Below are positions 1 to 64,000 of a stretch of DNA of 64,000 nt, in pieces. Source of the stretch: Betaproteobacteria bacterium (GTDB lineage Bacteria > Pseudomonadota > Gammaproteobacteria > Burkholderiales > Rhodocyclaceae); NCBI GenBank assembly GCA_020621865.1, contig JAHRYW010000004.1, positions 1-64,000 of the forward strand, read 5' to 3'. The translations under genes were made by a program, and so were the position numbers. The notes under the pieces are model-generated. The model made no database searches, had not been told where the DNA came from, and saw nothing but the letters and a program-made list of their open reading frames with translations. How positions within the stretch are numbered: position 1 is the first letter of the stretch; the number at the start of each line of letters is the position of its first letter.

Positions 1-42
1 CCCCACTTCGCCGAAACGCCCGGCACCGCAGGAGAGGGGCGC

Positions 43-70
43 ATTATATAGATACTCCGCAGACCGTCAA
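43..70 (-). promoter_or_regulatory. Strong sigma-70 promoter reading out of the window's left edge
   Basis: On the minus strand TTGACG (65-70) and a perfect TATAAT (43-48) are separated by 16 bases. A GC-rich GCGCCCC discriminator follows at once, the pattern expected for stringently controlled stable-RNA or ribosomal genes. The product lies at or beyond position 1. The same TATAAT plus GCGCCCC arrangement precedes the tRNA at 1613-1686, which supports a stable RNA here too. I could not identify the RNA. Confidence 0.55.
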
Positions 71-92
71 GGCTTATTTTGAAATCGGGCAA

Positions 93-713
93 TTACTTCT
101 TTTGCACCCACTCAATCAATGACGACCACTGCTCAAGGTCACGACGATGCTTTGCTCGCGGAGGATCAAAAACGGTTCCGCCACCGGCCGCCACATTGAC
201 ATAGTTCTGAGTGTTTCTGAGATAGGCGACGATAGGAATATCGAAGTGCTTCAGGAATTCTTCCAGCATCCCCGCAGCCCTGGTGCGAGGATCGACTCGC
301 ATTGCCACGATCCCAACCTTGGCTCTGACGCCTCGGATCTCAGTACGAATGGAATTCAGGAAGTCTTCCGTCGCCGCCATATCAAAGACAGACGGCACTA
401 GAGGAACCACCACCTTGTCTACTGCACGAAGATAGTCGGACAGCTTGTAGCCCTGCAGGCCTGCAGGAGCATCTACAACCACCCAATCCGCCTCGCGAGG
501 TAAATTCAAACTGATCTGATTGCCGCCGTAGTACCCGGTTATAGCCGGAAGGGCTGGGTCGCGAAATGCCATCCAGCGCAACGATGATTGCTGCCGATCC
601 AGATCGCACAAAGTGGTCTTTTTACCTTGATTCGCAAAATAACCTGACAGATTTGTCGCCAGCGTTGTCTTGCCGGCCCCGCCTTTCGGATTTGCAACCA
701 GAACTGCACGCAT
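93..713 (-). CDS. ParA/MinD-family ATPase, orphan
   Basis: This 206-residue protein has the deviant Walker A motif KGGAGKTT at residues 10-17. An Asp pair lies in CDLD (37-39) and a Walker B-like WVVVDAPAG at about 77-85. These mark a ParA-type ATPase that dimerises on ATP and binds DNA or a partner surface. It is shorter than chromosomal ParA (about 260) and has no N-terminal HTH, so it resembles small ParA/McdA/VirC1-like positioning ATPases. No parB-like gene is adjacent. The ATG at 711-713 follows a G-rich Shine-Dalgarno stretch. The gene is divergent from the IclR-family gene. The cargo is unknown. Confidence 0.85.
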   Translation of the reverse strand: MRAVLVANPKGGAGKTTLATNLSGYFANQGKKTTLCDLDRQQSSLRWMAFRDPALPAITGYYGGNQISLNLPREADWVVVDAPAGLQGYKLSDYLRAVDKVVVPLVPSVFDMAATEDFLNSIRTEIRGVRAKVGIVAMRVDPRTRAAGMLEEFLKHFDIPIVAYLRNTQNYVNVAAGGGTVFDPPRAKHRRDLEQWSSLIEWVQKK

Positions 714-737
714 AGCACCCCCTGTATTTTTATCCGC

Positions 738-765
738 ATTATATTCGTCACCTCAAAGGTGTCAT
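738..765 (-). promoter_or_regulatory. Promoter of the ParA-type gene with an inverted repeat in its spacer
   Basis: On the minus strand ATGACA (760-765) lies 16 bases before a perfect TATAAT (738-743), about 25 bases from the start codon at 713. The spacer holds a perfect 5+3+5 inverted repeat, CACCT/AGGTG (749-761). A protein bound there would sit between the -35 and -10 boxes, so it is a good operator candidate. Autoregulation by the ATPase or control by the divergent IclR-family protein are both possible; this is inference. Confidence 0.5.
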
Positions 766-804
766 AGATGCATAGAATGTAGGTTTTACCCACCAAAGAT
801 CACC

Positions 805-1605
805 ATGGTCACAAAAGTTGCGAGCGATCGCCAGGGAATTCAATCAGTCGAGGTCGGATTTCGTCTGTTGCGGGTGCTGGCAGCGACCAACCGACCAATG
901 ATGTTGCGCGACATCGCTAAAGGCGCCGGCATGCCTGCGGCCAAAGCTCATCGCTATATGGTGAGCTTCCTGCGTGTCGGTATCGTTGAACAGGACGCCA
1001 GTAGTGGCCGGTACGACTTGGGCGCCTACGCCCTGGAGCTTGGCTTGTCCGGCCTTGGTCGTTTGGACCCTGTACGCTTATCGGGGCCCATTCTCGAAGC
1101 GCTCTGCGAAGAAATCCATGAAACTGTCGCGCTCGCCGTCTGGGGCACTCATGGAGCAACGATTGTACGAATTGTCGATGCCGGCGGCCCAATCACCATC
1201 ACGCTACGCCCTGGCACCTGTTTGTCGCTGTGCAAGTCAGCAACTGGTCGCGCATTCTCGACCTTCTATCGATCGCCATATCTCAAGAAAATGCTGGACG
1301 ACGAGATTCGAGAACTGGCCGAATCCAGCAAAACCGCGGTAACGACCATTCGTCGCCAACTGGAAAAGAATCTATCGGAAATCCGCGCCCAGGGAATAGC
1401 CAGAGCCACCGGTAGCCTGACCCCTGGAATCAATGGTTTCAGCGCACCCGTATACGACCACACCGGCAGCATGGTTGCGGCAATCACGTCATTGGGGACA
1501 ATGGGGGAGTTCAACGCTGAATGGGACAGCCCGGTTGCCAAGGCGATGCTTGAGTCAGCCAGCACACTGTCACGGCGCCTCGGATACGGCAGCCTAGCTG
1601 AATGA
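805..1605 (+). CDS. IclR-family transcriptional regulator
   Basis: This 266-residue protein starts at the ATG at 805; a longer frame back to 670 overlaps the ParA-type gene and lacks family similarity. The N-terminal winged helix-turn-helix spans about residues 12-75, with the recognition region around MPAAKAHRYMVSFLRVGIV. The C-terminal effector-binding domain includes IVDAGGPITITLRPGTCLSL and the IclR-typical end ITSLGTMGEF. IclR proteins control small catabolic operons and bind an organic-acid effector. No catabolic genes adjoin, so the target cannot be told; the divergent ParA-type gene is the only obvious neighbour target. Confidence 0.88.
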   Translation: MVTKVASDRQGIQSVEVGFRLLRVLAATNRPMMLRDIAKGAGMPAAKAHRYMVSFLRVGIVEQDASSGRYDLGAYALELGLSGLGRLDPVRLSGPILEALCEEIHETVALAVWGTHGATIVRIVDAGGPITITLRPGTCLSLCKSATGRAFSTFYRSPYLKKMLDDEIRELAESSKTAVTTIRRQLEKNLSEIRAQGIARATGSLTPGINGFSAPVYDHTGSMVAAITSLGTMGEFNAEWDSPVAKAMLESASTLSRRLGYGSLAE

Positions 1606-1612
1606 CATCGGT

Positions 1613-1686
1613 TGGTGCCCCCGCGCGGAATCGAACCACGGCCTGATGATTACAAATCAACTGCACGACCTTCATGCTACGGGGGC
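1613..1686 (-). tRNA. tRNA-Thr (anticodon UGU), atypical arms, CCA encoded
   Basis: The reverse complement folds as a 74-base tRNA. It has a 7-bp acceptor GCCCCCG/CGGGGGC, discriminator A and an encoded CCA. The T arm is CGTGG-TTCGATT-CCGCG. The anticodon loop TTTGTAA gives anticodon UGU (Thr). Oddities: the anticodon stem GTTGA/TCATC has an internal U-U mismatch. The D arm (GCAT-GAAGGTC-GTGC) has a G-U closing pair and lacks the usual A14 context. It may be a secondary, decaying or specialised tRNA. Its promoter has a perfect TATAAT. Confidence 0.8.
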
Positions 1687-1703
1687 CCGGGCAACGGGGC
1701 GCG

Positions 1704-1709
1704 ATTATA
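1704..1709 (-). promoter_or_regulatory. -10 box of the tRNA-Thr promoter
   Basis: A perfect TATAAT on the minus strand lies 17 bases before the tRNA 5' end, followed by a GCGCCCC discriminator. The -35 region is weak: TTGCAA fits only with a 15-base spacer. The GC-rich discriminator is typical of stringent control of stable RNA genes. Confidence 0.5.
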
Positions 1710-1731
1710 GCTTGATCAACACAATTGCAAC

Positions 1732-3489
1732 ATGACCACTCTGAGCAACCCTTTTGAAATTGCCCGCGAAACGCTGCGCTTGCTGGCCGGCCGCCGAATT
1801 CCGCCTACACCGGACAATTACCTGACGCTTTACCACGAAATTGCCGGCACCAAGCCTTCCGGGAATGCGTTCCCGGAGGCACAGCTTCGTTCGCTGGCGT
1901 CAGCGCTGCCGAAGGCATCGCCCGATCAGATGCGCCTGGCCCGACAACTCGACGATGCGGTCAAGGCCGCCAACTGGGATGAATACAAGGGCCACTTGGT
2001 CGGTTTCGTAAACAACCTTGCAGAATCCCAAAAGCTGGCGTGGTCAGAATTGATCGCCGACCTGCTCCGTCAATGGGACGCCAAGCATCCGGGACTGACC
2101 GCGGCCCGCAAGCGCGAATCGCTGGAACACGTATTGACCAGCAGCGGCGCCAACCCGGACACGCTCTTCAGTCGCATGCAGGGGCTTCTCCGCTCATGGG
2201 GACATGGCCGCGAACAGGAAACAGCCGGCGCCAGCGAAGAAGCACTTTCAGGAAATGCCGATTTTTCCGCATCGACCGTAGCATTGCCCGATTTGCTGCC
2301 TGAACTGCGCGAATTGTTCGCCTTCACGCTCGAAACGGCGATCGCCACTCAATTAGTGGAAAGCCCGCAACTCTCCAGCGATGCCAAGGCACTGGCTGCC
2401 GACATCCGCACGGCGACCAGCCCGGCGCAATTGCAGGAGTTTCTGACCCGACTGAAGCGCTTCGCCTTCAAGCTGGAATTGCTGGCGGAAGACCAGACCG
2501 AGTTACGTCAAAGCCTGCTCGGTTTGCTCAGACTACTGGTTGGCAACATCACCGAACTAGTTCTCGATGACCACTGGCTGCATGGGCAGATCGAGGTGGT
2601 CAGGGAAATCATCGACAAGCCGCTGTCGCAACGCGCGCTTGACGACGCCCAGCGCCGCCTGAAGGAGGTGCTGTTCAAGCAAAGCCAGCTCAAGGCCAGC
2701 CTGTTCGAAGCCAAAGAAGCTATCAAGCAGATGCTTGCCGGCTTCGTGGACCATCTGGCCGACTTTGCCGAGGCCACCTCCGACTACCACGACAAGATCG
2801 AAATCTGCGCCAGCAAGATCAGTTCGGCCAACGATATTTCCGAGTTGGAAAACGTGCTCGGCGAAGTCATGCGCCAAACCCGGACGATCCAGATCAATGC
2901 CCAGCGCTCGCGCGACGAATTGCGCTCGACCCAGGCCAAGGTACAAGCATCTGAAGCCCGCATCCGGGAACTCGAGCGCGAGCTGGAAGCAACCAGTGAC
3001 CTGGTCCGTCACGACCAGCTGACGGGCATCCTAAATCGACGCGGACTGGAGGAAATCTACGACAAGGAGGCAGCACGAGCGATTCGCCACGACGCCTCCC
3101 TCTGCGTAGCACTGCTCGACATCGACAATTTCAAGAAATTAAATGACTCGCTGGGCCATGCAACGGGAGACCAGGCACTCGTCCACCTCGCAAAAACATG
3201 CCGCGAAACATTGCGCCCACAAGACACAGTGGCACGTTACGGCGGAGAAGAATTTGTTATTCTTCTCCCCGGGACAGCCATAGAGGACGCTGCGCAAGCG
3301 TTAATGCGCCTTCAGCGTGAGCTAACCCGAAACTTCTTCCTGTTTAATAACGAAAAGGTGCTTATTACATTCAGTGCCGGTGTCACCCAGATGATCGACT
3401 CTGATAGTTTCAGCACGTTAATTCAGCGCGCCGACAAAGCCATGTACGAAGCGAAAACCACGGGCAAAAACAAGGTTATCAAGGCATGA
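1732..3489 (+). CDS. Diguanylate cyclase (GGDEF domain), cytosolic
   Basis: This 585-residue protein has no membrane segment. A long alpha-helical N-terminal region runs to about residue 360. A charged coiled coil (about 375-425, ending [18 protein letters not shown]) leads into a C-terminal GGDEF domain. The active site reads GGEEF (504-508), as in active cyclases. An inhibitory I-site RxxD (RPQD, 495-498) lies the standard five residues before it. It should make cyclic-di-GMP from two GTP and be product-inhibited. Its stop overlaps the rfbF start (ATGA), tying second-messenger synthesis to the sugar genes. A copy of the dispersed repeat lies in a linker near residue 180. Confidence 0.93.
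2249..2290 (-). repeat. Dispersed TGCTACGGTC element, copy 1 (inside the diguanylate cyclase gene)
   Basis: On the minus strand the head GCAATGCTACGGTCG is followed by ATGCGGAAAAATCGGCATTTCC, which holds the dyad GGAAA/TTTCC. The head is identical over 15 bases to copy 6 at 59861. The element falls in a linker of the diguanylate cyclase, between helical blocks, where an insertion would be tolerated. Confidence 0.5.
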
Positions 3490-4256
3490 AGGCCGTCATT
3501 CTTGCGGGCGGCAGGGGCACACGGATCAGCGAGGAAAGCCACCTCCGGCCGAAACCGATGATCGAAATCGGTGGAAAGCCGATCATCTGGCACATCATGA
3601 AGATATATTCCGCCCACGGCATCAATGATTTCATCATTTGCCTGGGTTACCGCGGTTACGTCATCAAGGAATATTTTGCCAACTATTTCCTGCATAACTC
3701 CGACGTAACGTTCGACATGACCAACAACACCATGTCAGTCCTCCAACAGCATGGAGAACCCTGGAAGGTCACCCTGGTCGACACGGGAGAACACACACAA
3801 ACCGGCGGCCGACTCCGGCGGATAAAGAAATTTCTGGATACCAATGAGCCTTTTTGCTTTACCTATGGCGACGGGGTAGCAGACATCGACATTTCCGCGC
3901 AAATTGAATTCCACAAGCAACACGGGCTCTTGGCCACCGTCTGCGCCGTGACACCGCCAGGGCGTTTTGGCGCCCTCGAAATCGAAGGCAATCAGGTCAC
4001 TCGATTTCAGGAGAAACCTTTGGGCCAAGGGGGGCTGATCAACGGCGGTTATTTCGTTTTGCAACCCCAAGCAGTGGACCTCGTCGACAACGACCTCCAG
4101 CCGTGGGAAGCAGAACCGATGCACCACTTGGCGGACTCAGGCAAACTTGCGGCGTGGATGCACGACAGCTTTTGGCAACCGATGGACACCTTGCGAGACA
4201 AAATGCTGCTGGAAGAGCTTTGGGTATCCGGCCAGGCGCCGTGGAAAATATGGTGA
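3486..4256 (+). CDS. rfbF: Glucose-1-phosphate cytidylyltransferase
   Basis: This 256-residue nucleotidyltransferase joins CTP and glucose-1-phosphate to give CDP-glucose, the first step to CDP-3,6-dideoxyhexoses. The N terminus reads [16 protein letters not shown], with the nucleotide-binding GGxGTR, followed by [18 protein letters not shown], both diagnostic of RfbF/DdhA. The length equals the family norm (about 257). The start ATG overlaps the stop of the diguanylate cyclase. The next pathway gene, rfbG, follows only after a 368-base gap, so rfbF may be expressed apart from the main operon. Confidence 0.96.
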
Positions 4257-4624
4257 CAAGGCTCTTCGCTCCACGGAATCCGCAACATATTTAACCCTGG
4301 AGGGCCAAGATGAGGGGGTGCCATCGACAGGCAGCTTATCTGTTGATACCCAAACAGAGCCGCTTCGGACAAAAAGTGCCGCTCGTCTGGCCCTCTCAAC
4401 ACCCCATGTTCCGTTGCCCGGCCGGCATGGGCATGTATAACCCCGTCTGATCCAGAGCCCCCAGTGCATTGCCCATCTCTTCACTCTTCACCCCAACCAG
4501 AGATTGATAGCACCAAGAATGAAGGATGAGGGTTCATGACTAATTCACACCAACCTGATCTTGAGAAATCTCCAAACAAAAACCTGCAACCCCGTCCACT
4601 CACTTTCAACGGGGAGGTATTGAT
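4257..4624 (+). other. Gene-free spacer between rfbF and rfbG
   Basis: I see no convincing gene in these 368 bases; the short frames lack Shine-Dalgarno sites and family features. A possible sigma-70 promoter is TTGCCC (4414-4419), 16 bases, TATAAC (4436-4441), pointing to rfbG. A hairpin lies at the end of the spacer. The spacer probably holds the promoter and leader of the large glycan operon. Confidence 0.45.
4590..4618 (+). promoter_or_regulatory. Hairpin overlapping the rfbG ribosome-binding site
   Basis: CCCCGT (4590-4595) can pair with ACGGGG (4609-4614) across a 13-base loop. The 3' arm runs into GGGGAGG, the Shine-Dalgarno of rfbG eight bases or so before its ATG at 4625. Folding would partly hide the site, so translation of the first gene of the operon may depend on RNA structure. 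Six base pairs is modest and no ligand-binding fold is evident. Confidence 0.35.
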
Positions 4625-5686
4625 ATGCTGACCCGACAGTTCTGGGCGGGCCGCAGGGTATTCCTGACAGGCCACACGGGATTCAAAGGCAGTTGGCTAT
4701 CGATATGGCTGAACGAACTGGGCGCGAGTCTCAGCGGCTATGCATTGGCGCCACCGACATCGCCGGCGCTTTTTGAGATCGCCAGGGTTGGCCAGTGCTT
4801 GACGTCGACGATAGGCGATATCTGCGATGCACCCCGGCTAACCTCCGCCATGCGAGCAGCGGACCCTGAGATACTCTTCCACCTGGCAGCCCAGCCTCTG
4901 GTTGGGGAAGGCTACCGCGACCCCGTCGGCACCTATGCGACCAATGTCATGGGAACGGTCAATGTGCTGGAGGCGGCACGATCGCTACCGAACTTGCGCG
5001 CCGTAGTCGTCATCAGCACCGACAAATGTTACGCCAATCACGAGACCGGCCAGGCCTTTCGCGAAAGCGACCCGCTGGGCGGCCACGACCCCTACAGTAG
5101 CAGCAAGGCCTGCACCGAACTGGTCAGCCACGCCTACCGCCAATCTTTTTTCGGCATGCGCGGCATTCATCTGGCAACGGCTCGGGCTGGCAATGTAATC
5201 GGCGGCGGCGACTGGGCGGCAAACCGGCTGCTGCCCGACCTACTCCACGCCTTCGAAAATGGCGAAACCGCCCTCCTACGTCAGCCGCAAGCCATTCGCC
5301 CGTGGCAGCACGTGCTCAATCCACTCGCCGGCTACCTGATGCTCGCCGAACAACTTTATGCGGGAACATCTGTCGAGCGCGCCTGGAATTTCGGGCCGGA
5401 CGGTTCTGACTGCATCACCACTGGCGATCTGGCCTCACTATTGGCCGAGCACTGGGGGGAACAGGCACGTTGGTCTGCCGATCCGACCGCAGAATTTCCA
5501 CACGAAGCAACACTGCTCCATCTAGATACCGCCGACGCCAAGAATATTTTAAATTGGCGCCCAAATTGGCCATTGACCGTAGCAATCGAGCAAACTGCCG
5601 CCTGGCAGCGCGCCTGGCTTTCCGGCGAAGACATGCAAGCCGTATGCCGTGTGCAAATCGCAAATTACTCCAAAAAAATATCATGA
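4625..5686 (+). CDS. rfbG: CDP-glucose 4,6-dehydratase
   Basis: This 353-residue extended SDR enzyme turns CDP-glucose into CDP-4-keto-6-deoxyglucose, using bound NAD. The N-terminal Rossmann motif reads [11 protein letters not shown]. The catalytic YxxxK is YSSSK (within [12 protein letters not shown]), preceded by the active-site Ser/Thr region VVISTDKCY. The C-terminal family block [15 protein letters not shown] is present. Length matches RfbG/DdhB (about 357). GGGGAGG precedes the ATG. The stop overlaps the rfbH start (ATGA). Confidence 0.96.
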
Positions 5687-6999
5687 CATTAGATGAAGAG
5701 AGACAAGAGATATTGCAGCGGGTTCGTGCTTACGCTGCACGCGCCACAGCAACTCCGGATTTCCAGCCTGGCAAAAGTCACATTCCGCCCTCAGGAAAAG
5801 TGCTGGGGGCCGATGAATTTGCGAATCTGGTAGATGCTGCACTGGACGGCTGGCTAACCACCGGGCGCTTCAACGCAAACTTTGAACAAAAGCTGGGCGA
5901 ATTCCTGGGCGCCCGACACGTTCTTACCTGCAACTCCGGCTCCAGCGCCAACCTTCTGGCGCTTACCGCCCTGACCTCGCCGCAACTGGGCGACCGCGCC
6001 CTGCGCCCCGGGGACGAAGTCATCACGGCAGCCGCGGGTTTTCCAACTACCGTCAATCCCATTCTGCAAAACGGCCTGATCCCCGTTTTCGTTGATTCCG
6101 AAATCCCAACCTACAACCCGTCGCCAGCTAGCATAGAAGCCGCCATCACGCCACAGACGCGGGCAATCATGCTGGCGCACACCCTGGGCAATCCCTTCGA
6201 TGCGCTCGCCGTGCGCGCTCTGGCCGACCGCCACAGACTGTGGCTCGTCGAAGACTGCTGTGACGCACTCGGCTCGACCCTAGCTGGACGCAAGGTGGGC
6301 AGCTTCGGCCACATCGGCACGCTGTCGTTCTATCCGGCCCACCATATCACCATGGGTGAGGGCGGTGCCGTTTTCACATCCGATACCCAGTTGAAGAAAA
6401 TCCTGGAATCCTTCCGCGACTGGGGCCGCGACTGTTACTGCGCACCCGGTTGCGATAACACCTGTGGCAAGCGCTTCGACTGGCAACTCGGCGAACTTCC
6501 GGCGGGTTACGATCATAAATACGTCTACTCCCACCTCGGCTACAACCTGAAAATCACCGACATGCAAGCCGCCGTCGGACTTGCCCAACTGGCCCGCGTC
6601 GATGAGTTCATCGCAACGCGCAAGCGCAACTTTGCCGATTTGCACAATCAGCTCTCTGATTTACAGGAATTTTTGATCCTGCCCGAGGCAACGCCGGAGA
6701 GCGATCCGTCCTGGTTTGGTTTCCCGTTGACGCTGCGTGACAACGCCCCGTTCGACCGCGTTGAATTATTGCGCTACCTCGATCAGCACAAGGTCGGCAC
6801 GCGCCTGCTGTTCGCCGGCAACCTGACCCGCCAACCTTACATGTCCGGTCGGAACTATCGCATTTCGGGATCACTGGAAAATGCCGACTACATCATGCGA
6901 AACACCTTCTGGCTCGGCATCCACCCCGCGCTGAACTCAAACATGCTCGCCTATGTTGCGGAGCAGATCAAAACCTTCATGGGAGTGAATTTCGAATGA
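5683..6999 (+). CDS. rfbH: CDP-4-keto-6-deoxyglucose-3-dehydrase (E1), PMP and [2Fe-2S] enzyme
   Basis: This 438-residue protein belongs to the DegT/DnrJ/EryC1 fold but is the dehydrase E1 rather than an aminotransferase. The lysine that would bind PLP is replaced by His in [14 protein letters not shown] (His220-His221), as in the Yersinia E1. The [15 protein letters not shown] stretch gives the cysteines for the [2Fe-2S] cluster. With a reductase (E3, RfbI/DdhD) it removes the 3-hydroxyl. No rfbI-like gene is in the window, so the electron donor must be elsewhere. The start is the ATG at 5683 overlapping rfbG; the longer frame back to 5470 is an extension inside rfbG. Confidence 0.96.
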
Positions 7000-8855
7000 C
7001 GCCCAGAATGCGGGTTGCCGACTACATCGCGCAACGTTGTGCCGAGGCCGGCGCGCGACACGTATTTTTGGTCACCGGCGGCGGAGCGATGCATTTGAAC
7101 GATGCCTTTGCCCGCCACCCTCTGTTGTCACCCGTCTGTTTCCATCACGAACAAGCGGCCGCCATGGCGGCGGAAGGGCACTACCGAACCTCGGGCCGCC
7201 TGGCCATTCTCAACGTAACCACGGGACCGGGCGGCATCAATGCCTTGAATGGCGTCTACGGCGCCTATGTCGACTCAATTGCCATGGTGGTGGTTTCGGG
7301 GCAGGTCAAGCGCGAAACCTATCTTCGCAATTACCCGCAACCCTTGCGGCAACTCGGCGACCAGGAAGTGGACATCGTCAGCATGGCCCGACCGGTCACC
7401 AAATACGCCACGACCGTTCAAGATCCATCCGATATTCGCCGCATCGTGGACAAGGCAATCTACCTGGCCACACAAGGCCGCCCCGGCCCGGTGTGGATTG
7501 ACGTCCCGGTTGATATCCAGGCAATGCTCATCGATCCGGATGAGTTATCCGGTTGGGACGTCACAGATCGGCAAGCGCTGCTAGACGACCCTGACACTTG
7601 CCAGAATACGCGCGCCTGGCTAGAAAATCCGCCAGCCCAAAACTTCGCAACAGCGCTGGATTCACTACTGGGCGCATTGAAAAAAGCCAAGCGCCCCGTG
7701 TTGATGGCAGGCACGGGCATTCGTCTTTCCGGAATGCAGGAAGCCTTTCTTGATCTATGCACCCGGCTCGGCATACCCGTTGTTACTGGTTGGAACGCCC
7801 ACGATTCACTGACTGACGATCACCCCTGCTACGCCGGGCGCCCAGGAACGGTCGGCGACCGCGCCGGCAACATCACCGTACAAAATGCAGACTTGCTGAT
7901 CATTCTTGGCTGCCGCCTGAACATCCGCCAGATCAGTTACAACTGGCGCAGTTTCGCTGCCGATGCCTACAAATTCATGGTCGACATCGATGAGGCAGAG
8001 TTAAACAAGCCAACCCTGTCCATCGATTACAAAATTCACGCCAATCTGGCTGATTTCGTCCCCGCCCTGCTTCAGCGCTTAGACGATTACCAGCCGCCCT
8101 GCGACCATCAAAACTATCTCCAGTGGTGTCGCGAACGGGTCAGCCGTTATCCGGTCGTTAGCGCCGAACAGCGTACGACAAGCCCCCCCTTGAACCCATA
8201 CCACTTTATCGAACTGTTGTTCACCAGTTTGGACCAGGAAGCCGTGGTGGTTACGGGGAATGGCTCCGCCTGCGTCATGGGTTTCCAGGCTGCCCGGCTG
8301 CGGGCAGGGCAAAGGCTGTTTACCAATTCCGGTGACGCCTCGATGGGATACGACCTGCCGGCGGCCATCGGCGCCTGTTTCGCCCGCGACCGGCAACGGG
8401 TCATCTGCCTTGCCGGCGATGGCAGCTTGATGATGAACATCCAGGAACTGCAAACCCTCGTTGGCTACGAGTTGCCCGTGAAGGTCATTGTGCTGAACAA
8501 CGCGGGATACCATTCGATCCGCCAGACCCAGACAGCGTATTTCTCCGATAACCTGTTTGGAATCGGCCCGGAAAACGGCGTCAGCCTGCCCGATTTTGTC
8601 GCCGTCGCAAAGGCCTTTGGACTGCCCGCGCGCCGCGTCGACAGCGCCGCAGAGTGGCTAGAAAAAGCAACCACGGACATGCTTTCAGCCCCGGGGCCGG
8701 CGCTGATCGAGGTCATCGTCGACCCTGCGCAAGGATTTTCTCCTAAATTGGCCTCAAGAAAGCTGGCAGATGGGTCGATGAGTACACCAGCCCTGGATGA
8801 TATGTCGCCGTTCCTTGAACGAGACGAACTAGCCAGTAACCGCTTTGCAGGTTAA
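6996..8855 (+). CDS. Thiamine diphosphate-dependent enzyme, acetolactate synthase-like (YerE candidate)
   Basis: This 619-residue protein has the three-domain plan of acetolactate synthase. The catalytic Glu of the Pyr domain is Glu52 ([12 protein letters not shown]). The ThDP-binding GDGS is at about 475-477, with NN about 28 residues on ([12 protein letters not shown]). A true IlvB is unlikely: no ilvN small subunit follows, and the gene overlaps rfbH. In Yersinia the ThDP flavoenzyme YerE is encoded with ddhABCD and transfers a two-carbon unit from pyruvate to CDP-3,6-dideoxy-4-ketoglucose, giving yersiniose. The same position here makes that role plausible, but a different acyl donor cannot be excluded. 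Confidence 0.85.
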
Positions 8856-8861
8856 CCCCAC

Positions 8862-9524
8862 ATGTACTCGACGATTGTCTATGACCTCGATGGCACGCTG
8901 GTCGATAGTGCAGCAACTGTTGCCGCACTATTGAATGACCTGCGCGCGGAGCGCGCCCTCCCTCCGCTGGACAAATCGTTTTACACCCCGTGGCTCAGTA
9001 TTGGCGGCAAAGCGATGGTCGCGGCTGCACTGGCCATTCCTGAGGCGGAGGCGCAAACCTGGCTCGATATTTTTCGCGCTCGCTATCTCGCATTACCAAC
9101 CGACAAGGCAACCATTTATCCGTCGGCCCATGACACACTTGCTGCCCTGCAGGCGGCAGGCATTCGCCTTGCTCTATGCACCAACAAGCCCCGCCCGCTG
9201 ACCGACAAGATCCTTGCGGAAACGGGACTGGGGGAATATTTTTCGGCGATTTGCGCCGGGCTCGACCTGCCCACCAGCAAACCCCATCCGGATAACCTGA
9301 ACACCTGCCTAGAAAAGCTCGACAGTCACCCAAGCGAGTGCATTGTCATCGGCGACAGCCGCGTGGATCAGGCATTGGCTGAAGCCTGCGGCGCGAGTTT
9401 CGGCTTTTTTCGCTGCGGTTACGACGATGGCGTTCTCCCCGAAGCCTGCTCACTAACGCTCCATCATCATTCAGAGATCTTCAACCTATTCTCATCTATC
9501 GACAAAAGGCCGAGCCATGAATAA
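8862..9524 (+). CDS. HAD-superfamily phosphatase, phosphoglycolate phosphatase-like
   Basis: This 220-residue protein has all HAD motifs. Motif I is DLDGTLVDS (nucleophile Asp8, acid Asp10), motif II a Thr in LCTNK, motif III the Lys in NKPRPL, and motif IV GDSRVDQ. The helical cap between motifs I and II puts it in subfamily IA with Gph and PGMB. In this operon it most likely dephosphorylates a sugar or acid intermediate rather than phosphoglycolate. It begins 7 bases after the ThDP enzyme and overlaps the aldolase gene by 8. Confidence 0.88.
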
Positions 9525-10326
9525 TTGCGAACGCAAAATGCTGAGTCTGCTCAAGACATTAAAAAATGAATATGGCTGCGTTGCCGTCAAGGCTGAATTC
9601 GAGGCCGAAGGCACACGCGTGGACGAGCTGCTACGCCTGATGGAAATTGCCCGCAAGGCCGACCTCAAGATCGGCCTCAAAGTTGGGGGCTGCGAGGCCA
9701 TGCGCGATCTGATTGAAAGCAAGCAGTTTGGCGTCGAATACATTATTGCGCCGATGGTTGAAACGCCTTATGCCCTGAGCAAATTCATCCAGGCAAAGGA
9801 CCATGTATATTCAAAGGATGAGCAGATCGATACCGCATTTCTGTTCAACCTGGAAACGCACACCACATTCAAATCGCTACCGGAAATGAGCCGCATGGCG
9901 GTTGCTGGTGGCTTAGCCGGCATTGTCTTTGGCCGGGTCGATTTTGCCGGTTCCATGGGCTGGAACCGTGAGGCGGTAAATTCGCCGGGAATGGCCGAGT
10001 TTTGCCAGGAGGCAGCCCGTCAATGCCGCGACAACGGCCTGGATATCGTTGTTGGCGGAGGCGTATCCGCCGACGCACTTCCGTTCTTGAACGATATCAG
10101 GCAAAGCCATCTGACTCGATTCGAGACACGCAAGGTCATTTTTGGCGCGAATGCGCTGGATGTCTCGGACATGAACGAGGGCCTGCGAGTCGCGGTGCAC
10201 TTTGAGCTACTCTGGTTGCAAAACAAGCGCGATTACCATGGTTTCATTCACCGGGAAGACAATGCCCGTATCGAGATGCTGGAGAAGCGCTGGCAAGTGC
10301 TTTCAGAATGCACCAACAACCACTGA
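9517..10326 (+). CDS. HpcH/HpaI (citrate lyase beta)-type aldolase family protein
   Basis: This 269-residue protein looks like a TIM barrel of the PEP/pyruvate superfamily. Visible landmarks are the early KAEFEAEG strand, the metal-site region [15 protein letters not shown], the [11 protein letters not shown] strand, [17 protein letters not shown] and [14 protein letters not shown]. HpcH/HpaI enzymes make or cleave pyruvate- or acetyl-derived aldol bonds with a divalent metal. Placed between a HAD phosphatase and a radical SAM gene in a sugar operon, it may extend a sugar by a pyruvate-type unit. That role is inference; the family is often found in glycan clusters with no assigned reaction. 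Confidence 0.75.
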
Positions 10327-11435
10327 ACAACTCAGAAACAAAGGCAACTCTCGTGACCGAAAAAAATATTGCTGCTGTTATTCAGCCGCGCATTCACGCT
10401 GCGGCGAAAGTCCCGCTGGAAGACCAGGTGCCTCTGGCGACGCCTTTCTCGGTACACATCGACGTCTGTAGCGTTTGCAATTACAAGTGCAGTTTTTGCT
10501 TTCAGGCGGACAGCCAGGCCATGAAAGCGGTCGGCCTGAAGCGCGGCATGATGAGCTTCGCGATGTTCAAGAAAATAGTCGACGAACTGAGTGCTTTTGA
10601 TCAGAAAATCAAAAAAATCAAGATCGGCAATCACGGCGAGCCGACACTTCACCCCGAGCTACCGGCCATGATCCGTTACGCTCGTGACAGTGGCACGGCC
10701 GAAATAATCGAGTTGTTCACCAACGCATCGCAACTCGAACCAACGCTCAACCAGGCATTGATCGACAGCGGCCTGCAGCGCATCAACATCTCGCTGGAAG
10801 GCTTGTCCGACGAGCGTTACCAGCAGGTCGCCGGGGTAAAGCAAAGCTTCGCGGCCATCGTCGAAGGCGTCCGTCACCTCTACTCCATTCGTGGCGACTG
10901 CAAAATTTACGTCAAGATTGCCGATCAAACCAGTGCGCTATCGCGCGACATCACGCAGAAGTTTGTGTTGAGCGATGCCGAACGCGACTATTTTTTCGAT
11001 ACCTTCGGGAATATCTGCGACGAAATTTTCATCGAAAAGGTTGTACCGCAGTGGGCCGAGGTGCAACTGGACAAGCAGAACCAGGTTTCCGAAACCGGCA
11101 TGTATGCCCAGAAGGTCAAGGTGGACAAGGATGTTTGCCCATTCATTTTCATGTACCTGCACTTCAACTGCGACGGCACCGTCAGCCCATGCACACTGGA
11201 CTGGCCACGCAAAGTCGTTATCGGCAACATCGAACAGCAGTCCGTCAAGGAGATCTGGAACGGTCAGCAGTTGCGTGCCCTGCAGGTTGCCATGCTCGAA
11301 GGCAAACGTTGCGACATCAATTTCTGCAAGAACTGCACAGCGCCGGTCGTTTGCGTCGAAGAGGATCTTGATCCGCACAAGGACAACCTGCTGAAAAAAA
11401 TTCGCCCGTTACTGGCCAAGGTATCGCATTCATGA
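10308..11435 (+). CDS. Radical SAM protein with SPASM-type C terminus (1st of 3)
   Basis: The 375-residue reading carries the radical SAM cluster CNYKCSFC (Cys57, Cys61, Cys64). A C-terminal cysteine set follows: [30 protein letters not shown]. That pattern fits a SPASM domain binding auxiliary Fe-S clusters. The [13 protein letters not shown] stretch is typical of SPASM proteins. The ATG at 10308 overlaps the aldolase gene by 19 bases; a GTG at 10353 would shorten the protein by 15 residues and is also possible. The substrate is unknown. SPASM enzymes modify peptides or carry out sugar dehydrogenation or epimerisation, and the latter fits here. Confidence 0.88.
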
Positions 11436-12271
11436 AAATTCTGATTCTCGGCTCCAACGGCTTCATCGGTCGCAACCTGGTGGATTATTTTGCCGCCGGC
11501 CCCCATCAGATTCTTGCGCCAAAGCGTGCCGAATTGAATCTGCTTGATCAGGACGCGACTGAAAACTATCTGCGGGAACAGCGCCCCGACGTAGTCATCA
11601 ACAGCGCCATCAACATCCAGTCTGCGGAAGCCAACCTGCAGATTTACTATAACCTCGAACGCTGTGCCGCCCACTTCGGGCGGTTGATCAACATTGGCTC
11701 GGGCGCCGAATATGCAGCACGCTACTACACGCCTCTTATGGCCGAATCCTATTTCGGTCTGAACATCCCCGCAGACACTTACGGCATTTCCAAGTTCTGT
11801 ATCGCCAAGGACATTGAGCGTTCGTCGCATGACTGCGTCAATCTTCGGGTTTTCGGCATTTTCGGCGAACACGAGGACCATAGCCGGCGCTTCATTTCGA
11901 ACAATATTTGTTCATCGATCCGCAACAACACCATCACGGTCAATCGCAATTCGATTTTTGATTACCTTGACGTCCTGGATTTTGCCAAAATCGTCGAGAA
12001 ATTCCTGACCATGTCTTTGGGATTCAAGTCCTACAATGTTTGCACGGCGACCCAGCGAAGTCTGGCTGAACTGGCAGGGGTCATCGACCGGGAAAGCGGC
12101 CGTCAAAATACCGTAACCGTTGCCAATCGCGATATCTTTTCGACCTACACCGGGGACAATCAGCGCTTGCTCGATGCGATTGGCGGCTTTCACTTCACGC
12201 CGATCGAAGACTCAGTCCGGCGCCTGTTCGCTTGGTATGAAGCCGAATTCGCCGCAGGTCGGATCGTATGA
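11432..12271 (+). CDS. NAD-dependent epimerase/dehydratase (extended SDR), paralogue A
   Basis: This 279-residue Rossmann protein starts [15 protein letters not shown] (GxxGxxG). It keeps the catalytic YxxxK as YGISK (Tyr117, Lys121). It shares a long block with the SDR at 16485-17402 (LRVFGIFGEHED, RFISNNI, FDYLDVLDFAKIVE), so the two arose by duplication. Expected role: reduction, epimerisation or dehydration of a nucleotide-linked sugar. It overlaps the preceding radical SAM stop and the next start by ATGA. Confidence 0.88.
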   Translation: MKILILGSNGFIGRNLVDYFAAGPHQILAPKRAELNLLDQDATENYLREQRPDVVINSAINIQSAEANLQIYYNLERCAAHFGRLINIGSGAEYAARYYTPLMAESYFGLNIPADTYGISKFCIAKDIERSSHDCVNLRVFGIFGEHEDHSRRFISNNICSSIRNNTITVNRNSIFDYLDVLDFAKIVEKFLTMSLGFKSYNVCTATQRSLAELAGVIDRESGRQNTVTVANRDIFSTYTGDNQRLLDAIGGFHFTPIEDSVRRLFAWYEAEFAAGRIV

Positions 12272-13569
12272 ATCCCCGACAGGCTGAATTGCTTGGCCAA
12301 TTAAGCGGCGTCCCGGTCATGATCTGGGGCGCCCGAATGACCGGACTTGGCCTGGTCAGACTCTGCCGAACCCATGGCATCAACGTCATTGGGTTCATCG
12401 ATTCGGATCCTGCATTTTCCGGCAAACTGATTGCAGGGCTACCCTGCCATCCCCCCGCAGCCCTGCCTGAAATCCACGCCCGGCATCCGATTCTTAAAAT
12501 AGTCGTAGCCGCGTCAACCAAAGAGAGCGAGATCAACCAGTTATTGGTGCAGCACGGCTTTTCGACAGCTGACTACATCAATTACTCACATTACTGCGAC
12601 CTTTTCTACACCGTCGACGTGATGGGGACCTGCAACCTCAAGTGTCTCTCCTGCCCCCATGGCGCAGGCGGTGAAGAGCGCCCCCGTGGCCTGATGACGT
12701 TGGACAATTATCGCCAAGTCATCGACAAGATCGTCGCCGAAAACGATCTGGTCACTCACATCAGCCTATACAGCTGGGGGGAGCCCTTCCTTAATCCATC
12801 CCTGCCGGAAATGGTTGCCGAACTACACCGGCGCGGGATTGCGGCAGCGCTATCGAGCAATCTATCGATCAAGAACGAGCATCTGTTGCACAAAGTTCTA
12901 CGTGAAAACCCCGAATATCTGAAAGTCTCGCTATCCGGGTTTTATCCAGAGGCCTATAACGATACGCACAGCGGCGGCAACATCCATCTCGTTCGCTCCA
13001 ACATGTTGCGGCTCCGGTATTACATCGACAAATACCGCCTCGATACGGTGGTTGATGTTAATTACCATCTCTACAACAACAATAACCGCCGCAACTTGCA
13101 AAAAATGCAAGAGTTCTGCGACGAACTTGGCTTCTTCCTCTCCACCACTTACGCCCTTGTCATGCCACTCGAACGTGTCATCGACAAACTAGAGGGCCGC
13201 CCAAGTCCAAGCACACTGGCCCTCGAAAGCAAATTGCTCGTCGGCATCGAGGAAGGCATCGCCTCTGCTACGGTCGAAGGCAAAAATGAGCCAAATTCCA
13301 AAATGGAATGCCCGTTTCTGGAAAACCAGACAATCATCAACTGGGATCTCAGCGTGCCTGTGTGCTGCACCACCTTCAACCGCGGGTCAAATATCGTCGC
13401 CGAGAACTTCCTGTTGGCCAGCAAATCCCAAATCAGCACCACCAAACATCAGGCAGCGATCTGCGCTACCTGCCAGCATCACAACCTGCCAGCCTACAAC
13501 CTAGGCCTGAACCGCAAGCAATGGGAAGCCGTCGCAGCTACCAAACCTAGCGAAGACCTGCCGCTCTAA
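12268..13569 (+). CDS. Rossmann-like domain fused to a radical SAM/SPASM protein (2nd of 3)
   Basis: This 433-residue fusion begins with a Rossmann-like domain (about 1-105: VMIWGARMTGLGLVRLC, then INVIGFIDSD). That domain resembles the nucleotide-binding modules in PglD-type and sugar C-methyltransferase proteins. The radical SAM domain follows with CNLKCLSC (Cys122, 126, 129) and HISLYSWGEPFL. A C-terminal cysteine set (ECPF, PVCC, CATCQHH) suggests an auxiliary cluster. Residues ASATVEGKNEPNSKM near 333-347 are encoded by a dispersed repeat also found in the FliK-like protein at 26823. Substrate unknown. Confidence 0.85.
   Translation: MNPRQAELLGQLSGVPVMIWGARMTGLGLVRLCRTHGINVIGFIDSDPAFSGKLIAGLPCHPPAALPEIHARHPILKIVVAASTKESEINQLLVQHGFSTADYINYSHYCDLFYTVDVMGTCNLKCLSCPHGAGGEERPRGLMTLDNYRQVIDKIVAENDLVTHISLYSWGEPFLNPSLPEMVAELHRRGIAAALSSNLSIKNEHLLHKVLRENPEYLKVSLSGFYPEAYNDTHSGGNIHLVRSNMLRLRYYIDKYRLDTVVDVNYHLYNNNNRRNLQKMQEFCDELGFFLSTTYALVMPLERVIDKLEGRPSPSTLALESKLLVGIEEGIASATVEGKNEPNSKMECPFLENQTIINWDLSVPVCCTTFNRGSNIVAENFLLASKSQISTTKHQAAICATCQHHNLPAYNLGLNRKQWEAVAATKPSEDLPL
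13264..13312 (+). repeat. Dispersed TGCTACGGTC element, copy 2 (inside a radical SAM gene)
   Basis: TGCTACGGTCGAAG (13266-13279) is followed by AAAAATGAGCCAAATTCCA and the dyad ATTCCAAAATGGAAT (13295-13309). Aligned with copy 3 at 27522, about 32 of 36 bases agree, and both are read in the same frame (ATVEGKNEPNS against ATVEAKNGPKS) in unrelated proteins. Confidence 0.6.
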
Positions 13570-13571
13570 CC

Positions 13572-14705
13572 ATGACCGCTACCGCACCAATGCCCTGCCG
13601 CTTGTGCCGCCACCCCCTAGGCATTTCCGATGCAGTTCATATCGGACCTTTTCCCAAGGCGGCACAATACTATCCCGAGCCGGAAGAATTCGTCGGCGAT
13701 CACGGTGTAATGCTGGAGATCGCAGAATGCCCATGTTGCGGCATGACCCAACTACTGAATGAGCCGGTCAGCTATTACAAGCAAGTCATAACTGCGGCCT
13801 CGCTATCTCCGGCAGTCCGGGAGCAAAGGCTGGCTCACTTCAAACAGTTGCGCGACAGCTTCCGTGAATCACCTCGGGCGCTTGAAATCGGTTGTGCCAG
13901 TGGAGAAAACCTGCCACTCCTGCGCAGTGTCGGCTACATCGCCCACGGCATCGAATTCGCCCCCCCTCGATCCGCCCCCACTCTACTCCCGGAAGGCGTG
14001 ACAAACCGCTACCTCCTCGACATAGGTCCCGAGGAACACGGCACCTATGACCTGTTGATCTCCTTCAACTATCTGGAACACCAGCCAGACGCCCGGGCAT
14101 TTTTACAAAAATGCCACGCCTTGTTGGCCGATAGCGGAAAGTTGCTACTGACCGTTCCGAACCTGGATTTTCTATTGTCCAGCCAATCGGCCCATGAATT
14201 CGTTGCCGATCACCTGCTTTACTTCACCGCTGAGACACTCGAAACTGCCTTGCGCATCACGGGCTTTACGCTGACCGACCGGCAGATCATCAACAACCAG
14301 TACGACATCCAGATCATTGCCGAAAAGCGGACCTCGGGCGCCATCGCCACCAGCAAGACAGCGCTTGACGCGCTGGTCATCCGCTTCAATGAGACATTGC
14401 GCAACTTCACCGAGCAAGGCAAAAAGGTAGCGGTCTGGGGAGCCGGTCACCGCACGCTCGCCCTCCTTTCGCTCTCCGAATATCACCTCATAACCTGCAT
14501 TATCGACTCAGCCAAATTCAAACATTACAAATTTGCACCGATATCGCATTTGAAGATACTACCGCCGGAAACCCTGCTTGATCCGGCCTGTGGCATCGAT
14601 GTCATATTAGTCATGGTCCCCGGGATTTACCCGAAGGAAGTCATCGCCAAAATTCAGTCGCTGCCGGTTTCCTACCATGCCGAGCAATTCCCTCCTGAGA
14701 TGTAA
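13572..14705 (+). CDS. Sugar C-methyltransferase-like SAM methyltransferase
   Basis: This 377-residue protein has three parts. An N-terminal zinc-type module has CRLC (Cys9, Cys12) and CPCCG near 52-56. A class I SAM domain has ALEIGCASGENLPLL near residue 103. A C-terminal Rossmann-like domain includes KVAVWGAGHRTLALL. That order is the hallmark of NDP-hexose C-methyltransferases such as TylC3-type enzymes, which methylate C-3 of a 4-ketosugar. Here a branched-chain CDP-sugar would be a natural substrate. It starts 2 bases after the radical SAM stop. It could also act on another keto intermediate. Confidence 0.86.
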   Translation: MTATAPMPCRLCRHPLGISDAVHIGPFPKAAQYYPEPEEFVGDHGVMLEIAECPCCGMTQLLNEPVSYYKQVITAASLSPAVREQRLAHFKQLRDSFRESPRALEIGCASGENLPLLRSVGYIAHGIEFAPPRSAPTLLPEGVTNRYLLDIGPEEHGTYDLLISFNYLEHQPDARAFLQKCHALLADSGKLLLTVPNLDFLLSSQSAHEFVADHLLYFTAETLETALRITGFTLTDRQIINNQYDIQIIAEKRTSGAIATSKTALDALVIRFNETLRNFTEQGKKVAVWGAGHRTLALLSLSEYHLITCIIDSAKFKHYKFAPISHLKILPPETLLDPACGIDVILVMVPGIYPKEVIAKIQSLPVSYHAEQFPPEM

Positions 14706-14773
14706 TCGCGCCATTCATGACAAGAAGCCAATTAAATTTAAGCGACAATCCAAAGTGTCAACAGGAGCCGCGA

Positions 14774-16513
14774 ATGATCAGAGAACTCAAAAAAAAGATT
14801 CTTTTTCTTGTCCCTGTCCATATTTCATATGACTCCTACACATCCCCTCCAAAGAACGCGAGGACAGTGACAAAAAATGGTCGCACCCTAAACACGCTGG
14901 CGACCGACCTGCCACTGGGGCCACTCTCGATATCTGCATATTTAAAAAAGCATTACGAACTCGACGTCAGACTGGTCGACTTCAATGTAGAAGTAAGCGC
15001 ATTAGATGACTTCAGTTATCCATCTTTCGCAGTATTTGCCAAAGAATATTTAGCAAAGATCCGCGAGATGGATTTTGAACCCGACATAGTCGGTATTTCG
15101 AGCTTATTCAGCCCCTCTTATCAAAACTTCATTGAGTTGGGTGCAGTAGCCAAAGCCATTTGGCCAGACACATTCCTTGTGGGCGGAGGAAATATCCCAA
15201 CCAACGCTTACCAGCATATCAACCAAACAGGAGGGTTTGGATTCTTTGATGCACTATGCTTCGGTGAAGGCGAAAAACCGATGCTAGGGTTAATCAGTGC
15301 GGAGTCTCCGGCAACGTACGCAAGTCAATCCGACTCCTGGATCACTGCCAAAAAACTAGAAGATTTTTTCGTTCCGAAGCATGATTTCCTTGTCGATCTC
15401 GATGAAATCCCCTTCTACGATTACGCACTTTGCGATCATGGCAAGCACAGCTTAAATCCTGTCATGACCTCGTATGCTGCTCATTCGGACAGCATGGGTT
15501 ACCACATCATGACCTCGCGTGGCTGCCCATTTCATTGCACATTTTGCGCATCACACCAAGTACACGGGCGAAAGATGCGTTATCACTCAATTGATCGCGT
15601 ATTTTCGGATATCAACCGACTGGTTGACCAATATGCCGCCAAAACCCTGATATTTCAGGATGACCATTTCATGGCGGATAAAACCCGAGTACTTCGTATT
15701 CTTGAGTTCATCGAGCAAAAAAAGCTCAATGCCATTTTCCAAAATGGCCTAACGCTCTATTCGCTTGACTTCGAGACGCTCTCAGCCTTCAAGCGCGCTG
15801 GCGTTAACCAGCTCGTTTTGCCGATTGAAAGCGGCAGCGAAAAGGTCCTTAAGCATCAAATGAAAAAGCCTCTCAAGATGAGTATCTCCAGGCAAGTCAC
15901 CAACGATTGCCGCAAGTTGGGGATCTACACCAACGCAAACATACTCATCGGCCTTCCTGGCGAAACGCACCAGGATATTGAATCTGCACGACTCAACCTG
16001 CGAAATATTCCCGCTAACTGGTACCACGTTGTTTGCGCAAGCCCTGTCGTGGGGAGCGAGATCCACAAGATATCTTCAGAAAATGGCTATATCTCAGGGG
16101 ATGTGCTCGGGGCCGATTATCGATTGGCTGTTATCAACACGCCTGACTTCAGCGCTGATTACATTCAAGATATGCAATATTTATTCAATCTTGAACTCAA
16201 CTTTTTGTACAACAGTGACCTCCGTTTAGGCAATCTGGCAACTGCTGAATCCGGGTTCAGAAATGTGCTGAATCTGCGTCCAGATCACCTGATGGCAAAT
16301 CTCTGTCTCGCTTACGTTCATGCCAAACGCGAAGAGTTTTCCAAGGCCGCTGAATGCCTGAATAAATGTCTTGGCGACAACAGCTCCGATAGTTGGGATA
16401 AATATCTGGCGCTAATGGACTTCAGCATACCGACAGACGTAAATGACATCATCGGATCCTTCGAACACAAATGGGCCCAATCGCATGAAGAAAATCCTAC
16501 TCACAGGTGCTGA
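14774..16513 (+). CDS. B12-binding radical SAM protein with C-terminal TPR-like repeats (3rd of 3)
   Basis: The start is put at the ATG at 14774 because AGGAG (14762-14766) precedes it at ideal spacing; an upstream ATG at 14717 lacks one. The 579-residue protein has an N-terminal cobalamin-binding-like domain (LPLGPLSISAYLKK, VDFNVEVSAL, IVGISSLFSPSYQNFIEL, LVGGGNIPTN). A radical SAM domain follows with CPFHCTFC (Cys251, 255, 258). TPR-like helices lie near the C terminus (AESGFRNVLNLRPDH, KAAECLNKCL). The class includes methylases and ring-forming enzymes. A TPR tail is unusual and may dock a partner. Substrate unknown. Confidence 0.87.
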   Translation: MIRELKKKILFLVPVHISYDSYTSPPKNARTVTKNGRTLNTLATDLPLGPLSISAYLKKHYELDVRLVDFNVEVSALDDFSYPSFAVFAKEYLAKIREMDFEPDIVGISSLFSPSYQNFIELGAVAKAIWPDTFLVGGGNIPTNAYQHINQTGGFGFFDALCFGEGEKPMLGLISAESPATYASQSDSWITAKKLEDFFVPKHDFLVDLDEIPFYDYALCDHGKHSLNPVMTSYAAHSDSMGYHIMTSRGCPFHCTFCASHQVHGRKMRYHSIDRVFSDINRLVDQYAAKTLIFQDDHFMADKTRVLRILEFIEQKKLNAIFQNGLTLYSLDFETLSAFKRAGVNQLVLPIESGSEKVLKHQMKKPLKMSISRQVTNDCRKLGIYTNANILIGLPGETHQDIESARLNLRNIPANWYHVVCASPVVGSEIHKISSENGYISGDVLGADYRLAVINTPDFSADYIQDMQYLFNLELNFLYNSDLRLGNLATAESGFRNVLNLRPDHLMANLCLAYVHAKREEFSKAAECLNKCLGDNSSDSWDKYLALMDFSIPTDVNDIIGSFEHKWAQSHEENPTHRC

Positions 16514-17402
16514 AGGTTTCGTTGGCCGTAATCTGTTAGAAGCCTTAAGCCGCCGTAGCGATTTCGTGCTTCGCGCCCCGCTGCAACATGAAGTCGACCT
16601 AACAAACAGCAATGAAGTCGCGCAATGCCTTGAAACCTTCCAGCCTGATCTGATCATCCATTCAGCGACGTCGAACACAGTCGGCAAGGGTTACGACACC
16701 GACGTATGCGAACAAAATTTGCGTATGTTCTTCAATTTGTTGCGCTATCGACCGCAAGGCTGCCTCATCTACACCCTCTGCAGTGGCTCAAGTTACAACC
16801 GCGACAGCTGGATCCCAAAGATGCCTGAGGAATACCTTGGGGATAACATTCCCACAGACAGCCAAGGATTTTCGAAGTTTGTCATCGCCAGTTACGCGAG
16901 GCGTCTCGTTGACGTGGTCACTCTCCGGATATTTGGAATATTCGGCAAATACGAAGATTACCGGTACAAATTCATTTCAAACACGATTGCCAAACGCATT
17001 GCCGGCTTGGAGGTAACTCTTTTCCGAGACGCAGTCTATGACTATCTTGACGTTGCCGACTTCTGCGAAATCGTAGAGCAACTGGTCGACCGCAATGTCC
17101 GATCTGGCGAATTCAATGTCACCCCGGACAATTCGATCAAACTGTCACAAGCCATTGAGGCGGTTGACCGCTGCCTTGGAGTCAACCTGGGATATCGGAT
17201 CATTACTCAAGGGCTAGGCAAGACCTATACGGGATGCAATAAAAAACTCCGTGCGATACTCAAAGACTATCAGTTCTCACCAATCGACGTTTCAATCCAC
17301 CGATTGACCAAGCATTACCTTGATAACCAACATCAGATTGATGCCGAAGCCTTGAAGAACGATCAGTTGCTGCAACATGCAAAGTCGATCAACAGCCTAT
17401 GA
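16485..17402 (+). CDS. Extended SDR, paralogue B, catalytic Tyr replaced by Gln
   Basis: The ATG at 16485 opens KKILLTGAEGFVGRNL (GxxGxxG), so the 305-residue form is preferred; an upstream frame from 16443 adds 14 unrelated residues. It overlaps the preceding gene by 29 bases. It is a clear paralogue of the SDR at 11432 (LRIFGIFGKYED, KFISNTI, YDYLDVADFCEIVE). Where that protein has YGISK, this one has QGFSK: Gln127 replaces the catalytic Tyr while Lys131 is kept. Ordinary SDR chemistry should be lost or changed, so it may act as a binding partner of its paralogue or as an altered enzyme. Confidence 0.86.
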   Translation: MKKILLTGAEGFVGRNLLEALSRRSDFVLRAPLQHEVDLTNSNEVAQCLETFQPDLIIHSATSNTVGKGYDTDVCEQNLRMFFNLLRYRPQGCLIYTLCSGSSYNRDSWIPKMPEEYLGDNIPTDSQGFSKFVIASYARRLVDVVTLRIFGIFGKYEDYRYKFISNTIAKRIAGLEVTLFRDAVYDYLDVADFCEIVEQLVDRNVRSGEFNVTPDNSIKLSQAIEAVDRCLGVNLGYRIITQGLGKTYTGCNKKLRAILKDYQFSPIDVSIHRLTKHYLDNQHQIDAEALKNDQLLQHAKSINSL

Positions 17403-18454
17403 TTACAACACCTTTGCGCGATGATTTTTCTTTGCTGGCAACAGACGCAGAAAGCTACGCCTGTTTTCAGGGGAAAAATGTATATATCACAGGTGCCACA
17501 GGCCAAATAGCCTGGTATCTGATACGCCTACTCGCGTTCCTGATCGATTCCGGGAAATTGGATTGCCAACTCAGCGCCCATGTTCGCAGCCAGGCACGAT
17601 TGAGCGAAAAATACCCCGACCACGCGTCGCTCCCCTGCCATTTTGTGGTGGATACCGATGCTGCAGCATATTTGGCAACAGCCCGTTGCGACATGCTAAT
17701 TCATTGCGCCAGCATGGCCAGTCCAAAGCACTTTGCCAAGACACCTGTCGATGTCATGGAGGTCAACGGTATCCTCACTCAGAAGCTACTTGAGCAACTG
17801 CGCATCAATAACCCGGCATGTCGCTTCGTCTATCTCAGCACGACCGGCGTCACGGGTTTTATTCCCGATGAGCAACGCCCGACTTCCGAAGCCGACTACG
17901 GCCCCCTCAGTTGTACCGATCTGGAAAATTGCTATTTGGAGTCAAAACGTTTTGGCGAAATGCTCTGCCTAGCGTATTTCCGTCAATACGATATTCCGAC
18001 ACTCATCGTACGCCCATCGATTACCTATGGCCCCGGATTCGACCTCGATGACGGGCGGTCCTATGCGGATTTTGTTCGCTGCCTGTTATCGGCAATACCG
18101 ATAAAACTCACGAGCGACGGCAGTGCGATCAGAAACTTCCTATACATCAGTGACTTTATTTCTGGGTTACTCCTGACAATCACTAAAGCCACACCTGGAT
18201 CTATATATAACATCGCCTCCCCCTATCCGTTGAGCATTTTAGAACTTGCAACGCAATTGAATCACTCGGCTCTCGACAAATCGCTGGGATCTGTTGCGCA
18301 CACCCAGCCCGATCAGGCTGCGATCTCACGAGTCAACTTTAAAAGCACCAATGCTTCTGTCGACAAACTGATCGGATTGGGCTGGCAGCAAAAAATCCCG
18401 GCTATTGAGGGTTTCAAAAAAACAATATTGCACTATATGGAACAACAATCATGA
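17399..18454 (+). CDS. NAD-dependent epimerase/dehydratase (extended SDR), third in operon
   Basis: This 351-residue protein has the Rossmann motif YITGATGQIAWYL (last Gly of GxxGxxG replaced by Ala). It keeps YLESK as YxxxK, and has LSTTGVTGF and the late SDR block LIVRPSITYGPGFD. General features recall UDP-glucuronate decarboxylase and dTDP-glucose 4,6-dehydratase relatives. It is more distant from the two paralogues at 11432 and 16485. It overlaps both neighbours by 4 bases. The exact reaction cannot be told. Confidence 0.88.
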   Translation: MITTPLRDDFSLLATDAESYACFQGKNVYITGATGQIAWYLIRLLAFLIDSGKLDCQLSAHVRSQARLSEKYPDHASLPCHFVVDTDAAAYLATARCDMLIHCASMASPKHFAKTPVDVMEVNGILTQKLLEQLRINNPACRFVYLSTTGVTGFIPDEQRPTSEADYGPLSCTDLENCYLESKRFGEMLCLAYFRQYDIPTLIVRPSITYGPGFDLDDGRSYADFVRCLLSAIPIKLTSDGSAIRNFLYISDFISGLLLTITKATPGSIYNIASPYPLSILELATQLNHSALDKSLGSVAHTQPDQAAISRVNFKSTNASVDKLIGLGWQQKIPAIEGFKKTILHYMEQQS

Positions 18455-19380
18455 CCATTAACGAGCTGAAAAAATCATTTTCTGATGGCAGCATCAGCAA
18501 ACCCGAATTCATCGCAATGGCCTATGAGGAATTCCACAATATCCTATTCGAGTACGCATCCCAGCTTAACGATGTCGATATCAAGGAGATATTAATTGAT
18601 GGCTCCGGAGTCATCTTTACGACCAGGAAAACCGGCACGAAGATTCGTTGCCAGCCCGGCGACCATCGATCTCCGCCAATCGAAACGTTCAATTTTTCAG
18701 ACTTTGAGCCAGCAGAATCAGAAATGATGGAAAAGCTTTTCGACGAACACCAGATTTTCTATGACATCGGCACCAATATTGGCTGGCACTCGCTCAACAT
18801 GTCTGCAAAACACCGCAAAGCCAAGTTCTACTGCTTCGAGCCCATTCCAAAAACTTATCAACAATTAATAGACAACATAAAATTAAATAACGCCAAAAAT
18901 ATCAACTGCTACAACACTGCACTATCCGATCAGCCGGGTAATCAGAAATTCTTTTACTATACGGCCTGTTCCGGCAATGCCTCTGCGGCCAATTTATCGG
19001 AGCGCTCTGACGTCAGCGAAATTGTTTGCCCACAAACAACCCTCGACATGTTTGTTGCAGACAATTCAACACCTCCTCCGGATTTCATTAAATGCGATGT
19101 TGAAGGTGCCGAGCTAATGGTGATCAAAGGTGGCGTAGATACCATCGCAAAACACCAGCCAATTTTAATGGTTGAAATTTTGAGAAAATGGTCATCAAAA
19201 TTCAGCTACAACCCGAATGAAATCTTTCAGCTTCTATATAGCTTTGGTTACTGTGCGTTCACCACTGACGGCAGGGGTTTATTTGAATTTTCTGAAATGG
19301 ATGAATCAACAATTGAAACAAATTTTTTCTTCCTTCACTCCACGAAGCACAAGCGCCTGATTACTAAATTTAGCCATTAG
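18451..19380 (+). CDS. FkbM-family methyltransferase
   Basis: This 309-residue protein has the SAM motif FYDIGTNIGWHSLNMS near residue 105, then FYCFEPIPKTYQQL and the FkbM hallmark FIKCDVEGAELMVIKGG. FkbM enzymes O-methylate sugars of glycans and polyketides. The likely role is capping a hydroxyl of the glycan built by this operon. The gene is markedly AT-rich: 18841-18900 contains only 15 G/C of 60. That differs sharply from the flanking flagellar genes and suggests transfer. Confidence 0.9.
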   Translation: MTINELKKSFSDGSISKPEFIAMAYEEFHNILFEYASQLNDVDIKEILIDGSGVIFTTRKTGTKIRCQPGDHRSPPIETFNFSDFEPAESEMMEKLFDEHQIFYDIGTNIGWHSLNMSAKHRKAKFYCFEPIPKTYQQLIDNIKLNNAKNINCYNTALSDQPGNQKFFYYTACSGNASAANLSERSDVSEIVCPQTTLDMFVADNSTPPPDFIKCDVEGAELMVIKGGVDTIAKHQPILMVEILRKWSSKFSYNPNEIFQLLYSFGYCAFTTDGRGLFEFSEMDESTIETNFFFLHSTKHKRLITKFSH

Positions 19381-19431
19381 CACACTGCATCCTTTCCAAA
19401 TAACCTTGCTGACTTCGCCCTAATAATAGCC

Positions 19432-22400
19432 ATGGATCCTACCAGTCAATTCTGTTTTTCCGCCCATCGCCCGCGCTCAATCAGCAAAAGTGCCGGCGTG
19501 CCATTTTACATATTTGCTCCGGACTACACAGAAACTTCTGGTGGAATTCGCGTACTACATTATCTCTGCCACATACTAAATGAGCTTGGCGAGGAAGCCT
19601 ATGTAATAAATGCGAGAGAGATTTCAAAATCCATACGCGCCCCTCAACTGACCTATGCCAAGCTTGAAGAACATTATGTTTCAGGCAAAAATCCTGTAAC
19701 TATTTACCCAGAAATTATCCATGCCAACCCGACCAGCACCCCGCTGATCGTACGCTGGCTATTAAATATCCCCGGGCATCTTGGAAAACCCATCGAGTTC
19801 GAAGAAAACGACTTAATATTCTTCTATGAAGCCTGGTGCCTTCCAAAGGGAATGGATGGGGCACCACTTTTTATTCACCCGGTTGTTGATGCCGTATTTA
19901 ATAACGAAGACAACCCAGATGACACCCAGCGTGAACTTGAGTGTTATTACGCCAACAAATATCACCTCGGCAGAAAGCCCATCCTGCCAGAGCACAAACA
20001 CCTAGTCAGTCTTGGCCAAGAAATAAAGCGGACGCCAGAAGAAATCGCCGGCATCTTGCGAAAATCTAAGGTTTTATACTGCTACGAACCATCCGGAATC
20101 ATCAGCGAGGCACAAGCTTGTGGTTGCCCTGTCCTATTGATCCGATCCAGTTACTTTCCACTCCCTGACGACGACACTCATCATCAAATTCCCGGACTGG
20201 CGATATACGGGGATGAGAACGCATATGAGAAGGCTGCGAATACACTTCCACTAATTTCTGAGCGACACAGGCGAAATCGTGCCAATTCCTGGGAAATGGC
20301 AATAGGCCTCATTGAGAAAGTGTATGCCGCCCACACCAGCCTGGAAGCAAATGGGAAACCGCTGTTAAATAGTGGGCAAAAACTTTGGGCGCTCCCGAAA
20401 TCGGAACGCCCATCAGCACTCGATCAACTTAAAGACTATTATTTGGGCACAGGCCTTTACTTTAAAGATATTGATGGCCAAGAGCGAGTTACGCCTAGCC
20501 TGGAGCAAGCCTACGTAAAACGGTCTGTGGTATCAAAAAGCCAGCTCGATCGTGCCCACCAAAGCTGGTTGGACAAACGTGGCTTCATTCAAACGGACAC
20601 CCTTTTCATCGACTATCCGAAGCAATCAAATGCACTGCTTACCAGCCAATTTCATCTATTGATTCGCCTAAATCAGGGCGAAGTTTCGTTATTGGCAGAT
20701 ACACTCGATGCGCTGGCTCTGCAAATCACTGACCAATGGATTTTGGACGTTGTTACCGAATTACCCAGCCCTGATGGAATAGAGGATGTACCCAACGTAC
20801 GCTGGCATACGGTACCGTCGCTCGACCAAGCCAAATGGAAAATTGACAATCTAGTTGCCGCCTCGTCTTGCAACTGGATCATTGAACTCCCCGCTGGCGT
20901 GCGCCCGGATGTGCTTTATCTGGTTCGCCTGAACAAAGAAGCGGAGCGCTCACCCAACGCGGTCGCCTTTTATGTAGATGACGATTGTTGCGACGAATCG
21001 GATGTGCGCTTTTCGCCTCGCTACAAGCCGGCGCTGAACCCCTCGTATTTGCAAGCCACGGACTTGGCCGGGCCGCTATGCGTCAGCCGGCAGGCTTGGG
21101 TCTCCTCCGGTGGAGCCAGCCAAACCAGCTGTAGCCCTTGGTATGACCAGTTGATCAGGATTGCCGATACCCATGGCTGGCAATCGATTGTCCATATTCC
21201 GGACATGCTGCTGACCTATTTCAAGAGCTTCCCCAGCGATATTGAATCTTGCATTAACGTGCTGAACACCTCGCTGAAGTGCAAAGAAGTTCCTGCGGAA
21301 GCATTGCATCTTACGCATGACAGCTGGGAGATTCGCTATTCCCCGGCGGAATTCCCGGCAATTTCCATCGCTGTTCTATCGCAAGGGCAACTGGAATTTA
21401 TTACTCGTTGCGTAAGCAGCCTTATCAAAGTCACCCGATATCGAGATTTTGAAATCCTGATTGTTACCCAGGCTATTGAAGGAGACCCCGATTACCAGGA
21501 CTGGTTGGCGGCCATTCAGGAGCGAACGGACACTCCTCGCATCCGCGTGCTTTTCGCCGAGTCCGGCTCAAGTTATACGGCACTTTGCAATCAGGCGATG
21601 GCTGCGGCTGCCAACGACTGGGTCGTCTTGCTGCGTGAAGAAGTGGTTATCGTGCAAGACCAGTGGCTCGAAGAATTGGCCCGCCTAACGCTGCTGCGTG
21701 AAGTAGCGGCCGTTTCGCCACTCATACATCATCCGGGCAATGCGCACATTGCTGTATCGGGTAGCGTGCTTGGCCTGATGGGTGAATTTGGGTCGCCTTA
21801 CGCCAGTTCGGCAGCACTCGGCGACGCCGGCTATTTGGATTACCTCAAAGTGACACGAGATGTGGCCGCACCACCATCGTCATGTCTACTGGTACGCAAG
21901 GCCAGTTTTGAAGAGGTGGGCGGAATGGATGCCAGCGCCTACGGAAACGAATTCGGAGAAATAGACCTGAGTCTGAAGTTCCGCTCAATCGGCATGCGAA
22001 TTCTTGTTCATCCAAGATCAAGCGTTGTCTTTGGGGGAGAAACAAGCCTTTATGACTTGGGATGCAGGCTTGAATCGCTGTCAAAAAAGCGGGAAAGCAG
22101 CCGTGCTCTTCGTCGCCGCTGGGGAAGCCAGGCACTCAAAGATCCCTACTGGAATCCTAATCTGTCGCTTTCTTCCTCCACGCCTATTCCCGAAACAGAG
22201 TTTCGGGCGCAATGGCAATACATGCCATGCGACAAACCGCGCATTCTGGCTCACCCCCTGGGCAATGGCCAAGGCGATTTCCGGGTTACATCACCTTTGA
22301 CTGCCGTCCGAAAGGCCGGACTGGCCATGGAGTGTGTCTGGCGACAAAAGATCAGCAGCATGGCCCGTTATTTCACGGCAGCAGAAATTGCGCAAATGGC

Positions 22401-23232
22401 ACCAACCACGGTGATCATCCAGAACTACATTCACGACATTGCCCTTGCCGCGCTGGACGACTGGCACGCATCAAGCGACCGGCCATTCATTGTTTATACC
22501 CTCGACGACCTGATCAACGATCTGGATGTGACCAACCCCTTCCGCAAACATATCCCGCCAAACTCTCGTTCACGCTTCAAATATGCGCTTGAGCGCTGCG
22601 ACCGCCTTGTTTTGTCGACAGAATATTTGGCCGATACCTATCGCCACTTCATTTCAGATATCCGTGTAGTCCCGAATCGCCTGGAAAAAGAGGTCTGGTT
22701 GCCACTTGTCAGCGAACGGCGAACTGCGCCCAAGCCTCGCGTTGGCTGGGCTGGCGGCACGACGCACCAGGGCGATCTCATCTTGCTCAAGGAAATCATT
22801 GAACAAACGCGAAACGAGGTGGATTGGGTGTTTTTTGGCATGTGCCCTGACGAACTGCGTCCTCTCATCGCAGATTTTCACGATCTGGTGCCATTTGACG
22901 AATACCCGGCACGCTTGGCGACACTCAATCTGGATATTGCGGTTGCCCCACTGGCAATAACGGACTTCAATCGCGGCAAAAGCAATTTGCGCCTTCTGGA
23001 GTATGGTGCCTTGGGTATTCCCGTCGTGTGCACAGACATTGACCCTTACCAAAACAGCCCGGCGTGCCGCGTCCAGAACAAAGCAAGTGAGTGGGTTGAA
23101 GCGCTACGCGAAAGAATCAATGATCCCGAAGCCAGGGAGCGCGAAGGCAACACGATGCGAGACTGGGTCCATCGGAATTTCCTGCTGGAAGACCACCTCG
23201 ATCAATGGCTGGCCGCTCACTTGCCAGGGTAG
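19432..23232 (+). CDS. Multidomain glycosyltransferase, 1266 residues
   Basis: At least three units are visible. The N-terminal part (about 20-310) resembles a GT-B glycosyltransferase (FYIFAPDYTETSGGIRVLHY; LYCYEPSGIISEAQACGCPV). The middle (about 640-880) is a GT2-like GT-A fold (AISIAVLSQGQLEFITRC). At its nucleotide site, near residue 733, it reads LLREEVV in place of the usual Asp-rich DxD, so this domain may be inactive. The C-terminal part (about 960-1266) is another GT-B unit (RVGWAGGTTHQGDLILL near 1102; LRLLEYGALGIPVV). Such fusions assemble O-antigen or flagellin glycans. Gene end and fliC are only 138 bases apart. No clear Shine-Dalgarno precedes the ATG. Confidence 0.88.
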   Translation: MDPTSQFCFSAHRPRSISKSAGVPFYIFAPDYTETSGGIRVLHYLCHILNELGEEAYVINAREISKSIRAPQLTYAKLEEHYVSGKNPVTIYPEIIHANPTSTPLIVRWLLNIPGHLGKPIEFEENDLIFFYEAWCLPKGMDGAPLFIHPVVDAVFNNEDNPDDTQRELECYYANKYHLGRKPILPEHKHLVSLGQEIKRTPEEIAGILRKSKVLYCYEPSGIISEAQACGCPVLLIRSSYFPLPDDDTHHQIPGLAIYGDENAYEKAANTLPLISERHRRNRANSWEMAIGLIEKVYAAHTSLEANGKPLLNSGQKLWALPKSERPSALDQLKDYYLGTGLYFKDIDGQERVTPSLEQAYVKRSVVSKSQLDRAHQSWLDKRGFIQTDTLFIDYPKQSNALLTSQFHLLIRLNQGEVSLLADTLDALALQITDQWILDVVTELPSPDGIEDVPNVRWHTVPSLDQAKWKIDNLVAASSCNWIIELPAGVRPDVLYLVRLNKEAERSPNAVAFYVDDDCCDESDVRFSPRYKPALNPSYLQATDLAGPLCVSRQAWVSSGGASQTSCSPWYDQLIRIADTHGWQSIVHIPDMLLTYFKSFPSDIESCINVLNTSLKCKEVPAEALHLTHDSWEIRYSPAEFPAISIAVLSQGQLEFITRCVSSLIKVTRYRDFEILIVTQAIEGDPDYQDWLAAIQERTDTPRIRVLFAESGSSYTALCNQAMAAAANDWVVLLREEVVIVQDQWLEELARLTLLREVAAVSPLIHHPGNAHIAVSGSVLGLMGEFGSPYASSAALGDAGYLDYLKVTRDVAAPPSSCLLVRKASFEEVGGMDASAYGNEFGEIDLSLKFRSIGMRILVHPRSSVVFGGETSLYDLGCRLESLSKKRESSRALRRRWGSQALKDPYWNPNLSLSSSTPIPETEFRAQWQYMPCDKPRILAHPLGNGQGDFRVTSPLTAVRKAGLAMECVWRQKISSMARYFTAAEIAQMAPTTVIIQNYIHDIALAALDDWHASSDRPFIVYTLDDLINDLDVTNPFRKHIPPNSRSRFKYALERCDRLVLSTEYLADTYRHFISDIRVVPNRLEKEVWLPLVSERRTAPKPRVGWAGGTTHQGDLILLKEIIEQTRNEVDWVFFGMCPDELRPLIADFHDLVPFDEYPARLATLNLDIAVAPLAITDFNRGKSNLRLLEYGALGIPVVCTDIDPYQNSPACRVQNKASEWVEALRERINDPEAREREGNTMRDWVHRNFLLEDHLDQWLAAHLPG

Positions 23233-23256
23233 ATCCAATAAATCCAAAAATATCGC

Positions 23257-23283
23257 TAAAGTTTCCATGGCAGCGGTCGTTAT
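23257..23283 (+). promoter_or_regulatory. Sigma-28 (FliA) promoter of the flagellin gene
   Basis: TAAAGTTT (23257-23264), 11 bases, then GTCGTTAT (23276-23283). The -35 is a perfect match to the sigma-28 consensus and the spacing is exact; the -10 matches GCCGATAA at 5 of 8 positions. The same GTCGTTA/GCCGTTA form recurs before flgM and flgK, so it is the local consensus. The leader to the ATG is about 80 bases. Confidence 0.85.
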
Positions 23284-23306
23284 TTCACTTGTCAGCGGAT
23301 AACTGC

Positions 23307-23347
23307 CACTTGGGCAGAGAATCCGAAACTGGTCAGCGACCCAAGTG
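23307..23347 (+). other. Leader hairpin of the flagellin mRNA
   Basis: CACTTGGG (23307-23314) pairs with CCCAAGTG (23340-23347), 8 bp with a 25-base loop, inside the 5' leader and 10 bases before the AAGGAGA ribosome site. It may stabilise the abundant flagellin mRNA or affect its translation. It is not followed by a T run, so it is not a terminator. Confidence 0.5.
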
Positions 23348-23370
23348 ACTTTTAATTAAGGAGATGCAAA

Positions 23371-24060
23371 ATGTCCCAAATCAACACCAACCTCTATTCC
23401 CTGAACGCACAGCGGAATCTGGCTAACAACTCGCGCGGCCTGGCATCTGCCCTGGAGCGCCTCTCCTCCGGCCTGCGCGTCAACAGCGCCAAGGATGACG
23501 CTTCTGGTTTGGCTTCCGGGGTGAAGATTGATGCTGCAGCTCGGATTACCGCCGTGGAAATTCGCCTCGAAGGCGACAAAATTTCGTCCGCTCAAATTGC
23601 TGACGGCGCGCTGGCGGTGGTTGGTGACATCATGGCCCGTATCATCGAACTGAACGCCGGTGGCTCTGCAACCTCTGCTGCGACAGCTGCTGAACGCGGC
23701 CTGCTGTCCGCACAAGCAACTCAGATTCAAACCGATGCCAACGCCGCGATCGCTGTCTTCGGCGGCACGACTTTCACCTCGGTTGCTGTCAGCGGCTCCG
23801 AAAGCGCTTCCGCTGCACTCTCTGCGGTAACCGATCAGCGCATTACCCACGGTTCGAGAATGGCTAACGCCGAATTCGCCATTCAAGCCAAGCGCGCTTC
23901 CTACGAAAACCAGCAAGCTGCCCGTAGCCGCATCATGGACGCCGACTTCGCCGAAGAAACCTCGCGCCTGTCTCGCTTCCAGGTACTCCAGCAAGCCGGT
24001 ACTGCGATGACCGCCCAAGCCAACGCGATCCCGCAAAACGTGCTGACGCTGCTCCGTTAA
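23371..24060 (+). CDS. fliC: Flagellin, minimal (D0/D1 only)
   Basis: This 229-residue protein carries the conserved N terminus (INTNLYSLNAQRNL, ERLSSGLRVNSAKDDASGLA) and C terminus (ENQQAARSRIMDADFAEETS, QAGTAMTAQANAIPQNVL). These helices form the filament core and the export/assembly ends. Only about 60 residues separate the halves, so the surface domains D2/D3 are absent. Typical flagellins have 270-500 residues. The join is rich in Ser, Thr and Ala, possible O-glycosylation sites, in line with the adjacent glycan genes. It has its own sigma-28 promoter, a good Shine-Dalgarno and a terminator. Confidence 0.96.
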   Translation: MSQINTNLYSLNAQRNLANNSRGLASALERLSSGLRVNSAKDDASGLASGVKIDAAARITAVEIRLEGDKISSAQIADGALAVVGDIMARIIELNAGGSATSAATAAERGLLSAQATQIQTDANAAIAVFGGTTFTSVAVSGSESASAALSAVTDQRITHGSRMANAEFAIQAKRASYENQQAARSRIMDADFAEETSRLSRFQVLQQAGTAMTAQANAIPQNVLTLLR

Positions 24061-24083
24061 TCGGAATAACCCAGGCTCCAAGG

Positions 24084-24124
24084 GAGGTGCGATGGCTGCC
24101 AAAGCCCTTCGCACCTCTTTTTTC
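24084..24124 (+). terminator. Intrinsic terminator of fliC
   Basis: GAGGTGCGA (24084-24092) pairs perfectly with TCGCACCTC (24109-24117) over a 16-base loop, followed at once by a run of T. It lies 24 bases after the flagellin stop codon and would make fliC monocistronic. Confidence 0.88.
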
Positions 24125-24262
24125 TGGGATTTGCGCTAAGCATCAAAATTTGTATCTAAGTACTACGCTTCACGCTTCAAAATTCGCCGATCCATGTTCA
24201 ACATCCGATTTCCAGGATGTAAACACAAATCAGCTACTGTAATCAGACACTAGGAGTTGAAT

Positions 24263-24637
24263 ATGAATCTCGAGTCCATCAATTCCCCTGCCCAATCTGT
24301 CCAATCAGGTGCATACTCAACGGTGCAGAAGCGGGAAAAAAATGCCTCCGTAGGCACTGCTCCGGGGGCAACGGCACAGGTACGGCAAGCAACACCTGCC
24401 GATGGCAACCAAGGGAAACCCTCTCTTGAGGATGCGGTCAAAAATCTTGAGAATTTCGTTTCCGCTGTCAATTCGGAAATCAGTTTTTCGATTGATCAGT
24501 CGTCAGGAGCACAAGTAGTCAAAGTCCTGGATAGCCAATCCAAGGAGGTTATTCGTCAGATTCCCTCCGAAGAAGCCATTCAGCTCGCCCAAGCCCTAGA
24601 TAAACTTCAGGGGCTGTTTGTCAAAGCCAAGGCCTAA
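24263..24637 (+). CDS. flaG: Flagellar protein FlaG
   Basis: This 124-residue protein ends in the FlaG domain (LENFVSAVNSEISFSIDQSS, VKVLDSQSKEVIRQIPSEEA). The N-terminal half is Ser/Ala-rich and probably flexible. FlaG affects filament length and cap behaviour in several proteobacteria. The ATG at 24263 is chosen over a TTG at 24257 because AGGAG (24252-24256) is six bases before it. It lies between fliC and fliD, the usual place. I see no sigma-28 match in front of it. Confidence 0.92.
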   Translation: MNLESINSPAQSVQSGAYSTVQKREKNASVGTAPGATAQVRQATPADGNQGKPSLEDAVKNLENFVSAVNSEISFSIDQSSGAQVVKVLDSQSKEVIRQIPSEEAIQLAQALDKLQGLFVKAKA

Positions 24638-24660
24638 ATCAGGTGGAGAGGTAGATCATC

Positions 24661-26004
24661 ATGGCGACCAGTTCTTTGGGTATCGGATCGGGTCTTGATC
24701 TGAATAAGATTTTGGAGAGCATCATGACGGCGGAAAGAGCGCCGATCACGACCCTGGATGGCAAGATATCCAAAGCCAACACGCAGATCTCCCTCTACGG
24801 CACCCTGAAATCCAAACTTGACACCCTCAAATCTGCGGCGGATACCCTGCAGTTTCCATCCCGCCTCTCCGCTGTTTCGGCCTCGTCCAGCAATACCTCC
24901 TTTGTTGAAGCAAGCGCAAGTTTTACTGCGGCCATGGGTAGTTACAACGTCGAAGTAACACAACTGGCCACTGTACAAAAATCCGTCTCCAACGCTTATC
25001 TGCCAGGCACCACCTTCGGTCCGGGCAACCTTGATTTCAAGGTTGCGGGCGTTGACGCTAACTCCATCACAATCAGCGCAGGAGCAAGCCTGCAAGACGT
25101 TGCTAGCGCGATCAATAACGAAAAAATTGGCGTCATTGCCACCGTCATCACAACATCTGACAGCAATCAACGCCTGGTGCTCAGCAGTGATAAATCCGGC
25201 GCCGACAACGCTTTCTCTCTAAACCCGACTTCAGTACTTACCGCATCGGGCGCACAACCCGACCTGACCACCTTTGATGCGGCAAAGAGCGTTATCGCTC
25301 AGGATGCCCTGATGACCGTTGATAATCTCGAAATCAAATCGAGCACCAACCAGTTCTCAGGCCAGATCAGTGGCTTGACCCTGACAGCCGTCAAAGAAGG
25401 CACAGCGACAGTCACTGTCCAGAATGACAGCAGCAAAATCACGTCGGCAGTACAGGCCTTTGTAGACGCTTACAATGGTGTAAGCACCCTGGTAAAAACA
25501 AACAGCACGTACAACACCACAACCAAAGCCGGCGGCGCTTTCAGTGGTGACTCTGTCGCTCGCTCAGTGCTTGATATCCTCGGCAACACGCGCACTACCG
25601 TACCGTCTGCCTTGTCGTCTGCCTCACTGCAGACCCTTTCCTCAATCGGCATTACCATCCAGCAGTCTGGGCAGTTGTCACTCGACAGCGCCAAACTCAC
25701 AGAAGCCATCAAAACTTCCTCCAGCGATGTTATCGCAACCCTGAATGCCTACGGCAAATCGTTCAGCGACGCCATTTCCAGCATTGAAGATAGTACTGCG
25801 CCGTTGGCCAGTCGAGTGACCAATCTGAATATGTCCGTCAAACGCTATCAGGATAGCCAGGCGGCATTGGAAATACGCGTTGCCTTGATTGAAAAACGCT
25901 ATCGCGCGCAATTCACGGCACTGGACTCTCTCGTCAGCCAAATGCAGACGATCAGCTCTTCCCTGACACAGTCCCTTGCCGGATTGAAGGCATCCAGTTC
26001 ATAA
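24661..26004 (+). CDS. fliD: Flagellar hook-associated protein 2 (filament cap)
   Basis: This 447-residue protein has the FliD N-terminal domain (ATSSLGIGSGLDLNKILESI; ISLYGTLKSKLDTLKSA) and C-terminal domain (RVTNLNMSVKRYQDSQAALE; YRAQFTALDSLVSQMQTISS). The cap sits at the filament tip and folds exported flagellin. Length is normal. It follows flaG by 23 bases with GGAGAGG as ribosome site. FliS and the FliT-like chaperone genes follow. Confidence 0.96.
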   Translation: MATSSLGIGSGLDLNKILESIMTAERAPITTLDGKISKANTQISLYGTLKSKLDTLKSAADTLQFPSRLSAVSASSSNTSFVEASASFTAAMGSYNVEVTQLATVQKSVSNAYLPGTTFGPGNLDFKVAGVDANSITISAGASLQDVASAINNEKIGVIATVITTSDSNQRLVLSSDKSGADNAFSLNPTSVLTASGAQPDLTTFDAAKSVIAQDALMTVDNLEIKSSTNQFSGQISGLTLTAVKEGTATVTVQNDSSKITSAVQAFVDAYNGVSTLVKTNSTYNTTTKAGGAFSGDSVARSVLDILGNTRTTVPSALSSASLQTLSSIGITIQQSGQLSLDSAKLTEAIKTSSSDVIATLNAYGKSFSDAISSIEDSTAPLASRVTNLNMSVKRYQDSQAALEIRVALIEKRYRAQFTALDSLVSQMQTISSSLTQSLAGLKASSS

Positions 26005-26105
26005 ACTGCGCACCACTGTGTGCAGAATCCTTACCATAGACATGGTCTGACGAATCCAGTTACCCCGTCCTTACCAGCCAGCGCTCCCAATCGGAAACCG
26101 ATCAC

Positions 26106-26522
26106 ATGTTTGCGTCCCCCATCGCCAGCTATCAACAAATCAGCCTTGAGTCCAGTGTCCGCGGTGCCGACCCCCATCACCTGATTGTTTTATTGTTTGA
26201 AGGAGCCGACGCCGCCCTTGCCCGTGCGCAAGCCCAGCTGAAAGACAAGGACATCGAAGGTAAATCGGAATCATTGAGCAGAGCCATTGCCATTATTCTC
26301 GAAGGCCTGAGCGCCAGCCTCAATCTGGAAGCAGGAGGCGATCTGGCACAGAACCTGGCAGCCCTTTATGACTACATGACCCGTCGCCTGATACATGCCA
26401 ACATTCACAATGATGCGGCAGCCATCGGCGAGGTTCAGGGACTACTTCGCGAAATCGGCGACGCTTGGCGTGAAATGGGCCAGCAACTAAAACAAGGCTC
26501 GTCGGGAGACTCGAATTCCTAA
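26106..26522 (+). CDS. fliS: Flagellin export chaperone FliS
   Basis: This 138-residue all-helical protein carries FliS landmarks: YQQISLESSVRGADPHHLIV near the N terminus and LYDYMTRRLIHANIHND around residues 88-104. It binds the C-terminal helix of flagellin and prevents early polymerisation in the cytosol. Length is typical. The stop overlaps the proposed start of the next gene. Confidence 0.95.
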   Translation: MFASPIASYQQISLESSVRGADPHHLIVLLFEGADAALARAQAQLKDKDIEGKSESLSRAIAIILEGLSASLNLEAGGDLAQNLAALYDYMTRRLIHANIHNDAAAIGEVQGLLREIGDAWREMGQQLKQGSSGDSNS

Positions 26523-26826
26523 CGATCAATCGCGCTTCGATACGCTTTCGGAGCAGATCACCCATCAGTTAGAAGCCTTGCTAGCCATATGCGAGCAGGG
26601 CGATTGGCAGCAGGTTGTCTCATTAACCCCGGAACTTCTCTCGTTGATGGCCGATTTTCAGAGTACGGCGCAATCCAGAGAGGTCGCCGCTCGCAACAGC
26701 AAGCAGTTGCAAGCCATTCTCCAAATGCTGGAGACAGCCTCCCGATTGTGCTCCGCGCGCCAAGATGAGATCCGTCCGCTGATCAATGCGCTGAACCTTA
26801 GCCCCGCCACTACTGAAGAACCATGA
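26515..26826 (+). CDS. fliT: FliT-like flagellar chaperone, probable ATT start
   Basis: This is a small helical protein (FDTLSEQITHQLEALLAICEQGDWQQVVSLTPELLSLM and on), with the size and helix pattern of FliT, in the FliT position after fliS. The frame stays open upstream of the only standard start codon, a TTG at 26578. That TTG has no Shine-Dalgarno and would cut off the first helix. An ATT at 26515 has GGGAG (26504-26508) six bases before it and overlaps the fliS stop, giving 103 residues, close to the family size. If ATT is not used, the 82-residue TTG form remains. The stop overlaps the next start by ATGA. Confidence 0.65.
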   Translation: MPNDQSRFDTLSEQITHQLEALLAICEQGDWQQVVSLTPELLSLMADFQSTAQSREVAARNSKQLQAILQMLETASRLCSARQDEIRPLINALNLSPATTEEP

Positions 26827-28034
26827 TTCCGGCAGATGTTGCCAATAGCCTTAAGCAACCACTGCTGGGGCAACAACTGGCTACCGACGCGCCCACCAGA
26901 CCAGTATCACCTGCACAGCAAATCGCCGATGTACTGAGCGATCTGGTTCCCGGTCAGCGAATCTTGGCCGAAATTCAGGCCCTGTTGCCTAATGGCACCT
27001 ATCGCGCCATTGTTGCTCAACGTGATGTTACGCTGGCCCTGCCTTTCTCGGCCAAGCCCGGCGATACGCTTGAACTGGAAGTAGCCGAGAGCGACGGCAA
27101 ACTGACGCTGGCCTTCGTCGCCAATCGTACTGACGGCACGACGCCAAAAACACCATCAGAGTCGGTATCGACATCACTGAGTAGCACCGGCAAGCTGATC
27201 GGCAACCTGCTCAACGAAATCGGCGTTGATGGCCGCAAGGCACCGCCCGTCCCGCTCAATAACACACAGCCACTGGTCGATACCATGCCGAAGACGGCGG
27301 CCGATCTGGCACCGGTTCTCAAGCAGGCGGTGACTCAGAGCGGCATGTTCTACGAAGCCCATCAGGCACGATGGGTAGCCGGCGAACTGCCAACCGAGTC
27401 CCTGCGCCAGGAACCACAAGGCAAACTGCCAGTTCAAGGGCCGCCAATACCCAATGCTACAATTGCAGCAGAACCCAAGTCTACTGAGGATATCTCTCCC
27501 GGATCCCAGTCGCCGCAAGCAGCAAATGCTACGGTCGAAGCGAAAAATGGGCCAAAATCCATTTTTTCCCCGCCGGGCGATACCCCCCCGGTAGCAGTCA
27601 AGTCGTCGACTCAGACCGGCGGAGAAGCGTCCGCAAGCATCGGCCACCGGATACCGACCGAACTGACCCCGCTCGTCCAGCAACAACTGGATGGACTGTC
27701 GACCCAAAATTTTGCCTGGCAGGGTCAAATCTGGCCGGGACAGCAAATGTGGTGGGAAATCGGCCGGGACCAGCAACGCGGCACCACTCCCGGCGACGAC
27801 CCGAGCCGTCCCTGGCAAACACGCCTGAAACTGACACTCCCCTTGCTCGGACATATTGAAGCCGCGCTCGAACTGAATGCCGGCGGCGAAATTGGCATCA
27901 CCTTGCTGGCTGCCGACGCAGCCAGCGAAGCCCGCCTGCGCGACAATACCCCGGCACTGACCAGCCAGCTTGAGGCAGCCGGACTACATCTGACTCAACT
28001 ATCGCTCAAGCAGCATGACCAAGCCGGGCAATGA
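26823..28034 (+). CDS. FliK-like hook-length control protein (second copy)
   Basis: This 403-residue protein has an ordered N-terminal part and a Pro/Ser/Ala-rich middle (about 170-285). The C-terminal domain (about 300-403: TRLKLTLPLLGHIEAALEL, ALTSQLEAAGLHLTQLSLK) matches the FliK C terminus that contacts FlhB. A second, more typical FliK is encoded at 37857. The stop lies 20 bases inside the next gene, a stand-alone FlhB C-terminal domain, so the two natural partners are translationally coupled. A dispersed repeat encodes NATVEAKNGPKSIFS in the linker. Confidence 0.82.
   Translation: MIPADVANSLKQPLLGQQLATDAPTRPVSPAQQIADVLSDLVPGQRILAEIQALLPNGTYRAIVAQRDVTLALPFSAKPGDTLELEVAESDGKLTLAFVANRTDGTTPKTPSESVSTSLSSTGKLIGNLLNEIGVDGRKAPPVPLNNTQPLVDTMPKTAADLAPVLKQAVTQSGMFYEAHQARWVAGELPTESLRQEPQGKLPVQGPPIPNATIAAEPKSTEDISPGSQSPQAANATVEAKNGPKSIFSPPGDTPPVAVKSSTQTGGEASASIGHRIPTELTPLVQQQLDGLSTQNFAWQGQIWPGQQMWWEIGRDQQRGTTPGDDPSRPWQTRLKLTLPLLGHIEAALELNAGGEIGITLLAADAASEARLRDNTPALTSQLEAAGLHLTQLSLKQHDQAGQ
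27522..27572 (+). repeat. Dispersed TGCTACGGTC element, copy 3 (inside the FliK-like gene)
   Basis: GCAAATGCTACGGTCG (27522-27537) is identical over 16 bases to copy 5 at 55429. An 8-bp perfect inverted repeat AAAAATGG (27543-27550) / CCATTTTT (27559-27566) follows, with GCCAAAAT as loop. It lies in the disordered linker of the protein and is in frame. Confidence 0.62.
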
Positions 28035-28302
28035 ACACGTCCGCGAGGCCATCGCCCTCGCCTACCGCCAGACCGACGCGGCACCCCGCATCGTCGCCAA
28101 GGGCAAGGGACTGGTCGCCGAAGAAATCATCGCGCGAGCCAAGGAACATGGCGTTTTTGTCCATGAATCGCCGGAACTGGTCGCCCTGCTAACCCAGGTC
28201 GACATCGACCAACACATCCCCCCCCAACTCTATCAGGCCATCGCCGAACTGCTTGCCTGGCTTTATCGCATCGAGCACGGCGAGAGCCCCCTGCCGCGCT
28301 GA
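28015..28302 (+). CDS. Stand-alone FlhB C-terminal domain (FlhB_CC/FlhX-like)
   Basis: This 95-residue protein aligns with the end of the full-length FlhB encoded at 62387-63526, starting just after its NPTH cleavage motif. Compare REAIALAYRQ with YAVALSYQAG, IVAKGKGLVAEEI with VVAKGVGAVALKI, and IPPQLYQAIAELLAWLY with IPSALYNAVAELLAYIY. NPTH itself is missing, so it mimics the processed fragment. Related orphans (FlhX) can replace FlhB_CC in some bacteria. It overlaps the FliK-like gene, its expected binding partner, and may tune substrate switching of the export gate. Confidence 0.88.
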   Translation: MTKPGNEHVREAIALAYRQTDAAPRIVAKGKGLVAEEIIARAKEHGVFVHESPELVALLTQVDIDQHIPPQLYQAIAELLAWLYRIEHGESPLPR

Positions 28303-28382
28303 CCTCAAGGCTACGAGCCATGGTGATGGCCATGCCATGACGACGGCAATGGTTTACCATTGACCGCTCCGTCCCTTCCCGT

Positions 28383-29183
28383 ATGCGCATGAGCCAGACA
28401 ACCGATATTGATGCCGCACCGGATTTCGAAATTGACCACCCGGATGAATTCGCCCCGTACTTTCTCGACAACCCGCGAGAAATCGCACTGTTCCTGGATT
28501 TGCTGAGCAAGCGAGGCAGTATCGTTACCGCCCACCTCAACGAGGGGCGCCAGTTTTTTCTGACCTCGATCCTGGCCGTGGACGCAGCCTCCGGCACCCT
28601 CCTTCTCGATCCACCCCAGGCCGGCGAGAATATTCTCCCCGTCAGGTCGGCCACACAGGTGACGCTGGTCGGTACGCTGGAGAAGGTCAAGCTGCAACTG
28701 CGCCTTCCCGCCCTGCAGGATGCCGTCTACGATGGAAAAAACGTTCTGAGCGCACCGATCCCCGAGCGACTGCTGCGCCTCCAGCGTCGCGAGTACTTTC
28801 GCCTGGAACCGCCGCACACCCATCCTGTCCTGTGCACGCTAACGGCGACGATGGCTTCAGGCGCCACTCAGACGCTGGAACTGCCCCTCTCCAACATCAG
28901 CGGCGGCGGCGTCAGCCTGGTTGCCCCGACCGACCTTGCCGACCTATTCCCGCGCGACGCCCTGTTCAAGGACTGCCGGCTGGAGATTCCCGACGAAGGC
29001 GTCATCCCGGTCAATCTGCGCGTGCGCAAAACGATCGAGATCCTGCCTCAGAGCGGGCATCGCAGCCTGCGCGTCGGTTGTGAATACATTGGACTGCCGG
29101 CTAGCCGGCTGGCGATGATCGAGCGCTACATCGCCCGCATCGAACGCGAGCGCAAGGCTCGCGACTCAGGACTGGCCGATTAG
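28383..29183 (+). CDS. ycgR: Flagellar brake protein YcgR (PilZ)
   Basis: This 266-residue protein has the YcgR N-terminal domain (about 10-120) and a C-terminal PilZ domain. The c-di-GMP motifs are RREYFR (RxxxR) near residue 135 and NISGGG (D/NxSxxG) near 170. The first motif position is Asn rather than Asp, a common variant. On binding c-di-GMP it slows the motor through MotA/FliG/FliM. With the diguanylate cyclase at 1732 it gives the window both a maker and a reader of the signal. It ends tail to tail with fliE, overlapping by 4 bases. Confidence 0.92.
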   Translation: MRMSQTTDIDAAPDFEIDHPDEFAPYFLDNPREIALFLDLLSKRGSIVTAHLNEGRQFFLTSILAVDAASGTLLLDPPQAGENILPVRSATQVTLVGTLEKVKLQLRLPALQDAVYDGKNVLSAPIPERLLRLQRREYFRLEPPHTHPVLCTLTATMASGATQTLELPLSNISGGGVSLVAPTDLADLFPRDALFKDCRLEIPDEGVIPVNLRVRKTIEILPQSGHRSLRVGCEYIGLPASRLAMIERYIARIERERKARDSGLAD

Positions 29184-29515
29184 ACCTGCATATTCATCAC
29201 GTCCTGATAGGCCGTGACCAACTTGTTGCGCACCTGGACCATTTCCTGGAAGGAAACGCTGGCCGTTTGCAGCGCAATCATCACCTCGTGCAGGTTCTGG
29301 TTCGTATCACCAGCGGCAAGTTTTTCCGCCATCTGATTCGCTTCTACCTGAGTCTGATTCACCTTGTCGATGGAGCCTTGCAGAATCTGGGCGAAATCGG
29401 CACCACCGGCGGCCGGCGCACTACTCTCCGCCGCCTTGCCGGAAGCCTGCGCCGCCGTCGTCCGCAGCGCGCTCAACATTTGTTCGATTCCTAGCGTATC
29501 CATTTTCAGCTCCAT
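29180..29515 (-). CDS. fliE: Flagellar basal-body protein FliE
   Basis: This 111-residue protein has the FliE C-terminal block (DTNQNLHEVMIALQTASVSF, EMVQVRNKLVTAYQDVMNM). FliE joins the MS ring to the rod and is an early export substrate. It is split from fliF here: it follows the sigma-54 regulator gene on the minus strand, while fliF runs the other way from 32219. A very good sigma-54 promoter sits in the 37-base gap before it. Confidence 0.96.
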   Translation of the reverse strand: MELKMDTLGIEQMLSALRTTAAQASGKAAESSAPAAGGADFAQILQGSIDKVNQTQVEANQMAEKLAAGDTNQNLHEVMIALQTASVSFQEMVQVRNKLVTAYQDVMNMQV

Positions 29516-29534
29516 TTACCTCGGGAATTAACAA

Positions 29535-29549
29535 GCAAATCTCAGGCCA
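29535..29549 (-). promoter_or_regulatory. Sigma-54 promoter of fliE
   Basis: On the minus strand the sequence reads TGGCCTG-AGAT-TTGC, with the invariant GG and GC of the -24/-12 elements at the right distance (consensus TGGCACG-N4-TTGC). It lies between the regulator stop and fliE, about 20 bases before the ATG. The gene product just upstream is the matching sigma-54 activator. Confidence 0.85.
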
Positions 29550-29552
29550 GAA

Positions 29553-30920
29553 TCAGTCCTGAAAATACCCCTCATCCCGGTACTGCTGCAACTTGTAGCG
29601 TAAAGTCCGCTCTGAAATACCCAGCCGCTCGATAGCCTTCTTTCTCGAGCCACCTACCTCCGCCAAGGTTCGCAGGATGTGGTCGCGCTCCAAGTCCTTC
29701 ATATTATCAACTCTTTTTCCCGTTTCTGTCAGTCCGGATTGCGCTGGCGCCTCCGCTATCGGCAATACCGGCGAGACATCGGCAAGTGGGCGCGGCGCAA
29801 GGTTCAACACCTCGGGACCGATACTGTTCCCGGCGGCCATGATCAAGGCCCGCTGAATCACATTCTCCAACTCACGGACATTACCGGGCCAGTGATACGC
29901 CTTCAGTGCCGCTTCGGCGGCCGGAGAAAGGCTCATCCCGGTCCGCCCGAAGCGCCCGCCATGCTCGATCACGAAATGACGGGCAATCGCAACGATATCC
30001 TCCGGCCGTTGGCGCAGCGATGGAATGGCTACCGGGAACACATTGAGGCGGTAATAAAGGTCTTCGCGGAAAACGCCCTTGCGCACCGCCTCGGCCATAT
30101 CGCGATTGGAAGTTGCCACGATGCGAATGTTGAGCGCCACCGGCTTCTTGCCGCCGACCCGCTCGACCTCGCGCTCCTGCAACACGCGCAACAACTTGGC
30201 CTGCAACCCCATCGGCATTTCGGTCACCTCGTCGAGCAGCAGGGTGCCATCCTGGGCCTGCTCGAACTTGCCGGCCTGCGCCTGCTGGGCGCCGGTGAAG
30301 GCCCCCTTCTCGTAGCCGAACAAGGTGGCCTCAAGCAGGCTGTCAGGAATCGCCGCACAATTGATGGCAACGAACGGAGCATTCTTGCGGGCAGATTGGC
30401 GATGAATGAAGCGAGCGACCACTTCCTTCCCAACCCCAGATTCACCGGTGAGCAGCACCGTAGCATCGGTCTGCGCAACGCGCTGTGCGATGGCAAACAG
30501 ATCGCGACTGGCCGGGTCGATCGCCACCACACCGGCACCGTCATTGGAAGCCGGCAGCTCATACTTGTTGATATGCGCCAGCAACGCCTGCGGCTCGAAG
30601 GGCTTGAGTAGGAAATCGCAGGCCCCGGAGCGCATCGCGTCGACCGCCTTGTCTACCTCGGCATAGGCCGTCATCAGCACGACAGGCAAATGCGGCAGGC
30701 GAGCGCGTATTTCCTTGAGCAGGGTGATGCCATCCATCGGCATCATTCGCACATCGCTCACCACGATGGAAAAAGCCTGCTCTTCCAGCACCTTGAGGGC
30801 TGCAACACCGCCATCGACAGCGACGTAGGGGCGCCCTGACAACTCCAGCGTATCGCCGATGGCCTCGCGCAGGCTGGGGTCGTCCTCGACGACAAGGATG
30901 GGCAAGCTGTGCTCAGCCAT
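29553..30920 (-). CDS. flrC: Sigma-54-dependent flagellar response regulator (FleR/FlrC-type)
   Basis: This 455-residue NtrC-family protein has a receiver (VVEDDPS; phospho-acceptor Asp in VVSDVRM near 50) and an AAA+ domain. The latter has Walker A GESGVGKE, the sigma-54 contact loop GAFTGA and LLLDEVTEMP. A Fis-type HTH lies at the end (RKKAIERLGISERTLRYKLQ). It activates class III flagellar genes after phosphorylation by the adjacent kinase. The ATG at 30918-30920 overlaps the kinase stop; a TTG at 30935 adds five residues. Sigma-54 sites at fliE and fliF are likely targets. Confidence 0.94.
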   Translation of the reverse strand: MAEHSLPILVVEDDPSLREAIGDTLELSGRPYVAVDGGVAALKVLEEQAFSIVVSDVRMMPMDGITLLKEIRARLPHLPVVLMTAYAEVDKAVDAMRSGACDFLLKPFEPQALLAHINKYELPASNDGAGVVAIDPASRDLFAIAQRVAQTDATVLLTGESGVGKEVVARFIHRQSARKNAPFVAINCAAIPDSLLEATLFGYEKGAFTGAQQAQAGKFEQAQDGTLLLDEVTEMPMGLQAKLLRVLQEREVERVGGKKPVALNIRIVATSNRDMAEAVRKGVFREDLYYRLNVFPVAIPSLRQRPEDIVAIARHFVIEHGGRFGRTGMSLSPAAEAALKAYHWPGNVRELENVIQRALIMAAGNSIGPEVLNLAPRPLADVSPVLPIAEAPAQSGLTETGKRVDNMKDLERDHILRTLAEVGGSRKKAIERLGISERTLRYKLQQYRDEGYFQD

Positions 30921-32109
30921 GGTTCTCACTTTCAAGTTCGGAGGCCCCGATCGGCAGGGTCATGACAAATTCGGCGCCAGCACCGGGTTCAGAAAACAAT
31001 TCGATCGCGCCGCCATGGGCCCGGGCCACGCCCAGTGCAATGGCCAGACCGAGACCTGTACCCTGGCCTTTGGTCGTAAAGAAGGGTTCGAAAATGCGCG
31101 CCTGCGTCTCCCGGGCAATCCCCGGCCCGCTGTCACGCACACCAATAGCCAGCAGGTCGCCGCGCCGATTGCCGGACAGGCAAATTTTGCCGCCCGCCGG
31201 GGTGGCCTGCATCGCGTTTTCCAGCAGATTGACCAAGGCGCCGAACAGGGCTTTCCGGCTCCCGACGATTCTCGCCCCCTCGCAGGCATCGACCGTAGTA
31301 AATATCAGCTCATGCTCGCGCATCAGCGGCTCCACTGTCTGCGCCGCCTCAGCCAGCAAATCTCCGGCCTCGATGACATCGCGCCCGATACTTTCGCCAC
31401 GCGCAAAAAGCAGCACGTCCTGAATCAGGCGCTCCAGACGGCGCAACTGGCCGCTCGCCTTTTCCGAAAAACGCGCCCGCGCCTCGTCCGAAACACTCGA
31501 CTGGCCAAGATTCGAGGTATAGAGCAGCGCAGCCGCCAGCGGCGTACGCAGTTGATGCGCCAACGACGCCGCCATCTCGCCCATCGCGGCCAGTCGCTGG
31601 TTGCGCTCCAGCTCCGTTTTCATCCGGTGCGCCGCGGTCACATCGTGAATCAGCAGAATCTTGCCGCCAGCCGACGGCAAGGCGCTTTCGGCAATCGACA
31701 CCCGGCCGTCGCCAATCAGCCACTCGCCTACCGTCAACGTCGGCTCCAGGTGGGCACGGGCGACATCCCCCCAATGCTGGCCAACCATGTCGGCACCGAA
31801 CATCGCCATCGCCGCCGGGTTGACCGCCACGACCAGCGCCGCCGCATCGAGCAGCACAACTCCTGCCGGCAAGGCATCGAGCAGAGAGGAAAGACGCTCG
31901 GACAGCGCTTCCTTCTCCTGATATTGCCGGCGCAACTCGCCGTTGGCTACCGCCAGTTCGTCGGTCAGCGATGCCGCGCGCGACTGCAGGGCCTCATAGG
32001 CCTGCGTCAGTTCGGCTGACACCTGGTTGAACATGGCAAACGCCCGCTGCAATTCGGCGGTCTTGGAGTCTGGATCGGGCGTCACGGGATTGGCCTGTAC
32101 GGCTGGCAT
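30913..32109 (-). CDS. flrB: Flagellar sensor histidine kinase (FleS/FlrB-type)
   Basis: This 398-residue cytosolic kinase has no membrane segment. It opens with an N-terminal coiled region (about 10-75) and a PAS-like domain (about 75-165: LLDALPAGVVLLDAAALVVA). The HisKA H-box follows (AHQLRTPLAAAL near 190), then a HATPase domain (NLLENAMQATP; DSGPGI; GQGTGLGLAIAL). It should phosphorylate the overlapping response regulator. Lack of a transmembrane sensor fits FleS/FlrB, which read the state of the MS ring/export gate. Confidence 0.93.
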   Translation of the reverse strand: MPAVQANPVTPDPDSKTAELQRAFAMFNQVSAELTQAYEALQSRAASLTDELAVANGELRRQYQEKEALSERLSSLLDALPAGVVLLDAAALVVAVNPAAMAMFGADMVGQHWGDVARAHLEPTLTVGEWLIGDGRVSIAESALPSAGGKILLIHDVTAAHRMKTELERNQRLAAMGEMAASLAHQLRTPLAAALLYTSNLGQSSVSDEARARFSEKASGQLRRLERLIQDVLLFARGESIGRDVIEAGDLLAEAAQTVEPLMREHELIFTTVDACEGARIVGSRKALFGALVNLLENAMQATPAGGKICLSGNRRGDLLAIGVRDSGPGIARETQARIFEPFFTTKGQGTGLGLAIALGVARAHGGAIELFSEPGAGAEFVMTLPIGASELESENHG

Positions 32110-32166
32110 CGAAAAAAGATAGGGTGAATTCAGCGCCGGTAATAGTAGAATATTTCTAGGAAAATT

Positions 32167-32181
32167 TGGCTTCTCAATTGA
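32167..32181 (+). promoter_or_regulatory. Possible sigma-54 promoter of the fliF operon
   Basis: TGGCTTC-TCAA-TTGA has GG of the -24 element 11 bases before TTGA, the correct spacing, but the -12 element ends GA instead of GC. It lies 38 bases before the fliF start, in the divergent gap with the sensor kinase gene. It is the only candidate I found there. Confidence 0.4.
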
Positions 32182-32218
32182 TTCTTCTTCTGTTTCACCG
32201 CAATTTGACCGAGCATTG

Positions 32219-33982
32219 ATGGCAGCAACGACTGAGACGACGGCAGGAAATACACCGCTGGGCAGCCCGGTGGACCGTCTGCGCGAGGCCTTCGACCGCC
32301 TCGGCAGTCAGCAGAAGATCGCCTTCATGGTTGCCATTGCGGCCGTGGTTGCAATCATTGTCGGCTCCATCCTATGGAGCAGGCAGCCAGACTGGAAAGT
32401 ACTGTTTTCAAATCTGACCGAAAAAGACGGCGGCTCGATCGCCACCATCCTTGAGCAGCAAAACATCCCCCATCGCTACAGTGACAGCGGTGCCCTGCTC
32501 GTCCCGGCGGAACGCGTCCACGAGGTCAGACTGAAGCTCGCCTCACAGGGCCTGCCGCGCGGCGGCATGGTCGGCTTCGAACTGATGGAAAACCAGAAAT
32601 TTGGCGTCAGCCAGTTTGCTGAACAAGTGAACTACCAGCGCGGACTTGAAGGCGAACTGGCGCGGACCATCCAGTCGATCGGCTCGGTCCAGTCGGCCCG
32701 CGTCCACCTCGCCATCCCCAAGCCTTCCGTATTCGTTCGCGAAGAACAAAAGCCGACCGCCTCGGTCATGCTCAACCTCTATCCTGGCCGCACGCTCGAT
32801 GCCGCTCAGGTGGCCGGCATCACGCACCTCATCTCCTCCAGCGTCCCGCAACTGCCGGCCAGCAATGTGACGGTGATCGACCAGAACGGCGCCCTCCTCT
32901 CTCAGTTGAAGAGCAAGCTGACCGAAGCCGGCCTCGACCCGGCGCAGATCAAATACGTCCGCGATCTTGAGAACAGCATCATCAAGCGCATCGACGAGAT
33001 TCTCAGCCCGGTGCTGGGCGCCGACAACTTCAAGGTGCAGGTTGCTGCCGACATCGATTTCTCGCAAACCGAACAAACTGCCGAAAGCTACCGGCCGAAT
33101 GGCGCGCCGGAAAGCACCAGCATCCGCAGCCAGCAAAACAATGAAACCGCCAGCGTCAACCAGGCCGCCGGCGGCGTCCCTGGCGCCCTGACCAACCAGC
33201 CGCCGGTGCCGGCCACCGCGCCGCTGACCCAACCGGCGACTGGACAGCAGGCCGGCGGCCCGCCGGGCAAGCCTGGCGATATTCAGGGCAAGGTTGACGC
33301 GGCCGGCGTCACCGCCCCGCTTAACGCAGCCGGCCAACCGATCAATACCAGCAAGAACGCGACGATCAACTACGAACTGGACAAGACCATTCGCCACACC
33401 CGGCAAGGGATGGGCAATATCCGCCGCCTCTCTGCTGCCGTCGTCGTTAATCACCGCAAGGATGTCGACAAGGCCGGAAAGGCAATCACCAAAGCCATCC
33501 CGGACCAGGAGATGAAGCAGATCAATGAATTGGTCCGCGAGGCCATGGGTTTCAGCAAGGAGCGCGGCGACACCCTGTCAATCGCCAATGCCCCGTTCAC
33601 CGCCATCGACAAGAACGAGGTCGAACTGCCGATCTGGAAGGACCCGGAAAGCATTTCCTATATCAAGGAGACGGTCAAATACCTGCTGATCGTCGCCATC
33701 TTGGCCTTCCTCTACCTCAAGGTCATCCAGCCATCGCTCAAGGCGATGTTCCCGGTCCGCTCCGAGGACGAAGGAAAGATGGGCGCAGAAGGTAGCGCTG
33801 GCGCCGGGGGAGCTTTCGGCGGTATGTCGATGCCGGGCATGGAGCCGGGCGAGGACGAAGCCACCCAGGTACACATCGATCAATACGCCATCAAGGTCCA
33901 GAAGGCGCGCGACGTCGCCGACAAGGATCCAAAGGCGGTCGCCAACATTATCAAGGACTGGATGGGCGCCAATGGCAACTAG
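32219..33982 (+). CDS. fliF: Flagellar MS-ring protein FliF
   Basis: This 587-residue protein has two membrane segments (about 31-50, IAFMVAIAAVVAIIVGSI; and about 483-502, YLLIVAILAFLYLKVI). Between them lie the periplasmic ring-building motifs (NIPHRYSDSGALLVPAERVH; GSVQSARVHLAIPKPSVFV). A long Pro/Gln/Gly-rich loop near 310-370 is unstructured. The C-terminal tail binds FliG. The ATG at 32219 is chosen; the frame also offers a TTG one codon before. It ends inside the fliG start (11-base overlap). Confidence 0.97.
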   Translation: MAATTETTAGNTPLGSPVDRLREAFDRLGSQQKIAFMVAIAAVVAIIVGSILWSRQPDWKVLFSNLTEKDGGSIATILEQQNIPHRYSDSGALLVPAERVHEVRLKLASQGLPRGGMVGFELMENQKFGVSQFAEQVNYQRGLEGELARTIQSIGSVQSARVHLAIPKPSVFVREEQKPTASVMLNLYPGRTLDAAQVAGITHLISSSVPQLPASNVTVIDQNGALLSQLKSKLTEAGLDPAQIKYVRDLENSIIKRIDEILSPVLGADNFKVQVAADIDFSQTEQTAESYRPNGAPESTSIRSQQNNETASVNQAAGGVPGALTNQPPVPATAPLTQPATGQQAGGPPGKPGDIQGKVDAAGVTAPLNAAGQPINTSKNATINYELDKTIRHTRQGMGNIRRLSAAVVVNHRKDVDKAGKAITKAIPDQEMKQINELVREAMGFSKERGDTLSIANAPFTAIDKNEVELPIWKDPESISYIKETVKYLLIVAILAFLYLKVIQPSLKAMFPVRSEDEGKMGAEGSAGAGGAFGGMSMPGMEPGEDEATQVHIDQYAIKVQKARDVADKDPKAVANIIKDWMGANGN

Positions 33983-34976
33983 CCCGGAAGAAGGCCTCGA
34001 AAAGAGCGCCACACTGCTAATCACCCTCGGCGAAGACCACGCTGCGGAAGTACTCAAGCAACTTGGCCCGCGCGAAGTCCAGAAAATCGGCCATGCCATG
34101 GCCCTCCTCAAGTCGGTTCCGCGGACCAAGGTTGAGGCGGTGCTCGACGAATTCCATCAGATCATCGGCGAACAAGCCGCTGTTCACGTCGACACCGACA
34201 GCTACGTTCGCTCGGTGCTGACCAAGGCCCTGGGTGATGACAAGGCATCCAATCTCATTTCGCGCATCCTGCAAAGCGGCGAGACCTCGGGCATCGAGGG
34301 CCTCAAATGGATGGACGCGGCAACCGCGGCCGACCTGATCAAGAACGAACACCCGCAGATCATTTCGACCATTCTGGTGCACCTCGAACACGATCACGCC
34401 AGCGAAATTCTCAATCATTTCACCGAGCGCCTGCGCAACGATGTCGTACTCCGTATCGCCACCCTGGAAGGCATACAGCCGGCAGCGCTGAAGGAATTGA
34501 ACGACGCCATGGCGCGCATCCTGGCCGGCTCCAGCAGCATCAAACGCACCGCCATGGGCGGCGTACGTACCGTGGCGGAGATTCTGAATTTCATCGGGAC
34601 TGCCAACGAAACTTCGGTAGTCGATGCCATTCGGGAATATGACCCCGACCTGGCCCAGAAGATTCTCGACGAAATGTTCGTCTTCGAGAACCTGATGGAC
34701 ATCGACGACCGTTCGATCCAGCTTATCCTGCGCGAAGTGCAGTCGGATTCGCTGATCCTCGCCCTGAAGGGTGCCTCGCCGGAACTGCGGGAAAAGATAT
34801 TCAAGAATATGTCCCAGCGGGCCGCCGAGATGCTGCGCGAGGATCTCGAATCGAAGGGACCGGTCCGCCTGTCCGAAGTCGAGGCCGAGCAGAAGGAAAT
34901 CCTCAAGGTCGTTCGCCGCCTCGCCGACGAAGGCCAGATCGTCCTCGGCGGCGCCGGTGGCGAGCAAATGGTTTAA
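33972..34976 (+). CDS. fliG: Flagellar motor switch protein FliG
   Basis: This 334-residue protein has the N-terminal FliF-binding domain, the middle domain with EHPQIISTILVHLE (the conserved EHPQ motif) and the C-terminal torque helix domain (FENLMDIDDRSIQLILREVQ). Charged residues of the torque helix (Arg, Asp, Glu) are present. It sits on the MS ring, transmits stator force and meets FliM. It overlaps the fliF end. Confidence 0.97.
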   Translation: MATSPEEGLEKSATLLITLGEDHAAEVLKQLGPREVQKIGHAMALLKSVPRTKVEAVLDEFHQIIGEQAAVHVDTDSYVRSVLTKALGDDKASNLISRILQSGETSGIEGLKWMDAATAADLIKNEHPQIISTILVHLEHDHASEILNHFTERLRNDVVLRIATLEGIQPAALKELNDAMARILAGSSSIKRTAMGGVRTVAEILNFIGTANETSVVDAIREYDPDLAQKILDEMFVFENLMDIDDRSIQLILREVQSDSLILALKGASPELREKIFKNMSQRAAEMLREDLESKGPVRLSEVEAEQKEILKVVRRLADEGQIVLGGAGGEQMV

Positions 34977-34990
34977 GCCGACACTGAACC

Positions 34991-35683
34991 ATGGTCATCC
35001 CCAAGGAAGAACTTACCAACGTCCAGCGCTGGCAGGTCGGCTCATTCGAAACCAAGCGCACTCCCGAAACGCCTTCCGCGCCGCCCGAAAACAGTCCCGA
35101 AGCCGAAAGCGTACCGGAACCGGCAGCGCAGCCCTTCAATCTGCCGACGGCCGAGGACATCGAGCGCATGCACGAAGAGGCCCGTGCCTCGGGCTACCAG
35201 GCCGGGTTAGCCGAAGGCCGTGCCGCCGGTGAGCAACAAGCGCGTGAAGCTGCCGCGGAACAGGCCCGCCAGCTACTGTCCCTGATCGAAAACCTGAAGG
35301 CCTCGATCATCGGTTTGGAACAAAGCGTTGCCGACCAGCTACTCGCCCTGGCCATCGAAATTGCCGCACAAGTCACCCGTAGCGCCATCAACGTCAAGCC
35401 CGACATTCTGCTGCCACTGATCCGGGAGGCGATCAGCGCCCTGCCTTTACATCACGCTCATATCGTCCTGCGCTTGAGCCCGCAGGACATCGAGTCGGTG
35501 CGCGGCGCGATGGGAGAACAGTTCTCGCAGCTTGGCGCCCAACTCATCGAGGACAGCACGGTCAGCCCGGGCGGCTGCCAGTTGCTGGCCGGCGCCAGCG
35601 AAGTCGACGCCACCATCGAGACGCGCTGGAAGCGGGTTCTCGAAGCCATTGGCACCGAGCCACAAGAATGGCTGACGTCCTGA
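34991..35683 (+). CDS. fliH: Flagellar export ATPase regulator FliH
   Basis: This 230-residue protein has a Pro/Glu-rich N terminus and the glycine-spaced helix typical of FliH ([20 protein letters not shown], near 58-77, with repeated GxxxG). A C-terminal domain (about 110-225) follows, with [16 protein letters not shown]. It dimerises, holds FliI and docks it at the C ring. It overlaps fliI by 16 bases. Confidence 0.95.
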
Positions 35684-37086
35684 GTACCGAAAACTTGCCG
35701 GATCATTCGGCGCGTTGGCAAAATTTTCTGCAAAACTGCACCACCGCAGCCGGCAACGCCCAACCGCTGTTGCCGCTCGGCCGATTGACGCGAATCAACG
35801 GCTTGGTCATGGAGGCTGCCGGGTTGAAACTGCCCCTCGGCAGCACCTGCCGGATTTATCCCTTGAGCGGCGCCCCCGTGGAGGCCGAGGTCGTTGGATT
35901 TGCCGGCGAAAAGCTCTATCTGATGCCCTCGGATGACGTCTATGGCCTGGCGCCCGGCTCGAAAGTCGTTGCCGTCGAACCGCCCAACCAGCAACTCAGG
36001 ATCGATGGTCCGCCGCCCTTTCGTCGCCGCGCCATCGACCGGGCCAAACAGGGGCCGGTCGGCGATGAATTGCTGGGCCGCGTCCTCGATGGCGTCGGTC
36101 GCCCACTCGACAACAAAGGTCCATTGATCACCTCGCAAAGCCGGCCGCTGCAGAGCCGGCCAATCAACCCGATGTCCCGGGCCTCGATACACCAACCGCT
36201 GGACGTCGGCATTCGCGCCATCAACGCCTTGCTGACGGTTGGCCGTGGCCAACGCATGGGGTTGTTCGCCGGCTCCGGCGTCGGCAAGTCCGTGCTGCTC
36301 GGCATGATGGCGCGCTACACCGAGGCCGAAGTGATTGTCGTCGGGCTGATCGGCGAACGCGGCCGCGAGGTCAAGGAATTCATCGAGCAGATTCTCGGCG
36401 AGGAAGGCATGCGTCGTGCCGTCGTCGTTGCTGCACCGGCCGACACCGGCCCACTGATGCGCCTGCAGGGTGCCGCCTACGCGACCACGATTGCCGAGTA
36501 TTTCCGCGATCAGGGCAAGCAAGTCCTGCTGATCATGGACTCCCTGACCCGCTACGCCATGGCCCAACGCGAGATCGCCCTGGCTATCGGCGAGCCGCCG
36601 GCGACCCGGGGCTACCCTCCCTCCGTGTTCGCCCGCCTGCCCCAGTTGGTCGAAAGAGCGGGCAACGGCCCCGAAGACGGCGGCTCGATTACCGCCTTCT
36701 ACACCGTCCTCGCTGAAGGCGACGACCAGCAGGACCCTATCGCCGACTCGGCCCGGGCGATTCTCGACGGACACATCGTGCTGTCGCGTACGCTGGCTGA
36801 TGCCGGACACTATCCGGCCATCGATATTGAACAGTCGATCAGCCGCGCGATGGTCAATCTGATCGACACGCCGCATCTGGAACAGATTCGCAAATTCAAG
36901 GTCCTGTTCGCCCGCTACCAGCGCTCTCGCGACCTGATTTCGGTGGGTGCCTACGCCCCCGGCTCAGACCCAGTCCTCGATCAGGCCATCGGTATCTATC
37001 CGCGGATGGAGGCATTCCTGCAGCAACAACTGATTGAGCAAGCCCCCTTTTCAGCCAGCCTGGATGCGCTGAAAGGACTATTCTGA
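35668..37086 (+). CDS. fliI: Flagellum-specific ATPase FliI
   Basis: This 472-residue F1-beta-like ATPase has Walker A GSGVGKS (202-208) and the block [13 protein letters not shown]. Walker B lies in [18 protein letters not shown], and [19 protein letters not shown] follows. It energises export together with FliH and FliJ. Length is slightly above the usual 440-460 because of an N-terminal extension. The next gene, fliJ, starts only after a 252-base gap that holds a repeat copy. Confidence 0.97.
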
Positions 37087-37338
37087 AATAAACGTCGCAT
37101 GGCCATGCTCACCCACCGCCGCCGCGCCGCCAAATCCCTGTTAGTCGATGCTCCCTGTGTTTCAGCCATGCCGCAGACTGTTGGCGGGGCGAATGCTACG
37201 GTAAGCCGGATATTTTGGCCAAAATCGAAATTTCCCGACGAAGGTGCTTTGCCTCTGCTTGGCGTCCAGCCGAATGCAAGTTTCCGTCGTCGCTCCTCTC
37301 AACCCACTCGGCACCGCCCCGCCAAGACCGCACGCTAA
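37087..37338 (+). other. fliI-fliJ spacer with a dispersed element and an unsupported short frame
   Basis: In most genomes fliI and fliJ are nearly adjacent, so 252 bases is unusual. A 79-codon frame (37099-37338) spans it, but it lacks a Shine-Dalgarno, is rich in Arg/Pro/Ser and resembles nothing I know. The middle of the spacer is a copy of the dispersed repeat. I read the spacer as inserted or decayed DNA, though a small gene cannot be ruled out. Confidence 0.4.
37189..37240 (+). repeat. Dispersed TGCTACGGTC element, copy 4 (fliI-fliJ spacer)
   Basis: GCGAATGCTACGGT (37189-37202) is followed by a perfect 14-base palindrome ATTTTGGCCAAAAT (37212-37225) and CGAAATTTCCCG. Its reading in the overlapping frame (ANATV...WPKSKFP) resembles that of copy 3 (ANATV...GPKSIFS), so the two copies are related beyond the head sequence. 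Confidence 0.6.
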
Positions 37339-37791
37339 ATGCCCCAGCCTTTTACACTCCAACCCCTCCTCGAACTGATGCAAACCCGGGCGGACGAGGC
37401 GACCCGCAAACTGGGCCAGTTGATTGCTGCCGAGCAAAGCCAGCGCAGTCGCCTGCAAATGCTCGAACAGTACCGGGAAGAATACGCGCAGCGCCTGTGC
37501 GAGGCCACCTTGCAAGGCGTTACCCGGCTCGTCCTGCGCAACTACCAGGATTTCCTGGCCCGTATCGACGATGCTATCGAGCAACAGCGAATTGCGGTTC
37601 AGAACTCGGAACTCAACAAAAAAGCCGGACAGGATCAGTGGCAGACCCAAAACAAGCAACTCAAGGCCATAGATACGCTCTCCCAACGCCACGATGCACG
37701 CGAACGCCACCGGGAAAACAAGCAGGAGCAAAAATTGCAGGATGAGTTCTCCACCCGGAAATATGGCCTCAAAGACGGAGCAGACTCCTAA
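37339..37791 (+). CDS. fliJ: Flagellar export protein FliJ
   Basis: This 150-residue, almost entirely coiled-coil protein is rich in Gln, Glu and Arg (LLELMQTRADEATRKLGQLI; RLQMLEQYREEYAQRL; RHDARERHRENKQEQKLQDE). The EQKLQDE near the end is the FliJ C-terminal signature area. It fits into the FliI hexamer like F1 gamma and links it to FlhA. The position after fliI is standard. Confidence 0.92.
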   Translation: MPQPFTLQPLLELMQTRADEATRKLGQLIAAEQSQRSRLQMLEQYREEYAQRLCEATLQGVTRLVLRNYQDFLARIDDAIEQQRIAVQNSELNKKAGQDQWQTQNKQLKAIDTLSQRHDARERHRENKQEQKLQDEFSTRKYGLKDGADS

Positions 37792-37856
37792 GTCCAAAAT
37801 CCGGGCACGCATATTGCTGACCACCCCATGCAATTTCAATTCTCCGAGGATTAGGC

Positions 37857-39038
37857 ATGGGTCTGAGCGTCATTTCCACCACGAGTGCCAGCAGCAGCCT
37901 TGCTGCATCACCGGCCGCCGGCGTACTTGCTGAGGGCTTGCCCGGAGAATTCGCCAGCCTGCTCTCGGGACAAGCCTTGGCGGCACTGATGTCGCAACCC
38001 GGAATCGGCAACGCAGGCGGAACCGATACCACGGAAGTCCATCGCCGCGATGATGCCAGCAAAGACGCTGAAAACAGCGGGATCGTCGGCATGGACCCAG
38101 CCGCCCTGGTCGCCATGTTGGGGCACGCCCAATTGCAAACCGCCTCGACCCCACATAGTGAATTTGGCGACGGGCTGAATATGCCTGACAACGCCCAATT
38201 GCCCGCCGGCACTCCATCGCTTGGCGCAAACGACGAGGCGCCAAGTATTCCGAGCAACCCCCAATTGGGGGCCGACTTGCCCACTCGGGTAGATAGCCAA
38301 ATTAATCAACCCGCTGGTTCGTCGGCAAACAGCCTATCTCGCACAACCGGCGCCCTGCTCAACCTCCCGACGGAAGCCAAACCAGACGCAAGGGGCCAAT
38401 TACCTTCCGCGGCATCCTGGCTCAGCAATAAGTCAGCGCTGGGGTCAGGCAACAACCAGTTGCCGGTAATTGCAGCGTCGCCTGAAAGGGCGGCAATTAT
38501 TGCCGGCGAACACCCTGCCCCCCCAGACGGAATCACATCATTCGCCGGGAGCCTGACTGCCGCCGCGCAGCAACGAGGCATCTCAACGGAAATCCAAACG
38601 ACCACCACCAAGCCCACCCATGTGGAAACCTGGCCCCAACAATTTAGTGAAAAGATTGTCTGGATGGCCAAAAATGATCAACAAGCCGCACAGATCAATA
38701 TCTCACCACCCCAACTCGGCCCGGTGCAAATCACCCTCAATCTCAACGGAGACAGCGCAAACGTCCTTTTTGCATCGCCTCACGCCGAAGTCCGCCAAGC
38801 CATCGAAAGTTCATTGCCGCAACTACGTGAAATGCTTGCTTCTGCAGGTATATCTTTGGGGGAAAGCAATGTTGGTGCAAACCTGGCGCAGCAAAACCAG
38901 AACAATCAGTTCATGATGGCCGACAAGAACCAATCAACCCTTGAAAACGCTATACTCCCGGCAAATGAGACTGCGCCAACTGCTAGTTCTGGCCAGCTTC
39001 CAAAAGCAGGGCGCGGTCTCGTAGACCTGTTCGCCTAA
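37857..39038 (+). CDS. fliK: Flagellar hook-length control protein FliK
   Basis: This 393-residue protein is low-complexity to about residue 245. It carries imperfect internal repeats around 90-145 (AQLQTASTP, AQLPAGTPS, PQLGADLPT). The FliK C-terminal domain (about 255-345) has AAQINISPPQLGPVQITLNL and ESSLPQLREMLASAGISLGE. It is secreted during hook growth and its C terminus contacts FlhB to switch export to filament proteins. The standard place between fliJ and fliL makes this the main FliK; a second FliK-like protein is at 26823. Confidence 0.94.
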   Translation: MGLSVISTTSASSSLAASPAAGVLAEGLPGEFASLLSGQALAALMSQPGIGNAGGTDTTEVHRRDDASKDAENSGIVGMDPAALVAMLGHAQLQTASTPHSEFGDGLNMPDNAQLPAGTPSLGANDEAPSIPSNPQLGADLPTRVDSQINQPAGSSANSLSRTTGALLNLPTEAKPDARGQLPSAASWLSNKSALGSGNNQLPVIAASPERAAIIAGEHPAPPDGITSFAGSLTAAAQQRGISTEIQTTTTKPTHVETWPQQFSEKIVWMAKNDQQAAQINISPPQLGPVQITLNLNGDSANVLFASPHAEVRQAIESSLPQLREMLASAGISLGESNVGANLAQQNQNNQFMMADKNQSTLENAILPANETAPTASSGQLPKAGRGLVDLFA

Positions 39039-39068
39039 TAACTCAGGGACATCTAGAGAGGTAAATCA

Positions 39069-39638
39069 ATGGCCAAGGATGCCAAACCAGCGGAGGAGGG
39101 GGCAGAGGCCCCGCCCAAAAAGCGCAAAAAACTGTTGATCATCATCCTTGCCGCTGTGCTCGTACTGGTTCTTGGCGGCGGTGGCGCCGCGTACATGCTG
39201 CTGAAAAAGAGCGACCATCCGGAAGACGGTGACGAAGAAGTCGCCGAAGAAAGCGCCAAGCCTAAAAAGAAGGACAAGAAAAAGGACCATGCGGCGCCAC
39301 CGGTTTTCGTCAATCTCGAGCCCTTTACCGTCAATCTCGTACCGGAAACCGGTGACCAGTACCTTCAGGTCGCCCTGTCGCTTGAACTGGAAGATGCGAC
39401 GGAAGAGGCAGGCCTGAAGGCCCAAATGCCAAAGATTCGCAACAATCTGACCTTGTTGCTGTCTTCCAAGAAAGCATCCGAATTGTTGCCCAAGGAAGGC
39501 AAGGAGCATTTGGCCGAGACTCTCAAGGACGAAATAAATTCCGTCATCGAGCCGCCCAAGAAAAACAAAAAGGGCGAGGTGACGGTGCCCGAAGGGCCAG
39601 TCAAATCCGTTTTGTTTACCTCATTCATCATTCAGTAA
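39069..39638 (+). CDS. fliL: Flagellar basal-body-associated protein FliL
   Basis: This 189-residue protein has a Lys-rich cytosolic start (about 1-22), one membrane segment (LLIIILAAVLVLVLGGGGAA) and a charged linker. A periplasmic domain follows (FVNLEPFTVNLVPE; QYLQVALSLELED; MPKIRNNLTLLLSSK). FliL surrounds stators and supports torque. GAGAGG precedes the ATG. It is followed by fliM after 6 bases. Confidence 0.95.
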   Translation: MAKDAKPAEEGAEAPPKKRKKLLIIILAAVLVLVLGGGGAAYMLLKKSDHPEDGDEEVAEESAKPKKKDKKKDHAAPPVFVNLEPFTVNLVPETGDQYLQVALSLELEDATEEAGLKAQMPKIRNNLTLLLSSKKASELLPKEGKEHLAETLKDEINSVIEPPKKNKKGEVTVPEGPVKSVLFTSFIIQ

Positions 39639-39644
39639 GGAGCC

Positions 39645-40661
39645 ATGGCGGGCGACTTTCTCTCACAGGACGAGGTTGACGCCCTTCTCAAGGGTGTCAC
39701 CGGTGAGGCCGACGAACCCGAAGAAAACGAGGGCGACGGCGGGGGCATTCGCGCCTATAACATCGGCACGCAAGAGCGCATTGTCCGCGGGCGCATGCCA
39801 ACGCTCGAACTGGTCAATGAACGTTTTGCCCGCTACCTGCGGATTGGCCTTTTCAACTACATGCATCGCAACGCGGAGATATCTGTCGGCCCGATCCGCG
39901 TGCAGAAATACAGCGAGTTCATTCGCAACCTTGTCGTTCCGACCAACCTCAATCTGGTAATCGCCAAGCCATTGCGGGGCACGGCACTGTTCGTGTTCGA
40001 TCCCAATCTGGTTTTTTTGGTGGTGGACAATATGTTTGGTGGTGATGGCCGCTTCCACACCCGGGTTGAAGGGCGGGACTTCACGCCCACCGAACAACGC
40101 ATCATCCAGGGGCTACTCAACGTCGTATTCACCGAGTACAGCAAATCCTGGAAACCCGTCTACGATATCAACTTCGAATACATACGTTCGGAGATGAACT
40201 CCCAGTTCGCCAATATTGCGACGCCATCGGAAATCGTCGTCTCGACGACCTTTACCCTGGAGTTCGGCGGAGCCACCGCAGACATGCACATCTGCTTCCC
40301 CTACTCGATGCTGGAGCCGATTCGCGACCTCTTGTACAGTACGATGCAGAGCGATCAACTGTCATCCGACAAACGCTGGATCGTCACATTACGCAAGCAG
40401 CTTCAAGGCGCGGAGGTCGAAATCGTCGCGCAACTGGGTTCCGGGAAAATTACGCTTGGCCAGATACTAAAACTGAACGTTGGAGACGTCATCCCGCTCC
40501 AGATCCCGGAAAAAATCGAAGCCCTGGTCGACAGCGTCCCCCTCATGGAATGCACCTATGGCCAAGTCAATGGACAATACGCCCTAAAGGTGGATCGCTT
40601 CATCGCCACACCGCCCGAAGCACCGCTTGCCGAGTCGGCAACAGGAGAAAAAAATGGCTGA
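39645..40661 (+). CDS. fliM: Flagellar motor switch protein FliM
   Basis: This 338-residue protein has the N-terminal CheY-P-binding segment FLSQDEVDALLKGV. The middle domain carries the GGxG-type motif MFGGDGRFHTRVEGRDFTP, and the C-terminal SpoA domain reads LGSGKITLGQILKLNVGDVI. It forms the C ring with FliG and FliN and reverses rotation on CheY binding. It overlaps the fliN start by 8 bases. Confidence 0.97.
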   Translation: MAGDFLSQDEVDALLKGVTGEADEPEENEGDGGGIRAYNIGTQERIVRGRMPTLELVNERFARYLRIGLFNYMHRNAEISVGPIRVQKYSEFIRNLVVPTNLNLVIAKPLRGTALFVFDPNLVFLVVDNMFGGDGRFHTRVEGRDFTPTEQRIIQGLLNVVFTEYSKSWKPVYDINFEYIRSEMNSQFANIATPSEIVVSTTFTLEFGGATADMHICFPYSMLEPIRDLLYSTMQSDQLSSDKRWIVTLRKQLQGAEVEIVAQLGSGKITLGQILKLNVGDVIPLQIPEKIEALVDSVPLMECTYGQVNGQYALKVDRFIATPPEAPLAESATGEKNG

Positions 40662-41094
40662 CGAACAGGAAAATAACGAAAACAACATGGTCGAGGAAGA
40701 ACAAATCAGCGAAGACGATTGGGCGGCAGCCATGGCCGAACAAGCCATCAGTGAAGCTCCTGTGGCCCAAGCTGCCCAACCTGCGGACATTTTTCCGTCA
40801 TTCGGCGGAAATGCGGGAAGCGCAGGCATCATGAACGAACTCGACATGATTTTGGACATTCCGGTCCAGATCACTGTGGAACTCGGCCGCACCAAGATCA
40901 CGATCAAAAACCTGCTGCAATTGGCCCATGGATCCGTGGTCGAACTGGATGCCATGGCCGGCGAACCCATGGATGTCATGGTCAACGGAACACTCATCGC
41001 CCAGGGAGAGGTCGTCGTCGTCAACGACAAATTTGGCATTCGACTGACCGATATCATTACGCCGTCAGAGCGGATGCGAAAGCTCAATCGCTAA
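40654..41094 (+). CDS. fliN: Flagellar motor switch protein FliN
   Basis: The start is the ATG at 40654, with AGGAG (40643-40647) before it; a longer frame to 40627 lies inside fliM. The 146-residue protein has an acidic N-terminal tail (about 1-60), longer than in enteric FliN. A C-terminal SpoA domain follows (DIPVQITVELGRTKITIKNL; LDAMAGEPMDVMVNGTLIA; GIRLTDIITPSERM). It forms the base of the C ring and docks FliH. Confidence 0.96.
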   Translation: MADEQENNENNMVEEEQISEDDWAAAMAEQAISEAPVAQAAQPADIFPSFGGNAGSAGIMNELDMILDIPVQITVELGRTKITIKNLLQLAHGSVVELDAMAGEPMDVMVNGTLIAQGEVVVVNDKFGIRLTDIITPSERMRKLNR

Positions 41095-41140
41095 ACGGCA
41101 TTGCCGGTTTGCATTAAGATAGCAGGCTGTTATCACTGGA

Positions 41141-41563
41141 TTGTGGCTTGCCTTGCTCCGCTTTATACCATTCCTGATTTCTCTTCCTGCGCTAGCCGCT
41201 GAACCAGCCTCGCCAGGCATTTCTACCGGCACCTATTTGCAGGCTGCATTGGCGCTTTCGCTGATCGTCGCCTTGCTGGCGGGAACGGCATGGCTAGCAC
41301 GCAAAGTATCTGGCGGAAAGCGATTCGGGCAAGGAGGAATGAAGGTCATCGGTGGCGTTGCCCTCGGCCCAAGAGAGCGTATTGTCCTACTTGAAATCGG
41401 CGAAGAATGGCTGGTTATCGGAATCGTACCGGGGCAGATTCGCACCTTGCATAAACTGCCCAAAGGAACACCATTTCAGGAACTAGGCCTTTCTTCAACA
41501 GAAGGAAAGCCTTTTGCACAGTGGCTAAGCAACATTTCGGAGCGGCGACCCCATGACCAATAA
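41141..41563 (+). CDS. fliO: Flagellar biosynthetic protein FliO
   Basis: This 140-residue protein starts with a hydrophobic signal-like stretch ending LPALAAE and has one further membrane segment (LQAALALSLIVALLAGTAWL). A FliO domain follows (MKVIGGVALGPRERIVLLEI). It helps assemble the FliP ring of the export gate. The start codon is TTG at 41141, uncertain because no strong Shine-Dalgarno is visible. It overlaps fliP by 11 bases. Confidence 0.9.
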   Translation: MWLALLRFIPFLISLPALAAEPASPGISTGTYLQAALALSLIVALLAGTAWLARKVSGGKRFGQGGMKVIGGVALGPRERIVLLEIGEEWLVIGIVPGQIRTLHKLPKGTPFQELGLSSTEGKPFAQWLSNISERRPHDQ

Positions 41564-42302
41564 ACATTGGGCCCTAGCCGCCAGCTTACTCGTCACTGCC
41601 AGCCTGGCCCTGGCCCAGAGCACGGGCGGTTTGCCAGCGCTGACCAGCACGCCGGCGCCTGGTGGCGGGACGACCTATTCCCTGACAATTCAGACACTGC
41701 TGCTGATGACGGCGCTGACCTTCATCCCGGCAATCCTCCTGATGATGACCGGTTTTACCCGCATCGTCATCGTCTTGTCGCTACTACGCCATGCCATCGG
41801 CACCCAGACCGCCCCCCCCAATCAAGTCATTATTGGACTCTCGCTGTTTCTGACTTTTTTCGTCATGAGCCCGGTACTTGAAAGAGTTTACTCAGAAGCC
41901 TACCTCCCTCTATCCGAAAATCGCATCAATATCATGCAAGCTGCCGAGCGTGCAGCTGCACCGATGCGTGGATTCATGTTGAAGCAAACCAGAGAGTCTG
42001 ACCTTGCCCTGTTCGCCGGCATTGCGAAGATAGACAAAATCCAGAACCCAGAAGACACCCCTCTGCGCATTCTTGTCCCGGCATTCGTCATCAGCGAACT
42101 GAAAACGGCCTTTCAGATTGGTTTCATTCTATTCATCCCATTTCTTGTAATCGACATGGTTGTCGCCAGCTTGCTGATGTCGATGGGTATGATGATGATG
42201 TCACCGGTAATGGTTGCCCTGCCATTCAAATTGATGTTATTTGTGCTTGTTGATGGCTGGCACTTGGTCATCGGCTCACTGGTCCAGAGTTTCACACCAT
42301 GA
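41553..42302 (+). CDS. fliP: Flagellar export gate protein FliP
   Basis: This 249-residue protein has a cleavable signal peptide (ALAASLLVTASLALAQS) and four membrane segments. Conserved blocks are LMMTGFTRIVIVLSLLRHAI, GTQTAPPNQVIIGLSLFLTF and PFLVIDMVVASLLMSMGMMM. Five copies with FliQ and FliR form the helical core of the export channel. It overlaps fliQ by ATGA. Confidence 0.97.
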   Translation: MTNKHWALAASLLVTASLALAQSTGGLPALTSTPAPGGGTTYSLTIQTLLLMTALTFIPAILLMMTGFTRIVIVLSLLRHAIGTQTAPPNQVIIGLSLFLTFFVMSPVLERVYSEAYLPLSENRINIMQAAERAAAPMRGFMLKQTRESDLALFAGIAKIDKIQNPEDTPLRILVPAFVISELKTAFQIGFILFIPFLVIDMVVASLLMSMGMMMMSPVMVALPFKLMLFVLVDGWHLVIGSLVQSFTP

Positions 42303-42568
42303 CACCGGGAACCGTCATGGAGATCGGGCGGCAGGCCATTGAAGTAACACTCCTGATATCCGCCCCGATGTTGATCACCGCGCTCGTCATCGGGTTGATC
42401 GTCAGTATTTTTCAGGCAGCCACCCAACTGAATGAATCCACGCTGCAATTCGTGCCCAAACTGGTTGCCATGTTTGTTGTGTTGCTATTGCTGGGGCCAT
42501 GGATGCTGCAGTATCTGATTGATTATATCCAGCGGCTATTTGGCAGTATTCCGCAAATCATCGGTTAG
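42299..42568 (+). CDS. fliQ: Flagellar export gate protein FliQ
   Basis: This 89-residue protein has two membrane hairpin helices (VTLLISAPMLITALVIGLIV; LVAMFVVLLLLGPWMLQYLI) and the conserved FQAATQLNESTLQFVPK between them. Size and position between fliP and fliR are standard. Confidence 0.97.
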   Translation: MTPGTVMEIGRQAIEVTLLISAPMLITALVIGLIVSIFQAATQLNESTLQFVPKLVAMFVVLLLLGPWMLQYLIDYIQRLFGSIPQIIG

Positions 42569-42570
42569 CC

Positions 42571-43356
42571 GTGATCAGCATTGCCTCTACGCAGATTGAC
42601 GCCTGGATTGCCGCATTCATCTTTCCATTGGCCCGGATACTGGCATTTATTGCTACTGCACCGCTCTGGAGCAGCGCAGGTATCCCCAGGCGCACCCGCC
42701 TTATCCTGGCCATCGCCATAGCCACAGCCATCGCTCCCGGGCTGCCCAGCATGCCAACGGTTCAGCCTGCCTCGCTTGCCGGATTGTGGATACTGCTGCA
42801 ACAAATGCTGGTCGGAATTGGAATGGGATTTGCCGCCAAAATTGTCTTTACCGCGTTCGATTTAGCGGGAGAGTTCATTGGTTCCCAAATGGGCCTTGGC
42901 TTCGCAACCTTTTATGACCCTCTGAATTCCGCGCAAACGCCAGTTATTGCCGAATTTATCGGACTATTAGCCTTGCTACTGTTTTTGTCCTTGAACGGAC
43001 ATTTGGTTTACCTGGCTACCCTGGCACAGAGTTTCTCCGCAATTCCGGTCAGTGAAAACCCGCTTGGTGCAGCGTCTTGGCTTAATCTCGTTGAACTTGG
43101 CGGCAAGATATTCTCTGCCGGTCTGCTCATTGCGTTGCCGATCATTGTCGCACTAACGATCACCAATGTGGCCTTGGCCGTTCTGACCCGGGCAGCACCA
43201 CAACTGAATCTGTTTGCACTCGGTTTCCCAATCACCTTAATCGGAGGTTTTCTTGTGCTGGCTGTCAGCCTTGATTACCTTGCTCCACCAATGCAAAGTA
43301 TTTTTGAATTTGCCTTGAGCGCGATGCTTGGATTTATCGCTCCTGGCCCTCGGTAG
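42571..43356 (+). CDS. fliR: Flagellar export gate protein FliR
   Basis: This 261-residue polytopic protein has the FliR order of segments: FIFPLARILAFIATAPLWSS, then GEFIGSQMGLGFATFYDP, and a late block ALGFPITLIGGFLVLAVSL. It starts with GTG two bases after the fliQ stop. It completes the FliP5Q4R1 export gate. It converges with the lipoprotein gene, stop to stop, 7 bases apart. Confidence 0.96.
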   Translation: MISIASTQIDAWIAAFIFPLARILAFIATAPLWSSAGIPRRTRLILAIAIATAIAPGLPSMPTVQPASLAGLWILLQQMLVGIGMGFAAKIVFTAFDLAGEFIGSQMGLGFATFYDPLNSAQTPVIAEFIGLLALLLFLSLNGHLVYLATLAQSFSAIPVSENPLGAASWLNLVELGGKIFSAGLLIALPIIVALTITNVALAVLTRAAPQLNLFALGFPITLIGGFLVLAVSLDYLAPPMQSIFEFALSAMLGFIAPGPR

Positions 43357-43363
43357 TCGTGCA

Positions 43364-43825
43364 TTAATTCATCAGAAACGAGTCCGCCTGCCTCCGCTGG
43401 ACCATTCGGACCACCCCCTCGCCAACCCGCCTTGCTCCGATCGTTTGCGAGTCAATGCCCTCGGTGTATTCCAGAATTTGATAGCTTCCGTAACCTTGCT
43501 CAAACTGCAATTGAGCGGCCCGGCGTTTAAAAATCTGCAGAGACTCACCAGCCCCTCCAGTATGGAATCGCTTCATTTTCAAAGACAACCTATAGGTTTC
43601 TTCATTCAGCTTCGATTCCTCAATTTCCCAATTAGGCGCCAACGGATCGTACACCACATAGGCAGCCGCTCCGATCGCAGCAGCTGCAGCGAGACTAGCC
43701 AGAGACACGGAGGTTGTCGCGGTCAACTGGAGGGTTTTATTGGGTATCAGTGGCGAGCCCCCTCCTGTGGAACTACAACCAGCCAATATCAGGCAGGCCG
43801 CCATCGTAAGCGCCAATAACCTCAT
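43364..43825 (-). CDS. Small lipoprotein of unknown function
   Basis: This 153-residue protein has a lipoprotein signal with lipobox LILAGC (Cys17). A short Ala-rich hydrophobic stretch follows (LASLAAAAAIGAAAYVVY), then a soluble C-terminal part with EQGYGSYQILEYTEGIDSQT. It is the last gene of the flg operon: its ATG overlaps the flgL stop by 4 bases. That coupling suggests a cell-envelope flagellar accessory role, but I recognise no named family. Confidence 0.75.
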   Translation of the reverse strand: MRLLALTMAACLILAGCSSTGGGSPLIPNKTLQLTATTSVSLASLAAAAAIGAAAYVVYDPLAPNWEIEESKLNEETYRLSLKMKRFHTGGAGESLQIFKRRAAQLQFEQGYGSYQILEYTEGIDSQTIGARRVGEGVVRMVQRRQADSFLMN

Positions 43826-44775
43826 AAAATATTGAACAGGCTTAACTGGTTGATTTGCTTGAACGATAATTGAGCGGCTTGCAACTGAGTCTGGTAATTT
43901 GAAAAACGGGAGATGGCTTCGGTGTAATCCAGATCCTGTATCTCCGATAAGCGGGTATCGTAATTAAAATTCACGTCCTTCCCCGCAGCGGTCAAACTAT
44001 CGAGCGAGTTCATTCGAGCCCCGACAGAAGCGCGAACAGTAACAACGTGTGTAATGGCATTCTTGATATCGCCGAAAGCCTGACTATAGCTTGCTTGCGA
44101 ATACGGAACTCCGCTTGACGAATCAAGCTGGTCAATCATGTTCTGAATACTGTCGAACATGCTCCTGCCAATGACAGATCCGGATGCATCCTCGACCTTC
44201 ATAAAGACATCTAGGCCGTTCTCATTGACATTCATGTCTTTGGATGCCGTCACCTGTACTACTTGCTGGCCTGCATCACCGCTATAACTGACATAGGTTT
44301 GAGGCCCCAAGGAATAAGGCGGGGTCGCCGCCGAATTGAGCGAAAAAGGCTGGCTCTCTGAATGATATCCTCCAAAAATATACAAGCCAGTACCATCTTG
44401 CGTATTGGCCAAACCAACAATATTTTGCAGAATTCCCTTCATTTCTACTGCCAGTAAATCGCGCTTCTCGGCAGATTGGGTATCAGCCCCCGCAGATATC
44501 TCGGCAATTCTAGTCAGTGCATCACCTAGCGTACCTAAGGTCGTATCCAGGGTGCCCAAACTGGTTTGGGCAGTTGCCTGATTAGTCAGATATTGCGTGG
44601 TAACGGCTTTTGACTGACTAAGTTTCAATGCTTCCGCAGAACCAATGGGGTCATCTTGCGGAGACAATATCCGACGCCCCGTCGACAGTTGATTCTGGAC
44701 TTTGAATAAATCGGCTTGGCGATCCAGCATCCCTTGAGTTCCGCTATTGAACATCATCGAGTTCGTTACGCGCAT
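43822..44775 (-). CDS. flgL: Flagellar hook-associated protein 3
   Basis: This 317-residue flagellin-like protein begins MRVTNSMMFNSGTQGM, with LQNQLSTGRRI-like VQNQLSTGRRILSPQDDPIG. It ends with DYTEAISRFSNYQTQLQAA, both diagnostic of FlgL. It joins FlgK to the filament. It follows flgK by 15 bases and probably shares its sigma-28 promoter. Confidence 0.96.
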   Translation of the reverse strand: MRVTNSMMFNSGTQGMLDRQADLFKVQNQLSTGRRILSPQDDPIGSAEALKLSQSKAVTTQYLTNQATAQTSLGTLDTTLGTLGDALTRIAEISAGADTQSAEKRDLLAVEMKGILQNIVGLANTQDGTGLYIFGGYHSESQPFSLNSAATPPYSLGPQTYVSYSGDAGQQVVQVTASKDMNVNENGLDVFMKVEDASGSVIGRSMFDSIQNMIDQLDSSSGVPYSQASYSQAFGDIKNAITHVVTVRASVGARMNSLDSLTAAGKDVNFNYDTRLSEIQDLDYTEAISRFSNYQTQLQAAQLSFKQINQLSLFNIL

Positions 44776-44790
44776 GGTGGAAGCCTCCGG

Positions 44791-46791
44791 TTAGCCCAAT
44801 GCCAAAATTGTGTCAAAAAGCTTATTGCCAATTTCAAGTATCTTGGACGACGCTTGGTAGGCCTGTTGGAACTTCATCAGATTGGCCGCCTCTTCATCCA
44901 GATTCACCCCAGACAAGGACTCTCGGGCTGCGGTAGCCTGATCAAGAACTGCTGACTGGGCCTCCAGTTTGACTTTTGCCTCCCGGGCCAAGATGCCGTT
45001 ATCGGCAACCAGGCGAGCATATGCCGATTGGAATGTCGAAGTTCCGCCGGCCACGGTGTTTTGCGTCTGCAATTTCGCCAATAAAAGAGCGTTGCGCGAA
45101 TCCTGAACCCCACCGGCGTTCCTCTGTATCGCAAAACTATCTCCAGCCGCAGGCACTCCCGTGATCGCGAAACTCATCTCGGCAAAAGAAATTTTCGATA
45201 ACTTTGCGCCACCATTCAGCAAGTTAATATTGCCAGAGCCTGCAACAGTGCTTCCATCCGAATAAACTGCCGTCCAGGCCCCGGGAACGCCATTGAGTGT
45301 CGTCGCTGTAGCGGACAAGCTAACAGGCAGGCTGCTTGCGCTATAAGACTGCCCAACCATTCCTTGAGACATCGCCATCGTTCCGGTGTTGGTCATCGAG
45401 GCGCTCGTTCTGACCGGAGCAGCCGCGGCCACCAGGCGTGGGTCTGCGGCAATCTGCACGTTGACACTGATATTCTGCGCGGCATCCGCTACTGGCTGAA
45501 CAGTAAAGCTATCGCCCAAGTTGCCTACCGCCGAGATGGTTAGCGTTACCCCCTCAAAAGTAACAGCCCCTGGGCCGGTCCCTGAGGCAACCGTTTGGTT
45601 GTCGGTCAATCGAGTAACCGAATACGCCCCTCCCGCACCAAAGAGCACTTTATAATTACTAGTGCCCAGATCGGTATGGAAATTACCGCTGAAGTCCGGG
45701 GACGTCGGTGCAGCTATCGGTGCAAAAGCCACCGATAACGAAGCCGATCCAGTATTTTTTGCATTTGCGATCAGTTTCGGGTCGGGAATCGTAAAAAAAT
45801 CACCCACGAATGCTGCATCCCCAGCAATATTACCCATCAAATCCTGACCCAATGCATGCTGTGCGTTGAAGGTCATCGCCAAAGAGGCGGCCACGCGCCC
45901 CAGTTCATTTTCGGCGGAACCTAAGGCCTCATTGCGAAAACGGATCAATCCACCCAGTTCGCCGCCCACCACCAGGGATTCCGGCAGCTCCTGGCTTCCT
46001 CCCGATGTTTTCAGCCCAACCGCAAATTTTGACGGATCACTGGCGGATGCCATAGCGGTCAGCTCCAACTGCTGCGTACCAACGACAAGCTGCTGACCAT
46101 TGCCGATAAAAAGGTTATAGCTTCCATTTGAATTGGTGCTGGTTGACACCTTGATGAGTTTGTTCAGTTCGGTGACCAGTTGATCGCGCTGGTCCAGCAA
46201 ATCGTTGGCCGGTTGCCCATAAGCCGCCTCTGCAACGACCACTCGCTGGTTGATATCAGCGATTTGGGAAGCATAGGTATTGATCTGATTGACCGTGTCA
46301 CTAATTCGCCCATTAACCTGATCGGCCAGCTGGGACAACGTGGAATCTATATTTTGGAAACGGTTGGCCAGGGTTTCGGCGCTTGAAATCATTGACTGGC
46401 GCGATGGCAGCAAAGACGGATTGGTTGAAACGTCCTGAACGCCTGAAAAGAAATCCTGAAGTGCTGGAGACAAACCGGCGTCCGGGTCGGCCAGCATGTT
46501 GTCAATTTGATTGATCAGGCCGTAATAGGCATCCAACTCACTCACTTGGGTCTGAGCGCTATTCACCTGAGCGGTCAGGTATTGATCGTACATGCGCTTG
46601 ACTGTGACGACATGCACACCTTGCCCGATTGCTCCGGAGCCGGTATTGATGGCTACATTGGTCGCCTGAACAGTAGTCTGCCGGCTGTAGCCTGGCGTGT
46701 TTGCATTGACCACATTGTGTTCCGTGGCCAACAAACCCATTTGCGCTGCATTCAGCCCACTAATGCCAATACTGAAAATTCCTGTACTCAT
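44791..46791 (-). CDS. flgK: Flagellar hook-associated protein 1
   Basis: This 666-residue protein has the rod/hook N-terminal signature (SIGISGLNAAQMGLLATEHN, VNANTPGYSRQTT). The FlgK C terminus reads SGVNLDEEAANLMKFQQAYQ. It is somewhat longer than enteric FlgK (547), the extra length being in the middle surface domains, which are rich in Gly, Ser and Thr. A very good sigma-28 promoter lies just before it, so flgKL can be made late, apart from the upstream flg genes. Confidence 0.97.
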   Translation of the reverse strand: MSTGIFSIGISGLNAAQMGLLATEHNVVNANTPGYSRQTTVQATNVAINTGSGAIGQGVHVVTVKRMYDQYLTAQVNSAQTQVSELDAYYGLINQIDNMLADPDAGLSPALQDFFSGVQDVSTNPSLLPSRQSMISSAETLANRFQNIDSTLSQLADQVNGRISDTVNQINTYASQIADINQRVVVAEAAYGQPANDLLDQRDQLVTELNKLIKVSTSTNSNGSYNLFIGNGQQLVVGTQQLELTAMASASDPSKFAVGLKTSGGSQELPESLVVGGELGGLIRFRNEALGSAENELGRVAASLAMTFNAQHALGQDLMGNIAGDAAFVGDFFTIPDPKLIANAKNTGSASLSVAFAPIAAPTSPDFSGNFHTDLGTSNYKVLFGAGGAYSVTRLTDNQTVASGTGPGAVTFEGVTLTISAVGNLGDSFTVQPVADAAQNISVNVQIAADPRLVAAAAPVRTSASMTNTGTMAMSQGMVGQSYSASSLPVSLSATATTLNGVPGAWTAVYSDGSTVAGSGNINLLNGGAKLSKISFAEMSFAITGVPAAGDSFAIQRNAGGVQDSRNALLLAKLQTQNTVAGGTSTFQSAYARLVADNGILAREAKVKLEAQSAVLDQATAARESLSGVNLDEEAANLMKFQQAYQASSKILEIGNKLFDTILALG

Positions 46792-46809
46792 CCTGTCACC
46801 TCTAAGAGG

Positions 46810-46836
46810 TTAACGGCCTTTTCGCCGTAAAGTTTA
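46810..46836 (-). promoter_or_regulatory. Sigma-28 (FliA) promoter of flgK
   Basis: On the minus strand TAAACTTT (46829-46836), 11 bases, GCCGTTAA (46810-46817). Each box differs from the consensus TAAAGTTT-N11-GCCGATAA at one base. The expected start is about a dozen bases before the ATG at 46791, so the leader is very short. A small palindrome, CCTCTAAGAGG (46799-46809), overlaps the ribosome site. Confidence 0.9.
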
Positions 46837-46844
46837 GGCTGTGC

Positions 46845-47810
46845 TCATCCGATCAGCGCCTGTTTCAGGACCGGGCCATTGATGATCTGCGACAACTTGT
46901 CTGCGTAAGCCGGATCTGTGGCGTAACCCGCCTGCTGTAAACGTTTAGCAAACTCTGCGCCATCCTGTGATCCAATCACGGCGCTGTAGCGCGAACTGTT
47001 TCTCAATAAGTTTGCGTAGTCGCGAAATGCCTCTTCATAGGATCCGTAGGCACGAAAGCGCTCAACCACCTGCCGGGGCTTTCCATCGACATACTCTGTT
47101 GTTGCGGACTCTACCGTCTGACCGCTCCAGTTCTTTCCTGCTTTGATGCCAAAGAGATTGAAGCTTGAGGAGCCGTCGCCGTGCCGAATTTCGGCTCGAC
47201 CCCAACCGCTCTCGAGGGCTGAATGACCAACCAGAAACTGGGGCGGCACGCCTGTCGAGCGCGATGCCTCAACGGCATGAGGCCAAACCCGGTTTACGAA
47301 TTCCTTGGCACTGGCAGGCGCCTCCCGGGTGGCGGCTGGAGCAACGGAAACATCCGACTTCTGATAAGCCGCCGAAGTAGGCAAGCCTGACAAGACTGTC
47401 TTGTATTGGAGATGCCGGCCATCCGGCACGGCTAGCGGTAAATTATCAGCAACGCCGCTGGCCGTCCCCGATGCGGCAGCTTCACCCGCTGTCGCCCCCA
47501 ATGATCGCCCGAGCTGCTGTTCGATCAATTTGGCAAATCCAACGCCCTTGCCGCTGGTCGCCAGTGTCTGCGCCATTTGTTGATCAAGGAGGCTGGTATA
47601 GAACTTGGACTGGTCGCTGCTCATCATCCCGTCATCGGGAACCGTGTCACGCATGCTTTTCATGACCATCTGCAGAAACAGGGTCTCGAATTGCTGAGCG
47701 GCGGCCTTCAGTCCCTCTTGGGGATTCTTTGCGAATTCGCTGCGTAAATCCTGGGCCGACCGGACATCGAATGCAGCCCGGTTCGGCTGAGTTTGAATCT
47801 TTGTCGTCAT
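46845..47810 (-). CDS. flgJ: Flagellar rod cap and muramidase FlgJ
   Basis: This 321-residue protein has both FlgJ parts. The N-terminal rod-cap domain includes AAAQQFETLFLQMVMKSMRD. The C-terminal glucosaminidase domain (about 165-321) has FVNRVWPHAVEASRSTGVPP, the catalytic Glu in HSALESGWGRAE, and FNLFGIKAG. It drills the peptidoglycan for the growing rod. A Pro/Ala linker joins the parts. Confidence 0.96.
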   Translation of the reverse strand: MTTKIQTQPNRAAFDVRSAQDLRSEFAKNPQEGLKAAAQQFETLFLQMVMKSMRDTVPDDGMMSSDQSKFYTSLLDQQMAQTLATSGKGVGFAKLIEQQLGRSLGATAGEAAASGTASGVADNLPLAVPDGRHLQYKTVLSGLPTSAAYQKSDVSVAPAATREAPASAKEFVNRVWPHAVEASRSTGVPPQFLVGHSALESGWGRAEIRHGDGSSSFNLFGIKAGKNWSGQTVESATTEYVDGKPRQVVERFRAYGSYEEAFRDYANLLRNSSRYSAVIGSQDGAEFAKRLQQAGYATDPAYADKLSQIINGPVLKQALIG

Positions 47811-47818
47811 ACCGAAAA

Positions 47819-48910
47819 TCAGATGATCTCAAGGTCGGCGCGAAGCGCACCGGCGGCTTTCATCGCCTGAAGAATCGCCAGCAGATCAAGCGGATTCGCA
47901 CCAAGGGCATTGAGCGCCTTGACCACATCGGCGAGATTGGCACCGGCCTTTACATTCATCAAGCTGCCGTTGTCCTGCTTGACCTGAATATCGGTGCCCT
48001 GCCCCAATTGCGGCTGCCCGGCATCGACGACAACCGACAGGCTGCCATGAGCAACGGCACACGCGTCCAGGGTGACCTTCTGATTCATCACGACAGAACC
48101 GGTACGCGGATTGACGACGACCTTGGCAACGCCTGCAACCGGCTGCACATCGAGATTGTCGATCCGCCCCAGGAATGCCACGCGGGAATCCGCATCCTCC
48201 GGAGCACGCACGGCGATACGACGACCATCGACAGCCTGCGCCGTCCCGGGCCCCATGCTCGCATTGATCGCCTCGACGAGCTTGCGAGCGGTGCCAAAAT
48301 CGCTGTCCGAGAGTTCGTAGTAGACCACTCCGCCTTGCCCAACAGCGCTTGGCACGGACCTTTCGACACTGGCCCCCCCCGGGATTCTGCCGGCCGAAAG
48401 ATGGTTGACCGTAACTTTTGAGCCACCAGACGAAGCGCCAACACCGCCGACAAGAATATTGCCCTGGGCGATGGCATACACCTGTCCATCGGCCCCCTTC
48501 ATCTGGGTCATCAACAGGGTGCCGCCGCGCAAGCTCTTGGCATTGCCCATCGATGACACAGTCACGTCAATGGCTTGCCCCGGCCGGGAAAATGCCGGCA
48601 GACTGGCGGTGACCATGACGGCTGCCACATTTTTTAGCTGCAGCTTCTGGGATTGTTCCTGCGTCAGGTTGATGCCCAGTTGGGAAAGCATGTTGCTCAT
48701 CGCCTGGGTCGTGAACGGCGTCTGAGTCGTCTGGTCGCCGGTGTTGTCCAGCCCGACGACAATCCCGTAGCCGATCAGCTGATTGCTGCGCACCCCCTGG
48801 ATACTCGCCAGATCCTTGATCCGCTCTGCCAGGGCTGGTGCGCTGCAGAGCGGCAGCAAACAGGCGGCCAGAATTGCCGTCTGCCGGAATACTTTGCCGC
48901 ATTTCTTCAT
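47819..48910 (-). CDS. flgI: Flagellar P-ring protein FlgI
   Basis: This 363-residue periplasmic protein has a Sec signal peptide ([16 protein letters not shown]). Hallmarks are [50 protein letters not shown] and the end [20 protein letters not shown]. It forms the rod bushing in the peptidoglycan. Length is standard. Confidence 0.97.
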
Positions 48911-48936
48911 CTTGATCAGCCTCCGCCAGATTTTCC

Positions 48937-49593
48937 CTAGAACGGCATCACATTAAGGAAGAACCGTGCCAACCAGCCCATCACCATGCCATCGGCGACT
49001 TGCCCGGACGATTTGTATTCGATGCGTGCATCGGCGATGCGCGACGATTCGACGGTATTGAAGGCATCGACGAAGCTCGGATTGATGACCCCGGACACAC
49101 GGACAAACTCTTGCTCGCGACCAATGGCCACTTGCTTCTCGCCCGAAACCAACAGATTGCCGTTGGGCATCACATCGATGACCGTCACGGTCATGTTGCC
49201 GGTAAATATATTGTTGTTTGCCGCCTCGCCTTTGCCGCTGAAGGCATTTGCGCTTTCAGCATTGAGGTCCAGCCCCACCAGCCCCTTGCCCGGCAGCTTG
49301 CTGAGTCCGGACACCGAAGCCGTCGATGTACTCGACCGATCCAGCTTGTTGTTCGATTTGGACGAAGCAGTCGTGCTTTCGGTGATCTTGACCGTAATCG
49401 TGTCGCCGACGAAGCGCGCCCGACGATCCTCAAACAATGGGCGGCTCGAGGTTGCCTGATAAATCGCACCGTTGCCATTTGCCATCTCGTAGCGTGGTGC
49501 GGGGCGCGCCGTCATCGGTTGATGCACATTAGTCGGCGGTACCGTCGAGCATCCTACGGTCAGCAGCAAAAAAGGCCAAAAAATGAATTTCAT
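48937..49593 (-). CDS. flgH: Flagellar L-ring lipoprotein FlgH
   Basis: This 218-residue outer-membrane lipoprotein has lipobox LTVGC (Cys15). FlgH blocks are [38 protein letters not shown] and [20 protein letters not shown]. It ends [10 protein letters not shown], close to the usual end. It makes the outer-membrane bushing with FlgI. Confidence 0.97.
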
Positions 49594-49602
49594 GACATCA
49601 CC

Positions 49603-50385
49603 TCACAACTGCGTCAGGCGGCCCAACATGGCATCCGAGGTCGACACTACCTTGGAATTCAATTCATAAGCGCGCTGCGTCTGGATCATTGTGACCAGTT
49701 CCTCCGCCACATTCACGTTGGAGGTTTCGACGTAGCCCTGGTTGACCAAGCCGGCGCCGTTGGTTCCCGGCGTATTCGGCGTTGGCGTGCCGCTGGCTGC
49801 CGTTTCCAGGAACATATTCTGGCCGATACTCTGCAGACCGGCCGGATTGATGAAGGTAGCCAGTTGAATGCTGCCAATCTGGGTCGCGGCGGCAGAGCCC
49901 GGCTGCGTCACAGTGACCGTTCCATCAGTACCGATCGACAACGACAACGCGTTGGCGGGAATGGTGATATTCGGCTGCAAGGGGTAGCCATTTGACGTAA
50001 CGATCTGCCCCTGGTTGTCCTTCTGGAACGACCCGTCGCGCGTATAACCCGTGGTGCCATCCGGAAGCAAAATCTGAAAAAATCCGTCGCCCTGAACCGC
50101 GATATCCAGCGAATTATCGGTCTTCTGAAGATTGCCTTGGGTAAACACATGGGCGGTAGACACCGGGCGAACCCCAGTTCCCAACTGAAGTCCTGCCGGA
50201 ATCTGGGTCTGCTGCGAAGACTGGGCGCCAGGCTGACGCAAGGTCTGATAGAGCAGATCCTCGAATACCGCCCGCGACCGCTTGTAGCCGTTGGTACTGA
50301 CGTTGGCCAGATTATTGGAAATGACATCGAGCTGGGTCTGCTGGGCATCCAGTCCGGTACGGGCAATCCACAAGGAACGGATCAT
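49603..50385 (-). CDS. flgG: Flagellar distal rod protein FlgG
   Basis: This 260-residue protein begins [20 protein letters not shown], with [20 protein letters not shown]. It ends with the rod-type C terminus [20 protein letters not shown]. Length and both motifs are exactly those of FlgG. It lies between flgF and flgH. Confidence 0.97.
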
Positions 50386-50398
50386 GATTCGGGTCCTA

Positions 50399-51142
50399 TC
50401 ACGAATTCAGGGACAACAACTGATCGGCACGCTGGGCGTTGGTATCGGCTGTCTGCAACATCTTTATCTGCATCTCGAACTGGCGGGCCAAGCTGATCAG
50501 ATTGACCATGGCATCCGTCACATTCACGTTACTGCCTTCCAGCGCGCCAGAAACCAGCTTGACCTTCTCGTCGGCCGGAGCCGCCTGCCCATCACGCATG
50601 CGGAACAGGCCATCCGCGCCGCGGACCATATCGGCCTCTGGCGGGTTAACCAATTTGATCCGCCCGATGGCGTTGGCGTTGTTCGGCGTACCAAAGGTTG
50701 GCACGACGGAAACCGTCCCGTCCGGTGCAATTTCAATCCGGTTGTCGGGCGGAACATTGATCGGCCCACCATCACCGGCCACCGTATAGCCGCTTTTCGT
50801 CTGCAACAAACCGGTTACATCCGTATCCAGGCTACCCGCCCGCGTATAGGCTTCGCTGCCATCCGGCATTTGCACGGCGATCCAGCCCTTGCCTTGCACC
50901 GCGACATCCAGATTACGCGCCGTGAACATCAGCGGACCTTCGTCCATCACGTCGCTGACCGAAGCATCGACCACGAAAGCCCGCGTCGGCATGCCTTCAC
51001 CCAGAACCGGCACCGCCCTGAAGCGATGTTCCTGCGCCTTGAAGCCAATCGTGCTGGCATTGGCCAGATTGTTCGCGGTACCGGCCTGCTGCATGAAAAC
51101 ATGCTTGGCGCCAGTCATTGCGGTGTAGATCAGACGATCCAT
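50399..51142 (-). CDS. flgF: Flagellar proximal rod protein FlgF
   Basis: This 247-residue protein begins [20 protein letters not shown] with [16 protein letters not shown]. It ends with [20 protein letters not shown], the FlgF variant of the rod C terminus. It follows flgE by 19 bases. Confidence 0.96.
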
Positions 51143-51161
51143 GTCAGCGGCTCAGCGATGG

Positions 51162-52469
51162 TTAGCGCAGATTTACCAGCGTCTGCATGACCTGATCCTG
51201 CGTCTTGATGGACTGGGCATTGGCCTGGTAGTTACGTTGCTGCGTAATCAGATTGACCAGTTCTGCCGTCAAATCGACGTTGGACTCTTCCACCGTCGAT
51301 GAGGAAAGCACCCCCAGGTTCGAGGTATTTGGCGCCCCAACCAAGGCCGGCCCAGACACCGATGTTTCGGCCCACTGGTTGTTGCCAAGAGCCTGCAAGC
51401 CATTGGGATTGGTAAAATTGGCGAGCACCACCTGGCCCTGTGCAAACGTCTGGCCATTGCTGTAGCGTCCCTGAATAACGCCGTCCGAACCTGCTGACAG
51501 ACCGACCAGGTGGCCAGCTGCATAGCCGTCCTGCTCGAGACGATTGGTACCAAATGCGCTACCGAACTGCGTCGTCCCAGTAAAATCGATCGGAAAGGTT
51601 TGAACTACCTGAGCCCCGTTGCTCTGACTTTGGCTGGCCTGCACATTCGTCATGTTCACTGAAACGCTCATCGGTGAACCAGAAGTGATCTGGCCATCAG
51701 TACCAAAAGTCAGCGAACCAATCGGCCCGGCAGGGCCATTGTTCAAGTTGGTCGTTCCATCAACGTTGGCATAGACATCCCACGTCCCCGGCACGGCAGT
51801 CTTACGAAAATAGTAAGTCATCGTGTGGGCGTTGCCCAGCGAGTCGAAAATCGATAGCGCAGTCGAGTAATTGTAGGTTTGAGGATCCGGTGTATAAACC
51901 GAGGTCGATCCGGCGGCGCCTCCGTTAACCCAGGCGGACGTCGGCACCGTTTGTCGGGAATCAAGGTTCAAATTTGCCTTAACCCCATTAAAGGAACCGG
52001 TGCTGTTATAGCCCGTAGCCTGAGGCTCCAGGTCGGAAGCCGAAATCTGGAGCGGCACCGGCGTTGTGGGAATAATCTGCCCGGCCTGTGCCATATAGCC
52101 GGTCAGCTTCATATTCTGGTCATTGACGATGTAACCGTTCTTGTCCAGATGAAATTGCCCATTTCGCGTGAACGTCGGAGCGCCGTTCTGGTCCATCCGG
52201 AAAAAGCCCGCACCATTGATTGAAATATCCAATGGATTGTTGGTCGCGGTAATGTTGCCCTGAGTAAATTGCTGCTGTATCGCCGAAAGGTTGACACCAA
52301 TACCGATCTGGTTTGCCCCTGCGCCAGCCAGCGAGGCAGCATAGACATCACCGAAATGTGCCACGGAAGCCTTGTAGCCGACCGTGCTCGAATTGGCGAT
52401 ATTGTGGCTGGTCGCATCAATTGCCTTGGAGGCAGCGTTCAACCCACTCAATGCTTGTTGGAATGCCAT
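51162..52469 (-). CDS. flgE: Flagellar hook protein FlgE
   Basis: This 435-residue protein has FQQALSGLNAASKAIDATSH, HNIANSSTVGYKAS and the C-terminal block ESNVDLTAELVNLITQQRNY. The middle holds the hook surface domains (SLTFGTDGQITSGSP). The size is normal for betaproteobacterial FlgE. Confidence 0.97.
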   Translation of the reverse strand: MAFQQALSGLNAASKAIDATSHNIANSSTVGYKASVAHFGDVYAASLAGAGANQIGIGVNLSAIQQQFTQGNITATNNPLDISINGAGFFRMDQNGAPTFTRNGQFHLDKNGYIVNDQNMKLTGYMAQAGQIIPTTPVPLQISASDLEPQATGYNSTGSFNGVKANLNLDSRQTVPTSAWVNGGAAGSTSVYTPDPQTYNYSTALSIFDSLGNAHTMTYYFRKTAVPGTWDVYANVDGTTNLNNGPAGPIGSLTFGTDGQITSGSPMSVSVNMTNVQASQSQSNGAQVVQTFPIDFTGTTQFGSAFGTNRLEQDGYAAGHLVGLSAGSDGVIQGRYSNGQTFAQGQVVLANFTNPNGLQALGNNQWAETSVSGPALVGAPNTSNLGVLSSSTVEESNVDLTAELVNLITQQRNYQANAQSIKTQDQVMQTLVNLR

Positions 52470-52479
52470 AATTTACCCC

Positions 52480-53160
52480 TTACAGAATTTGTTGAACGTC
52501 CTTGAAAGCGACATCGCCCAAGGCACCAAGATCAAGGACGAATCCACCGTTGCTTCTGGCAACAGCAGAAACTGTGCCAATCTGCATGGCCGTTGCCGCC
52601 ACCTTTTTGCCACCTGCCGTAGCCTCGACCGTAAAGGTGTACTTCCCATCGGCCAACGCGTTTCCGTTCGCGTCCTTGCCATCCCACGCGAAATAGAAGC
52701 TACCGGCCTCCTTGGCACCAAGATCCTCGGTTTGAACGACCTTGCCGGCAGCGTTCTTGACCGTCAATTTCACCGCATCGGCCGCGCTCTCGAGCAGCGC
52801 CCCGCCGACGGCCTGGCCATTGGCAAGCGGCAAGGTATTGCCGGCCACCATGACATTTTTGCCGATGATTCCTGCCGCTTGCAGTCCTTGTGTCTCGTTG
52901 TAGCCGGACAGGAGCTGGGATAAGGTCGCGTTCAGTTTCTCGATGCCGCTGACCGTATTCAGTTGCGCCAACTGCGTGGTTACCGCTGCGTTATCCATCG
53001 GATTGAGCGGATCCTGATTCTTGATCTGGCTCATCAGCAAGGTCAGGAAGCGATTTTCCATATCCTCAGTAGCGCTGGTCGACGTTGCCTTGCTGCTGCC
53101 ATTGATTGAGGCAAAAATCTCTGCGGCGCTTGTAGTCGTGTTGTTGGTGACGCTAGCCAT
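52480..53160 (-). CDS. flgD: Flagellar hook cap FlgD
   Basis: This 226-residue protein has the FlgD N-terminal block FLTLLMSQIKNQDPLNPMDN. The C-terminal Ig/FLG-like part includes FYFAWDGKDANGNALADGKY. It caps the growing hook and is discarded afterwards. It lies between flgC and flgE. Confidence 0.97.
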   Translation of the reverse strand: MASVTNNTTTSAAEIFASINGSSKATSTSATEDMENRFLTLLMSQIKNQDPLNPMDNAAVTTQLAQLNTVSGIEKLNATLSQLLSGYNETQGLQAAGIIGKNVMVAGNTLPLANGQAVGGALLESAADAVKLTVKNAAGKVVQTEDLGAKEAGSFYFAWDGKDANGNALADGKYTFTVEATAGGKKVAATAMQIGTVSAVARSNGGFVLDLGALGDVAFKDVQQIL

Positions 53161-53175
53161 CGTATTCTCCTGTTA

Positions 53176-53589
53176 TCAACCCTGACCGATCTGCAAGGTA
53201 CGCAGCATCATGGTCTTGGCGGTATTCATCACTTCGACATTGGTCTGATAGGACCGTGAAGCCGAAATCATGTTGGTCATTTCCTCGACCACATTGACAT
53301 TGGGGAAGGCGACATAGCCTTTCTCGTCGGCGGCCGGGTTCTTCGGGTCGTAAACCATGCGCGGCGGCGAGGCATCCTCGACCACCTGCCGGACCCGAAC
53401 CCCCTTCGAAATGTCGCCGGCCGCCCCCATGGGCGTCGCTTCAAACACCACCTGCTTGGCCCGGTAAGGCTTTCCGTCAGATGAAACGATGCTATCGGCA
53501 TTCGCCAGATTCGAGGCAACGGTATTCAAGCGCATCGACTGCGCCGTCATGGCGCTCGAAGAAACCTGGAAAACATTAAAAAGGCTCAT
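53176..53589 (-). CDS. flgC: Flagellar proximal rod protein FlgC
   Basis: The start is the ATG at 53587-53589, preceded by AGGAG; the longer frame to 53694 lies in flgB. The 137-residue protein has [31 protein letters not shown] and the C-terminal [20 protein letters not shown]. All are standard for FlgC. Confidence 0.97.
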
Positions 53590-53599
53590 CGATTGCTCC

Positions 53600-54007
53600 T
53601 TAGCTGGACGTCGAGGACAACGCGCTACGCACGCCCTTGAATTTTTCGCTGATAAACTGGGCAAGAATCTGGTACTGGAGGGCATTTTCGGCAATCTGCG
53701 TACGCTCTACATCCATATCTACGGTATTGCCGTCGACTGCCGACTGGGTTTCCTTCCGGAACTGAATAGCGGCGTACCCGCCTCCAGAACCACCAGCAAA
53801 ATGACCAGAAGCCGTTCGTGCCAAGGCAACCCCGGAACTTGCCCTCCCGGCCAGCGCATTCTGCATGGCCGACTCGAAGCTGAAATCGCGCGCCTTGTAG
53901 CCTGGTGTGTCCGCATTGGCGATGTTCGATGCCAGCACCTGATGGCGCTGCGTACGCATGTTCATAGCCTGACTGAAAACTGCCAGATGCTGATCGAGAT
54001 TTGCCAT
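53600..54007 (-). CDS. flgB: Flagellar proximal rod protein FlgB
   Basis: The start is the ATG at 54005-54007, with GGAG six bases before it; the frame to 54100 is an upstream extension. The 135-residue protein has [34 protein letters not shown] and the C-terminal [20 protein letters not shown]. It heads the flgBCDEFGHIJKL operon, divergent from flgA. I found no good sigma-54 promoter in the 144-base gap. Confidence 0.96.
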
Positions 54008-54081
54008 CAGAAGCTCCAGATATTTTTGGGCTTTATCCGCACGATCCGTGCCATCGTAAAATCCAGGCAATTTCTTCGCAT

Positions 54082-54110
54082 CCGGCAAAATCCTCGGCAA
54101 AACTTGCCGG
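54082..54110. promoter_or_regulatory. Nested inverted repeats in the flgB-flgA divergent gap
   Basis: CGGCAA-AAC-TTGCCG (54095-54109) is a perfect 6+3+6 inverted repeat. A second CCGGCAA (54082-54088) can pair with TTGCCGG (54104-54110) instead. Lying midway between two divergent flagellar operons, it is a candidate regulator site. The two alternative pairings could also form competing RNA hairpins in the flgB leader. Confidence 0.4.
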
Positions 54111-54151
54111 AATATCCGCTACCTCACCTGGCTATCAGGCAAAATATACGG

Positions 54152-54829
54152 ATGCTTATTCGCCTCATTTGTTGTTTCGCCCTGCTTGCCATAGTTCAGA
54201 GCCCGAAGGCGGCTGAAACTGACGTCGTCATCGACACGGCTGAACGTTACGTACGCCTGCAGACACAAGGTTCCCCCGGCAAGGTGCAGGTCACCATGGG
54301 CAAGCTCGATGTCAGCCGCCTGCCAAGCTGCACGGCACATGAGGCATTTGCCCCGCCCGGAACTCGGCTGAGCGGGAAAACTCATGTCGGGGTTCGCTGC
54401 CTCGGCCCCAATGTTTGGAGCGTGCTGGTTCCGGTCCAGATTTCAATCACCGGCAATTACGTAACCACCGCACGCCCACTGGTTGCCGGGCAGGCGATCA
54501 CCGCCGCCGACCTCGCCACCGCTACCGGCGATCTATCTAACTTGCCGACAGGCGTTCTTGCCGACCCGCAGAGCGCTATCGGCAAGACCCTGCGCAACTC
54601 CCTGGGCGTCGGCCAGCCTTTGCGCAGCGACCAGCTTCTGGCGCCACTGGTAATTCGCCAAGGGCAAACGGTAAGAGTCGTATCGGCAGGCCCGGGTTTT
54701 GCTGTCAGTTCCGAAGGCAAAGCCATTAACAATGCTGCCGAGGGACAGGTTGCCCAGGTTCGTATGAACTCGGGGCAAACCGTCAGCGGCGTGGCCCGTG
54801 CCGACGGTAGCGTTGAAATTTCTTTTTAG
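54152..54829 (+). CDS. flgA: Flagellar P-ring assembly chaperone FlgA
   Basis: The start is placed at the ATG at 54152, which opens a signal peptide (LICCFALLAIVQSPKAA); the longer frame to 53489 is antisense to flgB and flgC. The 225-residue protein has the SAF-type block ARPLVAGQAITAADLATA and the end VSSEGKAINNAAEGQVAQVR. It assists FlgI ring assembly in the periplasm. Confidence 0.95.
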   Translation: MLIRLICCFALLAIVQSPKAAETDVVIDTAERYVRLQTQGSPGKVQVTMGKLDVSRLPSCTAHEAFAPPGTRLSGKTHVGVRCLGPNVWSVLVPVQISITGNYVTTARPLVAGQAITAADLATATGDLSNLPTGVLADPQSAIGKTLRNSLGVGQPLRSDQLLAPLVIRQGQTVRVVSAGPGFAVSSEGKAINNAAEGQVAQVRMNSGQTVSGVARADGSVEISF

Positions 54830-54831
54830 GC

Positions 54832-54858
54832 TAAAGTTCTTGCTTGGTCGGTCGTTAA
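54832..54858 (+). promoter_or_regulatory. Sigma-28 (FliA) promoter of flgMN
   Basis: TAAAGTTC (54832-54839), 11 bases, GTCGTTAA (54851-54858). It differs from the consensus by one base in the -35 and two in the -10, with exact spacing. It starts 3 bases after the flgA stop and lets FliA drive its own anti-sigma factor. Confidence 0.88.
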
Positions 54859-54892
54859 CAAGATCGAGTCATAAGGTATCGAGATCACCATC

Positions 54893-55177
54893 ATGAAGAT
54901 CGACAACAGTTTCAAACCCACTGCCACCAGCGTCGCCAGCAAACCTGCGCCGGCGCAGGTCGCCACCCCCAGCGCCGCCCAGGAGGCCGTCAGCCTCAGC
55001 CAGGTTGCCGGCAGTCTGCAGGCTAGCGAAAGACCGCCTGTCAATACGGCTCGCATTCAGGAAATCAAGGCCGCCATTTCGGAAGGGCGCTTCAAGATCA
55101 ATCCGGAGGCGATTGCCGACCGCCTGATCGAATCAGCCCGCGACCTGCTTAACAGCAACGGGAAACGCCAGGCCTGA
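54893..55177 (+). CDS. flgM: Anti-sigma-28 factor FlgM
   Basis: This 94-residue protein has a Ser/Ala/Pro-rich disordered N terminus. The FlgM C-terminal helices include ARIQEIKAAISEGRFKINPE and AIADRLIESARDLL. It binds FliA until the hook is finished, then is exported. The gene has its own sigma-28 promoter and its stop overlaps flgN (TGATG). Confidence 0.96.
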   Translation: MKIDNSFKPTATSVASKPAPAQVATPSAAQEAVSLSQVAGSLQASERPPVNTARIQEIKAAISEGRFKINPEAIADRLIESARDLLNSNGKRQA

Positions 55178-55641
55178 TGTCGGTTGTTGCAGGAATCCTC
55201 GAACGGGAAATCGAACTGATTTCCAGCTTCATTGCGGCCTTGAATGAAGAACAGGCGTGCTTGGTTGCCGCCAACCCCACAGCGCTTCCCGAGATCAACA
55301 CAAGAAAGATCAGTCTTGTTGAGCAATTGAATGCGCTTGAAGGCGAGCGAATGACTGCCATCGGAATGGCTGAAAGCCCCAGCGATCGGGTCACCATGGA
55401 AACGTGGCTTGCCCAGAACGAAAATGATGCAAATGCTACGGTCGCCTGGGAAAAATTGCTTATATTGGCCCGCGAGGCCAAAACACTGCACGAGTTGAAC
55501 GGCCGCCTGGTCGATCTTCACCTCCGGAACACCGCCGAAATTCTTGGCATCCTGACGCAAGAGGCCAAGCAGCCCGGGCTCTATGGCGCCAGCGGCCAGA
55601 CGATGCAAGCCACGGGCAGCCGCATCGTCGATTCAGCCTGA
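55177..55641 (+). CDS. flgN: Flagellar export chaperone FlgN
   Basis: This 154-residue helical protein has FIAALNEEQACLVAANPTAL near the N terminus. The FlgN C-terminal block is AKTLHELNGRLVDLHLRNTA, including the NG pair. It is the chaperone of FlgK and FlgL. The segment ANATV near residues 87-91 is encoded by the head of the dispersed repeat. It converges with motD. Confidence 0.93.
   Translation: MSVVAGILEREIELISSFIAALNEEQACLVAANPTALPEINTRKISLVEQLNALEGERMTAIGMAESPSDRVTMETWLAQNENDANATVAWEKLLILAREAKTLHELNGRLVDLHLRNTAEILGILTQEAKQPGLYGASGQTMQATGSRIVDSA
55429..55444 (+). repeat. Dispersed TGCTACGGTC element, copy 5 (head only, inside flgN)
   Basis: GCAAATGCTACGGTCG is identical over 16 bases to copy 3 (27522). 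The following AAAAATTGC and ATATTGGCC are only loosely similar to the tails of other copies. It may be a decayed copy, or a head sequence conserved by chance; the frame (ANATV) is the same as in copies 3 and 4. Confidence 0.4.
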
Positions 55642-55658
55642 AGCCTTCGAGTTGTTCC

Positions 55659-56462
55659 CTATTGCCCCGCTGGGCGTCCGTCCCTAAGCTCGGTTGGCTC
55701 TTCCGGCCGATTCGAGTCGATCAGGATACTCACCCGACGATTTCTTGCCCGCCCTTCAACGGTGGTATTGGTTTCAAGCGGACGGGTCTCACCATAACCG
55801 ATGGCGGTAAGGCGTTCGGCACCAACACCACCATCGTTGAACAAACGCAACACCGTCGTTGCTCGCATGGCCGAAAGCTCCCAGTTGGAAGGGAATTGCG
55901 GTGTGGAAATCGGCACATTGTCGGTGTGACCTTCAATCGTAATCGGAAAATCCGAGGCGGCCAGCACCTGGGCGATGGCCAGCATCGCGCTGATTGAAGC
56001 AGGCTGTAGCTTGGCCTGCCCGGCAGGAAAGAGAATACTGTCGTTGATTTCGATGGTGACGCCACGACTGGTTTCCAGCAACCGGACCTTGCCCTGGGCC
56101 ACCAGCGGCTGCAAGGCGTCCATGATGTCGTTGGCGACATTCTTCATTTTCTTGCGCTGCTCGACCTTCTTTTCCTCGGTCTTTTTTTGATCCGGCAATT
56201 TGTCCAATTTGGCGATTGGCTTCACCGGCAAGAGCGGCGCGCCCTGTATCATCGCAATCGGCTGCCCGCCTGGCTCTCCGGTCACATTCTTGAAGGCATT
56301 GGTCAGTGAATTCGAAAGGACCTTGTACTTTCCTTCATTTACTGAGGAAATGGCGTACATGACCACAAAAAATGCGAACAGCAAGGTAATGAAATCCGCA
56401 TAAGAAACCAGCCAGCGTTCGTGGTTCTCATGCTCTTCCTCGCGGCGTTTTCGACGAGCCAT
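55659..56462 (-). CDS. motD: Flagellar motor stator protein MotD (MotB family)
   Basis: This 267-residue protein has a basic cytosolic start. Its one membrane segment holds the proton-binding Asp (WLVSYADFITLLFAFFVVMY). A charged linker follows, then an OmpA-like peptidoglycan-binding domain (TIEGHTDNVPIST; NWELSAMRATTVLRLF; RARNRRVSILID). The pairing with MotC next to fliA matches the second stator set of pseudomonads and betaproteobacteria. It overlaps the motC stop. Confidence 0.94.
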   Translation of the reverse strand: MARRKRREEEHENHERWLVSYADFITLLFAFFVVMYAISSVNEGKYKVLSNSLTNAFKNVTGEPGGQPIAMIQGAPLLPVKPIAKLDKLPDQKKTEEKKVEQRKKMKNVANDIMDALQPLVAQGKVRLLETSRGVTIEINDSILFPAGQAKLQPASISAMLAIAQVLAASDFPITIEGHTDNVPISTPQFPSNWELSAMRATTVLRLFNDGGVGAERLTAIGYGETRPLETNTTVEGRARNRRVSILIDSNRPEEPTELRDGRPAGQ

Positions 56463-57202
56463 CAGTGCAGATAGCCTCGCAGGCGCCCCTCGATAATCCG
56501 GGGATTATCGCCAACAGCAATCCCAACCAATCCGTCGATCAGCATTTCCCGGGTCGCCACCATACGCGAGATATAGTATTTAAGCTTGCCGGCGATCGGC
56601 AGGTAGACCAGATTGGCCAGGCCAACGCCATAGATGGTCGCCACGAAAGCCACGGCAATGCCTGCCCCCAACTTGGTCGGGTCAGACAAATTTTCCATGA
56701 CGTGGATAAGCCCCATGACCGCCCCAAGAATCCCGATAGTCGGCGAGTAACCGCCTGCAGCCTCCCATATTTTGGCAGCCTGGCGCCACTCGTCTTCGAA
56801 GGTATTGATTTCCACCTCGAGCAATTCGCGGATGCGTTCCGGGTCGGCGCCATCGACCAGGAGTTGCAAGCCACGGCGCGCAAACTCGTCCTTGGTGCCG
56901 GGAATATAGTTCTCCAGAGCCAACAAGCCTTCGCGCCGGGACAACTGGCTCCAATTCATGATCTGGTCAATCAGGCGCTTTTGCTCGATAACCGGCGGCA
57001 CCCAAACCCATTTGACCATTTTCATGCCCCGTCGAAAGACATGAATCGGGCTCTGCAACAGGACAGCGCCCAACGTGCCCCCAAGAACGATCAGCAATGC
57101 GGTTGGCTGAACCAGTGATCCGGCATGCCCGCCTTCCAGATACTGGCCACCGATAATCGCAAACAAGCCGATGGCGATACCGGCCAGACTGATCTTATCC
57201 AC
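56462..57202 (-). CDS. motC: Flagellar motor stator protein MotC (MotA family)
   Basis: The start is a GTG at 57200-57202 that overlaps the fliA stop and follows GGAG; the frame to 57298 only reads through fliA in another frame. The 246-residue protein starts VDKISLAGIAIGLFAIIGGQ, has four membrane segments, and shows the MotA blocks PTIGILGAVMGLIHVMENL and GIAVAFVATIYGVGLANLVY. It forms the ion channel with MotD. Confidence 0.94.
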   Translation of the reverse strand: MDKISLAGIAIGLFAIIGGQYLEGGHAGSLVQPTALLIVLGGTLGAVLLQSPIHVFRRGMKMVKWVWVPPVIEQKRLIDQIMNWSQLSRREGLLALENYIPGTKDEFARRGLQLLVDGADPERIRELLEVEINTFEDEWRQAAKIWEAAGGYSPTIGILGAVMGLIHVMENLSDPTKLGAGIAVAFVATIYGVGLANLVYLPIAGKLKYYISRMVATREMLIDGLVGIAVGDNPRIIEGRLRGYLH

Positions 57203-57950
57203 TGGCTTTCTCCTTGCGCCGCTTGGTGGCTTTCGGTACTTCACCGGCGATCTGGGTGCGCAGGCGGGCAATAGCCTGACTGTGCAGCTGGCAGACACGG
57301 GACTCAGTCACCCCCATAACCTCCCCGATTTCACGCAGGTTGAGATCCTGCTCGTAATACAAGGCCATCATCAGCCTTTCGCGCTCGGGCAAGCGGCCGA
57401 TTGCAGAAACCAGCGCCTCTTTGACCCCCCGGTCCTCGAGGATGGCTGCGGGGTCGGCATCGTTGTCGGTGAAGTGGCGCTCAAGAAAATCCTCGTCCCC
57501 ATCACCGGAGAAATCGTCGAAATAAACCAGCTGGTGCCCGCGGGCATCCTGGAGGGTCTTTTGGTAGTCCGCCAGCGACATACCCAAAGCCTCAGCCAGT
57601 TCGCGTTCGGATGGCGCCCGCCCATGTTCATGCTCAAGTTGGTTGATTGCCGTTTCGATACGCCGCAATTCGCGACGAAGATTACGCGGCAGCCAATCGT
57701 TTTCGCGCAGGCCATCAAGCATGGCGCCCCGTACCCGTTGCGTTGCATAGGTCTCGAATTGGGCGCCAAACCCTTCCTGGTAACGCTCCATGGCATCGAG
57801 CAAACCAATCATGCCATTCTGGACAAGATCGTCGAACTGGACGCTGGGCGGCAGACGAGCCATCAAGTGATAGGCGATACGCTTCACCAGCGGCACGAAT
57901 CGCTGAACCAACTGTTCCCTGTCTGGCTGCCCGGCAGCGGTATACATCAA
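57195..57950 (-). CDS. fliA: RNA polymerase sigma-28 factor FliA
   Basis: This 251-residue sigma factor has region 2 (PLVKRIAYHLMARLPPSVQF; FDDLVQNGMIGLLDAMERY; YATQRVRGAMLDGLRE), region 3 and region 4 (NLREIGEVMGVTESRVCQLH). It directs late flagellar genes such as fliC, flgKL and flgMN, whose promoters are in this window. It overlaps the flhG stop by 4 bases. Confidence 0.97.
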   Translation of the reverse strand: MMYTAAGQPDREQLVQRFVPLVKRIAYHLMARLPPSVQFDDLVQNGMIGLLDAMERYQEGFGAQFETYATQRVRGAMLDGLRENDWLPRNLRRELRRIETAINQLEHEHGRAPSERELAEALGMSLADYQKTLQDARGHQLVYFDDFSGDGDEDFLERHFTDNDADPAAILEDRGVKEALVSAIGRLPERERLMMALYYEQDLNLREIGEVMGVTESRVCQLHSQAIARLRTQIAGEVPKATKRRKEKASG

Positions 57951-58837
57951 GCTCGAATTACGTTGGGAGTTATGCGTTGGCTCAAGTGTAACAGTTGCTG
58001 CATGAATTGCTCGACCCCGCCCGACTCGCTTTCACTGCGTTGCCAGTACAGCATGTCGGCAGCGACATCGCGGAACGCCAAGGCTGACGGAGAATCCGGT
58101 GCCTGAACGAGGACTGGTCGCCCCAATTGGGACGACTGGCGCAAGGCATCGTCGAGAGGGATTGCGCCGGCATAATCAAGACGAGCAATACCCCGCTGCG
58201 CAGCGACTTGAGCGATGTTCTCATAGATCGAACGAGCATCCAGCTGGCTGCGCACCTTGTTGACCAGAATTCTGAAATTCTTGCGCGAGAAAGCGTGGCT
58301 GACTTTCTTGATCAGCGCATAGGCCTCGGTGATCGATGCGCTACTACCGGAGAGAACCACAACCGCTTCCTGCGAGGCCAGGCCGAACGGGGAAAAACCG
58401 TTCGGATGGGCCATGCTGGCGTCGACCAGGATAACGTCAACCGGACGCTCAAGCCCTGACATGGCGTCGAGCAATGTCTGTTGCTGCGGAAGCGATAGGC
58501 GACCAAGCTTCTTGACTGCTTTCGCTGCTGGCAGAATCCGAAGCCCGTGCAGCGGCTGCAACAGCACTTGGGACAATGGCAGTTCGCGCTGAACCACGTT
58601 CAACAGATCACTCCGGGCGATCAATCCAAACGACGAAGCAATATCGTCACCGGGCGCATGCTCGTCAATGATCAGGACTTCCTTGCCCAGACGCGCCAAG
58701 GCCACGCCGATGTTGGCAACCGCGACACTCCGCCCGACACCTTCGCAACCGGCTACGAAGGTTACCACCTGCAACTTCTGTCCGCCGCCGAGCAAGCGAC
58801 GTAGACCGGCAGCCTGATCGACGCGAAAGTCAGCCAC
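57947..58837 (-). CDS. flhG: FlhG/FleN-like MinD-family protein with a degenerate P loop
   Basis: The start is a GTG at 58835-58837, with GGAGG five bases before it, overlapping the flhF stop; the frame to 58867 is an extension. The 296-residue protein has the FlhG N-terminal DQAAGLR (7-13). Its P loop reads GCEGVGRS (30-37) instead of KGGVGKT/S: the signature Lys is Cys31 and the Walker Lys is Arg36. Asp-rich switch areas (IIDEHAPGDD; VILVDAS) are also altered. FlhG limits flagellar number with FlhF; here ATP binding is probably weak or absent. Confidence 0.88.
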   Translation of the reverse strand: MADFRVDQAAGLRRLLGGGQKLQVVTFVAGCEGVGRSVAVANIGVALARLGKEVLIIDEHAPGDDIASSFGLIARSDLLNVVQRELPLSQVLLQPLHGLRILPAAKAVKKLGRLSLPQQQTLLDAMSGLERPVDVILVDASMAHPNGFSPFGLASQEAVVVLSGSSASITEAYALIKKVSHAFSRKNFRILVNKVRSQLDARSIYENIAQVAAQRGIARLDYAGAIPLDDALRQSSQLGRPVLVQAPDSPSALAFRDVAADMLYWQRSESESGGVEQFMQQLLHLSQRITPNVIRA

Positions 58838-60305
58838 GACGTCCTCCGGTCGCGACCATACCCGCATTGGCCATCATCAACGCCGGCTCCACGCCATCGA
58901 ACTTGTGCGGTGACGACTCCGGCACGTCCTTGAAGGCACGGTGCAGCAGATAACTGCGATTAGGCAAGTGCAGGTCTTCCGGCACGCGCTGACCATTCGA
59001 CACGTAAAGCATGCGCAGGCCATGGCGCATGATCACATCGAGCGCTGTTGCAAGGCTTGCCGCTTCGTCAATCTTGGTCAGAATGCAGCCGGCAAGAGTT
59101 TCGCCGGCATAGGCGCGGACCACGTCGTCGAGTGTATCGCCGCGTGAGGTGGAATTCAGCAGCAACACGCGCTGGACGTCGCAACCGGCCAACATGTCGG
59201 TCAGCTCCGGCACCAGTTTGTCCTTCTGGCTCATACCCATGGTATCGATCAGGACCATGTGCTTGTGCTGAAGCTCAATCAGGGTCTGGCGCAACTCGGT
59301 GGCATCCTTGACCAAGTGCACCGAGACACCGAGGATGCGACCGTAAATGCGCAACTGTTCATGGGCACCAATCCGGTAACCGTCGGTGGTAACCAGCGCC
59401 ACCTTGCTCGGACCATGGCGCAATACACAGCGGGCGGCCAGCTTGGCAGTCGTTGTGGTCTTGCCGACGCCCGTCGGCCCTACCAACGCGTAAACGCCAC
59501 CACGGTCTACAATGTCGTTTTCGTTGCCTATGGTCATCAGCGAACGGTCTGCCGCCCCCTTTACCCAGGCCATGGCCTCAATGCTGTTCATCTCTCGAGG
59601 CAGGTCGGTCAGCATGTCACGTGCAAATTGCGGCGAGAACCCGGCATCAAGCATCTGGCGAAGAATATCCGTCTTAACCGGCTCCGAACGGGCAACCTCA
59701 CCCCAGGCAAAACCTGCCAAGTGCTGCTCGACAATCTTTCGCAACGAGCGAATCTCGTCCATGACCTCCAACGGCACCACTTCGGCCTCTTGACGCCGTT
59801 GAGATTGTGCCGGAGCGGATGCCGCAGCAGCCGACGGAGGGTTTGGGGAATCGGGACGCTGCAATGCTACGGTCGGCGCCCCAGAACGCCCAATTTCCAA
59901 ATTTCGCAAAGCCGCATTTTTTGGTATGCCCGCATTAACTGAGGCAGCTGTTCGTTGTCCTTGGGCCGGCGCAACACCAGGGCGCTGAATCTGCGGAACT
60001 GTTTGCGCCAACGGCCGTATTGCCGGCTGTGGTGCCGGTTGCGAAACCCTGGCCCGCGCCGAATTCAGGACGACACGGTAATCGTCTTCCGCCTCTGGAG
60101 GAGGCGGCCGTTTTTCAATGGCAGGGCGCTCGGTTGCGACGGATGTCGGCACGATCATCGCCATGTCGCGCGCCGCAACGGCCATGATCTCGACACCGCC
60201 GGGGATGCCTCGATTGGAGAGGATGATCGCGTCGTTACCCAGCGTCTCCTTAACTTTTCTCAAGGCATCCCTTGCGTTGGCGGCGATGAATTTTCTGACG
60301 TTCAT
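58830..60305 (-). CDS. flhF: Flagellar polar placement GTPase FlhF
   Basis: This 491-residue SRP-type GTPase has an N-terminal B domain (MNVRKFIAANARDALRKVKE; LGNDAIILSNR) and a long Pro/Ala-rich linker (about 65-200). The NG domain follows, with G1 GPTGVGKTTTTAKLA near 275-288, VLIDTMGMSQKD and ILTKIDEAASLATAL. It fixes the flagellar pole. The linker holds a copy of the dispersed repeat. It overlaps flhA and flhG. Confidence 0.96.
   Translation of the reverse strand: MNVRKFIAANARDALRKVKETLGNDAIILSNRGIPGGVEIMAVAARDMAMIVPTSVATERPAIEKRPPPPEAEDDYRVVLNSARARVSQPAPQPAIRPLAQTVPQIQRPGVAPAQGQRTAASVNAGIPKNAALRNLEIGRSGAPTVALQRPDSPNPPSAAAASAPAQSQRRQEAEVVPLEVMDEIRSLRKIVEQHLAGFAWGEVARSEPVKTDILRQMLDAGFSPQFARDMLTDLPREMNSIEAMAWVKGAADRSLMTIGNENDIVDRGGVYALVGPTGVGKTTTTAKLAARCVLRHGPSKVALVTTDGYRIGAHEQLRIYGRILGVSVHLVKDATELRQTLIELQHKHMVLIDTMGMSQKDKLVPELTDMLAGCDVQRVLLLNSTSRGDTLDDVVRAYAGETLAGCILTKIDEAASLATALDVIMRHGLRMLYVSNGQRVPEDLHLPNRSYLLHRAFKDVPESSPHKFDGVEPALMMANAGMVATGGRRG
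59861..59925 (+). repeat. Dispersed TGCTACGGTC element, copy 6 (antisense in flhF linker)
   Basis: GCAATGCTACGGTCG (59861-59875) equals copy 1 over 15 bases, and 17 of 19 bases agree when the flank is included. The tail CGCCCAATTTCCAAATTTCGC is AT-rich. The head runs opposite to flhF and lies in its disordered linker (protein reading ...GAPTVALQ..., as ...SASTVALP... for copy 1). Confidence 0.5.
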
Positions 60306-62386
60306 GTTCTACCTCCGATGATCGAGGTCACCTTGATAATTCGATTTTCTGGAACTTCGTTGTGCGATAGCACCTTCAATTGCGAAACCGTACGGCGCAG
60401 GAATCTTGACAACAGCAGGCGCAGGCTGGCCGGGACAAGCAGGACGGCAGGCAGACCAAGATTCACCTGACGCTCTGCCGCAGCGGCCGTCTCACGCACC
60501 AGCGTGTCGGCGAGCCCCGGCTCGAAACTGGTGTTTTCTGACCCACCGGCCACAGCCTGGGAAAGCAGGCGCTCAAGCGTCGGGTCGAGCGACATGACCT
60601 GCATTTCGCTGTTACCGGGGAAGAGCTGCTGGACAATGGCGCGACCAAGAGCTATCCGCACCTGTGTCGCAAGTTCGTCGGCGTTCTGAGTACGCGTTGC
60701 ATGATCGGCCACCGTCTCGATGATGGTCCGCATGTCGCGGATATGCACGCCTTCTTCGAGCATGCTCTGCAGGACTTTTTGCAAGGTACCGAGCGGCAGG
60801 AGCTTCGGAACGAGATCCTCGACCAATTTCGGCATTTCCTTGGCCAGATGATCCAGCAATTGCTGCACTTCCTGACGGCCAAGCAATTCTGCGGCATGAG
60901 TCAGGATCAGATGATTCAGGTGAGTGGCAACCACGGTAGACGCATCGACCACAGTGTATCCATAGGCCTGTGCCTGCTCGCGCTGCCCGACATCAATCCA
61001 GATCGCCGGCAGACCAAAAGCGGGATCCTTGGTAGCGGTGCCATTCAGCGTCCCTGCCACTCGTCCCGGATTGATCGCCAGGTGCTGCCCGGTGTAAGCC
61101 TCTCCCTGACCAATCTCAACCCCCTTGAGCAGAATGCGATAGGTATTGGGTTTCAGTTCAAGGTTGTCCCGGATATGGACGGGCGAAACCAGGAAGCCAA
61201 CCTCCTGAGCAAATTTCTTGCGAAGTCCACGAATGCGGCGCAACAGTTCGCCATCCTGGGATTTATCGACCAGCGGGATCAGGCGATACCCCACCTCCAG
61301 ACCCAGCACATCCAGCGCAGCCACATCGTTCCAGCTTGCCTCAAGAGCCTCCTGAACCGGAGCAGGAGCGACCGTAACCGGCGTTTCGACAATCCGCTGC
61401 TCACGCTTCATGATCGTCCACGCAAACCAGCCCAGCGCAGAGGCCAGCAGCAAAAACACCAAATTCGGCATCCCCGGAATCAGCCCCAGAAAACCCAGGA
61501 TGGCAGCGGTAATGCCTATCACCTTGCCGCTGCGGAACATTTGCCCCATCACCTGCTGACCGATATCACGGTCATCCGACACCCGAGTCACGACCATACC
61601 GGCAGCGATCGAGATAATCAGGCCAGGTATCTGTGCAACCAGACCATCGCCGATGGTCAGCAGCGTGTAATTCTTGGCCGCCTGCGCCAATTCCATGTTG
61701 TGCTGGAGCACGCCGACGATCAGCCCCCCAACGACATTGAGCAGCATAATGATGATGCCAGCAACCGCATCGCCCCGCACGAATTTCGACGCACCGTCCA
61801 TCGAGCCAAAGAACTCCGACTCGCGGGAGATTTCGGTTCGCCGCTTGCGCGCCTCATCCTCACCTATCAGACCGGCATTGAGGTCAGCGTCGATCGCCAT
61901 CTGTTTTCCTGGCATCGCATCGAGCGTAAAACGAGCCGACACCTCCGCAACCCGCCCGGCACCCTTGGTGATCACGACGAAGTTGATGACCACCAGGATC
62001 AAGAAGACCATGATCCCAACCGCAAAATTTCCACCGACCAGGAAATGCCCGAATGCTTCAATTACCTTGCCTGCAGCATCCGGCCCGGTATGCCCTTCGA
62101 GCATGACCACCCGGGTTGATGCCACATTCAAAGACAATCGCAGTAGCGTGGTGACTAGCAAAACCGTCGGAAAGACCGAGAATTCCAAGGTTTTCTGGGT
62201 GTTGACGGCAACCAGCAGGACGAGAACCGAGATGGCGATATTGAAGGTAAAGAAGACATCCAGCACAAAAGCCGGAAGCGGCAACACCATCATCGCCAGA
62301 ATCATCAGGATCAAAATGGGCGCCGCCATCTGACCGAGGTTCATTCGCCCCAGAAAACTCTGCATACCAAGCGAAGAGGCTGCCAT
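60302..62386 (-). CDS. flhA: Flagellar export gate protein FlhA
   Basis: This 694-residue protein has eight N-terminal membrane segments and the FHIPEP-type region (FILVVINFVVITKGAGRVAE; FTLDAMPGKQMAIDADLNAG). A cytosolic C-terminal ring domain starts near 350 (QVEVRIGYRLI-like LGLEVGYRLIPLVDKSQ). It is the main export gate and proton channel. It abuts flhB and overlaps flhF by ATGA. Confidence 0.97.
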   Translation of the reverse strand: MAASSLGMQSFLGRMNLGQMAAPILILMILAMMVLPLPAFVLDVFFTFNIAISVLVLLVAVNTQKTLEFSVFPTVLLVTTLLRLSLNVASTRVVMLEGHTGPDAAGKVIEAFGHFLVGGNFAVGIMVFLILVVINFVVITKGAGRVAEVSARFTLDAMPGKQMAIDADLNAGLIGEDEARKRRTEISRESEFFGSMDGASKFVRGDAVAGIIIMLLNVVGGLIVGVLQHNMELAQAAKNYTLLTIGDGLVAQIPGLIISIAAGMVVTRVSDDRDIGQQVMGQMFRSGKVIGITAAILGFLGLIPGMPNLVFLLLASALGWFAWTIMKREQRIVETPVTVAPAPVQEALEASWNDVAALDVLGLEVGYRLIPLVDKSQDGELLRRIRGLRKKFAQEVGFLVSPVHIRDNLELKPNTYRILLKGVEIGQGEAYTGQHLAINPGRVAGTLNGTATKDPAFGLPAIWIDVGQREQAQAYGYTVVDASTVVATHLNHLILTHAAELLGRQEVQQLLDHLAKEMPKLVEDLVPKLLPLGTLQKVLQSMLEEGVHIRDMRTIIETVADHATRTQNADELATQVRIALGRAIVQQLFPGNSEMQVMSLDPTLERLLSQAVAGGSENTSFEPGLADTLVRETAAAAERQVNLGLPAVLLVPASLRLLLSRFLRRTVSQLKVLSHNEVPENRIIKVTSIIGGRT

Positions 62387-63526
62387 TTACACAGCCTCCG
62401 GAACGAGTTCAGGCGGAACAGGCAAATCACGAGGGGGAACAGGATACACGCCCCCCGTTTGTCTCCAGTTCGCAAGCTGATAGATATAAGCGAGAAGCTC
62501 CGCGACTGCGTTATACAGGGCGGAGGGGATTTCGGCATCGATCTCGGTATGTTTGTACAGCGCTCGCGCCAAAGGTGGCGCTTCCATAATCGGCACCGCG
62601 CTTTCGCTGGCAACCTCCCGAATCTTCAGTGCTACTGCCCCTACGCCTTTCGCCACCACCTTGGGAGCCCCCATTCCGGCCTGATAGGAAAGCGCCACTG
62701 CATAGTGCGTCGGGTTCGTCACAACCACATTCGCGGTGGGGACGGCAGCCATCATTCGCTTTCGCGCCGCCTGCATCTGCAGACTGCGAATGCGCCCCTT
62801 GACATGCGGGTCGCCCATCATTTCCTTCATTTCCTGTTTGACCTCTTCCTTGGTCATTTTCAGCTTATGGAAATACTGCCAAAGCTGAAAAGGAACATCT
62901 GCAGCAACAACCAAAACAAGCGTCGCCACCAGGATCAGAAATGAAAAGGAAATGAGATGCCCCGCGTGGGCAATACCAGCCTCCAACGGCTCTCCAAGCA
63001 AACCCAATATCTCCTCACGCTCCTTCCAGACAAGCAGCGCGGCAACACCGCCAACCAGAAGTGCTTTCAGAATCGCCTTGGCCAACTCCATCAAGCTATT
63101 CCATGAAAACAGACGCCCCAAACCGGAGATCGGATCCAAGCGCTTCAAATCGGGAACAAGCGCCTTTGGTGAAAACACCCAGGCATTCAAAAAGAACGGC
63201 GGCAGAATTGCCGCCACCAGCAACACAGCCAACAACGGAGAGAATGCGAGAAGGGCATCACCGGAAATCTCCGCCAGCCGCGGCAACATCAGATCCGGAT
63301 CACGCATGTATTGAGGCTCGACGATAAAACCCTTTTTGACGATGGACATGGAGCGCTCCATGAACCATCTGCCCATCATCCAGAACGCCGCTCCGGCAAC
63401 CACAAGAACCAGAAAAGTAGAAAGTTCGCGGGAATGGGGGACCTGACCCTGCTCACGGGCCTGCTCGATTCGCCTGCCTGTAGGCTCTTCAGTTTTCTCG
63501 AGGTCGCTATCTTCCGCCATAGCCAT
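62387..63526 (-). CDS. flhB: Flagellar export switch protein FlhB
   Basis: This 379-residue protein starts with KTEEPTGRRIEQAREQGQVP, the FlhB signature, and has four membrane segments. The autocleavage motif NPTH lies in VVVTNPTHYAVALSY, followed by VAKGVGAVALKIREVA. It switches export from hook to filament after contact with FliK. Two in-frame ATG codons (63526, 63520) are both possible. A separate copy of its C-terminal domain is encoded at 28015. Confidence 0.97.
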   Translation of the reverse strand: MAMAEDSDLEKTEEPTGRRIEQAREQGQVPHSRELSTFLVLVVAGAAFWMMGRWFMERSMSIVKKGFIVEPQYMRDPDLMLPRLAEISGDALLAFSPLLAVLLVAAILPPFFLNAWVFSPKALVPDLKRLDPISGLGRLFSWNSLMELAKAILKALLVGGVAALLVWKEREEILGLLGEPLEAGIAHAGHLISFSFLILVATLVLVVAADVPFQLWQYFHKLKMTKEEVKQEMKEMMGDPHVKGRIRSLQMQAARKRMMAAVPTANVVVTNPTHYAVALSYQAGMGAPKVVAKGVGAVALKIREVASESAVPIMEAPPLARALYKHTEIDAEIPSALYNAVAELLAYIYQLANWRQTGGVYPVPPRDLPVPPELVPEAV

Positions 63527-63546
63527 CTTTGGTAGGTGTTGTGGCT

Positions 63547-63552
63547 ATTATA
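63547..63552 (-). promoter_or_regulatory. -10 box of a possible flhB promoter
   Basis: A perfect TATAAT on the minus strand lies 21 bases before the first flhB ATG. The -35 region is a T-rich stretch with only a poor match at 17-base spacing. As the upstream gene ends in a strong terminator, some promoter must lie in this gap to drive flhBAFG-fliA-motCD. Confidence 0.45.
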
Positions 63553-63643
63553 GGAAAAAACCAAAAAAATTAAAGAGGTACACCAGTTTATTTAGCTGAT
63601 TTCTCAGATGCCAATCGCAAGCACATGACAACAGAGTAAACCT

Positions 63644-63675
63644 GAAAATAAAAAGAGGGGGCCGAAGCCCCCTCT
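63644..63675 (-). terminator. Intrinsic terminator of the cheA-like gene
   Basis: Read on the minus strand, AGAGGGGGC and GCCCCCTCT form a 9-bp GC-rich stem closed by the stable tetraloop TTCG, then TTTTTATTTT. It lies 25 bases after the stop of the gene at 63700 and isolates it from flhB. Confidence 0.93.
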
Positions 63676-63699
63676 CAACTCGTTGACTTGGAACGAAAA

Positions 63700-64000
63700 T
63701 CAGGCGAAGTCTAACGACCTCACTGCCGATCCGATGTCCACATGCTGCCCCAAATCGGTCAGCAACTCCTTCATGTCGAGGATCAGCACAATCTGCCCAT
63801 TTGACAGCGTAGTCACACCTGCCACGCCCTTGGGACGAAAATCCTCCAGCGACTTGATCACTGCATCATCACGCCCGGCAAAGCTATCGACCGCCAAGAT
63901 GAAGCTTCGCTCTGCCGTCTGCATGAAGACACCGTACTCGGGTTCGCGTTCCAGCGGCCAGCCAAGCAGACGAGCCAGCGCAATGACCGGCAGAACTTCA
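63700..64000 (-). CDS. cheA: CheA-like chemotaxis protein, C-terminal CheW-like domain (partial)
   Basis: The frame is open through the right edge of the window, so only the last 99 residues are seen. They show the end of a CheW-like fold: EVLPVIALARLLGWP, FILAVDSFAGRDDAVIKSLE and VAGVTTLSNGQIVLILDMKE. The V-I-K-SL and GxxGxTxLxxGxIxLILD pattern is that of the CheA P5 domain. A CheW or CheV protein is possible but less likely. An ATG at 63924 is inside the domain and is not the start. Confidence 0.75.
   Translation of the reverse strand, partial: EVLPVIALARLLGWPLEREPEYGVFMQTAERSFILAVDSFAGRDDAVIKSLEDFRPKGVAGVTTLSNGQIVLILDMKELLTDLGQHVDIGSAVRSLDFA

Follow-up and report, generated by a model that had tools for sequence, protein, structure and literature searches.

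Organization of the gene island upstream of fliC

The window, by which we mean the whole 64,000-nucleotide stretch of DNA that was analysed, was examined by ORF and profile analysis. It contains an island of sugar genes that runs into fliC and fliD, with every gene on the + strand, in the order rfbF-rfbG-rfbH-ThDP-HAD-HpcH-RS1-SDR1-RS2-CMT-RS3-SDR2-SDR3-FkbM-giant GT-fliC-fliD. The upstream border of this slot is a gene for a GGDEF protein on the same strand (1732..3489; PF00990), whose product is 81% identical (BLASTP, 475/583) to its positional counterpart in G218, a genome of the same genus. An initial annotation had described fifteen genes between 4625 and 23232, nearly all of them joined by short overlaps. 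That interval itself holds 14 genes, and the number fifteen stands if rfbF, located just outside it at 3486..4256, is counted. The description of the junctions was too strong. From rfbG to the giant glycosyltransferase gene there are 13 junctions, of which five are exact 4-base overlaps (rfbH/ThDP, RS1/SDR1, SDR1/RS2, SDR2/SDR3 and SDR3/FkbM), two are other overlaps (8 and 29 bases) and six are gaps of 2-51 bases; the spacing between rfbF and rfbG is a gap of 368 bases. The gene families and ORFs otherwise agree with that annotation, including three radical SAM proteins, three SDRs (RfbG not counted), a C-methyltransferase, an FkbM-family methyltransferase and a giant glycosyltransferase followed by fliC, and the island is real and more than a chance arrangement: three further genomes (L020/L123, L022/L124 and L023/L125) show its gene order, and G729 has a re-ordered set. 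Missing from the earlier gene list was the most informative gene, that for the ThDP enzyme (6996..8855).

The fliC gene (23371..24060; PF00669, PF00700) encodes a flagellin of 229 aa, the presumed acceptor, and is preceded by a sigma-28-like promoter (23257..23283, + strand) that a consensus scan matched with three mismatches; fliD, for the filament cap, follows (24661..26004; PF02465, PF07195). The scan gave four sigma-28-like matches in the window versus 0.25 expected, and a box resembling the fliC promoter was seen by eye in L123-L125. It found no sigma-28-like site upstream of the sugar genes, one match, at 10901, falling within RS1. A sigma-54 scan of the window returned six sites versus 3.45 expected, nothing above chance.

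A predicted C4-branched CDP-sugar core

RfbF (glucose-1-phosphate cytidylyltransferase; TIGR02623, 451 bits, cut-off 300), RfbG (CDP-glucose 4,6-dehydratase, 4625..5686; TIGR02622, 462.6 bits, cut-off 278) and RfbH (CDP-4-keto-6-deoxyglucose 3-dehydrase, 5689..6999, longest ORF from 5470; NF011936, 732 bits, cut-off 423) all exceed the curated cut-offs of their NCBIfam profiles. RfbF is the sole TIGR02623 match above cut-off in the source genome, which is 75% complete, and no E3 reductase for RfbH (DdhD/RfbI) was found among the island genes. The ThDP enzyme is acetolactate-synthase-like and carries a GDG motif (PF02775, PF02776, PF00205). Its best PDB match, at 413.7 bits, is JanthE (8rph), followed by 5ahk at 229 bits. 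JanthE belongs to the YerE-like class, which adds carbons of a 2-oxo acid to C4 of CDP-4-keto-3,6-dideoxyglucose, the expected product of RfbF, RfbG and RfbH. As described in PMC12247030, YerE acts on CDP-3,6-dideoxy-4-keto-D-glucose and prefers pyruvate, which JanthE also accepts, whereas ErwE takes the same CDP-sugar, favours 4-hydroxy-2-oxo acids and does not use pyruvate. By the same account, YerE-like enzymes contribute to cell structures, LPS among them, and the branched sugars are described mainly for LPS. Because the ThDP enzyme is YerE-like and would act on the RfbFGH product, the core product of the island is probably a C4-branched CDP-dideoxyhexose of the yersiniose or erwiniose type. 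The initial annotation, which knew of no described pathway with this gene set, was therefore only partly right: YerE/ErwE-type synthesis of a C4-branched CDP-sugar can be recognised in the core, and was missed because the ThDP gene had been left out.

The next two genes encode a HAD phosphatase (8862..9524; PF13419) resembling phosphoglycolate phosphatases (TIGR01449, 152 bits, under the cut-off of 180) and an HpcH/HpaI-like aldolase (9517..10326). The HpcH protein has no PDB sequence match, and its PF03328 score is barely above cut-off (26.4 versus 25 bits); its predicted model (pLDDT 94) has a fold like that of class II pyruvate aldolases, HpaI/HpcH being the best Foldseek match (E 4.8e-8). 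In an alignment of 34 sequences (A1; L089 and L063 left out), E113 and D142 are invariant, apparently at metal-ligand places. Also invariant in the 34 sequences is Lys55, which, in an alignment by eye to the HpaI motifs, seems to occupy the position of HpaI Arg70.

Relatives of HpcH travel with ThDP and rfb genes across phyla. Among the best 80 of 166 loci found, a ThDP gene (at least 200 bits) lies nearby in 72, one or more rfb genes in 67, and both kinds in 63; in L089, the ThDP protein adjoining HpcH is only 28% identical. The commonest extra partners in these 80 loci are a DHQ-synthase-like protein (at least 41) and an SDR (at least 40), both lower bounds, as the overlap filter undercounts. 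The idea that RS1 and the DHQ-synthase-like gene exclude each other was considered and dropped: the gene occurs in none of the eight RS1 loci among the 80, but G993 has both.

Radical SAM proteins and other tailoring genes

The remaining sugar genes are those for RS1, a radical SAM/SPASM protein (10353..11435; PF13186); SDR1, RmlD/epimerase-like (11432..12271; PF01370) and 34% identical to SDR2; RS2, a radical SAM protein with an N-terminal Rossmann-like domain and C-terminal cysteines (12268..13569); the C-methyltransferase CMT (13572..14705; PF13489, PF08484); RS3, a radical SAM protein with a B12-binding domain and, C-terminally, a weak TPR match (14717..16513); SDR2 (16485..17402; PF01370); SDR3 (17399..18454; PF01370); and the FkbM-family methyltransferase (18451..19380; PF05050, TIGR01444). 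Two of the starts given here differ from those of the longest ORFs. That of RS1 is likely the GTG at 10353, placed from orthologues in an ORF that opens at 10308, and that of SDR2 is likely 16485, placed by comparing its sequence with the usual Rossmann start in an ORF that opens at 16443.

All three radical SAM proteins score above the Pfam cut-off for PF04055, and their CxxxCxxC triads are invariant in RS1 (C57/C61/C64, n=10), RS2 (C122/C126/C129, n=9) and RS3 (C270/C274/C277, n=5). The nearest PDB sequence matches of RS1 are BtrN, DesII and MoaA, and its best NCBIfam profile, far under cut-off, is that of a cofactor maturase. The RS2 model (pLDDT 80; low confidence at 123-139, 225-236 and 337-346, the first of which holds two of the three cluster cysteines) matches best the fold of DesII, at 15% identity, with BlsE also among the nearest; the top 16 fold matches also include RiPP maturases (5why, SuiB, SkfB) and viperins. 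Because of these latter matches, and of the cofactor-maturase profile of RS1, action of RS1 and RS2 on a sugar is presumed, not proved. The N-terminal domain of RS2 resembles the C-terminal domain of CMT (hhalign E 1.5e-5, probability 80%). RS3 is nearest in PDB sequence to AprD4, its B12-binding domain scores 45.8 bits with PF02310 (cut-off 32.1), and it reached no curated cut-off among 25 of the 27 NCBIfam families listed.

Across 369 genomes of the class, 77 contain an RS2 match at E 0.001. Outside the window, only those in G545 and G585 exceed 180 bits (34-38% identity), the others reaching at most 53 bits. Among 108 genomes of its genus, the RS2 of Pseudoalteromonas neustonica was found in its own genome only.

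Linkage to flagellin

The giant glycosyltransferase (19432..23232; 1266 aa) has a GT2-like middle and a GT1-like C-terminal part (PF13641 above cut-off; PF13692, PF13524 and PF00535 below) and no PDB sequence match. The source genome aside, 46 genomes carry a relative at E of 1e-80 or better: flagellin lies within 12 kb in 29 of these and only on another contig in five, and 12 have no flagellin among the matches listed, although one of these, G746, has flagellin 1.8 kb away. Of the 34 genomes that could be assessed, 29 thus have flagellin no more than 12 kb from the family member, and 21 no more than 3 kb.

The sugar cassette is linked less strictly. For 11 close RS1 carriers (L021, a 4.7-kb contig, being left out), flagellin lies within about 9 kb in seven. 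Two (L046 and L089) are clearly unlinked, and two (G729 and G993) are undecided, with flagellin on other contigs and only 2-3 kb between the end of the cassette and a contig edge. The order cassette-GT-fliC-fliD is the same in the three further genomes named above; in P. neustonica the cassette lies within a Maf/NeuB/flagellin/FleQ region, in G994 flagellin is also near the cassette, and the end of L024 was found in G303:C135 (31,284 bases, carrying flagellin), so that L024 is flagellin-linked. A strict association of all three radical SAM families with fliC, the co-occurrence that the initial annotation had proposed to examine, is rejected, RS3 being absent from the L024, L046, L072 and L089 stretches. 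Nor do we claim a rule of short flagellins: the window and its close kin L123, L124 and L125 have flagellins of 218-229 aa, but the one near the L024 cassette is a 589-aa ORF.

Comparison within the genus indicates that the slot is variable. After the GGDEF gene, that of G218 contains PseB, PseC and a NeuB-like gene; G851 has PseB, PseC, PseG and PseI, then the giant glycosyltransferase and fliC; and the slot of G111 holds rfbF, rfbH, an RS1-like and an RS3-like gene. The borders are common (GGDEF and fliC-fliD to G218 and G111, giant GT-fliC to G851), and the contents differ. In G545, an RS2-like part (residues 33-334) and a giant-GT part (807-1655) are fused in a single 1656-aa ORF beside flagellin; its contig also carries rfbF and rfbG, an RS3-like gene, three further RS2-like genes, and fliC with fliD, all of them on one strand.

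Together, the giant-GT linkage, the slot variation in sister species and the linkage of cassette and flagellin in Pseudoalteromonas and G994 carry the proposal of flagellin as the glycan target past mere adjacency, and, judged by position, this target is well supported. The cassette is not flagellin-only. Since it is unlinked in L046 and L089, and flagellin is on other contigs in G729 and G993, the sugar is not inherently specific to flagellin.

Interpretation and alternatives

We consider it likely, with a probability of roughly 0.7, that the locus is an island for flagellin glycosylation whose sugar cassette is exchangeable and, as predicted from its genes, makes a C4-branched, radical-SAM-tailored sugar for flagellin. 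RfbF, RfbG and RfbH, judged from their equivalog-level families, would yield CDP-4-keto-3,6-dideoxyglucose. Together with the HAD phosphatase, the aldolase of HpcH type may supply a 4-hydroxy-2-oxo acid, which the ThDP enzyme, by analogy with JanthE, YerE and ErwE, would decarboxylate, joining the remaining acyl unit to C4 to give a branched sugar with a tertiary alcohol. RS1, SDR1, RS2 and CMT are predicted to carry out redox editing and C-methylation of the CDP-bound branched sugar, and RS3 (of the B12 type), SDR2, SDR3 and FkbM to make further C- and O-changes. The giant glycosyltransferase, from its position and the genome comparison, would transfer the finished sugar to Ser/Thr of flagellin before export. 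Whether the product is a new protein-linked monosaccharide is, to us, an evenly balanced question: in this reading, the sugar-acting RS1 and RS2 (and a B12 radical SAM enzyme in some hosts) would remodel the side chain or the ring of a C4-branched CDP-dideoxyhexose, and the cassette would be portable, serving the glycosylation of flagellin, of LPS-like glycans or of other surface structures in different bacteria.

Several alternatives bear on the donor, the target and the product. The most serious is that the donor of the ThDP enzyme is plain pyruvate, as preferred by YerE and accepted by JanthE, so that the core carries a two-carbon branch, as in yersiniose, and the HpcH/HAD pair has another job, such as building a substituent. 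The atypical look of the HpcH catalytic residues fits this reading; the use of hydroxy-2-oxo acids by ErwE and the tracking of HpcH with ThDP and rfb genes in different phyla, a hint that they share a pathway, speak against it, and we regard it as rather unlikely. An LPS or other surface-glycan destination, with the place beside fliC incidental or shared, appears improbable, even though it would suit the known role of YerE-like enzymes. Related cassettes do occur amid an ABC transporter and GT10-like, GNT-I-like and GT2 genes in Jezberella L046, amid GT41, GT47, GT1 and repeat proteins in G729, and in Pelagibacter L089, whose 0.6-Mb genome has no flagellin match. Set against this are a giant glycosyltransferase from a family that tracks flagellin, a slot that in sister species is a variable flagellin island, the cassette at flagellin in at least three lineages, the linkage of L024 and the RS2-giant GT fusion of G545.

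It seems less probable still that one or more of the radical SAM enzymes, notably RS3, methylates flagellin residues and not the sugar. B12 radical SAM enzymes methylate proteins or peptides elsewhere, to go by family names, RiPP maturases are among the RS2 fold matches, and FliB, a [4Fe-4S] flagellin lysine methyltransferase, is a precedent for direct flagellin methylation; yet the solved proteins most similar to RS1 and RS2 have sugars or nucleotides as substrates, both proteins are present in L089, whose available genome gave no flagellin match, and RS3 occurs in G729, with flagellin on another contig. A carbocycle-bearing branched sugar like bradyrhizose as the end product would accord with the DHQ-synthase-like protein and SDR as commonest extra partners of HpcH, but the DHQ-synthase-like gene is absent from the island as well as from the eight RS1 loci, only G993 having it together with RS1, and we find this very hard to credit.

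If the flagellin-island reading is true, RfbFGH, HpcH, ThDP, RS1, SDR1, RS2 and CMT would be a defined gene set for an uncharted nucleotide sugar, two radical SAM reactions would gain a predicted substrate class, and a widespread aldolase-like family would gain a donor hypothesis, with Azonexus fungiphilus DSM 23841 and Pseudoalteromonas neustonica PAMC 28425 as named strains in which to study the sugar.

Comparison with known systems

Campylobacter surface-glycan clusters (PMC8743553, PMC6321876), set beside the island by description only, list radical SAM and methyltransferase genes together, as here, with an SDR also in the PMC6321876 listing. PMC8743553 files the radical SAM genes under methylation/capsule, and an assignment to flagellin was not found in passages of either source. 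The bradyrhizose O-antigen cluster, as described in PMC4743980, comprises 11 sugar genes and has been proposed to make an unusual bicyclic sugar. Class II pyruvate aldolases of the HpaI/HpcH type share the TIM-barrel fold of the island HpcH; identity in these fold matches is 11-16%, and those to malyl-CoA lyases and pyruvate kinases are nearly as good. DesII, BtrN and BlsE are the nearest solved proteins to RS1 by sequence (BtrN, DesII) and to RS2 by fold (DesII, BlsE); the island proteins differ in their low identity, in the RS2 N-terminal domain common to CMT and in their presumed CDP-branched-sugar substrate.

Enterobacterial flagellin glycosylation islands, surveyed in 307 strains according to PMC4875605, resemble the locus in having sugar and glycosyltransferase genes beside fliC, in their high variability among relatives and in the frequency of FkbM methyltransferases, and one island type (4 strains) carries CDP-4-keto-6-deoxyglucose genes, as here. 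The main text of that survey uses none of the terms 'radical SAM', 'rfbH' and 'yersiniose', whereas the present island has, in addition, a putative C4-branching ThDP enzyme and three radical SAM proteins. The YerE/ErwE/JanthE pathway has in common with the island rfbF, rfbG, rfbH, a YerE-like ThDP enzyme and SDRs, and an ErwE-like hydroxy-2-oxo-acid donor is suggested here by the aldolase. The products of that pathway are mainly LPS sugars, whereas here HpcH, HAD, RS1, RS2, RS3, CMT and FkbM are added, and the whole is located at flagellin.

Gene content and layout of the island

The window, contig 9 of its 2.9 Mb, 75% complete genome, appears rather likely (probability roughly 0.7) to hold a flagellin glycosylation island in which a portable cassette would build a C4-branched, radical-SAM-edited CDP-dideoxyhexose, every reaction being deduced. 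The genes, their families, order, recurrence and linkage are direct observations. On the forward strand, rfbF (3486-4256), rfbG (4625-5686) and rfbH (5689-6999), which score over the curated cut-offs of TIGR02623, TIGR02622 and NF011936, respectively, are followed by genes for a YerE-like ThDP enzyme (6996-8855), a HAD phosphatase (8862-9524), an HpcH-like aldolase (9517-10326), the radical SAM protein RS1 (10353-11435), SDR1, RS2 (12268-13569), a C-methyltransferase (CMT), RS3 (14717-16513), SDR2, SDR3, FkbM, and a giant glycosyltransferase (GT) of 1266 aa (19432-23232), and then by fliC (23371-24060) and fliD (24661-26004). The initial annotation had overlooked the ThDP gene; the other island genes that it listed are present. 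Because the junctions from rfbG to the giant GT measure only -29 to +51 bases, these genes are plausibly expressed as one transcript. A gap of 368 bases (4257-4624) separates rfbF from rfbG; the two ORFs overlap in the related loci L022 and L023 (L- and G-numbers denote compared loci and genomes). RS3, SDR2, SDR3 and FkbM have a G+C content of 0.43-0.50, compared with 0.52-0.62 for the remaining 16 measured genes, a difference consistent with mixed acquisition.

In genomes of the same genus, the slot ahead of fliC (in the window, between a GGDEF gene and fliC-fliD) is filled by other sugar genes. That of G218 contains the GGDEF gene (81% identical), PseB, PseC, a NeuB-like gene, fliC and fliD, and that of G851 contains PseB, PseC, PseG, PseI, a giant GT and fliC. 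The G111 slot (L153, L157) carries GGDEF, rfbF, rfbH, RS1-like, RS3-like and glycosyltransferase genes with fliC and fliD, a CDP-sugar set unlike that of the window.

A sugar core of aldolase, ThDP enzyme and rfb genes

The Pfam score of the HpcH-like protein is barely above the cut-off. Its structural model (pLDDT 94) best matches the folds of HpaI/HpcH pyruvate aldolases; malyl-CoA lyases and pyruvate kinases match almost as well. Aldolases of the HpaI/HpcH type produce 4-hydroxy-2-oxo acids; in a by-eye alignment, an invariant Lys occupies what we take to be the position of HpaI Arg70. Relatives were confirmed at 166 places among 84,980 species genomes. Of the best 80 of these 166 loci, 72 have a neighbouring ThDP gene and 67 a neighbouring rfb gene, with 63 having both and 4 having neither; the aldolase, the ThDP enzyme and the CDP-dideoxysugar genes therefore form a widespread unit. 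The commonest additional partners at the same 80 loci, in several phyla, are a DHQ-synthase-like protein (41/80) and an SDR (40/80; for example L025, L029 and L032), a combination by which carbocycle-bearing branched sugars, bradyrhizose for example, might be made.

The closest solved relative of the ThDP enzyme is 8rph (413.7 bits; runner-up 5ahk, 229 bits), which a passage of PMC12188165 identifies as JanthE, a YerE-like enzyme. According to passages of PMC12247030, YerE decarboxylates pyruvate and moves the activated acetaldehyde onto CDP-3,6-dideoxy-4-keto-D-glucose, and ErwE makes erwiniose from the same CDP-sugar, using not pyruvate but favouring longer acids such as 4-hydroxy-2-oxo acids. 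We infer that the donor of the ThDP enzyme is the aldolase product.

Radical SAM proteins and the C-methyltransferase

RS1 matches BtrN, DesII and MoaA in sequence, and its top NCBIfam profile, a tungsten-cofactor oxidoreductase maturase, scores 82 bits versus a cut-off of 380. For the RS2 model (pLDDT 80), DesII is the best fold match and BlsE the third, at 14-15% identity, and RiPP maturases and viperins rank behind them among the top 16. RS1 and RS2 are related to each other across the radical SAM core (hhalign probability 98.5). The N-terminal domain of RS2 resembles the C-terminal domain of CMT (hhalign E 1.5e-5, probability 80%), a likeness hinting that the two may share a substrate or carrier. 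RS3 contains a B12-binding domain; of the NCBIfam profiles, a P-methyltransferase family comes closest to it, scoring far under the cut-off. Each of the three proteins has a CxxxCxxC triad that is invariant across its aligned sequences (10 for RS1, 9 for RS2 and 5 for RS3).

Spread of the cassette and linkage to flagellin

CMT, RS1, SDR1 and RS2 occur jointly, in varying order, at 8 of the best 80 of the 166 HpcH loci (L020-L024, L046, L072 and L089; CMT is truncated at the contig end in L021), and together also in G729, G993 and G994. The cassette is rare: within the order, RS1 occurs in 5 of 349 genomes (counting the window's own genome and two with distant RS1-like genes), and within the family, a search for RS2 at E 1e-20 matched 4 of 150 genomes, again counting the window's own.

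Relatives of the giant GT are present in 83 of the 150 family genomes (own counted in). Among 46 other genomes with a giant GT at E <=1e-80, 34 had a flagellin among the matches listed and 12 had none there. The two genes lie within 12 kb of each other in 29 of these 34 genomes (within 3 kb in 21) and on other contigs only in 5; in 26 of the 29, the flagellin is downstream on the same strand. The order cassette-giant GT-fliC-fliD is kept in L123, L124 and L125, which represent the same cassettes as L020, L022 and L023; the L020/L123 cassette is that of Azonexus fungiphilus DSM 23841.

Eleven close RS1 carriers were considered (the window, L020, L022, L023, L024, L046, L072, L089, G729, G993 and G994, with L021 left out): seven, from at least three lineages, are linked to flagellin, two are not, and G729 and G993, with flagellin on other contigs only, were placed in neither class. 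In Pseudoalteromonas neustonica, a cassette without RS3 is flanked by a Maf glycosyltransferase at one end and a GT2/NeuB block at the other; flagellins lie to either side, and FleQ is further out. G994 carries TPP, HpcH, CMT, RS1, SDR1 and RS2 genes, an opposite-strand block, then SDR2, SDR3 and FkbM, with flagellin after 1.6 kb. In L024, fliC and fliD lie about 9 kb past CMT on the same contig and strand, with opposite-strand genes in between. G111 and G253 have more distant RS1-like genes (39%), each with a flagellin about 11 kb downstream on the same strand. By coordinates, no flagellin lies within 90 kb of the Jezberella locus L046. The Pelagibacter record (L089:3717-10801) has the order CMT-RS1-SDR1-RS2-ThDP-HpcH, and a search of its available genome gave no flagellin match.

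In G545, a 1656-aa ORF (L135:2792-7762, reverse strand) fuses an RS2-like segment spanning residues 33-334 (182 bits) to a giant-GT segment spanning residues 807-1655 (410 bits). Its 34 kb contig (L135, L160, L161) also carries rfbF, rfbG, RS3-like, fliC, fliD and three tandem RS2-like genes, on one strand throughout.

Flagellins and promoters

A sigma-28-like box lies between the giant GT and fliC (a consensus scan gave 4 matches in the window versus 0.25 expected), and a similar box was seen by eye in three relatives. The window flagellin is short (229 aa); it and those of L123-L125, the four ranging from 218 to 229 aa, share a mid-protein gap and a T/S-rich loop, a candidate acceptor region. 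A short flagellin is not a rule for carriers, as the flagellin ORF close to the cassette of L024 has 589 aa.

Further sigma-28-like sites occur at 54832-54858 (forward) and at 46810-46836 (reverse), the latter directly upstream of a 666-aa ORF (44791-46791, reverse). A second flagellin-like protein of 317 aa, with Flagellin_N and Flagellin_C (43822-44775, reverse), is probably FlgL, since it adjoins the 666-aa ORF.

Comparison with known systems

Among the matches listed from the open-access literature, none described radical SAM enzymes as taking part in the synthesis of flagellin sugars. For Campylobacter, passages of PMC8743553 place a radical SAM protein within a methylation/capsule cluster, and passages of PMC6321876 count genes for radical SAM, SDR and methyltransferase proteins among the phase-variable ones; these passages do not tie the radical SAM genes to flagellin. 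The term 'radical SAM' is absent from the main text of PMC4875605, in which one island type has CDP-4-keto-6-deoxyglucose genes. In passages of PMC4509608, ddhA-D, yerE and yerF are O-antigen genes, and the role of YerE and its LPS setting are confirmed in passages of PMC4753412.
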